Both the position numbers and the translations under genes were made by a program. This document shows, in pieces, positions 1-32,349 of a DNA stretch of 32,349 nucleotides. Origin of the DNA: an uncultured Oscillospiraceae bacterium (lineage in GTDB: Bacteria > Bacillota > Clostridia > Oscillospirales > Oscillospiraceae); assembly GCA_947631395.1 (NCBI GenBank), contig CANRLF010000024.1, positions 1 to 32,349 of the forward strand, written 5' to 3'. Position 1 is the first letter of the stretch. Each line of letters starts with the position of its first letter. The notes under the pieces are model-generated. The model saw only the letters and a program-made list of their open reading frames with translations, had not been told where the DNA came from and searched no databases.

Positions 1-102
1 CGGTAGGGTCGAGGCCGAAGTCTTTGCGCACGCCTACACCCTCGACCCTTCAGTCTCGCTACGCTCGACAGCTCCCCTTACGAAGGGGGAGCTTAAGAGA
101 AC

Positions 103-290
103 AAGGTTGCGCCTTACGGCGCGTATTAAAACCGTGAGGGTTTAGAACCCTCCCCTACGGCAATTTTGGTAAATTTACACAAATAATTGGTAGGGGCGGG
201 TTCCAAACCCGCCCGCTCCCCCGTCCCGCCCGCAGGCGAAAAGGCTCCCCTCTCTGAGGGGAGCTGTCACGAAGTGACTGAGGGGAGTCC
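103..290 (+). repeat. Composite hairpin repeat, copy A
   Basis: Seen directly: this stretch and 32157-32346 share the same modules with only scattered changes. They start at AAGGTTGCGCC and end at GAGGGGAGTCC. Each module is self-complementary. The last module (241-290) has two hairpins; the second has a stem of variable sequence flanked by constant CTGTC and GACTGAGG. The architecture resembles BIME/REP-type intergenic elements. Family membership beyond this window is inferred. Confidence 0.8.
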
Positions 291-304
291 GAACCCCCCC
301 CCAC

Positions 305-336
305 AAAAAACCCCGCCATTAAAATGGCGGGGTTTT
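305..336 (-). terminator. Intrinsic terminator of the leftward degradation operon
   Basis: Arms at 307-320 and 323-336 form a perfect 14-bp stem (AAAACCCCGCCATT) with a 2-nt centre. Read leftwards it ends in a T run at 310-305. It lies 26 nt beyond the stop of the GH105 gene, so it should end the long leftward transcript. Confidence 0.85.
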
Positions 337-362
337 CATTTTTCCCAAAAGCTATCAAACCA

Positions 363-1409
363 TCACAGCGAATTTGCTCCCTCAGACTGGTCATATCCAA
401 CAACCCCCGCCAAAAACGCCAGCACAAGCCCCTGTCCCCATCCCTGGATCCAGTCCCGGCTTATGTTGCGGTAGCCCTCCCGGTCCCGCATGACCGCGGT
501 GCCGCCGGACACGTTCATCACCCGTCCGTCCGGGGAGATATTGGCCAGTATCCCCGGAATGGCCCTGTTTATGTACTTTATGTGCAGGGGGTTGCCCTTG
601 GCCACCATGGCCGCGGCGATACCGGCGGAGGCTGACACCTCCTCATAGCTCTCCGGATCGTCAAGTATAGTCCGCCAGAGCCCGTTTTCCGTCTGCAAAA
701 GCTTCAGCGCCGCCAGCTGATCGTTCAGCGACCCCACCACGTCCAGGAACTTCGGATACAGGTACGCCTCCGGCAGCCTCACGCCCACCTGTGACATGGT
801 GTACGCCGCCCACGCGTTGGCCCTGCCCCAATAGAAGCCTGACATGTGGTCCTTCGTTATGTTGTTGTACCCGTGGTAATAAAGTCCCGTGGCGGGATCC
901 TGAAGGTACTTTATGTGCCAGTACCACTGATTTAAGGCGTCGTCGATAAGCTCCTCGTCATGGAGCTCCACGCCCACCCTCAGCATGAAAAACGCCGCCA
1001 TAAACAGCGTGTCGGCCCACGCCTGCTCGGGGAAGTCGTTGTTGGCCGATACCGTGTGCTGAAGCACCCGATCCGCGAATCTCAGGGCCGAATTGCGCAG
1101 ATAGTCTATCTTGCTCATCACCACGTCCAGGTACTTCTTCTCCCCCGTGTGCTGATAGAGGGAAAGACAGCAGTGCCCCATGGAGCAGGTATTCACCGTC
1201 CAGGTGGGAAGGCCCAGCTCAAGATACTCGTCGACCCTGGCCCTCACCGCGTCCAGATACTCCTTCTTCCCCGTGGCCTCATATGCCTCGCAGATGCCGT
1301 AATACGCCACGCCGCAGGGCCAGTCCCAGGTCATATCCATGCGCATGGTGCGGTCCACCACCGCGTCCATCGCCTTCATCACCTGTTCCCTGTCAAAATC
1401 AAGCTTCAT
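363..1409 (-). CDS. Unsaturated rhamnogalacturonyl hydrolase, GH105 (YteR/YesR-like)
   Basis: This enzyme would remove the 4,5-unsaturated galacturonic acid that a rhamnogalacturonan lyase leaves at the non-reducing end of RG-I oligosaccharides. The 348-residue protein has the tryptophan-rich (alpha/alpha)6-barrel pattern of GH88/GH105. The WADTLFM motif supplies D133, the likely counterpart of the catalytic Asp of YteR, and a GFYWGRANAW motif spans 191-200. The start at 1409 is chosen because GAGGAGGGTGAAG precedes it; the open frame extends further upstream but that part overlaps the mutarotase gene. There is no signal peptide, so it should act in the cytoplasm. It is the last gene of the operon, 11 nt after the rhamnose mutarotase. 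The PL11 lyase upstream would make its substrate. GH88 is the alternative family. Confidence 0.9.
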   Translation of the reverse strand: MKLDFDREQVMKAMDAVVDRTMRMDMTWDWPCGVAYYGICEAYEATGKKEYLDAVRARVDEYLELGLPTWTVNTCSMGHCCLSLYQHTGEKKYLDVVMSKIDYLRNSALRFADRVLQHTVSANNDFPEQAWADTLFMAAFFMLRVGVELHDEELIDDALNQWYWHIKYLQDPATGLYYHGYNNITKDHMSGFYWGRANAWAAYTMSQVGVRLPEAYLYPKFLDVVGSLNDQLAALKLLQTENGLWRTILDDPESYEEVSASAGIAAAMVAKGNPLHIKYINRAIPGILANISPDGRVMNVSGGTAVMRDREGYRNISRDWIQGWGQGLVLAFLAGVVGYDQSEGANSL

Positions 1410-1420
1410 CTTCACCCTCC

Positions 1421-1738
1421 TCAGTCCAGCCTGAACACCGGCTCCAGCTTCGGCTGAGCCCCGGTGACCGGGTCCATCTCCAGCTCTAAGATGTCCCGCA
1501 TGTACTCGTTCCACTTGTCCACGATTGGGCTCTGGGCCTGGGTCTTTTCCGCGAACTCAATGCCCTTCTCGCACTCGTAGTAGCCGAAAAGCTCCTCGCC
1601 GTTGGCGAAAATGGTGTAGTTGCAAATCCCGGCGGATTTCAGCACCTCCACCATCCCCGGCCAGATCTCGTTGTGGCGGCGGATATACTCGGCCTTACAG
1701 CCCGGCTTTATCCGCCCCTTCCACGCCATGCGCTCCAT
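1421..1738 (-). CDS. rhaM: L-rhamnose mutarotase
   Basis: It interconverts the alpha and beta anomers of L-rhamnose, so that sugar released by glycosidases or the phosphorylase meets the anomer preference of rhamnose isomerase. The 105 residues match the family's usual length. The diagnostic N-terminal pattern is intact: PGCKAEYIRRHNEIWP carries Y18 and H22, and Y41 follows in NYTIF; these correspond to active-site residues of E. coli RhaM (YiiL). The start at 1738 has an AAGGAGGAATTTAT site. It sits within the degradation operon rather than with rhaBAD, between a small hypothetical gene (24-nt gap) and the GH105 gene. This ties the pectin enzymes to rhamnose use. Confidence 0.93.
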   Translation of the reverse strand: MERMAWKGRIKPGCKAEYIRRHNEIWPGMVEVLKSAGICNYTIFANGEELFGYYECEKGIEFAEKTQAQSPIVDKWNEYMRDILELEMDPVTGAQPKLEPVFRLD

Positions 1739-1762
1739 ATAAATTCCTCCTTATTGTTATTT

Positions 1763-2113
1763 TTATGGTCCGAAAATCCAAAAATGAGCATTCCCGCCGT
1801 TACCGGCCCTGAGCCACTTATCGACGTTTGCGAAAAAATCGTCCAGCGTCAGGTCCCGCTCCGGGTCCATGGCGGCAAGGGCGCGTATCCTCTCCCACTC
1901 GTCCACCGTCACCCTGTTCGGCCCGTACCCGTCAAATTCCGGCAGGACCTTGAGTATGTACGGCATTAAAATGTCTATGCTGTTCTCCTGGATGCCCCAG
2001 TTTAGATAAAACGAGCTCTCGGCCCAGTATTTTTCCCGGTCGCCGTTTTCGGCATAGGAAAATTCGTATACGCACGAGTCCTCGATCTCGTCATATGCCA
2101 GCATCCTTATCAC
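1763..2113 (-). CDS. Hypothetical small acidic protein
   Basis: I do not recognise this 116-residue protein. It is rich in Asp, Glu and aromatic residues, has no membrane segment or signal peptide, and ends in WIFGP. The first part contains SSFYLNWGIQENSIDILMPYILKVLPEF and the second VDEWERIRALA and LTLDDFFANVDKWL. This suggests a small, mainly helical cytoplasmic protein. The GTG at 2113 is preferred because GGGGAG lies about 10 nt upstream; an in-frame ATG at 2104 is possible but its AAGG is too close. It follows the DUF6171 gene by 3 nt and is probably translationally coupled to it. Its place in a carbohydrate operon suggests an accessory role, but no function is assigned. Confidence 0.7.
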   Translation of the reverse strand: MIRMLAYDEIEDSCVYEFSYAENGDREKYWAESSFYLNWGIQENSIDILMPYILKVLPEFDGYGPNRVTVDEWERIRALAAMDPERDLTLDDFFANVDKWLRAGNGGNAHFWIFGP

Positions 2114-2116
2114 CGC

Positions 2117-2368
2117 TCACCAGCTCCCCATCGGGCAATGTATGTCCCTCTTCGCCGCCCGAAACTCCACAAAGCACCCGCACTGCATACAGGTGGCGTT
2201 TTGGAGATACCGGCAGGAGCGGCACATATCAAGCCGCCCTTCAAATTCCCCGTCCGCCGTCCTTACCTCCTCCGGAAGCTCCGCCCGGTAGGTCCTCACG
2301 GCCTCGTAAAGCTCCTTCCCCTCCGCAAGCTCCCGAAGGAGGCACCGGCGGCATTTCGTCTCACTCAC
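2117..2368 (-). CDS. Cysteine-rich small protein, DUF6171-like
   Basis: This 83-residue protein carries eight or so cysteines in CxxC-type pairs: KCRRC near the start, CRSC mid-way, CMQCGC after it, and a last Cys in HCPMGSW. The spacing, together with [10 protein letters not shown], resembles the clostridial DUF6171 family as I remember it. The arrangement suggests a metal-bound, probably zinc-binding, fold; that is inference. Translation appears to start at a GTG (2368) that overlaps the end of the GH51 gene by 8 nt, so coupling to the upstream gene is likely. The ribosome binding site is weak. Its role in a pectin operon is unknown. Confidence 0.75.
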
Positions 2369-3842
2369 GGTCTATTGTTATGGCCGCCACCGACGAGGCC
2401 GGGAGCGTCGCCGTAAAGCTCCTGTCCCCCGTCTCGATGTCCCGCATTTCGGCGGGCCTTACGGCATCGGGCCTGTCAAACGTGTTGTGCTCCCCCGGCT
2501 TTCCGGAGAGAACCGTACCGGTGACCTTAGTGCCCTTCTTCACGCCGTCCATCATAACCTCAATATTGGCGCTGTCGGTGTCCGAAAGGTTCACCACGGT
2601 GAGGAGCACCTTCCCGTCGCTTCCCTCGCTGGCGGAAACATGTATATCCGGTACCTGCCACTCCCCGCAGGAGATGAGCTTCGTCTCGGCGTATGTCTCC
2701 ACCTGCCTCGCCCCCTGGTGGTGCTTGTACATGTCAAACACGTGGTACGTTGGCGTCAGGAGCATCTTTTGCCCCTCCGTCAGCACCATCGCCTGGAGCA
2801 CATTCACCGTCTGGGCGATATTCGCCATCACCACCGTGTCGCAGTGGTTATTGAATATGTTGAGGTTTATCCCGGCCACCAGCGCGTCCCGCATGGAGTT
2901 TTGCTGATAGAGGAACCCCGGATTTGTCCCCGGCTCCACGTCGTACCAGGTGCCCCACTCGTCTACCACCAGTCCCAGCCGCCCCGTTGGATCGGCCTTG
3001 CGCAGTATCCGCCCGTGCTCCGTGACCAGCTCCTTCATTCTCAGGGTCTTTTGCAGTACGGCGAAATACTCCTCCCTCGAAAATCCCGTGGCCGCGCCCT
3101 TGTGCTGCCAGTCGTCGTTTGGAAGCGTGTAGTAGTGAAGGCTCAACGCGTCTATGGTGTGCCCCGCCGTCTCCGCCACCTTCCGTGTCCACTCGTAATC
3201 CGCCACATTGGCCCCGGAGGCGATCTTATATATGTGGTGGTCCGAATAGTCCCTCAGATACGTGGCGTACTGCCTGCAAAGGTCCGCGTAATACTCCGGC
3301 CTCATGTTGCCGCCACAGCCCCAGGCCTCGTTGCCGATGCCCCAGTACTTCACGTTGAAGGGCTCTTTTTGCCCGTTTTCCCGCCTGAGGTCCGCCATGG
3401 GCGACACCCCCGGCATGTTGCAGTACTCCACCCAGTCCGAAAACTCCTGCACCGTGCCGGAGCCCACGTTTCCCGAGAAATACGCCTGACAGCCCAGCTG
3501 ACGGCAGAGCTCCATGAACTCATGGGTGCCGAACCTGTTGTCCTCCGTGACCCCGCCCCAGTTCGTGTTGACGATGGTCTTTCGCTGAGAGACCGGCCCC
3601 ACGCCGTCACGCCAGTGGTAGGTGTCGGCAAAGCACCCCCCGGGCCAGCGAAGGACGGGGATATTGAGCTTTTTGAGGGCCCCGACCACGTCGGACCTGA
3701 GCCCCTTTTCGTTGGGTATTGGGCTATCCTCGCCCACCCATAGCCCCTCGTAAATACACCTTCCCAGGTGCTCCGCGAAATGCCCGTATATGTTTGGATT
3801 TATCGTCCCGGCTGACCGGTTGGGGTTTATGACAATACGCAT
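2361..3842 (-). CDS. Alpha-L-arabinofuranosidase, GH51
   Basis: It releases terminal alpha-L-arabinofuranose from arabinan or arabinogalactan side chains. The 493 residues are typical of cytoplasmic bacterial GH51 enzymes. The N-terminus ([24 protein letters not shown]) and the [13 protein letters not shown] block are diagnostic. [12 protein letters not shown] holds the acid/base E172 and [10 protein letters not shown] the nucleophile E295. The TIM barrel is followed by a C-terminal beta domain to the end. AAGGAGATTTCT supports the start. There is no signal peptide. It lies 10 nt after the GH112 gene, and side-chain arabinose would have to be removed before the backbone enzymes and the phosphorylase can act. 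No arabinose catabolic genes are seen in the window. Confidence 0.93.
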
Positions 3843-3852
3843 AGAAATCTCC

Positions 3853-6000
3853 TTATATCTTCTCTATCACCGAGCCGCAGGGCGGAAGCTCAACTGTCCG
3901 CGCCCCGCCGGGAGTGGATACCCTGACGGTCCTGCTCTCTGAAGAGTTATTTATGACCACCAGCTCCCCGCTTTCCGGGAACCACGCGCACTCCGCCTCC
4001 GGCGTGTCCGTGAGCCAGCTCTGCTCAAGCCCCCGGCCGCTGGCCCAGAGCATGAGGTTTAATAGCATCCTCGTGTTCTCCGGCCTCACCTGGAAGCTCG
4101 ACATATATATCCCGCTCCCGGCCCCCAGCTTATGGGCCGTTACGGTTGGAAGTCCGTTCTCCGCGGCCAGCACCCTCGTCTCGCCGTCTGTCAGATACAC
4201 ATCCTCAAGTCCCCGGACGCCCGCGCCCTGTGGGATGAGCCCCGGAACGGCCTCCACGTCGAAGGTATATTTCCCGTGGCACACCCTGGCGCCTGTGTCC
4301 CTGTCCACGCCCAGGACGTCCCGGAGCCTGAAATAGCCCCAGCCTCCCGGCGCCGCGCTTGGCTCGCCCACGCCCAGGAATACGCCGCCCTTCATTACCC
4401 ACTTCGTCACCGCGGCTATAAGCTCCGGGTCCTTCCAAACGTCCCCGCCGCTCCAGGCACTGCCCGCCCGGCCGGCGTTTATGACCACGTCCACGCCCTC
4501 AAGCCCGCCGTTCACCGCGTCCTTGAAGTCCATGAACTTGACCTCCACCGGAAGGCCCGATAGGGCCTCGTCTATGTGTATAAGGTCGTGCATGTACGTC
4601 TCGTGGAAGTGTCCCGACAGCGTCCACGGCCGCAGGGCCCCCCAGGAGTGCATCACCGCCACCCTTAGCGGCAGTACCGCCGGAGCTCCGCCCTCGTGGA
4701 GCCTCCTGATCGCCCGGAACTCGTCGGAGATCTCGGCTATATAGTCCACGAAATCCGGGAACCCCTCCAAAAGGTGAATATACCCTCCAAGTCCTATGCG
4801 GTCTATCTTCGCCCTCAAGAGCGCCCTTCGCACGTTGACCCAGTACTGCTTGGCGTCCCTCGTCGGGTCGCCCCCCTCCATAAAGGTCGGCGCTCCCCCA
4901 AGGCCCACCGGGAAGAGATACGGATGGAGCCTCAGCTCATGGGTCCCCGCCGGCACCCCGGCGCAAAGCCTTGCCTCGTAGCCGGAGAACACGCACTTTA
5001 TTATGCCGTCAAACCCAAACTCCGGGAAATGCTTCCCGTAGGGCTCCACGCCCACCCAGCTGTCGTCGTAGAAAACATAGGCTTTCTTCCCGTACCTGTG
5101 CACCAGGTCCACAAGCTCCCGTCCGAAGGACGCCACGTACTTCTGCGTAAACTCCATGTAGTCCCGCTTGTGCTCCGTCGGCGGCATATGGGTCACCTGA
5201 AGATCCCCGCGGTTTATGAAGTCCTCGGCGGTGAGGGCGTAGCCGTACTCCTTTTCAAAGTCCTCCAACGCCTTCTCGCTGACGGTGAAGTCATAGCTCC
5301 CCCAGTCGGTAAATAGCGTCCTGTCCCGCTCGTGGCTTCCCCATATCCACACGAAGTTATAGAACATGCTGGTAAAGCGCACAACCGTCGTGTCCGGGTG
5401 CTCCTTGCACCATCTGTCAAGGTAGTTATATAGATACTCCCTGGCCACCGGGAGCCTCGGGTCAATGGGCATCAGATGCTCGCTCGTCCAGGAGTTCGTC
5501 ACATGGTTATACATGTTTATCTCCTCCCAGATGCGGTAGGCCATGAAGCTCACGGTGTAGCCGTGATAGGGAACCGGCTTTTTAACGGTGACGACGCCCT
5601 TTTCATAGCTCCACCCGCTCTTTTCAAGCATCTCCCCCGCCGTCCTGTCCCAGACCTGCCAGTAGCCCATGGCCTTTTTAGAGTCGTTGACCCTGAACTG
5701 CTCGGCGAAAAATCCGGCCATAAGGTCGATTTTCAGCTCCCCCTCCCCCGCGACCTGGGGCTCGGTGGACAGAAACGTCTGCTGAAGGCACTCCGGGTGC
5801 TGTCGCCCGAACTCGTTGTGCTCCCTTATGATGCAGATGGTGGAATAGACGCCGTACCCGGCGTTTATTATCTCGTCGGATAGCTTGGTCCCGTCGCTGT
5901 CCCGGACCACGTCCGCCCCCCATCTCTCCGCCAGCTCCAGCGTGAGCTTCTCGTATCCGGCCTCGCCGGGCATTGTAAATCCGCCTTTTGTGTGCTCCAT
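3853..6000 (-). CDS. GH112 phosphorylase, probably D-galactosyl-beta-1,4-L-rhamnose phosphorylase
   Basis: GH112 enzymes cleave beta-galactosides with phosphate, giving galactose 1-phosphate and the second sugar. Known activities are galacto-N-biose/lacto-N-biose phosphorylase and D-galactosyl-1,4-L-rhamnose phosphorylase. The 715-residue protein has the family start (GGFTMP...[17 protein letters not shown]) and the [16 protein letters not shown] block. D313 in that block aligns by motif with the general acid D313 of the bifidobacterial enzyme. The C-terminal third holds the glutamine-amidotransferase-like and beta domains. The neighbours all concern rhamnose and RG-I, so the Gal-Rha specificity is inferred: this disaccharide arises where galactan side chains join rhamnose. 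The start at 6000 follows AAAGGGGATAAACA; a second ATG at 5973 is also possible. There is no signal peptide. Confidence 0.9.
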
Positions 6001-6023
6001 TGTTTATCCCCTTTCCGCGTATC

Positions 6024-6040
6024 CCCGGGCGTTGCCCGGG
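6024..6040. other. Intergenic hairpin between CE12 and GH112 genes
   Basis: CCCGGGC at 6024-6030 and GCCCGGG at 6034-6040 enclose a 3-nt loop in the 59-nt gap. There is no T run, so a full terminator is unlikely. It may slow transcription or protect the upstream mRNA part. Confidence 0.5.
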
Positions 6041-6059
6041 TTTGATTTCCGTCTTGCGC

Positions 6060-7388
6060 TTATGTTATGGGCCACGGCGCCCCGGGTATCATGCCGTAGT
6101 CCACCAGCGGCGGACTCTCCGGCGGAATTTCCATCCCCTCCGGTATCTCCTCCTCCGGCGGCCTCTTCAGCCCCTCCAGCGGCGGCCGCACGGGCCAGGG
6201 CTCAACATTTTCGCCCTTAATGACCCCGAGCCTTACAAGCTCCGCCGCCACAAAGCCCGCGATCATGTGCGCTCCGAAGTCGTTGGGGTGTGTGTAGTCG
6301 CACGGGTGGAACCAGGGCTTTGCCCCCTCCATCCCGGCATCCAGTATGGCGGCCTTCATCTTACCGTGAAGGTCGCATACCTTCACGCGCTCCCTCTCCC
6401 CTATCCTCTTTACCGCCTCGGCGTAGGGAAACAGCATGTCGTTATACTTTTTCTCGCTTGCCCACGTGTTCCTCGCAAGGCTCGTCACAAGTATGGGCTC
6501 CGCCCCCGCCTCCCGAAGCTCACGGATAAATCTCAAAAGATTTTCCGTATACCCCGTGTCCGCGGCCAGGTGCAGTCTCTTCTGGTCGTTGTGGCCGAAC
6601 TGTATTAGCACCTTGTCCCCGGGCCTTACCTGCTCCAGCATAAGCTCATAGTGGCCCATGTCCCTGAACGTCTCCGTGGACAGCCCCGAGTGGGCGTGGT
6701 TTGAGATAAGATACTCCGTCCCCACATAGAGCTGCAGCGCCTGTCCCCACCCGGCGTAATTCACCCCCGGGGCGTAGGGCGTCACCGCCGGCTGATCCGT
6801 CACGGTGGAATCGCCCATGAGGAACATAGCGGGCCCGTCATATTTATCGATCTTTATATCCGCGAGCCCCGCGCCCACAAGGCACAGGTCCACGGCCCTG
6901 CACTCGCGCCTTCCCAGGTCCCCCGCGGCGGCGTCCCCGCCGCCCACGGCGATTATGGGAGCAACATCGCAAAGCACCCGGACCGACCGTCTCTCCCCGG
7001 CCCTCAGCTTGCCCATCCACGCAATGTGCCGGCGGCCTGTGAACACGACGGCCCTCTCCGTGTCCTCCCGGGCGGTCAGCGTCGCCGTCACCTCATAATG
7101 TCCCGACTCCACGTCGGCCTTGAACCACAGCGGAAGCTCCCGCCCCTCCAGGTCCTCGGCTCTCGCGTCCTTCCCCGGCACGGCGTACACCGCCCCGTCG
7201 GCGCTCTTAACCCGCGTGAGCTCCCGGCCCTCGTACCACCATACCGGCGTAAAGCCCGAGTTTACCTCCGGGACCTTCAGCTCCGGATACGCCCCGATCT
7301 CCCGCTCCGTCACAAATCCACAGCCGCCCGGGGCGTACATTTTAACGCCGAAAGCCGAAATATCCGCGTAAAAAGGTATGTTCACCAT
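6060..7388 (-). CDS. Rhamnogalacturonan acetylesterase, CE12 (SGNH hydrolase)
   Basis: It probably removes O-acetyl groups from RG-I galacturonic acid. Residues 1-180 form a beta-rich domain with no catalytic motif, perhaps a jelly roll. From 185 onward the SGNH esterase is complete: MGDSTVTD with nucleophile S194, AHSG with G235, FGHND with N267, and DYTHPND with the D364/H367 dyad. This matches rhamnogalacturonan acetylesterase (YesT/YesY, RgaE). A proline-rich tail spans about 398-442. The start has GAGGATAAAAGT upstream and lies 10 nt after the deacetylase gene. It has no signal peptide. A second CE12 domain is fused to the PL11 lyase in this operon, so the locus devotes two esterases to acetylated RG-I. 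Confidence 0.88.
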   Translation of the reverse strand: MVNIPFYADISAFGVKMYAPGGCGFVTEREIGAYPELKVPEVNSGFTPVWWYEGRELTRVKSADGAVYAVPGKDARAEDLEGRELPLWFKADVESGHYEVTATLTAREDTERAVVFTGRRHIAWMGKLRAGERRSVRVLCDVAPIIAVGGGDAAAGDLGRRECRAVDLCLVGAGLADIKIDKYDGPAMFLMGDSTVTDQPAVTPYAPGVNYAGWGQALQLYVGTEYLISNHAHSGLSTETFRDMGHYELMLEQVRPGDKVLIQFGHNDQKRLHLAADTGYTENLLRFIRELREAGAEPILVTSLARNTWASEKKYNDMLFPYAEAVKRIGERERVKVCDLHGKMKAAILDAGMEGAKPWFHPCDYTHPNDFGAHMIAGFVAAELVRLGVIKGENVEPWPVRPPLEGLKRPPEEEIPEGMEIPPESPPLVDYGMIPGAPWPIT

Positions 7389-7398
7389 ACTTTTATCC

Positions 7399-8211
7399 TC
7401 AGAATACTACCTTCGCCCCGCCGGGCACCTCGTACTTCTTCCCGTCCACCTCAAGCCACACTGCCATTGCGTTGGGGTTATACACCATATCCCCGGCGGC
7501 GGTGAACTGGAGCCTCGCGGCGGCCTCCATGTAGTCCACGATCTCGATATTCGTGGCGTACCATATGTCCTCCTTGCCGGACATCATGGCGCAGAACTCC
7601 TCCATCACGTCCCAGTTGTCGTAGATGGGGAACTCAAAGCTGTGTCCCCAGACGTACATCATATAGAGGTACTGGGTCTTGTGCATGTCCAAAAATTTCT
7701 TACCCTTTTCGATGAGCCCCTGATTGTGGTGGCATGTGCCCCTCCACTCAAGGAAGTCCTCCGGCATACCGTAGTCCCCCGTGGTGGGCACCACCCTGGC
7801 GTACTTTATGCCCAGGGCCGGCAGGAGCGTCATTATCTCCTTTGAGTATGACCCGTTGGGATACGCAAGCCCCCGGACGGGCTCGCCCAAAATATTCTCA
7901 AGCTCATACCTGTCCTGGAGCACCTGCCTTGCCACCTGCTCCAATGGGGCCCGGCTTATGGTCGGGTGTGTGTATGTGTGGCAGGCGATCTCGTGCCCGG
8001 CATACAGGCTCTTATACTCGCTGACCGGCACCCTCTGGGGGTCCGAGGCCCTCCCGGAATTTAAGTTGAAGGTGCCCTTTATGCCGTTTTTGTTAAAGAT
8101 GTCCACAAGCCTGCGGTCCTCCTCCCGCCCGTCGTCATAGCTCATGGTCAATACCTTGTGCTTCCCACCCGGAAAGCAGGTGTAGATGTTATGTAACGCC
8201 GGAGAAAGCAT
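7399..8211 (-). CDS. CE4-like polysaccharide deacetylase family protein
   Basis: The 270-residue protein has the NodB-type motifs. LTMSYDDGRE provides D26 and D27, and ACHTYTHPT provides H78 and H82 of the HxxxH metal site. The third motif reads LAYPNGSY, lacking the Arg of the classical RxPYG pattern, and a later VWGHSFEF may carry the last His. A metal-dependent deacetylase acting on acetylated sugars is likely; the exact substrate is not shown. The start at 8211 is set by GGGAGGTATAAAT, although the frame stays open to 8259. There is no signal peptide, unlike peptidoglycan or chitin deacetylases of this fold. It sits between the PL11-CE12 fusion and the second CE12, which points to acetylated pectin oligosaccharides. 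Confidence 0.85.
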   Translation of the reverse strand: MLSPALHNIYTCFPGGKHKVLTMSYDDGREEDRRLVDIFNKNGIKGTFNLNSGRASDPQRVPVSEYKSLYAGHEIACHTYTHPTISRAPLEQVARQVLQDRYELENILGEPVRGLAYPNGSYSKEIMTLLPALGIKYARVVPTTGDYGMPEDFLEWRGTCHHNQGLIEKGKKFLDMHKTQYLYMMYVWGHSFEFPIYDNWDVMEEFCAMMSGKEDIWYATNIEIVDYMEAAARLQFTAAGDMVYNPNAMAVWLEVDGKKYEVPGGAKVVF

Positions 8212-8255
8212 ATTTATACCTCCCAAACAGTGAAATTTATAGATTTTGCACGGCC

Positions 8256-11200
8256 TCAACCGCCGAATACGGACTTCAGGAACGAAAGCCTCTCGTCGCC
8301 GCGGTTTTTGATAAGGTGCACGGCGATGTTTGCCATATGCTCCGCTCCCGCCAGTGTAAGATGCACCCCGTCGGGCTGGAAAAACTCCGCGCTTCTGCGG
8401 GAGCCCAGCTTCTCAAGGCTCAGCCGTGAATATTTCCGCATGTCGAGAACGGGCACGTTCATCTGGGCGGCCACCTCGTGCACAACGTCGCTGTACAAAT
8501 TGAGATTGGCGATACCGGACTGGAGCTTCAAATCCGTTATGGGCGTGGCCAGTATGGGCTGAGCCCCCTTATCCCGGGCGGCTGAAACGAATTTCCTCAG
8601 ATTTTCGCCGTAATCCGAAAGGCTCACCACCCGCTCCGGGTGACTTTCGTCGCAGTCGTTGTGGCCGAACTGGATAAGCAGATAATCCCCGAATTTGAGA
8701 TTATTTACAATGTCATCGAGCCGCCCCTCCTCCATGAAGGTCTTTGTCGACCGGCCGCTCATGGCGCAGTTGTCTATCATAAGCTCCGGCAGCGTGTACC
8801 GGCGCTCGGTCTCAAAGGGACATCCCTCGCGCTTATCCATAAAGGCAAGCTTCCCGCCGACGCCCTGTCCCGCCAGAGTCTGTCCCCAGCCCGTTATGCC
8901 CGACTCCTCCGGCTCATATGTCTGCATGGTGGAGTCCCCGGCCAGATACAGCGTGGGCCTATACTCCTGCCCCGGTAGCACATTTTTAAACTCCATATCG
9001 CTGGCGTAGTAGAAGCTTGGGTACACCGGCTGGTTGTAGCAGTTATTCTGCCAGGCCACACCGCACCTGTATTGCGGGTCGTGCATCAGCGTAAAGAGCT
9101 TGTGTGGCGCGTCGTCTACGTTGGTGTATATCCTTATTGCCGTGTTGTCCGCGTGCTTTAGGACAATCTCCTCCCGCCAGTCGCCGAAGAGGTCGGCGAC
9201 CAGGCACGGCACGGCCTTTGTCCCGTGGTTCGTGCTTGTGCCCTCGGGCCTCAGCATCACCCCGCGCCTGGGGTCCACCACCCGCCCGATGGCCGCCCCG
9301 GCGGGGCCCTCGCTCATGTAATCCGGCCCGTCGGTCAGCTGTGTTGTCATGTCCCCGGCCCAGAAGATACGCATATTCGTGCTTGGGGCGGATATTGGGA
9401 GCTTATTTCCCTTGCAGTCAAATACGTCGTTTACCCATACCTGAAGTCCCCTGACCCCGTCGGCTATGTCGCCTATCATGCACCGGCCCAGGTCCCCCTC
9501 GTAATACTGCCCGAAATATACCTTCCCCGTCTCCGCGTCCCTGAGGGCGTAGCCGTATGGGGCGTTCTTCCCCTCCTCGTAGACGTTGAATATCTCCTTC
9601 CCGGGCCTGTCGGGGTCGATGTCCGCCACGTGCATGGCGTCCCCGTGGCCAAGCTTTGCGTCCCTCCCGTCGGGTAGCTTCCCTCTCGCCGAATATAAAA
9701 GGGTCCCGTCGTGGTCCACCACCGCCGCGCCGTATATGAGCTCCATCCGCCCGTCCCCGTCAATATCCGAGGTTGACACGCTGTGGTTCCCCTGTCCCGC
9801 AAGGCCCCCCATAGTCGGGTGGCTCCCGGTCCGCTGTGTGGTGGTGTAGTCAAAGGGATTTGCCATGGGCATAAATCCGGAGTCGGCCTGCCACACCTTG
9901 TGGAACTTGTTCTCAAAGAAGTCATAGGCCGCCACGAAGGCCCTTGTGTAATATCCCCTGCACATGAGAAGATATGGCCTTTCGCCGTCCAAGTACCCCA
10001 CGCCCGCCAAGAACCTGTCCACCCTGTTGCAGGGCTCGATCCTCGTCCAGGCGTAGTCCCCCCACATAAGGCCGTCGTCGCCTCTCGCGGGCTCATAATG
10101 TATGGTGTCCAGCTCCTGGCCCAGGCCGTCGAACATGGTGAGATACTCCGGCCCCTCGTAAATGAACCCCTCGAACTCCGAAAGCTTGTTTTTCGGGTCC
10201 CTGGCCGGAGCCCACTCGTCGATGAAATAGTCCGCCAGCGCCTCCGCCTCGCCCCTGGTCAGGGGATACGGAAATCTCCGCGGTATATTGAGGCACTCCT
10301 CTACCGTCCCCGGCCAGTGCCCTGCCAGCACCTCCGGGTGCCTCGTCCAGCCCTCGAACACGTCAGCTATGTGCTTTCTGAAGTCCGAGGCCGAGCACAC
10401 ATAGTTGTCCTGATTTGACCACCCCGCCTCGATGTCCTCCTGGGGCATGGTGATATATTCCTCCGAAAGCACACTGCCGTCCGGGGCAAACCTTGTCATC
10501 ATCGTCCCCGGCGCGGTCTTTACGGCCATCTCCGCCCTGCCGTCGCCGTTGAAGTCGTAGACCATGAACTGTGTGTAGTGGTTCCCGGCCCTGATATTCG
10601 GCCCCATGTCCAGCCTCCAGAGTATGGTGCCGTCAAGCCGGTAGCAGTCAAGTATGCAGTGCCCCGTATATCCCCGCTGGCTCACGTCCCTGGCGTTATT
10701 GGGGCTCCACTTGAGTATGAACTCATACTCCCCGTCCCCGTCCACATCGCCCACGCTCACGTCGGAGCCGTGGTATGTATACTCATCCCCCGCCGGCGTC
10801 ACGCCGCCATCGGGCTTTTTGATGGGAATATCTATATAATTTTGCGCCCAGGGCCGAACGGCGGCGCAGGGCTTCTGCTCAACGCCGGCGTAAATCGCCG
10901 CCACGCTGTACATATCCTCCGCCGTGCCCTTATCGTCCCTGAAGCTCGTCCTGTCCGTCACCACGGCGACCCTCTCGCCGTTTTTGTATACGGCGAAATC
11001 CGCCCCGGCAAGTCCCGTCCTTGTAAAGCCGTTGACCTCGCCACGGAGCAACCGCCAGCTCAGGAACACCCCTCCGCCCACGGCCACCGCCACAAGCCCT
11101 CTCCCCAGCTTCTCAAGCTGCGGTCTCGCGGCCTTGCCCACGGGCGTGCGGACTATTTCGCTCGCGTCCAGCTCCGCGCCGGTGATGTCCACGGCCCTCA

Positions 11201-11396
11201 GTCTCAGGTAATACGGTATGTGCGTGGACCTTTTGAACACCGTAGAGGTCCCCCTCACCGGCGCCAAAGGCTTCAGAATATGCGCCGGAGTATCCCTGTC
11301 GCTCCATGAAAGCTCATAATAGTCCGCCCCCGGCACAGCCTCCCAGGCCACGCTCACCCCGTCGGCCGTCAGGTTAGAAAGCTCAAGCTCGATCAT
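8256..11396 (-). CDS. FnIII-PL11-CE12 fusion: rhamnogalacturonan lyase plus acetylesterase
   Basis: The first part cleaves the RG-I backbone by beta-elimination; the last part should remove acetyl esters. Residues 1-85 look like an FnIII domain. About 90-810 is a PL11 lyase like YesW/YesX, with calcium-binding loops DVDGDGE (217-223), DFNGDGR (281-287) and DIDGDGR (544-550). About 814-1035 is an SGNH domain with S822 in AGDSTMQ, G881 in MSGRS, N913 in FGHND and D1009/H1012 in DGVHLTLAG. PL11 alone is usually about 600 residues, so the 1046-residue length agrees with a fusion. There is no signal peptide, which suggests cytoplasmic action on imported oligosaccharides. GTGAGGATATTTT supports the start. 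The product would feed the GH105 hydrolase. Confidence 0.92.
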   Translation of the reverse strand: MIELELSNLTADGVSVAWEAVPGADYYELSWSDRDTPAHILKPLAPVRGTSTVFKRSTHIPYYLRLRAVDITGAELDASEIVRTPVGKAARPQLEKLGRGLVAVAVGGGVFLSWRLLRGEVNGFTRTGLAGADFAVYKNGERVAVVTDRTSFRDDKGTAEDMYSVAAIYAGVEQKPCAAVRPWAQNYIDIPIKKPDGGVTPAGDEYTYHGSDVSVGDVDGDGEYEFILKWSPNNARDVSQRGYTGHCILDCYRLDGTILWRLDMGPNIRAGNHYTQFMVYDFNGDGRAEMAVKTAPGTMMTRFAPDGSVLSEEYITMPQEDIEAGWSNQDNYVCSASDFRKHIADVFEGWTRHPEVLAGHWPGTVEECLNIPRRFPYPLTRGEAEALADYFIDEWAPARDPKNKLSEFEGFIYEGPEYLTMFDGLGQELDTIHYEPARGDDGLMWGDYAWTRIEPCNRVDRFLAGVGYLDGERPYLLMCRGYYTRAFVAAYDFFENKFHKVWQADSGFMPMANPFDYTTTQRTGSHPTMGGLAGQGNHSVSTSDIDGDGRMELIYGAAVVDHDGTLLYSARGKLPDGRDAKLGHGDAMHVADIDPDRPGKEIFNVYEEGKNAPYGYALRDAETGKVYFGQYYEGDLGRCMIGDIADGVRGLQVWVNDVFDCKGNKLPISAPSTNMRIFWAGDMTTQLTDGPDYMSEGPAGAAIGRVVDPRRGVMLRPEGTSTNHGTKAVPCLVADLFGDWREEIVLKHADNTAIRIYTNVDDAPHKLFTLMHDPQYRCGVAWQNNCYNQPVYPSFYYASDMEFKNVLPGQEYRPTLYLAGDSTMQTYEPEESGITGWGQTLAGQGVGGKLAFMDKREGCPFETERRYTLPELMIDNCAMSGRSTKTFMEEGRLDDIVNNLKFGDYLLIQFGHNDCDESHPERVVSLSDYGENLRKFVSAARDKGAQPILATPITDLKLQSGIANLNLYSDVVHEVAAQMNVPVLDMRKYSRLSLEKLGSRRSAEFFQPDGVHLTLAGAEHMANIAVHLIKNRGDERLSFLKSVFGG

Positions 11397-11405
11397 AAAA
11401 TATCC

Positions 11406-13442
11406 TCACTTTAAAATTCCGTATTTCACCGGTTTTCCGTAAATATTGGCCCTGCTCCCCGTGACGGTCAGCACAAGCTCGTTTTCCTCCTTCTCGGCAA
11501 GCCCCGCAAGGTCGAACCGATGGGGCCCCCAGAAGGACGCCCCGGCGTCCGCCCCGTTCACCGTAAGCTCCGCCATCTCCTCCGCCCGGACCTCCAATAT
11601 CCCACGTGTCCTGCCAATCGTGGCCCTGTATACCTTCTTCGCCTCCCGATTGTCCGTCCCAATAAGCTCAAATTCCGGCGCGGGTATCATCTCCCTCTCC
11701 ACCCTCGCGGGCAGGGACTCAAACTCCTCCTCGGAGCAGGCGAAAATGAGAAGGCTCCCCCTTCTCGGAAGTCTCAATTCCCCCTCGAACCTGTACTCCT
11801 CATTCGTCCACGGGTCATACTGCCCGTAGTGCCCCGCCGGTAAAATTACCGCCGTCTCGATGTCCGCCTCCCCGGCGTTCACCAAAAGCCTGCACTCCCG
11901 GCCCAGCTTCTCAAACCTTATGCACCGAAGCTCCGGCTCCGGCCTTTCGCAAACTATATCCGGCTCCACGGCCCCCGCGTCCCTGGACACTCCCGTGAAC
12001 ATATCCTCCGGCCCGATAAGGGCGTCAAAGGCCATATCCTCACAGTACAGCCTCCCCCTCTCCTCCCGGCACTGTCCCCAGAAGCTCTCGGGTATGTACT
12101 GAAATCCTATCTGATTTTCAAATAGCGGCGCCACCCTCTCAGGCATGAGTGCCCTGTTCTTACACAGCACCGCCACCTTCGCGTGGAGCTTCGCGTCCGT
12201 CATAAGGTACGATACGCGCTTTATATAGTCCGTCCACATGCGGTATCTCGGCCACCATATGCTGTGCGGCCCCACGTCCGGCGGCCGCTCGTCCTTCCTG
12301 GCGCCCACGACGCTGTAATAAAAGGCGTGGAGTATATACATATTCACGCCCCGGACGGCCAGATAGTCTATGAACCACTTAATATCCCCCGCCGTCATGC
12401 TCCAGGGGTTCTCCTCCCCGCCGCATACGCCCAGGCACTCGTTGGAATTTCTCCGCCTGCCCAATATCCTCGCCGCGTCGGCGGAGCACTTGCCCTGGGC
12501 CGAGTCCGGCCCTATAAGATCCCCCACCTCCGGCGAGACCTGCCTGTACACCAGATCCTGCCCCGGGATGTGGAAATGCCGCTCCCTCTCTATGTCGTCG
12601 CTCCTGTCCGGGTGCCCCATGAGGGCAATGCCGTGCTTTTCGCACCACTCCGAGAGGGATGCGTAATATACGTCGTTTTCCCTCTTTATGATGAGCTCCC
12701 AATAAAGCCTCGTGGCCTCGTTTTCCCTCTTCTCAAATAGCGCCGTCAGGTCCTCTATCTTCCCTCCCGCGCTTTTGAAAATATCCGCGAAGCCCCGTGT
12801 CCATGGCATGAACCCCATATTCTCCACGCACCGGCCCAGCATGTTGGGCTCGTCGGTGAAAAATCCCATGACCGTGTTGCCGAAATACTCGTGAAACTCC
12901 CTGTAATACGCCTCGTGTGTCAGGGCTATGAACCGGCTCACCGCCTCAGGGTTTAAAATATCCGCGCTCTTCGGGGCGTTTTCCTCCCGGTCGTCCTCCC
13001 CGTAGTGGACCCCCCTTATGGTCCCGCCCGTGTGCCTTACAGCAAGAATGCCGGCATCAGTATGTGCCAGCACCTCGTCCCCCGGCTCCGTGGCGGACGT
13101 CAGCAAAAGCCCCTGGCTTTCAAGCTCCGGGTGCCCCTTAACCACCTGTCCGCAGGCCGAGCCCGAGGGGTACATCCCCTCGTCATAAAATACCACCCGC
13201 ATATCGAGCTCCCGGCATGTCGTGACCGCCGTGCGGATGTATGAGAAAAATTCCTTCGATAAATACCCAATCCTCTTCGGAAGTCCCATCCTCGGATGGA
13301 GCACCACCGCGTCGATGCCGTGGTCCTTGAAGTCCCGAAGCTGCCTTTTTATCTCCTTATGCCTGAGATCCCCGTTCAAAAAAAGGAACGGCACCGGCGA
13401 AAACTCCCCTCCCGGATCCCTCATTATCTCTGAAATCACCAT
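11406..13442 (-). CDS. GH106-like glycoside hydrolase (putative alpha-L-rhamnosidase)
   Basis: The N-terminal half has the pattern of the GH106-related barrel: PFLFLNGDLRHKEIKRQLRDF, LHPRMGL, YLSKEFF, then FYDEGMYPSGSACG (85-98) and GFFTDEPNMLG (193-203), each with acidic residues that could be catalytic. At 678 residues it is much shorter than the roughly 1,000-residue characterised GH106 alpha-L-rhamnosidases. The C-terminal part ends in a small beta domain (about 585-678). Removal of rhamnose from RG-I fragments fits the operon, but the activity is inferred from weak family resemblance. The start at 13442 follows AAGGTGATCTAT; a GTG at 13451 is less likely. It is the first gene after a strong promoter that lies in the end of the upstream gene. 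Confidence 0.75.
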   Translation of the reverse strand: MVISEIMRDPGGEFSPVPFLFLNGDLRHKEIKRQLRDFKDHGIDAVVLHPRMGLPKRIGYLSKEFFSYIRTAVTTCRELDMRVVFYDEGMYPSGSACGQVVKGHPELESQGLLLTSATEPGDEVLAHTDAGILAVRHTGGTIRGVHYGEDDREENAPKSADILNPEAVSRFIALTHEAYYREFHEYFGNTVMGFFTDEPNMLGRCVENMGFMPWTRGFADIFKSAGGKIEDLTALFEKRENEATRLYWELIIKRENDVYYASLSEWCEKHGIALMGHPDRSDDIERERHFHIPGQDLVYRQVSPEVGDLIGPDSAQGKCSADAARILGRRRNSNECLGVCGGEENPWSMTAGDIKWFIDYLAVRGVNMYILHAFYYSVVGARKDERPPDVGPHSIWWPRYRMWTDYIKRVSYLMTDAKLHAKVAVLCKNRALMPERVAPLFENQIGFQYIPESFWGQCREERGRLYCEDMAFDALIGPEDMFTGVSRDAGAVEPDIVCERPEPELRCIRFEKLGRECRLLVNAGEADIETAVILPAGHYGQYDPWTNEEYRFEGELRLPRRGSLLIFACSEEEFESLPARVEREMIPAPEFELIGTDNREAKKVYRATIGRTRGILEVRAEEMAELTVNGADAGASFWGPHRFDLAGLAEKEENELVLTVTGSRANIYGKPVKYGILK

Positions 13443-13501
13443 ATAGATCACCTTTTTCGGCTGAATTTGCAGACTGTTAAGCTCCCCTCTGTCGGCTCAC
13501 C

Positions 13502-13530
13502 ATTATATACTCATTTTTTCTTTTTTTCAA
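13502..13530 (-). promoter_or_regulatory. Promoter of the degradation operon
   Basis: Read leftwards: TTGAAA at 13530-13525, a 17-nt spacer, and a perfect TATAAT at 13507-13502. The -35 lies inside the last codons of the 216-residue membrane protein gene. The leader to the ATG at 13442 is about 50 nt. No copy of the AraC boxes seen near 18.1 and 19.1 kb is present just upstream. Confidence 0.8.
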
Positions 13531-14161
13531 TATGTGGCTCCAGCGGCGCGGCAAGATATTTCCTGTTTTTCAGCTTCGCCTTCTGCTTGGCCTTCCCCGT
13601 GTGCTCGTCGTCCATGCGCTTATAACGTATGGCCGTGCGCAAAAAGGTGATGATATAAAATAGGCACATGACGAACCACAGCGCCAGCACCAAAAGGCTG
13701 AATATGCCCAAAAACAGGAACATCTCCGCCACCGAGCAGGCCACAAGGGCGATGTAGGTTATCTGCACCATCCTCCGCCAGCGCTCGATGATGGGGAGGT
13801 TCAAATGCCGCTTTTCAATTCTTTCCAGGTCCGCCACGCCCATGCTCAGCATCTTCATGGTTCCCAGCACACCGGCCGTCTGAAGCAGGATGCAGACAAG
13901 GGCGGCTATACCCGTGGGGGCAACGAGCTGAAGGGCCAGGGAGAATATCCCCATCACCGCGCAAAGCCACACAAGGCGGGAGAAGGAGTAGGACTTGTCC
14001 CGGAGCTTCCATGCGTTCCAGGCGATAAGCCCGTAGCCCACGATGTCCGGTAGCAGGTCCACCACCATCTCGCTGGACGAAAACCCCAAAAGGTTCATGT
14101 CCGTCAGCGTTATATTGAAATAGAAAAACACAAAAACAAGTCCCGCGGGTATAAAAAACAT
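13511..14161 (-). CDS. Multi-pass membrane protein of unknown function
   Basis: I do not recognise this 216-residue protein. It has about five to six hydrophobic segments: near residues 2-20, 30-47, 58-80, 84-102, 127-150 and 152-175. The tail is very basic and ends HIEKKKK, so the C-terminus is probably cytoplasmic. The start at 14161 is chosen because AAAGGAGAACATC precedes it; the open frame runs to 14218 but the earlier part has no ribosome binding site. It has its own likely promoter and lies between the importer and the degradation operon. B. subtilis has a small integral membrane protein (YesV) in its RG-I cluster; any equivalence is speculation. Confidence 0.75.
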   Translation of the reverse strand: MFFIPAGLVFVFFYFNITLTDMNLLGFSSSEMVVDLLPDIVGYGLIAWNAWKLRDKSYSFSRLVWLCAVMGIFSLALQLVAPTGIAALVCILLQTAGVLGTMKMLSMGVADLERIEKRHLNLPIIERWRRMVQITYIALVACSVAEMFLFLGIFSLLVLALWFVMCLFYIITFLRTAIRYKRMDDEHTGKAKQKAKLKNRKYLAAPLEPHIEKKKK

Positions 14162-14206
14162 GATGTTCTCCTTTACGGTCTTATCCTGGGTATTATTTGC
14201 GAAGCC

Positions 14207-14237
14207 GTGAGAGGCCAAAAGGCTTTTGAGCTCTCAC
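14207..14237. other. Inverted repeat in the leader of the membrane protein gene
   Basis: GTGAGAG at 14207-14213 and CTCTCAC at 14231-14237 form a 7-bp stem, and an inner CAAAAG/CTTTTG pairing extends it. It would lie in the 5' leader of the 14161 start, between the predicted promoter and the ribosome binding site. No terminator T run follows. Confidence 0.4.
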
Positions 14238-14259
14238 CGCCCCGTAAATTCCCGGTTAC

Positions 14260-14287
14260 AGTCTACCACGATCGCGTAAAATTTCAA
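14260..14287 (-). promoter_or_regulatory. Likely promoter of the membrane protein gene
   Basis: Read leftwards: TTGAAA at 14287-14282, a 16-nt spacer, TAGACT at 14265-14260. It lies between the importer terminator and the start at 14161. Confidence 0.5.
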
Positions 14288-14319
14288 CCCGGTATCACAA
14301 TTCCTTTGACACGCAAAGC

Positions 14320-14343
14320 GCGCCGCGCCTTTCGGCGCGGCGC
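14320..14343 (-). terminator. Terminator after the solute-binding protein gene
   Basis: A 10-bp perfect stem of GCGCCGCGCC (14320-14329) with GGCGCGGCGC (14334-14343) closes on a 4-nt loop that reads GAAA leftwards. The T run after it is short (GCTTTGCG), so it may be a weak terminator or a 3' protective hairpin. Confidence 0.6.
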
Positions 14344-14375
14344 ACACTTATGATGCTATGTAGTTTATACTGAGA

Positions 14376-15932
14376 TCAGCCCTGGTTGGCCTGATAAGCG
14401 GCATTGACCTCTTCCTTGATCTGGGCGCCGCCGAGGGACTCCCACTCAGCGACAGCGGCCTGGAACTCGTCCCATGTGCCCTGGTTGGCGCAGTACCTGA
14501 TCATGGCGTTGGTGACCTTGGAGTAGATGTTACTGGACTCCTTGACGTAGGTCTCGGACTGTACCTGATAGGCAAGAGCCGGGTTGATAAGGGCATACTG
14601 ACGGGCCTCGACCTCGGCCTCAAGGCACTTCTCGCCGGCCACGTCGGGCTTGGCCTGGACGGCGTCGTCAATGGTGAAGGGCAGGTAAGCGATGACCTGG
14701 TTCAGGCCCTGGCTGGGCAGGTTCTGGGCCTCGACGCCCTTTTCCTGCACAGCGTAGCCGTCCTCCATGTGATAGCTGACGCCCTCGATACCAAGTTCTG
14801 CAAGAGCGCGCATCTTGCTGTCGTTCATCTTGTCGAGGAACTTAAGGCAATTCTTCACGTCCTCCTCGGTCTTGGCGCCGGCCTTGGTGATAAGGTAGCC
14901 GCCCTTGTAAACGGCCAGGCAGGCGGTGTAACCGTTGATGTTGCTGACCATCTCAGTCCATGCGTTGTCGGGGTGTTCAGGATCGGGGGACGGGGTATCA
15001 ACAACGGACTTGACGTCGTTGGCGGTGTTGGTGAAGTACCTCCAGGCGCGGCGTCCGCCGCCGTCCAGAGTGTCGACGAAAGCGCCCACATTGCCCTTCT
15101 GGAACTGCTCGCCCCAGCCGTCGGCTGTGACGGAGGCCCAGTCGGGACGTACAATGCCGTCCTCGGTGAGCTTGCGGATCCAGTCGCAGGCCTGCTTGTA
15201 CTCATCGGTCTCCCACGCGGGGACAAGGGTGCCGTCCTTCTCCACCCAGTCGGGGGTGATGCCGAACCAGGAGAAGATGATCTTGAGGTAATCGGAGTAG
15301 CCGGAGTTCATCTCAAGGCCGTAGGTGTCCTGCTTGCCGTTGCCGTCGGGATCGTTGTAGGTGAAGGCGTAGAGCATATTGTAGACGTCGTCAATGGTCT
15401 TGGGCTTCTCGATGCCGAGCTTGGCGGCCCAGTCGCCGCGGTAGCTCAGACCGTAACGGCCGGTCTCACGCATGGTGGGGATGGCGATCCACTTGCCCTG
15501 GACGGTGAGGATGTCCTTCACGTTATCGGGGCACTGGGCAAGGTTGGGATAGTCGGTGGGGTTGATGAACTGGCTCAGGTCCCAGAACGCGTCGTTCTGA
15601 GCGGCCTGAATGATGGTGGTGGAGATGTCGCCGGAGAAGGTGAGGATCATGGGCATGTTGTCCTTGTCCATGAGGGTCATGTTCAGCTTGTCGCCGTAGC
15701 CCTCAGAGGAGACGAACTGCCACACGGGCGAAACGCCGGTGTACTCCTCAACGGCCTTCTGGACAGCGCCGTCCTTGTCCTTGGTCTCGGACATCTCGCC
15801 GCCGTAGAGGCTGATGGTCATGACCGAGATCTGGCCATCCTTGAGTTCGTTCTTACTGCCGCCGCAGGAAGCCAGGACGCTTACCAGCATAACGGTGGCA
15901 AGAACAAGAGCAAGTACTTTTTTCATTTTCAT
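14376..15932 (-). CDS. Extracellular solute-binding lipoprotein of a sugar ABC importer (YtcQ/LipO type)
   Basis: It would capture oligosaccharides outside the membrane and hand them to the two permeases upstream. The mature protein is anchored at C23 of the lipobox LASC, after a short basic start (MKMKK) and a hydrophobic stretch. The length of 518 residues is usual for the large binding proteins paired with LplB/LplC permeases. The start at 15932 follows CAGGAGGATACTTT; the frame is open to 15977 without a better site. The gene order (permease, permease, binding protein) matches YteP-YtcP-YtcQ-type importers, which are linked to rhamnogalacturonan in Bacillus. Its codons end in C more often than those of the leftward enzyme genes, which may reflect high expression. 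Substrate specificity is inferred from context. Confidence 0.93.
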   Translation of the reverse strand: MKMKKVLALVLATVMLVSVLASCGGSKNELKDGQISVMTISLYGGEMSETKDKDGAVQKAVEEYTGVSPVWQFVSSEGYGDKLNMTLMDKDNMPMILTFSGDISTTIIQAAQNDAFWDLSQFINPTDYPNLAQCPDNVKDILTVQGKWIAIPTMRETGRYGLSYRGDWAAKLGIEKPKTIDDVYNMLYAFTYNDPDGNGKQDTYGLEMNSGYSDYLKIIFSWFGITPDWVEKDGTLVPAWETDEYKQACDWIRKLTEDGIVRPDWASVTADGWGEQFQKGNVGAFVDTLDGGGRRAWRYFTNTANDVKSVVDTPSPDPEHPDNAWTEMVSNINGYTACLAVYKGGYLITKAGAKTEEDVKNCLKFLDKMNDSKMRALAELGIEGVSYHMEDGYAVQEKGVEAQNLPSQGLNQVIAYLPFTIDDAVQAKPDVAGEKCLEAEVEARQYALINPALAYQVQSETYVKESSNIYSKVTNAMIRYCANQGTWDEFQAAVAEWESLGGAQIKEEVNAAYQANQG

Positions 15933-15986
15933 AAAGTATCCTCCTGTTTTGTTTTTCGACAGCCCTTCGACTGTCATGTTTACTTA

Positions 15987-16013
15987 TTACAAACGGCTCA
16001 CGCCGCGTGTAAA
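15987..16013. other. Hairpin between permease and binding-protein genes
   Basis: TTACA (15987-15991) pairs with TGTAA (16008-16012), and CGGC (15994-15997) pairs with GCCG (16002-16005). There is no T run. Hairpins here could set the higher level of binding protein mRNA known for such importers; that is inference. Confidence 0.4.
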
Positions 16014-16014
16014 C

Positions 16015-16938
16015 TTAACCCTTCACGGAGCCGACCATGACGCCGGCGGTGAAGAACTTCTGGATGAAGGGGTACACGACCAGGATGGGCACGGTGGCCA
16101 CAACGGTGGTGGCGTTGCGGACGGCCTTTGTGGGAGGCGCGCCCCAGGTGCCCCAGTCGATTGTACCGTTGTCGTTTATGGCGCTCGTGAGCATGATGAT
16201 ACGCCTCAAGCAGATCTGAACGACCTCCTTGGACTGGTCGTCGATGTACATCATCGCGCCGAAGTAGGCGTTCCAGTGGCCCACGGCGTAGAAGAGCGAC
16301 ACGGATGCCAGCACCGGGGCTGACAGCGGCAGCATGACCCTCAGGAATATGTACAGGTCATTGGCGCCGTCTATGATGGCCGCCTCCTCCAGGTCATCCG
16401 GTATGCCCTGGAAGTAGTTTTTGATGATGATCATGTTGAAGGCGCTCATGGCTCCGGGCAGCCACAGGGCCCAGTAGGTGTTGCCCAGATGCAGAAGGTT
16501 GGTGATAAGCAGGTAGCTGGGGACCATGCCGCCGCTGAAGAGCATGATGATGATGACCATGTTCATAAAGAAGTTGCGGCCCCGCAGGTACTTGCGGCTC
16601 AGGGGGTAGGCCATGGTGCAGGATACGAACATGTTGATTGCCGTACCGATCACCGTGACTATTACGGAGTTTTTAAGTCCGTTGAACACCGAGCCTTCAT
16701 GGAATATGTAGGTGTACGCGTTGATGGTGGGCGCATTGGGGATGATGAAGAACGGGCGCTCCAGTATCTCCCGCTCGCTGGCGAAGGAGGAGCCGAACAC
16801 GTAAAGGAAGGGCAGTACGCATATGAGCGCCGCGATAGCCGTTATGATGTAGAATATGATCTGTATGACCATATCCCCGGGTGAGCGGTGATTAAAACCG
16901 TTTGTGCCCTTTTCTATCTTTCCAGCCTTAGTTGCCAT
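16015..16938 (-). CDS. ABC sugar permease, LplC/YtcP type
   Basis: This is one of two membrane subunits of the oligosaccharide importer. The 307 residues hold about six hydrophobic segments. The cytoplasmic EAA loop, where the ATPase docks, is clear at 184-208 (EEAAIIDGANDLYIFLRVMLPLSAP). The family-typical start of the periplasmic region, SFASEREI, follows the first membrane segment. The start at 16938 has GGGAGGCGGAGAAT upstream and lies 15 nt after the stop of the partner permease, so the two are cotranscribed. No ATPase gene is in the window; a shared MsmX-like ATPase elsewhere is the known arrangement for this class. Confidence 0.92.
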   Translation of the reverse strand: MATKAGKIEKGTNGFNHRSPGDMVIQIIFYIITAIAALICVLPFLYVFGSSFASEREILERPFFIIPNAPTINAYTYIFHEGSVFNGLKNSVIVTVIGTAINMFVSCTMAYPLSRKYLRGRNFFMNMVIIIMLFSGGMVPSYLLITNLLHLGNTYWALWLPGAMSAFNMIIIKNYFQGIPDDLEEAAIIDGANDLYIFLRVMLPLSAPVLASVSLFYAVGHWNAYFGAMMYIDDQSKEVVQICLRRIIMLTSAINDNGTIDWGTWGAPPTKAVRNATTVVATVPILVVYPFIQKFFTAGVMVGSVKG

Positions 16939-16953
16939 ATTCTCCGCCTCCCA

Positions 16954-17958
16954 TCAATAAAGTCCCGACTCGCCCAGCAGCTTGGCGCACTTGTTGGCCG
17001 AGAGGACGAGGATTAGGCTGACGACGGACTTGAATAGTCCGGCCGTGGTCGCCAAGGAGTACTGTCCGCTGCGGACACCCTTGTTATACACGTAGGTATC
17101 GAACACCTCGGACACCGACTCGTTGGTGGCGTTCTGGAGAAGGAATATCTGCTCATAGCCGGTGTTCAGTATAGCGCCGACCTTCATGATGAGCATGATG
17201 ACCACGGTACTCCGGATGCCGGGCAGGGTCACATGCCACATGAGGTTCCAGCGCCCGGCGCCGTCGATGCGCGCGGCCTCATAGAGCTGAGGATCGACGC
17301 TGGCCAGGGCCGCCAGATAGATGATGGTGCCGTAGCCCGTTTCCTTCCACAGCGTCTGGCCGATCAGCACCGGGACGAAGTACTTTGGCGAGCCCATGAT
17401 ATTCGGCGCGTTGCCCACGCCGACTATGCTCTCGATCATCTTGTAGATGAAGCCGTCCTGAGCGTTGAAGAGCTGGCTCGTAAGGGCGTACACGATGACC
17501 ATTGAAACGAAGTGAGGTATGTATACAAGTGTCTGGGATACGCGCTTGAACCACATGAGCCGAAGCTCATTGAGTATCAGCGCGAAGATGATCGGCGCAG
17601 GGAACGCGATCAACAGGTTCCATACGGAGATGGACAGGGTGTTCTTCAAAAGCTTCATGAAGTCCGTACCCACAAAGAGTGTCTGGAAGTTCTTCCAGCC
17701 CACCTTTTCGCTCTCCATAAGGGCGCTGATAAGCCCGCCGCTTCCGGCGTAGGGGTTGAAGTTCTCAAATGCCATCACCAGTCCGCCCATAGGCAGATAG
17801 CAGAAGACAAGCATCCACAAAACGCCCGGCACAAGCATCAGGTACAGCCAGTAGTGCTGCTTGAGCGCCCGGCCCCAGGGCATCTTTGTCTTGACCGGCT
17901 TTTGCTTTTTCGCGGTCTCAACGGGCTTATCCAGGGTGGCAGCTGCTGAGTTGCTCAT
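16954..17958 (-). CDS. ABC sugar permease, LplB/YteP type
   Basis: This is the first gene of the importer operon. The 334-residue protein has a charged N-terminal tail (TAKKQKPVKTKMPWGRALKQHYWLYL), six hydrophobic segments and the EAA loop at 227-250 (YEAARIDGAGRWNLMWHVTLPGIRS). VPGVLWMLVFCYLPMGGLVMAFENFNPY is typical of LplB-type subunits. The start at 17958 is set by GGGAGGAATACA; an upstream in-frame ATG at 17979 lacks such a site. Transcription probably begins at the AraC-flanked promoter at 18084-18112. The pairing with the LplC-type permease and a large lipoprotein suggests import of complex oligosaccharides rather than monosaccharides. Confidence 0.93.
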   Translation of the reverse strand: MSNSAAATLDKPVETAKKQKPVKTKMPWGRALKQHYWLYLMLVPGVLWMLVFCYLPMGGLVMAFENFNPYAGSGGLISALMESEKVGWKNFQTLFVGTDFMKLLKNTLSISVWNLLIAFPAPIIFALILNELRLMWFKRVSQTLVYIPHFVSMVIVYALTSQLFNAQDGFIYKMIESIVGVGNAPNIMGSPKYFVPVLIGQTLWKETGYGTIIYLAALASVDPQLYEAARIDGAGRWNLMWHVTLPGIRSTVVIMLIMKVGAILNTGYEQIFLLQNATNESVSEVFDTYVYNKGVRSGQYSLATTAGLFKSVVSLILVLSANKCAKLLGESGLY

Positions 17959-18083
17959 TGTATTCCTCCCTTTTCTCATTTTTCCTCGCGTCAGGCGCCC
18001 ACGGCGTTCCCTGTCTACGCCGTCCGCACCCGATGCCCGCCGGCCCGGGACACACCTGTGCCCACACGCCGCCTTATTGTCAT

Positions 18084-18112
18084 ATTGTACAATTCGTTCT
18101 CCCCTTTTCCAA
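18084..18112 (-). promoter_or_regulatory. Importer promoter abutting AraC boxes
   Basis: Read leftwards: TTGGAA at 18112-18107, a 17-nt spacer, TACAAT at 18089-18084. The proximal direct-repeat box shares its first base with the -35 hexamer, a class II activator geometry. The predicted leader to the ATG at 17958 is about 115 nt. Confidence 0.75.
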
Positions 18113-18146
18113 TGTTAAAAGGTTACTTTGAATGTCAAAAAGTAAC
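18112..18146. promoter_or_regulatory. Two direct-repeat boxes at the importer promoter, likely AraC sites
   Basis: Box 1 (18112-18126) is ATGTTAAAAGGTTAC and box 2 (18132-18146) is ATGTCAAAAAGTAAC, in the same orientation with a 20-bp period, about two helical turns. The identical second box occurs at 19161-19175 before the AraC gene. Direct repeats at about 20 bp are typical of AraC/XylS sites. Confidence 0.75.
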
Positions 18147-18185
18147 CATTTTGTTGATATTTTTAACATCTGCCCCCGACACGCG

Positions 18186-18222
18186 AAAAAGCGCGAAAGG
18201 CCCCGTTTTCCGGCCTTCGCGC
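18186..18222 (-). terminator. Terminator of the first AraC regulator gene
   Basis: The arms 18191-18202 and 18212-18222 (GCGCGAA and GGCC blocks, one bulged base) form an 11-bp stem. Read leftwards it is followed by TTTTT at 18190-18186. It separates the regulator from the importer promoter. Confidence 0.8.
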
Positions 18223-18236
18223 CCCGCTCCCCGTCC

Positions 18237-19064
18237 TCACCGAAGCATCAGCTTACGGAATTTGGTAGGAGATTCGTTATAATATTTTCTAAACGCCTTC
18301 GAAAAGCTGTACTGATCCGAGTACCCCAGCTTCTCCGCGATGGACGCTATGCTGTCCGTGGTGTCCGCCAGCAGCTCCGCGGCGTACTGCATACGAAGCT
18401 CAATTATATACTGCTTCGGGGATATGTTGAAAAACCGCTGGAAGTACCTTATAAAATACTTCTCGCTCATCCCCGCCTCCCGGGCCATATCCTTTATCTG
18501 AATATTGTCCGTAAAATGCCGCCCTATCTTGTCCGCCACCCGGTTTATGAGTATGTCGTCCGTGGCCTGCTCGTCCTCGAAAAAATGGACCTCGCACCTG
18601 GGCGGATCCAATAGCTCCGCCAAAAAGTCGAAGCAAAAGGCGTAAAACCTCACCGAATGTCCCTTATTCGACGTATATCTGCTCCTGTACTCCCGGCAGA
18701 AGTCCAGGCACCGCCTGTTCAGCGCAGCCGACCGGTATATCCCCGCCAGGTTATTCCCCGCCAAAATGTCGTAGTGGTTCCCCTTCTCCATCGAAAACCG
18801 TATGGAGTGAAATGAGCACCCCTCAGGCCCCGCCCAGGCGGTGAAGGAATTGCCGGGGTAAAAAAGCACGCTGTCCCCCGGGCCCGCCTCGTGGGTCTGC
18901 CCGTTTATCTCAATGGACACGCTCCCCTTATAAATATTCCAAAAGGTATATCCCGCCCTCGTTTTCGTCTCACGCCAGTCCGCGTCCTTGTCCACAAAGT
19001 GGCTCATGTCTATATTCAGCGTAAGATCCGCGAAGGAATCGCTCCCCGGTGAAAGATGCTCCAT
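18237..19064 (-). CDS. AraC-family transcriptional regulator
   Basis: It probably senses a sugar and controls the importer, itself and perhaps the rightward enzyme operon. Residues 20-100 form a cupin-like sensor domain (YKGSVSIEINGQTHEAGPGDSVLFYPGNSF). The C-terminal AraC DNA-binding domain spans about 170-272, with two helix-turn-helix units: IQIKDMAREAGMSEKYFIRYFQ near 188-209 and DSIASIAEKLGYSDQYSFSKAFRKYYNESPTKFR near 237-270. The start at 19064 has GAGAGGAGGCGGGGAC upstream. Boxes with a 20-bp period lie next to the -35 of this gene and of the importer operon, so autoregulation is likely. YesS in the Bacillus RG-I cluster is also AraC-type but is larger. Confidence 0.92.
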   Translation of the reverse strand: MEHLSPGSDSFADLTLNIDMSHFVDKDADWRETKTRAGYTFWNIYKGSVSIEINGQTHEAGPGDSVLFYPGNSFTAWAGPEGCSFHSIRFSMEKGNHYDILAGNNLAGIYRSAALNRRCLDFCREYRSRYTSNKGHSVRFYAFCFDFLAELLDPPRCEVHFFEDEQATDDILINRVADKIGRHFTDNIQIKDMAREAGMSEKYFIRYFQRFFNISPKQYIIELRMQYAAELLADTTDSIASIAEKLGYSDQYSFSKAFRKYYNESPTKFRKLMLR

Positions 19065-19111
19065 GTCCCCGCCTCCTCTCTCATCCTGTGGCCGGCCTCC
19101 GGCCCGGATTT

Positions 19112-19141
19112 ATTTTACCTTTATCCCGGCGGCCTTTCCAA
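19112..19141 (-). promoter_or_regulatory. Promoter of the AraC regulator gene
   Basis: Read leftwards: TTGGAA at 19141-19136, an 18-nt spacer, TAAAAT at 19117-19112. The -35 hexamer and its overlap of one base with the proximal box copy the importer promoter exactly. Confidence 0.7.
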
Positions 19142-19194
19142 TGTCACAAAGTGACCTTACATGTCAAAAAGTAACGTATTTGTCAAAATGTCAC
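19141..19194. promoter_or_regulatory. Three direct-repeat boxes in the divergent control region
   Basis: Boxes at 19141-19155 (ATGTCACAAAGTGAC), 19161-19175 (ATGTCAAAAAGTAAC) and 19180-19194 (TTGTCAAAATGTCAC) share an orientation and are spaced 20 and 19 bp apart. They lie between the AraC promoter and the rightward promoter at 19215, so both could be controlled from them. Confidence 0.75.
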
Positions 19195-19214
19195 TTCCAA
19201 ATGGTGTTCAGGGC

Positions 19215-19243
19215 TTGAAAAATGTGCGATTTGGTGGGATAAT
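19215..19243 (+). promoter_or_regulatory. Promoter of the rightward DUF624-GH115-GH28 operon
   Basis: TTGAAA at 19215-19220, a 17-nt spacer, GATAAT at 19238-19243. The third AraC box ends 20 nt upstream of the -35. The leader to the ATG at 19310 is about 60 nt and ends in GCACGGAGGCATAAGCT. Confidence 0.75.
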
Positions 19244-19309
19244 ACGTCTTATCGGGAATAAATATTTTTTCCCGTTTCACCGTAATAAATCAGCACGGAG
19301 GCATAAGCT

Positions 19310-20119
19310 ATGGGATTGTTCTCCCCAAATTTAGCCGGCATGGGCCCTGGCGGCCCCGTTGTGCCGGAGCCCAAGGGCGGATTTCGTAAATTTTTGCAGA
19401 TAATGTCCCGGGACACCTTTGCCCTTCTGGGTTCCGGGTTCCTCGCCGGTGTGTCGGCCCTGGTGTATGTGCTCAGCATGTTCCTGGCCCTCACCTCCCA
19501 CGGCATGATCTTCATGCTCGTCGGCGGCCCCCTGGGCGGGATGATATTCATGCCCCAGCTGGTGGGCCTGTGCGACACCGTCATGCGCGCCATGCGCAAC
19601 GAGCACCCCGGGGACTGGTGGCAGAGCTACCGCCGCGCCTGGAAGCGCAACCTGAAGCCCTCCCTTATTTTCGGCTTCATCGTCGGCGCCCTCTTCGGCT
19701 TCCAGCTTTTTATGATGGCCCACGCCAGGTACACCGGCTCCGACCTCCTCCTGCAAATAGCCATGTACATCGGCATATTCATCGCCACCGCCATAGCCAA
19801 GTGGTCCGTCCTCCAGATCGCCGTGGTGGACCTCCCCGTGCGGCGTATAATTTTAAACTCCATCGTCCTCTCCTCCAACCACCCCATTAAGACCCTCATC
19901 ACCACCGTCCTTGAGATAGCCTACTGGCTTTTCATGGTCGTCACCTTCCCCTTTTCACTCCTCTTCTATGTGCTCTTCAACTTCTGGCTGCCCATGCTCA
20001 TAACCGTCCTGTCCGTTTATAAATCACTGAACGAGACCTTCGGCATCGAGGAGTCCATCGAGAAACAGCGTGAAAAGGAAAAGAGAAAACAGCTTCGCGA
20101 TGAGAGGAGGGGCAAATGA
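19310..20119 (+). CDS. DUF624 family membrane protein (YesL-like)
   Basis: The 269-residue protein has about five to six membrane segments. Between them are a charged loop with MRNEHPGDWWQSYRRAWKRNLKPSLIFG (about 93-122) and a basic tail (EKQREKEKRKQLRDERRGK). This layout fits DUF624, whose members often sit in carbohydrate loci; YesL in the Bacillus RG-I cluster is one. The biochemical role of the family is unknown to me. The start has CACGGAGGCATAAGCT upstream. It is the first gene after the divergent AraC control region and is followed 1 nt later by a second membrane protein. This suggests the two work together. Confidence 0.82.
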   Translation: MGLFSPNLAGMGPGGPVVPEPKGGFRKFLQIMSRDTFALLGSGFLAGVSALVYVLSMFLALTSHGMIFMLVGGPLGGMIFMPQLVGLCDTVMRAMRNEHPGDWWQSYRRAWKRNLKPSLIFGFIVGALFGFQLFMMAHARYTGSDLLLQIAMYIGIFIATAIAKWSVLQIAVVDLPVRRIILNSIVLSSNHPIKTLITTVLEIAYWLFMVVTFPFSLLFYVLFNFWLPMLITVLSVYKSLNETFGIEESIEKQREKEKRKQLRDERRGK

Positions 20120-20120
20120 C

Positions 20121-20870
20121 ATGGCCGGCGAGTACTTCAGATGGAAATATAGGGACGTAAAGCCCGACGAAAAGCCCGTATACACCAAGGCCGAGCTCCG
20201 CCGCAACTGGTGGGCCTACCACTGGAAGTGGTTGCTTCTGGGCCTTGCGTTCCTCGTCATGCTCGGCTTTCTCATCCACGACATATTCTTCCGCGTGAAG
20301 CCCGATTACACCGTCGCCTTCGTCAGCCGCTCCACCCTTCCCGACGAGGTCCGTAGCAGCCTAACCGCCCGTCTTTCCGAGCTTGGCGAGGACCTGAACG
20401 GCGACGGCAAGGTCACGGTGGAGCTCAGCCAGTACCAGGTGAGCTTCGACGTCAACGGCTTCATAAATACCGACCAGGCCTCCACCGCCACCACCCGCCT
20501 TACGGTGGACCTGAGCTCCGGCGACACCTATATCATCCTCACCGACGATCCGGAGGGCTTCCAGCGCCGCATGGCCGCCCTTGCCTATCTTGACGGCTCC
20601 ACCCCGGACCGTCTGGCCGAGGGCAGCTCCTGTGACCGCTGGCGCGAGATGGTCTACCCCTGGGCGGACTGCCCCGTCCTTTCGGGCCTTGACCTTGGCA
20701 CTTACGTCAAATTCCTGGATATTTCCGGCACCGAGCTCGACGGCCAGACCGCCATGGAAGGCATATACGTTGGCCGCCGTATGACCGTCACTGACCGCGA
20801 CGCCCAGCGTTTCGCCGGCGCCGAGGCGCTCTGGCTGAAGCTCACCGCCGGCGCGAAAGAAAGTGATTGA
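20121..20870 (+). CDS. Single-pass membrane protein with a large outer domain
   Basis: I do not recognise this 249-residue protein. A cytoplasmic head of about 37 residues is basic and aromatic (MAGEYFRWKYRDVKP...RRNWWAYHWKW). One membrane segment (about 36-54, LLLGLAFLVMLGFLIHDIFF) follows, and an outer or membrane-side domain of about 190 residues contains a SELGEDLNGDGKVTVELSQYQ segment. It has no catalytic motif that I can name. The start at 20121 follows GAGGAGGGG and lies 1 nt after the DUF624 stop, which implies coupling. Proteins of this layout are often seen next to DUF624 genes in Clostridia, in my recollection. It could be a partner of the DUF624 protein. Confidence 0.78.
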   Translation: MAGEYFRWKYRDVKPDEKPVYTKAELRRNWWAYHWKWLLLGLAFLVMLGFLIHDIFFRVKPDYTVAFVSRSTLPDEVRSSLTARLSELGEDLNGDGKVTVELSQYQVSFDVNGFINTDQASTATTRLTVDLSSGDTYIILTDDPEGFQRRMAALAYLDGSTPDRLAEGSSCDRWREMVYPWADCPVLSGLDLGTYVKFLDISGTELDGQTAMEGIYVGRRMTVTDRDAQRFAGAEALWLKLTAGAKESD

Positions 20871-20871
20871 C

Positions 20872-22851
20872 ATGTTCCTCATCACCTCAAATACCCGCGT
20901 CGCCCGCCCCCCGGCCCTGAGCCCCGCCGTAATGAACGCCGCGAATATATTGGAGCGCGACATCTCCCGCCGGCTCATAAGCTCCGGGGATGCCAAAAGC
21001 CTCATCTCCCTCGTCCCCTCCCCCATGTCCCGGCCGGAGGAATTTACCGTCACGGTCTCTGACGGCGCGATGTCCGTGGCCGCCTGTGACGACCTGGGCT
21101 TTGTCTACGGCCTTCTTTACATATCCGAAAAATTCCTCGACATACCCCCCTTCTGGTTCTGGATGGACGTAAAGCTCCAAAGGCTCCCGCCCGTCGCCGT
21201 ACCGGACGGGTCATATAAAGGAAAAAAGCCCGCGGTCAAATACCGGGGCTGGTTCATAAACGACGAGGTCCTCATCTCCCGCTGGAGCGTCAACGGCGAC
21301 AGTGCCGAACCCTGGCGCATGGCCTTTGAGGCGCTGCTGCGTTGCGGCGGCAACATGGTCATCCCCGGCACGGATAAGGACTCCCACCGTTACCGTGCTC
21401 TCGCCTCCTCCTACGGCCTCATCATCACCCACCACCACGCCGAGGCCCTTGGGGCCGAGTTCTTCCTCCGTGAGTACCCCGACCTGGAGCCCAACTACGA
21501 CGACCACCCGGAGCTCTTCCAGAAGCAGTGGGAGGACGCTGTCCTGGCCCAAAAGGACATGCGTGTCGTCTGGTGCCTCGGCTTTCGCGGCCAGGGGGAC
21601 TCCCCCTTCTGGGCCAACGACACCACCGGCAAATACGACACCGACGAAAAGCGCGGCGCCATGATCTCCTCGATGATACGCCTCCAGCGCGCTATCGTCG
21701 AAAAACACGTGGCCTCCCCCGTATTTTGCACGAACCTCTACGGCGAGGTCATGGAGCTTTACGCCAGGGGCCTTGTGGACATCGACCCCGACATAATAAA
21801 GATCCGCGCCGACAACGGCTTTGGCAAAATGGTCACCCGCCGCCGTGGGTCCCACGACCCCCGTGTGTCCTCCCTGCCGGCGGAGCCCGATGAGCGCGGC
21901 GGCATATATTACCACGCCTCCTTTTACGACCTCCAGGCCGCGGCCCACATCACCATGCTCCCTGTGAGCGTGGACTTCGTAAACTCCGAGCTCGACCGCG
22001 TATTTTCCAAAAACCTCTCGGAATACTGGCTCATAAACTGCTCCAACATCCGCCCCCACGCCTACATGCTTGACGCCATACGCAAAAAGTGGTTCGGCGA
22101 GGAGCTCTCCGACGACAGCCACAGCCTCCGGTTCGCCTCCGCGTATTTCGGCGGCTCGGAAAAGATCGCCCGGTGCTACCGGGAGTACGCCCCCGTCCAG
22201 CTCCCCTTCGGCCCGGAGCCCGACCAGCGGGCCGGGGAGCAGTTTTACTGCGAGCTTCCGAGGACCGTAGTCCACCAGTTCTTCCGTGACCGTCTCTCCC
22301 CCGCCCCGGGCCTTCGCTGGCTCACGGACGCCGGGACGCTGTCAGGGCAGGTGAGATACTTCGCCTCCCTCTGTAAAAATGCCCTCCCTGGCCTTGCGGC
22401 CCTCTGGGAGAAATGCCGCGACGCCGGCGGCGAGCCCATAGCCCTCCAGTCCCACCTCCAGCTTTTGGGGGCCACGGCCGGTGTGAAGCTCGGCGAGGGG
22501 TTTGAGTATCTTGAAAATAGCGACTACCTCCACGCCTTCATATCCTTCGGCGACGCCGCGCGGTTATTTCTTGACGCCGACGTGGCCCTCCGCTCCTCTG
22601 AGAGCGGCGTTTTCACCGGCTTTTACCGAAACGACTGCTTTGCCGACTACAAGCACACGGCCTTCATGCTCCAAAAGCTCATGGGCTATGTCCGGGAGCT
22701 CGGCGACTCCCCCGCCCACGACAGGTGGTACAGGCTGGCCTATATGTCAAAGCGCGACAGGCCCATCCGCGTACTGCTGGTGGAGGACAACCACCCCACG
22801 GACTGGGAGCTTTATTTAAAATTCAAGGAAAACGAAGGAGCGATCACATGA
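20872..22851 (+). CDS. GH115-like glycoside hydrolase (putative alpha-glucuronidase)
   Basis: The 659-residue protein carries the marks of GH115: an N-terminal beta/alpha domain with DLGFVYGLLYISEKFL (74-89), then KYRGWFINDEVLISRW (123-138), the YGLIITHHHAEALG block (181-194) and LGFRGQGDSPFW (236-247). GH115 enzymes remove alpha-1,2-linked glucuronic acid or its 4-O-methyl ether. Characterised members are usually longer, with extra C-terminal beta domains, so this is a short, divergent form. There is no signal peptide. The ATG at 20872 is preferred over a GTG at 20863; neither has a strong ribosome binding site. The gene overlaps or abuts the stop of the previous gene and overlaps the GH28 start by 4 nt. 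Glucuronic acid on RG-I or arabinogalactan side chains is a plausible substrate. Confidence 0.75.
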   Translation: MFLITSNTRVARPPALSPAVMNAANILERDISRRLISSGDAKSLISLVPSPMSRPEEFTVTVSDGAMSVAACDDLGFVYGLLYISEKFLDIPPFWFWMDVKLQRLPPVAVPDGSYKGKKPAVKYRGWFINDEVLISRWSVNGDSAEPWRMAFEALLRCGGNMVIPGTDKDSHRYRALASSYGLIITHHHAEALGAEFFLREYPDLEPNYDDHPELFQKQWEDAVLAQKDMRVVWCLGFRGQGDSPFWANDTTGKYDTDEKRGAMISSMIRLQRAIVEKHVASPVFCTNLYGEVMELYARGLVDIDPDIIKIRADNGFGKMVTRRRGSHDPRVSSLPAEPDERGGIYYHASFYDLQAAAHITMLPVSVDFVNSELDRVFSKNLSEYWLINCSNIRPHAYMLDAIRKKWFGEELSDDSHSLRFASAYFGGSEKIARCYREYAPVQLPFGPEPDQRAGEQFYCELPRTVVHQFFRDRLSPAPGLRWLTDAGTLSGQVRYFASLCKNALPGLAALWEKCRDAGGEPIALQSHLQLLGATAGVKLGEGFEYLENSDYLHAFISFGDAARLFLDADVALRSSESGVFTGFYRNDCFADYKHTAFMLQKLMGYVRELGDSPAHDRWYRLAYMSKRDRPIRVLLVEDNHPTDWELYLKFKENEGAIT

Positions 22852-24308
22852 GCAGGCTCTATTACGCCGTCACCTCCGACACCGCCACCATGTGGTGGGA
22901 GAAGGCCGTCCCCGGCCCTTACGCCGTCACCGTGGACGGCAAGACCTATTTCACCGAAAAGACCCATTTCACCTTGACCGGCCTGGCCCCCGACGCCGTT
23001 TATGACGTGTCCGTCCGTGGCGGCGACCACGTATTCGGCCCCGAGAGCGTCCGGACCGAAAAGCTCCGCCACCGCCTGAACGTCCGGGATTTCGGCGCCG
23101 TCGGCGACGGCGTCACCATGGACACCCGCGCCCTCCAGGCCGCCATCGACGCCTGCGGGGAAAATCAGGAGGTCTACGTCCCCGCCGGCGCCTACATGAC
23201 CGGTGCCCTCCGGCTCCACTCCCACATGTCCCTCTATATCGACGAGGGGGCCACACTTCAGGGCACCGCCGATCCCAAAGACTACGAGCCCCGTATATGG
23301 AGCCGCTTTGAGGGCATAGAGCAGGAGTGCTACTCCAGCCTTCTCAATTTAGGTTCTCTCGACCACGCCTCCGGCCCCAACTGCCGTGACGTTCTCATCT
23401 ACGGCCACGGCACCGTTGCCTCCGGCGGCCAGGAGCTTTGCCTCAACGTCATCGACACCGAGCGTGAGCGCCTTCGGGACTATCTGGCGGCCAACGCCGA
23501 CCTCGTTGCCACCTGCGAAAACGACCACACCATCCCCGGCCGCGTCCGCCCCCGGCTCATAAACATGTCAAATTGCGAGAATATCCGTATCTCCGGCCTG
23601 ACCCTCAAAAACGGCGCCAGCTGGAACCTCCACTTTATTTACAGCCGCGGCATCCTCACCGACCACTGCACCTTCCTCTCCGAGGGTGTGTGGAACGGCG
23701 ACGGCTGGGACCCGGACTCCAGCGAGGACTGCACCCTCTTCGCCTGCCGCTTCTTCACCGGCGACGACATGGTGGCCGTGAAATCCGGCAAGAACCCTCA
23801 GGGCAACGAGATAGACCGCCCAACGAAGCGCGTGCGCATCTTCGACTGCGAGAGCTCCTTCGGCCACGGCATCGTCGTGGGAAGCGAGATGAGCGGCGGC
23901 GTGGAGGACGTGTGGGTCTGGGACTGCGACTTGGGCCAGGCCATGCAGGGCATAGAGATAAAGGCCACCCCCAAGCGGGGCGGCTATGTCCGTGGCCTTC
24001 GCCTCACCGACTGCTCCGTGGCGAGAGTACTCATGCACACCGTCCCCTACAATGACGACGGCGTCCCCGGCCCCGACCAGCCCATATTCGAAAACTGCCT
24101 TTTTGAGCGTGTGCGCATCCTCGGCCAGAGCCTTGACCACGACCACATCCTCCACCGCACCCCCGCCATCGAGCTCGTGGGCTTTTCAAAGCCCGGCCAC
24201 GAGATACGCAACATCGAGTTTACCGACTGCACCCTGTCCGCCGGCAACCTCGGCCTCCTCCTCCAAAAATGCGCCAACCTCACCTTCAAAAATCTAAAGT
24301 GTGAATAA
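22848..24308 (+). CDS. GH28 polygalacturonase/rhamnogalacturonan hydrolase family protein with FnIII
   Basis: It hydrolyses galacturonic acid links in pectin backbones. Residues 1-72 look like an FnIII domain. From 79 on the right-handed beta-helix of GH28 begins (VRDFGAVGDGVTMDTRALQAAIDAC). Catalytic motifs: WNGDGWDPDS with D285 (the NxD site), FTGDDMVAVKSGK with D306 and D307, and FGHG with H340. The last motif reads IEIK at 369-372 instead of the usual RIK; K372 is kept but the Arg is not. The 486-residue protein has no signal peptide, so exo-type trimming of imported fragments is likely. The start at 22848 follows GAAGGAGCGATCAC and overlaps the previous stop as ATGA. A bidirectional terminator follows. 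Confidence 0.9.
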   Translation: MSRLYYAVTSDTATMWWEKAVPGPYAVTVDGKTYFTEKTHFTLTGLAPDAVYDVSVRGGDHVFGPESVRTEKLRHRLNVRDFGAVGDGVTMDTRALQAAIDACGENQEVYVPAGAYMTGALRLHSHMSLYIDEGATLQGTADPKDYEPRIWSRFEGIEQECYSSLLNLGSLDHASGPNCRDVLIYGHGTVASGGQELCLNVIDTERERLRDYLAANADLVATCENDHTIPGRVRPRLINMSNCENIRISGLTLKNGASWNLHFIYSRGILTDHCTFLSEGVWNGDGWDPDSSEDCTLFACRFFTGDDMVAVKSGKNPQGNEIDRPTKRVRIFDCESSFGHGIVVGSEMSGGVEDVWVWDCDLGQAMQGIEIKATPKRGGYVRGLRLTDCSVARVLMHTVPYNDDGVPGPDQPIFENCLFERVRILGQSLDHDHILHRTPAIELVGFSKPGHEIRNIEFTDCTLSAGNLGLLLQKCANLTFKNLKCE

Positions 24309-24312
24309 AAAA

Positions 24313-24342
24313 ACCGGAGAGGACTATTGCGCCCTCTCCGGT
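24313..24342. terminator. Bidirectional terminator between convergent genes
   Basis: ACCGGAGAGG (24313-24322) pairs with CCTCTCCGGT (24333-24342) around a 10-nt loop. CTTTCTTT follows to the right and a seven-T run, read leftwards, to the left. It serves both the GH28 operon and the second AraC gene. Confidence 0.9.
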
Positions 24343-24351
24343 CTTTCTTTA

Positions 24352-25323
24352 TTATTGCGCCAGACTCCCCCGCGCCCTGTACTCCCCCGGCGTACACCCG
24401 AATTTCTCCTCGAACCTGCGGTAGAAAAATGCCGTGTTCTCATAGCCCACGTTGAAGGCTATATCCGCCACCGTGAGGTCCGTCTCCGTCAAGAGCGCCA
24501 CGGCCCTGTTAAACCTCGCCGTGTGAAGAAGCTCCGTAAAGGAGCACCCGGTACGGCGCTTCAGCATCCTGGTCAGCGTCGACGGCGTAAGGTCCCGCTC
24601 CCTGGCAAGCTCAGAGAGGGTGCACTTCACGTCCCCCTCTATCCTTCCCAGGGCCCAGAGCACTGTGGCCTGCTCCCTGTCCCGCCTTCCCGATATGAGC
24701 AGCTTTTCCGCCCTCGTGGATAGGTGGTGCATCAAAAGCTCCAGTGTGCCCCTCTGGAGCTCCTGGCGCTGGAAGTCCGCGCCCTCCAGCTCCAATATCA
24801 CCATGTTTTCCAGAAGATTTTCTATGGCCGGGTCCCCGGACACGTCAAATACGAGATACGCCCCGTCGCTGTCCCCCTGCCTTAAATTGCTCTTTAAAAA
24901 TACGCTCAGGGCGTTGGCCCCGCCTATGGACATGGCCGCCGAGTCGAAAAAGGCCGGTACGAGAATGAAATTCACCGCTATATCCCCGGCCCCCGCCGGC
25001 ATTATCTCGTGCTCCACGCCCCGCCCCAGTAAAAGAAGGCTCCCCGATCTGAGCTCCAGCCTTTCCGTCCCGTCTATTATGTGCCGGGTGGAGCCCGTCA
25101 CCTCATATACCATCTCCACATACGTGTGGCTGTGCCGCGGGAAGGCCGCGAATCTGGTGTGTGTGCGTATGCCGAAAAGATGCCCCGATTTAAGTATCTC
25201 CCCCGGCTCCAGCACCGTCCCCCCGGCCCGGTTATATAGGGTCATATCCACGCCCTCGCCGCTCAGTATCTCCCGCTCCTCGTCGGAAATTTCTGACAGT
25301 TTGCGTATGACCTCTTCTCTCAT
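24352..25323 (-). CDS. AraC-family transcriptional regulator, likely for rhaBAD
   Basis: The 323-residue protein has an N-terminal cupin sensor (HTRFAAFPRHSHTYVEMVYEVTGSTRHIIDGTERLELRSGSLLLLG, about 54-98). The C-terminal AraC DNA-binding domain spans about 220-318, with CTLSELARERDLTPSTLTRMLKRRTG and LTVADIAFNVGYENTAFFYRRFEEKFGCTPGEYR. The start at 25323 follows GGGGGTGTGGAA; the frame stays open to 25395 but that part lies over the promoter. It is divergent from rhaB with a 139-nt gap, and the pairing suggests it responds to rhamnose or a related sugar. It is not similar in sensor sequence to the first AraC protein, and the boxes of that regulator are absent here. Confidence 0.9.
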   Translation of the reverse strand: MREEVIRKLSEISDEEREILSGEGVDMTLYNRAGGTVLEPGEILKSGHLFGIRTHTRFAAFPRHSHTYVEMVYEVTGSTRHIIDGTERLELRSGSLLLLGRGVEHEIMPAGAGDIAVNFILVPAFFDSAAMSIGGANALSVFLKSNLRQGDSDGAYLVFDVSGDPAIENLLENMVILELEGADFQRQELQRGTLELLMHHLSTRAEKLLISGRRDREQATVLWALGRIEGDVKCTLSELARERDLTPSTLTRMLKRRTGCSFTELLHTARFNRAVALLTETDLTVADIAFNVGYENTAFFYRRFEEKFGCTPGEYRARGSLAQ

Positions 25324-25342
25324 TTCCACACCCCCTGTATGA

Positions 25343-25371
25343 ATAGTATATCTCCCGGAGCTCCCTGTCAA
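25343..25371 (-). promoter_or_regulatory. Promoter of the second AraC regulator
   Basis: Read leftwards: consensus TTGACA at 25371-25366, a 17-nt spacer, TACTAT at 25348-25343. The leader to the ATG at 25323 is short, about 15 nt. Confidence 0.8.
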
Positions 25372-25413
25372 GGAAAAACGCAAAATCGGATACAATAAAT
25401 AATTATTACGTCA

Positions 25414-25441
25414 TTGAACCGCGCTATAAAAATTGTATAAT
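25414..25441 (+). promoter_or_regulatory. Promoter of the rhaBAD operon
   Basis: TTGAAC at 25414-25419, a 16-nt spacer, consensus TATAAT at 25436-25441. Just upstream, the perfect palindrome AATAATTATT (25398-25407) lies between the two divergent promoters and could be an operator; that part is inference. Confidence 0.75.
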
Positions 25442-25462
25442 GTTGTAATAAGGGGTGATAGA

Positions 25463-26740
25463 ATGAAGTATTATCTGGCAATCGACATCGGCGCCTCCTC
25501 CGGCCGCCACCTTGTGGGCTGGGCGGAGAACGGCGAGCTCAGGACCCGTGAGGTCTACCGCTTCCCCAACGGCGTCAAGGAGCGGGACGGCCATCTCGTC
25601 TGGGATATGGAGGCCCTGTCCCGGTATGTCCGCGAGGGCATAGACAAGGCCCTTGGGGAATTTAACGAGATAGAGTCCTTCGCCATCGACACCTGGGGCG
25701 TGGACTATGTGCTCATGCGTGGCGAAAAGCCCGTGCTCCCCTGCTTTGCCTACCGTGACAGCCGCACTCAGGCCGTCATCGACGAGGTCCACGGCATCGT
25801 GCCCTTCGAGGAGCTCTACCGCCGCACGGGCTGTCAGTTCCAGCCCTTCAACACGGTCTATCAGCTCTATGAGGACAAGAAGAGCGGCAGGCTCGAGGGC
25901 GTCACCGGCCTACTCATGGTCCCTGAATATCTCATGTGGACCCTCACCGGCGTTAAGGCCCGTGAGTACACCAACGCCACCACCCAGGGCCTCATCTCCG
26001 CCTCCACCGGCAAATTCGACCGCGAGATCACCGACCGTCTCGGTCTACCCCGGTGCCTCTTCCCCCACCTCACCATGCCCGGCGCCGTCATCGGCACCTA
26101 CAAGGGCATAAAGGCCGTCCTCTGCGCCACCCACGACACGGGCTCCGCGGTGGAGGGCATCCCCATGGACGGTACCGAGCCCTACATCTCCTCCGGCACC
26201 TGGTCCCTTTTAGGCGTCAAGACCCCCCGGCCCATCACCGACCTTAACAGCATGGAGGCCAACTACTCCAACGAGGGCGGCGTGGGCTACAACCGCTATC
26301 AGAAGAACATCATGGGCATGTGGCTCATAAACAGGCTCCGCGGGGAGCTCTGCCCGGACACGGATTTCGGCAGCATCGTCGATCTGGCCCGCGGAAGCTC
26401 CAACACCGCCACCGTGGACTCCGAAGGCCAGGAGTTCCTGGCCCCCGAGAGCATGGTCCGGGCCTTTGACGCCGCCACCGGCGGCGCTCTCAGGACCCCC
26501 GGCGACTATTTCAACTGCGCCCTGCGCTCCCTTGCCCTTGGATATAAAAAGGCCCTTGAGGAGCTGGAGGCCAACACCGGCAGGAAGTACTCAAAGCTGT
26601 ACATCGTCGGCGGCGGCGCCAGGAACGGCTATCTCAACGAGCTGACCGAAGAGGCCACGGGCAAGACCGTCGTGGCCCTCCCCATCGAGGCCACCGCCAT
26701 CGGAAATCTAAAAATCCAAATGAAGGAGGAACACATATGA
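25463..26740 (+). CDS. rhaB: Rhamnulokinase with a shortened C-terminus
   Basis: It phosphorylates L-rhamnulose to L-rhamnulose 1-phosphate with ATP. The FGGY kinase marks are clear: YLAIDIGASSGR (4-15), FAIDTWGVDYVL (73-84), the substrate/base region CATHDTGSAVEG with D225 (221-232), GTWSLLG, and the ATP-site GGGARNGYLNEL. The start at 25463 follows AAGGGGTGATAGA. The protein is only 425 residues and stops soon after PIEATAIGN, where known RhaB proteins continue for roughly 40-60 more residues. The last codons here run through the ribosome binding site of rhaA (AAGGAGGAACACAT), and the genes overlap as ATGA. This looks like a deletion; whether it is active cannot be told. Confidence 0.9.
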   Translation: MKYYLAIDIGASSGRHLVGWAENGELRTREVYRFPNGVKERDGHLVWDMEALSRYVREGIDKALGEFNEIESFAIDTWGVDYVLMRGEKPVLPCFAYRDSRTQAVIDEVHGIVPFEELYRRTGCQFQPFNTVYQLYEDKKSGRLEGVTGLLMVPEYLMWTLTGVKAREYTNATTQGLISASTGKFDREITDRLGLPRCLFPHLTMPGAVIGTYKGIKAVLCATHDTGSAVEGIPMDGTEPYISSGTWSLLGVKTPRPITDLNSMEANYSNEGGVGYNRYQKNIMGMWLINRLRGELCPDTDFGSIVDLARGSSNTATVDSEGQEFLAPESMVRAFDAATGGALRTPGDYFNCALRSLALGYKKALEELEANTGRKYSKLYIVGGGARNGYLNELTEEATGKTVVALPIEATAIGNLKIQMKEEHI

Positions 26741-27993
26741 GTTACAGCGAGGCAAAGGAAAAATACGCCGCCCTTGGCGTGGACGTCGAGGCGGCAATGG
26801 CGAAGCTCAGGACCGTCCCCGTATCCCTGCACTGCTGGCAGGGCGACGACGTGCGCGGCTTTGACACCGACCCCACGAAGCCCCTGACCGGCGGCATCCA
26901 GACCACCGGCAACTACCCGGGCCGCGCCCGCACCCCCGAGGAGCTTATGGCCGACATTGACGAGGTCCTAAAGCTCATCCCCGGCAAGGTCAAGATGAAC
27001 CTCCACGCCAGCTACGCCATCTTCGAGGACGGCGACTGGGCCGACCGGGACAAGCTCGAGCCCCGGCACTTCAAAAAATGGGTGGACTTCTGCAAGCAGC
27101 GTGGCCTTGGGTGCGACTTCAACCCCACCTTCTTCTCCCACCCCAAGTGCGACCCCCTGACCCTGTCCTCCCCCAATGAGGACACCAGGCGCTTCTGGAT
27201 CGACCACGGCAAGGCGTGTATCCGCGTAAGCCAGTACCTGGCCGACGAGCTGGGCGGCGAGTGCGTGATGAACATCTGGACCGGCGACGGCCTGAAGGAC
27301 GTCCCCGGCGACCGCCTTGGCCCCCGCGTTCGCTACCGTGAGGCCATCGACGAGATCCTCTCCGAGCCCTATGACTTCAACAAGGTCAAGCCCTGTGTTG
27401 AGTCCAAGGTGTTCGGCATCGGCGTGGAGGCGTACACCGTGGGCTCCGCCGAGTTCGCCCTGAGCTACGCCGCCGCCAATCCCGGTAAGTGCATCCCCCT
27501 CATGGACAACGGCCACTATCACCCCACCGAGGTCGTCAGCGACAAGATCCCCGCCCTCCTTGCCTTCTACCCCGAGATCGCCCTCCACGTCACCCGCCCC
27601 ATCCGCTGGGACTCCGACCACGTGGTGCTCTATGATGACGAGACCCGTGAGATCGCCCGTGAGATCGTCCGGTGCGGCGGCCTGGACGGCCGTGTGAAGA
27701 TCGCCTTGGATTACTTCGACGCCTCCATAAACCGCGTGTCCGCCTGGACCACCGGCTTCCGCAACATGCAGAAGGCCCTTCTCTTCGCCCTTCTCCAGCC
27801 CAACGCCGAGGAAAAGCGCCTTCAGGACTCCGGCGACTTCACCGCCCTCATGGTCCTGCAGGAGGACCTCAAGACCGCCCCCTTCGGCGATGTGTGGGAC
27901 GAGTACTGCCGCAGAGAAAATAAGCCCCTGGACGGACAGTGGCTGCCCGAGATAAAGAAGTACGAAGCCGACACGCTCAGCAAAAGAGCGTAA
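26737..27993 (+). CDS. rhaA: L-rhamnose isomerase
   Basis: It converts L-rhamnose to L-rhamnulose in the cytoplasm. The 418-residue length is normal for RhaA. The N-terminal region SLHCWQGDDVRGF (30-42) and GECVMNIWTGDGLKDVPGDRLGPRVRY (174-200) are characteristic. The metal ligands are visible by motif: E231 in GVEAYTVGS, D257 in PLMDNGHYHPTE, H284 in ALHVTRP and an Asp in ALDYFDASINR (D325 or D328). The start has an AAGGAGGAACACAT site and overlaps the rhaB stop by 4 nt. It is the second gene of the rhaBAD operon. Confidence 0.96.
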   Translation: MSYSEAKEKYAALGVDVEAAMAKLRTVPVSLHCWQGDDVRGFDTDPTKPLTGGIQTTGNYPGRARTPEELMADIDEVLKLIPGKVKMNLHASYAIFEDGDWADRDKLEPRHFKKWVDFCKQRGLGCDFNPTFFSHPKCDPLTLSSPNEDTRRFWIDHGKACIRVSQYLADELGGECVMNIWTGDGLKDVPGDRLGPRVRYREAIDEILSEPYDFNKVKPCVESKVFGIGVEAYTVGSAEFALSYAAANPGKCIPLMDNGHYHPTEVVSDKIPALLAFYPEIALHVTRPIRWDSDHVVLYDDETREIAREIVRCGGLDGRVKIALDYFDASINRVSAWTTGFRNMQKALLFALLQPNAEEKRLQDSGDFTALMVLQEDLKTAPFGDVWDEYCRRENKPLDGQWLPEIKKYEADTLSKRA

Positions 27994-28013
27994 AAGAACA
28001 GGAGGTAAATGAT

Positions 28014-28949
28014 ATGGCACTCAAGGACATAGATTTCAACGGCCTGAAGGACAAGACCGTAGACGCGGCGAAGGACATGGCCGGCAAGGTCAGCGTCGTC
28101 GTGAACGACACCGTGGAGAAGCTGAAGCGCCGCGATATAATGACCGCCCCCTTTATGATCGAGATGATCCGCACCGCCACCAACATGTACGACCACGGCT
28201 GGGACGAGCGCAACGGCGGCAACATAAGCCTCATGGTCAGCGAGGAGGAGGTCGCCAAATACTTAGACCTCACCGCCGTCATCCGCGAGATCCCCACCGG
28301 CTTTGACGCCCCCACCCTTGACGGCAGGTACTTCCTTGTCACCGGCACGGGCAAATATTTCAAGAACGTCCAGTACGCCCCCGACGTGAACCTGGGCCTC
28401 ATCCGCGTGAAGGACTCCGGCCGCACGGCCGAGCTCCTCTGGGGCTACACCGACGGCGGCCAGTTCACCTCTGAGCTCCCCGCCCACCTTATGAGCCACG
28501 CCGCGCGCCTGGCCGTGGACCCCGACAACCGCGTCGTCATGCACTGCCACCCCGGCAACCTCCTGGCCATGACCTACGTCCACTCCCTGGACGAAAAGGA
28601 CTTCACCAGGACCCTCTGGCAGATGTGCACCGAGTGCATCGTCGTGTTCCCCGAGGGCGTCAACGTCCTGCCCTGGATGCTCTGCGGCACCAACTCCATC
28701 GGCGAGGCCACCGCTGAGAAGATGAACACCGCCCGCCTCGTGGTCTGGTCCCAGCACGGCATCTACGGCGCCGGCAAGGACTTAGACGAGACCTTCGGCC
28801 TCATCGAGACCGCCGAAAAGGCCGCCGAGATCTACATGAAGATCGCCCACCTGCACATAAAGAATACCATCACCGACGACGCCATGTGGCAGCTCGCCGA
28901 CCGCTTCAACCTCACCCCCCGCTCCGGCTACCTTAAACCCCGCAAATAA
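28014..28949 (+). CDS. rhaD: Rhamnulose-1-phosphate aldolase with an N-terminal extension
   Basis: It splits L-rhamnulose 1-phosphate into dihydroxyacetone phosphate and L-lactaldehyde. The class II aldolase core is intact: WDERNGGNISL (63-73), VTGTGKYFKNVQ (109-120), TSELPAH with E154, the zinc pair H177 and H179 in MHCHPGN, and H248 in WSQHGIYG. E. coli RhaD has 274 residues and its core begins almost at once. Here about 45 residues come first, with a helix-like stretch (NGLKDKTVDAAKDMAGKVSVVVNDTVEKLKRR). The start at 28014 has a perfect AGGAGGTAAATGAT site, so the extension is translated. The gene lies 20 nt after rhaA. No lactaldehyde reductase gene or microcompartment shell gene is seen in the window. 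Confidence 0.94.
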   Translation: MALKDIDFNGLKDKTVDAAKDMAGKVSVVVNDTVEKLKRRDIMTAPFMIEMIRTATNMYDHGWDERNGGNISLMVSEEEVAKYLDLTAVIREIPTGFDAPTLDGRYFLVTGTGKYFKNVQYAPDVNLGLIRVKDSGRTAELLWGYTDGGQFTSELPAHLMSHAARLAVDPDNRVVMHCHPGNLLAMTYVHSLDEKDFTRTLWQMCTECIVVFPEGVNVLPWMLCGTNSIGEATAEKMNTARLVVWSQHGIYGAGKDLDETFGLIETAEKAAEIYMKIAHLHIKNTITDDAMWQLADRFNLTPRSGYLKPRK

Positions 28950-28986
28950 CCCCTCCCTCCCCCGCCCCCCGCGGTGGAGTTTAGAC

Positions 28987-29019
28987 TGTCGAAAAAGGCC
29001 TGACGGCCTTTTTCCGACA
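28987..29019 (+). terminator. Terminator of rhaBAD
   Basis: TGTCGAAAAAGGCC (28987-29000) pairs with GGCCTTTTTCCGACA (29005-29019) around a TGAC loop with one bulged base. The T run is in the right arm, and the stem is strong. It lies about 40 nt after the rhaD stop and appears to be supplied by the left end of the MITE-like element. Confidence 0.75.
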
Positions 29020-29032
29020 AGGGGAACGTGCG

Positions 29033-29070
29033 GACCCGGGATTTGAAATTAGAATTTCAAATCCCGGGTC
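29033..29070. repeat. Perfect 18-bp inverted repeat with a 2-nt centre
   Basis: The arm GACCCGGGATTTGAAATT at 29033-29050 is followed by AG and its exact reverse complement at 29053-29070. As RNA it would fold into a long hairpin, and as DNA it could extrude. It lies inside the MITE-like element. Confidence 0.85.
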
Positions 29071-29256
29071 CTGCTGTTTTGCCGCGCGCGCCGCCAAAGG
29101 CGGCACACTTGCAAAACAAAAGGTAATTTTCGCGACGCGCATGTCGCCGCGAAAATCATCCAACAGTTTTCTAACACTCCAAAATCCCCCTCCCCCCCGT
29201 CCCGCCCGCAGGCGAAAACAAAAATCCGCGGCGCCAGCCGCAACCTTACTCCCCTT

Positions 29257-29312
29257 AGGCTCCCCTTCGTAAGGGGAGCTGTCGCCCGCAGGCGACTGAA
29301 GGGTCGAGGGTA
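29257..29312 (+). repeat. Double-hairpin repeat, variant copy
   Basis: GGCTCCCCTTCGTAAGGGGAGC is followed by CTGTC, a GCCCGCAGGC hairpin and GACTGAAGGGTCGAGGG. The same variant occurs inverted at about 41-96. The main variant (GAGGGGAGTCC ending) is at 241-290, 31967-32017 and 32293-32346. Confidence 0.75.
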
Positions 29313-29391
29313 TCGACCTTTGCCGCACCTCCCATTCGCGAGCCCTGGCAACCACTCCGCCCTCGCCCCTACCTCCCCCCCAACCACCCCC

Positions 29392-29419
29392 TTGAATTTC
29401 TCCCCCGTTGTGATATACT
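29392..29419 (+). promoter_or_regulatory. Promoter of the uracil-DNA glycosylase unit
   Basis: TTGAAT at 29392-29397, a 16-nt spacer, TATACT at 29414-29419. The leader to the ATG at 29449 is short. Confidence 0.65.
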
Positions 29420-29448
29420 TGTAAAAAAACGAAAGCGAGGTACCGGCC

Positions 29449-30018
29449 ATGACCTGGGAGGAGCTTGAATCAGCCGCGCGCGGCTGCGCCAGATGCGCGC
29501 TTTATGAGACCCGTACCAATCTTGTGTTCGGCGTCGGGAACCGCGAGGCCGACGTGATGTTCGTGGGCGAGGGCCCCGGTGAGAACGAGGACCTCAAGGG
29601 CGAGCCCTTCGTGGGCCGCGGCGGCCAGCTTTTAGACACCATGCTCACCCTCATCGACCTTGACCGCCGCAGGAACATATATATAGCCAACATCGTCAAA
29701 TGCCGCCCCCCCAAAAACCGCGACCCCCTGGGCACGGAGCAGGAGGCGTGCGTCGGCTGGCTCAGGGCCCAGATGGACCTGATAAAGCCCCGGATTGTCG
29801 TGTGCCTTGGCCGCATCTCCGCCCAGGTGCTCATAAAGCCCGACTTCAGGATCTCCCGGGAGCACGGCCGGTTTTTTGAAAAGGACGGCGTCCTGTACAT
29901 GGCCCTCTACCACCCGGCGGCCCTTCTGCGCGACCCCAGACGTCGGCCCGAGACCTTTGACGATCTGAAGGCCCTCCAGGCCAAAATACTGGAACTTTGC
30001 CCTGATACATACAGATAA
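29449..30018 (+). CDS. Uracil-DNA glycosylase, family 4 (iron-sulfur type)
   Basis: It removes uracil from DNA to start base excision repair. The 189 residues fit the compact family 4. Four cysteines suited to the 4Fe-4S cluster are visible: C13 and C16 (CARC), C85 (VKCRPP) and C101. The active-site block is VGEGPGENEDLKGEPFVGR (39-57), followed by NIVKCRPPKNRDP and the HPAALLRDP motif with H155. The usual GRAGQLLD reads GRGGQLLD here. The start has a GCGAGGTACCGGCC site. It heads a three-gene rightward unit unrelated to pectin, so the catabolic locus probably ends left of here. Confidence 0.93.
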   Translation: MTWEELESAARGCARCALYETRTNLVFGVGNREADVMFVGEGPGENEDLKGEPFVGRGGQLLDTMLTLIDLDRRRNIYIANIVKCRPPKNRDPLGTEQEACVGWLRAQMDLIKPRIVVCLGRISAQVLIKPDFRISREHGRFFEKDGVLYMALYHPAALLRDPRRRPETFDDLKALQAKILELCPDTYR

Positions 30019-30038
30019 AAGGACGTGACCTCACCCCT

Positions 30039-30938
30039 ATGGAGCTTTTCAGAAAGCCACGCGCGTCGGATTTCGGCTGGATACACGACCTGGCCGCCGC
30101 GTCGGACCTCAAAAACGCGGATTTCAGCTTCTGCAACATCTTCTGCTGGGACCACACCGTTGACGCCTATGTGGGCCGTGTCGGCGACAGGCTCCTCACA
30201 AGGCTCTGTCTGCGCGGCCGGACCTGCTACCTCTACCCCGCCGGCACCGGCGACATCGTCCCCGCCATAGAGGCCATGATGGGCGACGCCAAGGAGCACG
30301 GCAACAGATTCGTCGTCAGCGGCGTGACCCGTGAGGTACTGCCTGAGCTCATGCCCCTCTTCCCCTGGGAGCCCCGCGTGACCCTGGACGAGAGCTGCTC
30401 CGACTATGTATATATGGCCACGGACCTTGCGGAGCTGTCCGGGAAGCGTTACCACTCGAAAAAGAACCACGTCAACCGCTTCACCGCCGACCATCAGTGG
30501 AGCTTTGAGCCCATAACCCGCGACAACATCGACCTGTGCCGCCAGATGGCCGGCAAATGGTTCGTCGGCATGGAGGAGGAGCGCGATTACGACTACGCCG
30601 CCGAGGCCGAGGCCATCCACAACGCCCTCGGCATATACTTCGACGTGGGCTTTGACGGCGGCGTTATCATCGCCGACGGCGAGCCCGCCGCCTTCACCAT
30701 GGGGGAGATGATCTCCCCCGACACCCTGAACACCCATTTCGAGAAGGCCGACCCCCACGTCAACGGCGCCTACGCCGTCATAAATCAGGAGTTTGCCAGA
30801 TACATGCTGGGCAAATACCCCGGCCTCACCTATATAAACCGGGAGGAGGACATGGGCATAGAGAACCTCAGGCGCGCCAAGCAGTCCTACCACCCCGCCT
30901 TCATGGTGGATAAATTCAATGTGGAGTGGATCGTATGA
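30039..30938 (+). CDS. DUF2156 domain protein
   Basis: The 299-residue protein fits DUF2156, a GNAT-like fold related to the C-terminal, lysyl-transferring part of MprF. Recognisable parts are ADFSFCNIFCWDHTVD near the start, the KRYHSKKNHVNRF block (about 145-157), and the C-terminal YINREEDMGIENLRRAKQSYHPAFMVDKF. Small DUF2156 proteins of this form lack the MprF flippase membrane domain. Substrates are unknown to me. The ribosome binding site is weak, with AAAGGACGTG some distance from the ATG. It starts 20 nt after the glycosylase and overlaps the next gene by 4 nt as ATGA, so the three form one unit. Confidence 0.85.
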   Translation: MELFRKPRASDFGWIHDLAAASDLKNADFSFCNIFCWDHTVDAYVGRVGDRLLTRLCLRGRTCYLYPAGTGDIVPAIEAMMGDAKEHGNRFVVSGVTREVLPELMPLFPWEPRVTLDESCSDYVYMATDLAELSGKRYHSKKNHVNRFTADHQWSFEPITRDNIDLCRQMAGKWFVGMEEERDYDYAAEAEAIHNALGIYFDVGFDGGVIIADGEPAAFTMGEMISPDTLNTHFEKADPHVNGAYAVINQEFARYMLGKYPGLTYINREEDMGIENLRRAKQSYHPAFMVDKFNVEWIV

Positions 30939-31762
30939 ACAGTGACATCCGCCCGTCCGTCCCCGGCGACGAGGATGGGCTCAAGGCCCTCTGGAAGACC
31001 GTTTTCGGGGATGAGGACGGTTATATCAACAGCTTTTTCGAGCTCCTTTATAAGCCCGGCATGGCCCGCGTCAGCACCGACGGGGACAGGATAGTGTCCG
31101 CCGCCCACATCCTAAGTCTCGGCGAGCTTACGGACGGCGACAGCTCCCTGCCCTGCTCGGTCATATACGCCCTCGCCACCCTGCCCGAATACCGCGGTCA
31201 GGGCCGTGGCCGCCGTGTGCTGGAAGATGCCGTGAAAAGCTCCTCCGGCCCCACCCTCATCGTCCCTGCCGAGCCTTCGCTCTTCGACTATTATAAGGGC
31301 TCCGGCTTCACCGCGTATTTCAACGCCGTGGAGCTCTCCGGCCCGGACACCGGCGAGGACCTGGAGGGCTCCGTCACCCACGCCACCGTCCGCGGTTACG
31401 CCGCCCTCCGTGAGGAGCTCCTGCGCGGCGTCCCCCACATCGACCTGTCCCTTCCCGCCATCGCCTTCCAGGAGCGCCTGTGCGGGATGTACGGCGGCGC
31501 CCTGTGTTACGTCGTCTGCGGCCACGACCGGTGCGCCGCCGCGGTGGAGGTCCACGACGGCACCGCCGTTATACCCGAGCTCATCACCCCCTCCGGCGAC
31601 CGCCGCTCCGCCGCCATGCTCATATGCCGCGCCATGGGCGTGGACCGCTTCACCCTCCGCTCCCCCGTCCGCCCCGGCGAGCCCGCCTCCCCCTTCGCCA
31701 TGATCTCCCCACCGCCCCCTCACGACACCGGCCTCGCCTGGTTCGGCCCCGCCTTCGACTGA
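30935..31762 (+). CDS. GNAT-family N-acetyltransferase
   Basis: The 275-residue protein begins with a GNAT domain. SDIRPSVPGDEDGLKALWKTVFGD leads in, and the acetyl-CoA site is seen in IYALATLPEYRGQGRGRRVLEDAV (about 75-98, with the RGQGRGRR loop). The second half is less typical and might be a second GNAT-like or sterol-carrier-like domain, as in Eis-type enzymes; that is inference. The start at 30935 overlaps the DUF2156 stop, with GGAGTGGATCGT upstream; an in-frame GTG at 30926 is less likely. The substrate is unknown. Confidence 0.85.
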   Translation: MNSDIRPSVPGDEDGLKALWKTVFGDEDGYINSFFELLYKPGMARVSTDGDRIVSAAHILSLGELTDGDSSLPCSVIYALATLPEYRGQGRGRRVLEDAVKSSSGPTLIVPAEPSLFDYYKGSGFTAYFNAVELSGPDTGEDLEGSVTHATVRGYAALREELLRGVPHIDLSLPAIAFQERLCGMYGGALCYVVCGHDRCAAAVEVHDGTAVIPELITPSGDRRSAAMLICRAMGVDRFTLRSPVRPGEPASPFAMISPPPPHDTGLAWFGPAFD

Positions 31763-31829
31763 CCCCCCGCCCGCTTCCATAGGTTAACATAATATTAAAC
31801 AAAATAATAATCGCAATTTAATACTTTTG

Positions 31830-31848
31830 AAACATTTTAATGTTTTTC
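31830..31848 (+). terminator. Weak AT-rich terminator-like hairpin
   Basis: AAACATT (31830-31836) pairs with AATGTTT (31839-31845), and TTC with further Ts follows. The stem is only A/T-rich and 7 bp, so it may not work alone. Confidence 0.35.
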
Positions 31849-31923
31849 TTTTAAAAATTACTGTGTAAAATAATTATCGTAAACAGGAACGATTCATCTT
31901 TTTCATTTTATCCTCTTTTTCAA

Positions 31924-31959
31924 GGTGGGAGCCCCTTTCCAGGCTCCCACCACTTTTTT
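31924..31959 (+). terminator. Strong rightward intrinsic terminator
   Basis: GGTGGGAGCC (31924-31933) pairs perfectly with GGCTCCCACC (31942-31951) around an 8-nt loop, and six Ts follow at 31954-31959. It probably ends transcription from the GNAT unit, about 160 nt after its stop. Confidence 0.85.
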
Positions 31960-31966
31960 CCCAAAA

Positions 31967-32017
31967 AAAGGCTCCCCTCTCTGAGGGGAGCTGTCGCGAA
32001 GCGACTGAGGGGAGTCC
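31967..32017 (+). repeat. Double-hairpin repeat, main variant
   Basis: GGCTCCCCTCTCTGAGGGGAGC is followed by CTGTC, a GCGAAGC hairpin, and GACTGAGGGGAGTCC. It matches 241-290 and 32293-32346 except in the second stem, where paired positions change together. Confidence 0.85.
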
Positions 32018-32156
32018 GCCCGCAGGCGCAAATAAAATCCGCGGCCCCCGGGCCGCCCCTTTTTCGCCCTCCCCACCCAAGCGTGGGGAGGGGCAGGGGT
32101 GAGGTGTGAGACTATCAGCCCCAGAAGCACCCAAATCCCCGCACCCGCCCCAAAAA

Positions 32157-32346
32157 AAGGTTGCGCCTTACGGCGCTAATTAAAAACCGGGAGGGTTTTA
32201 GAACCCTCCCCTACGGCAATTATAGAAAAGTCCCCCAATCACCCCGTAGGGGCGGGTTCCCAAACCCGCCCGTCCCCGTCCCACCCGCACCCAAAAGGCT
32301 CCCCTCTCTGAGGGGAGCTGTCGGCGCAGCCGACTGAGGGGAGTCC
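32157..32346 (+). repeat. Composite hairpin repeat, copy B
   Basis: It has the same module order and orientation as 103-290, from AAGGTTGCGCC through the GGGAGGGTTTT and GGGCGGGTT hairpins to GAGGGGAGTCC. The copies differ by small indels and substitutions, so they are not an identical overlap of a circle. Confidence 0.8.
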
Positions 32347-32349
32347 GCC

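Follow-up and report, generated by a model that had tools for sequence, protein, structure and literature searches.

A probably cytoplasmic rhamnogalacturonan I degradation cluster with a predicted galactosyl-rhamnose phosphorylase in an uncultured Oscillospiraceae bacterium

The yes/yte system of Bacillus subtilis (YesW, YesX, YesOPQ, YesR, YteR) combines PL11 and GH105 enzymes with an oligosaccharide ABC importer and a DUF624-type protein for the use of rhamnogalacturonan I (RG-I). According to the accessible text of PMC7596534, deltaGalUA-Rha-Gal is a ligand of its binding protein YesO, the lyases YesW and YesX are both secreted, and "an unidentified intracellular beta-1,4-galactosidase" is required after uptake. 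In the crystal structure of YesX the chain matches from residue 4 onwards, which is a reason to check where this lyase is located. Paenibacillus amylolyticus 27C64 encodes a PL11-CE12 fusion (Pamy_4308); its CE12, GH105 and GH106 enzymes have no signal peptides, whereas the fusion and the other PL11 carry them, and the available portion of PMC6339884 mentions no GH112. In Butyrivibrio hungatei MB2003, PL11, CE12, GH115 and binding-protein genes are upregulated on pectin and cytosolic enzymes degrade imported oligosaccharides (PMC6344614, available sections); its PL11A may be an earlier cytoplasmic PL11. Within GH112, Cphy_1920 of Lachnoclostridium phytofermentans, for which an RG-I role has been proposed (PMC8950772, in the part available), and Oter_1377 of Opitutus terrae are D-galactosyl-1,4-L-rhamnose phosphorylases (GalRhaP), while Roseburia loci for human milk oligosaccharides (HMO) pair an importer with a GH112 that releases Gal-1-phosphate from GNB/LNB, with GH136 in place of GH105 (PMC7335108, accessible text).

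We analysed a stretch of 32,349 nucleotides, hereafter the window, from an uncultured Oscillospiraceae bacterium (GCA_947631395.1, contig CANRLF010000024.1, positions 1-32,349, forward strand). Its cluster (363-28949) encodes GH105, RhaM, GH51, GH112, CE12, CE4-like, PL11-CE12 and GH106 proteins, an importer, DUF624, GH115, GH28 and RhaBAD (Table 1), and thus unites RG lyase, GH105 and LplBC-type importer in the manner of a Firmicutes RG-I utilisation locus. The first-pass annotation had described an RG-I enzyme set next to an LplB/LplC-type importer and rhaMBAD, and Pfam and NCBIfam searches, joined by profile and fold comparison for GH106 and by relatives in other loci for RhaB and RhaA, confirmed it. 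A PL11 lyase, GH105, an oligosaccharide ABC importer and a DUF624-type protein are shared with yes/yte, but at the Gal-Rha step the window has a predicted phosphorylase, whereas none of 14 control genomes, B. subtilis among them, gave a match to the GH112 model. The PL11-CE12 fusion and the CE12, GH105 and GH106 proteins without signal peptides recall P. amylolyticus; the window fusion itself looks cytoplasmic, unlike that of P. amylolyticus and the B. subtilis PL11 enzymes reported as secreted. Cphy_1920 and Oter_1377 belong to GH112 like the window enzyme, whose gene is set here in an operon with PL11, GH105, CE12 and rhaM. Among Lachnospiraceae loci with GH105, CE12, GH112 and LplBC, that of Lachnospiraceae bacterium GAM79 (L028), for example, carries a same-strand series LplB-LplC-binding protein-GH105-CE12-GH112-GH28-GH51 (binding protein named by eye) but, unlike the window, gave no match to PL11, CE4 or GH106 over the stretch that was fetched.

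Table 1. Genes of the cluster, with positions in the window; locus counts refer to the group A loci defined in the text.
Feature	Position	Strand	Basis
GH105, unsaturated rhamnogalacturonyl hydrolase type	363..1409	-	Pfam Glyco_hydro_88 2e-75; no signal peptide
RhaM, L-rhamnose mutarotase	1421..1738	-	Pfam rhaM 5e-24
116-aa protein, no family	1763..2113	-	no Pfam or NCBIfam match; present in 1/80 loci (L003)
GH51 alpha-L-arabinofuranosidase	2361..3842	-	Pfam Alpha-L-AF_C 9e-53; no signal peptide
GH112 beta-galactoside phosphorylase, predicted D-galactosyl-1,4-L-rhamnose phosphorylase	3853..6000	-	three GH112 Pfam domains; tree, residues, context
CE12-type GDSL acetylesterase	6060..7388	-	Pfam Lipase_GDSL_2 3e-14; no signal peptide
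CE4-like deacetylase, start probably 8211	7399..8259	-	Pfam Polysacc_deac_1 1e-20; PDB deacetylase matches; no signal peptide
PL11-CE12 fusion, rhamnogalacturonan lyase and acetylesterase domain	8256..11396	-	Pfam RGL11_C 4e-164, RGI_lyase 1e-22; 92-residue insert; no signal peptide
GH106 alpha-L-rhamnosidase, 681 aa	11406..13451	-	Pfam, profile, fold; no signal peptide
235-aa membrane protein, no family	13511..14218	-	no Pfam match; hydropathy 2.61
Lipoprotein solute-binding protein of importer, LplA/AlgQ-like	14376..15977	-	PDB relatives 5xs8, AlgQ2
LplC-type permease	16015..16938	-	Pfam BPD_transp_1
LplB-type permease	16954..17979	-	Pfam BPD_transp_1
AraC-family regulator	18237..19064	-	Pfam HTH_18, AraC_binding
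DUF624 membrane protein	19310..20119	+	Pfam DUF624, weak: 27.9 bits vs cut-off 24.2
266-aa protein, no family, one hydrophobic stretch	20070..20870	+	no Pfam or NCBIfam match; hydropathy 2.70 at internal start
GH115, alpha-glucuronidase family	20863..22851	+	Pfam Glyco_hydro_115 1e-53; no signal peptide
GH28, galacturonidase/rhamnogalacturonidase type	22848..24308	+	Pfam GH28 8e-21; no signal peptide
AraC-family regulator	24352..25395	-	Pfam HTH_18
RhaB, rhamnulokinase	25433..26740	+	ORF; relatives 44-45% identical adjoin rhaA in L040, L062
RhaA, L-rhamnose isomerase	26737..27993	+	ORF; relatives in 3/80 loci
RhaD, rhamnulose-1-phosphate aldolase, N-terminal extension	28014..28949	+	NCBIfam TIGR02624 418 bits

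GH106 exceeds its Pfam cut-off (39 versus 29 bits), as do 10 of 11 members of its alignment, and matches 6q2f, 5mqm and 5mwk by profile and by fold. The CE12 domain of the fusion matches 2o14 (YxiM) and rhamnogalacturonan acetylesterase 1deo in the PDB; the single putative CE12 protein, which has a relative in 51 of 80 loci, is named from its Pfam GDSL match. NCBIfam models for PglA, alpha-galacturonidase and rhamnogalacturonidase all score below cut-off on GH28, and GH105 ranks the GH105 proteins 3pmm and 3qwt ahead of YteR, which counts against assuming a YteR-like substrate. A hydrophobic stretch (3.07) whose end is a lipobox-like LASC opens the binding protein, and the RhaD start (ATG 28014) is preceded by a ribosome-binding-site-like AGGAGG. 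All enzyme types in the cluster are already known; what is unusual is a backbone-cutting lyase inside the cell.

That the whole enzyme set is cytoplasmic had been proposed from the window itself, a reading that signal peptides at corrected starts would overturn. No signal-peptide-like stretch appeared at any start codon tried in nine enzymes, by an any-start hydropathy test (not SignalP) that leaves non-classical export possible, and a signal-like N-terminus is absent in 10 of 10 PL11 orthologs with complete N-termini; both results support the proposal. Five PL11-bearing proteins of other loci (L046, L090, L091, L097, L098) do have one. The same 92-residue insert occurs in 11 of 11 members of the seemingly cytoplasmic PL11 clade, and a clade so marked seems to be new. 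RGI_lyase and RGL11_C domains are accompanied by R638, K727 and Y787, invariant in orthologs and aligned with Arg, Lys and Tyr at YesW positions 452, 535 and 595, which we take to be catalytic, so the window lyase looks competent. The PPGNDGMSY stretch of YesX, presumably the exo loop on which exo-type action is based, has no counterpart in the window PL11, which aligns there with YesW with a one-residue gap. An exo-type, YesX-like assignment was therefore set aside, and the missing loop favours an endo-type cleft, as predicted from the alignment. PL11 is rare in the order (matches in 9 of 295 genomes, the present one included), and two further genomes sampled from the same genus gave no match; the full enzyme set is thus not general.

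The rest of the genome qualifies the picture of a "complete" RG-I set, which was overstated: GH53, GH42, GalK/GalE/GalT and KduI lie on other contigs (GalT, GalE and GH42 on C5, KduI on C21; GH42 and GalE named by eye). The genome also holds a second GH88/GH105 protein. PL1 gave no match in it, and none of its PL11, GH28 or GH53 proteins begins with a signal-like stretch (the N-terminus of the C30 GH28 read by eye), which would suit a pure scavenger that takes up only the di- to tetrasaccharides of its neighbours and whose PL11 trims ends, not long chains. B. hungatei MB2003 offers a published precedent, with released pectin oligosaccharides taken up and broken down in the cytosol (PMC6344614, available sections), and the fixed insert could reshape the cleft. 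We nevertheless regard pure scavenging as possible but rather doubtful, because the absent YesX-type loop favours an endo cleft and because the genome encodes a PL9-like protein of 1465 aa that carries three SLH domains and whose N-terminus is signal-like. The search for secreted enzymes that the first-pass annotation had called for thus came up empty for PL11 and GH53 and returned this SLH-anchored protein for PL9; as it could shorten the polymer outside, import of "nearly intact" oligosaccharides is unsupported.

The window GH112, the only copy in the genome, has the complete architecture, with PF09508, PF17385 and PF17386 (TIM barrel, central and C-terminal domains) all above cut-off. Its relatives in group A (80 loci, the best 80 of 355 found), together with sister group C, are separated with support 1.0 from all sequences grouping with Bifidobacterium longum GLNBP. 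Residues aligned to GLNBP R32, N166, R210, W233, R358 and Y362, presumably the phosphate- and galactose-binding core, and to D313, presumably the catalytic Asp, are unchanged in all groups, whereas the acceptor side differs: the substitutions are DPV to EEI at GLNBP positions 160-162, G235S, G312D, S336C, G338F and L360H, and 82 of 82 group A sequences are altered at every one of these sites. A GH105 gene is found no more than 10 kb from GH112 in 60 of the 80 A loci (best 80 of 355) and 6 of 6 in group C, versus 0 of 20 loci on the GLNBP side; CE12 is equally near in 50 of the same best 80 of 355. Among the 20 A loci with no GH105 ORF, 10 run into the end of their contig less than 10 kb from GH112, one of them (L014) with a GH105 piece at its edge, and in others, such as L025 and L079, GH112 stands alone amid seemingly unrelated genes (by eye), which counts against the link. 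A GNB/LNB phosphorylase (EC 2.4.1.211) is nonetheless very unlikely: TIGR02336, "1,3-beta-galactosyl-N-acetylhexosamine phosphorylase", scores 658 bits (cut-off 560) and the core is kept, but tree, acceptor side and GH105 neighbourhood all speak against it, and we read the name and score of the model as meaning that it does not separate the two GH112 activities. Phylogeny, residues and RG-I gene context instead strongly, if indirectly, support a predicted D-galactosyl-1,4-L-rhamnose phosphorylase; its presumed equation with Cphy_1920 and Oter_1377 follows from exclusion and context. Action on Gal-Rha, as first suggested, is hence well supported as a predicted activity, and specificity for galacto-N-biose did not emerge as far as sequence allows.

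The GH105, GH106, GH115 and GH51 families, all present here, act on arabinogalactan-type glycans too. A related glycan bearing galactose or rhamnose (arabinogalactan-protein, exopolysaccharide) is still a highly improbable main target, even though polysaccharides of plants and of Klebsiella are listed among potential GalRhaP substrates in the available part of one review (PMC4336185), since the RG-I lyase catalytic residues are kept and RG-I is the glycan that would match two CE12 domains, GH28, rhaMBAD and an LplBC-type importer.

Judged jointly over the full route, it is probable that backbone cutting, deacetylation and side-chain removal of RG-I oligosaccharides all take place in the cytoplasm. 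Other microbes or the cell's own SLH-anchored PL9-like protein would release fragments outside, which the lipoprotein would bind and LplBC would take in. Inside, by family, the two CE12 domains and the CE4-like protein would remove acetyl groups, GH51 arabinose, and GH115, GH28 and GH106 would trim uronic acid and rhamnose ends. By family chemistry, PL11 beta-elimination would give products with a reducing-end rhamnose and, at the opposite end, an unsaturated GalA that GH105 would take off, so that backbone units with one galactose would yield free Gal-beta-1,4-Rha — the reported GalRhaP substrate. GH112 would then phosphorolyse this disaccharide, giving Gal-1-phosphate and rhamnose, the latter used by RhaMBAD; Gal-1-phosphate would pass to GalT/GalE without galactokinase, saving one ATP per galactose, and the unsaturated GalA product would go to KduI. 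Alternatively, the C5 GH42 could hydrolyse Gal-Rha. We suggest tentatively, as an idea somewhat short of probable, that Oscillospiraceae use a dedicated intracellular PL11 subfamily (fixed insert, mostly CE12-fused) to break the backbone of RG-I oligosaccharides that are still long, acetylated and branched when imported. This would be selfish uptake in a Gram-positive form, in which a lyase/GH105/GH112 relay makes and phosphorolyses free Gal-Rha.

Collectively, the cluster offers a concrete answer for the Gal-Rha branch point of RG-I in gut Firmicutes, the step left to an intracellular galactosidase in the B. subtilis study (PMC7596534, accessible text), and argues on genomic grounds for what one side of GH112, a family whose NCBIfam name still refers to N-acetylhexosamine, naturally acts on. 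The GH105-CE12-GH112 core also occurs in named isolates (Gemmiger formicilis DFI.6.10 and GAM79; no PL11 in the fetched stretches), and the phosphorolysis step is therefore directly testable. Set against the best-known bacterial PL11 members, described as secreted, a cytoplasmic PL11 clade would change which gut microbes can live on the RG-I fragments of which others.

The genes named in the first-pass annotation lie where it had placed them, as borne out by open reading frame (ORF) and Pfam searches of the window, on contig C24 of a 2.57-Mb genome that is 97.6% complete. The minus-strand run from LplB to GH105 has intergenic gaps of -4 to 247 bases, sizes that are consistent with a single operon. 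Neither Rfam nor a tRNA scan gave any match in the window. The GH106 call is not a chance Pfam match, a reading ruled out by a PDB profile match together with a fold comparison. RhaD carries an N-terminal extension that is not present in RhaD of two related loci (L040 and L075) and might form a targeting or encapsulation helix.

Gene order and positions of features in the window and elsewhere in the same genome
Feature	Position	Strand	Observation
LplB-LplC-binding protein-235 aa-GH106-PL11/CE12-CE4-CE12-GH112-GH51-116 aa-RhaM-GH105		-	gene order
DUF624-266 aa-GH115-GH28		+	gene order
RhaB-RhaA-RhaD		+	gene order
AraC regulators, two		-	
116-aa protein	1763-2113	-	no family match; relative in 1/80 loci
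GH112	3853-6000	-	
CE4-like protein	7399-8259	-	SYDDG and HTYTHP, presumably the CE4 motifs, retained; relative <=10 kb from GH112 in 13/80 window-type loci (best 80 of 355 relatives)
PL11-CE12	8256-11396	-	
235-aa membrane protein	13511-14218	-	no family match; relatives in 9/80 loci
266-aa protein	20070-20870	+	no family match; relatives in 3/80 loci
RhaD, N-terminal extension	28014-28140	+	42 residues; AGGAGG, ribosome-binding-site-like, ahead of ATG 28014
612-aa protein	L130:7648-9486 (G000:C5:84647)		no match in Pfam or NCBIfam; sits directly ahead of the GH53 without a signal, in a galactan-type locus
PL9-like, 682 aa	L144:5347-7395 (G000:C2:71346)		PelX-like; without signal peptide
PL9-like, 1465 aa	L143:4643-9040 (G000:C1:159642-164039)		PL9-like beta helix; three C-terminal SLH domains
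CE8	C4:46.9 kb		one copy
GH43-type, lipoprotein-like ORF	C3:65-67 kb		

To locate the cluster enzymes, each frame was read from its upstream stop with every ATG, GTG or TTG up to 60 codons into the gene taken as a start, and the top 12-residue hydropathy mean near the N-terminus was scored in place of SignalP. Nine enzymes (GH105, GH51, GH112, CE12, CE4, PL11-CE12, GH106, GH115 and GH28) reached maxima of 0.76-1.43, versus 2.39-3.08 for LplB, LplC and the binding protein, while the metabolic proteins RhaA and RhaB scored 1.31 and 0.66. Corrected starts thus expose no signal peptide in any of the nine, and the first-pass annotation's reading of these proteins as lacking one stands. Nor does any of the ten PL11-CE12 orthologs with a readable N-terminus (loci L004-L011, L015 and L020; hydropathy 0.25-1.09) begin with a signal-like segment. 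Signal-like N-termini do occur in the PL11-bearing proteins of L046, L090, L091, L097 and L098 (1.98-3.05); the L089 protein has none (1.36), and that of L100 is cut. No named isolate is represented among the loci with PL11-CE12.

The window PL11 aligns across both halves to YesW and YesX, the PL11 lyases of the B. subtilis RG-I system, without the YesX loop stretch. Its R638, K727 and Y787, invariant in an 11-sequence alignment, correspond to an Arg, Lys and Tyr of YesW that we take to be R452, K535 and Y595, and the spacing in the alignment fits. Between the KTAPGT and GPEYLT motifs, all 11 members of the window PL11 group have exactly 116 residues, versus 24 in L089 and L090 and, counted in the alignment, also 24 in YesW and YesX; the insert, of 92 residues, marks a PL11 subclade. 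It is present in the L020 protein, from which the CE12 domain is absent. Because the structure prediction for PL11 was poor (pLDDT 57.4, pTM 0.41), we read it only locally, for helices in the insert region: several are predicted across residues 301-400, with block means of 68-91 within this low-confidence model. The RGI_lyase model matched in 9 of 295 genomes sampled from the order, our own counted, with six over the cut-off; the sample includes two more genomes of this genus, both without a match, and PL11 is therefore uncommon in the order.

GH112 is present as a single copy in the genome, and its closest relatives, 75-91% identical, come from uncultured Oscillospiraceae of the 'Lapin' MAG series (L002-L013), so the window probably derives from a member of this family living in the rabbit gut. 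Matches in 12 genomes searched form two sets, at 62-69% and 30-39% identity, and in the family of a Konateibacter genome (G306) 110 of 397 genomes have a match, in sets of about 57-69%, 51-53%, 38-41% and 33-38% with fragments set aside. A plasmid search gave one match, a distant Subdoligranulum record. In a midpoint-rooted tree of 46 sequences (17 of 82 of the window type, group A; 8 of group B; 6 of group C, the 51-53% set; 14 of group D; and the B. longum galacto-N-biose/lacto-N-biose (GNB/LNB) phosphorylase, GLNBP), A and C split from all others, GLNBP included, with support of 1.0. Group D (L181-L194, 36-41% identity) has mostly GNB/LNB-like residues, and two of its members, L183 and L191, branch separately.

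Residues were compared between 82 group A sequences, namely L113, the window's own and those of 80 loci, and eight sequences from other clades; the ninth match there, the 292-aa fragment L122, was left out. Almost fixed differences separate A from the GLNBP-like B set at 47 positions, and, by GLNBP numbering, DPV at 160-162 is replaced by EEI, alongside G235S, G312D, S336C, G338F and L360H, each in 82/82. We take these positions to be tied to the acceptor site, with 312 presumably adjoining the catalytic Asp. Group C has these changes in common with A; D mostly keeps the GLNBP letters, but has Thr at position 162 in 12 of 14.

Gene context was read in flanks of up to 10 kb for A loci and about 8 kb for other groups; 20 matched places were taken from the 397-genome survey, and on the GNB/LNB side the sample of 20 loci comprised 14 from group D and six of the eight from group B. 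GH112 loci are mutually related, so the following counts are not independent events: among the best 80 of 355 A relatives found, 60 have a GH105 ORF no more than 10 kb from GH112 and 57 have it no more than 3 kb away (62 have a hit within the flanks by tblastn, pieces counted), with CE12 in 50, LplC in 43 and LplB in 39; GH105 is near GH112 in 6/6 C loci and 0/14 D loci; and B loci have GH105 in 0/6, CE12 in 0/6, and LplB and LplC in 2/6 each. A GH105 ORF is missing from 20 A loci, in ten of which the contig ends within 10 kb. Gene context agrees with the split between A plus C and the GLNBP side, and on tree, residues and context together we reject a reading of the window GH112 as a GNB/LNB phosphorylase. 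At L025 (Hungatella hathewayi) and L079 (Konateibacter massiliensis), a GH112 of the window type occurs on its own, with neighbours that seem unrelated.

From chemistry and gene context, we infer a route from lyase to GH105 to GH112. Beta-elimination by PL11 would give fragments with rhamnose as the reducing end and an unsaturated GalA capping the non-reducing end. With that GalA taken off by GH105, free Gal-beta-1,4-Rha would remain from a unit that has one galactose. This order would explain the joint occurrence of the three genes. The known Gal-beta-1,4-Rha phosphorylase is described, in the available text of PMC4336185, as transferring galactose from Gal-1-phosphate onto the 4-OH of L-rhamnose, and excerpts of PMC8950772 propose a role for such enzymes in RG-I. 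For B. subtilis, the accessible portion of PMC7596534 has the binding protein YesO binding deltaGalUA-Rha-Gal and assigns the subsequent removal of galactose to an enzyme not yet identified. None of 14 control genomes, B. subtilis among them, matched the GH112 model.

The first-pass annotation had called for a search of the rest of the genome for secreted PL11, PL9 or GH53, and only PL9 yielded a candidate. PL11 occurs in the window only, and the one GH53 begins MGDTTANRF, without a signal, beside GalK, GalT and, named by eye from sequence, GH42, two permeases and GalE. The 612-aa protein ahead of it possibly represents a new galactan-related family. Two proteins are PL9-like, with NCBIfam PelX/PelN matches far under the cut-off: the 682-aa protein looks like a second cytoplasmic lyase family in this genome, and the 1465-aa protein, which has a signal-like N-terminus (hydropathy 2.82), is a candidate cell-surface pectin lyase, acting on either homogalacturonan or RG-I. 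This SLH-anchored protein rules out a reading with no outer enzyme at all. PL1 had no match in the genome. None of the three GH28 copies has a signal-like N-terminus (the C30 copy judged by eye), KduI and a second GH88/GH105-type protein adjoin on C21, and of the four frames with GH43-type matches only one is lipoprotein-like. Across the families searched (PL1, PL9, PL11, GH28, GH43, GH53 and CE8 among them), the signal survey suggests that pectin processing is mostly intracellular in this organism, with one clear lyase candidate, PL9-like, and one GH43-like lipoprotein as surface exceptions.

Known systems resemble this arrangement in part. In Paenibacillus amylolyticus, GH105, GH106 and CE12 lack signal peptides, as here, but the PL11-CE12 fusion is secreted, unlike the apparently cytoplasmic one in the window (available text of PMC6339884). 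Butyrivibrio hungatei imports pectin oligosaccharides and breaks them down in the cytosol, with PL11 genes upregulated on pectin (excerpts of PMC6344614), and GH112 in Roseburia import loci frees Gal-1-phosphate from milk and mucin sugars (excerpts of PMC7335108). The accessible portions of PMC7596534, PMC8787155, PMC6339884 and PMC6344614 contain no statement of a cytoplasmic PL11, and those of the last give no location for Butyrivibrio PL11A. Within the literature searched, what is new here is a PL11 clade that carries the insert and appears to be cytoplasmic, together with a strong linkage of GH105 to GH112 on one side of the GH112 family.
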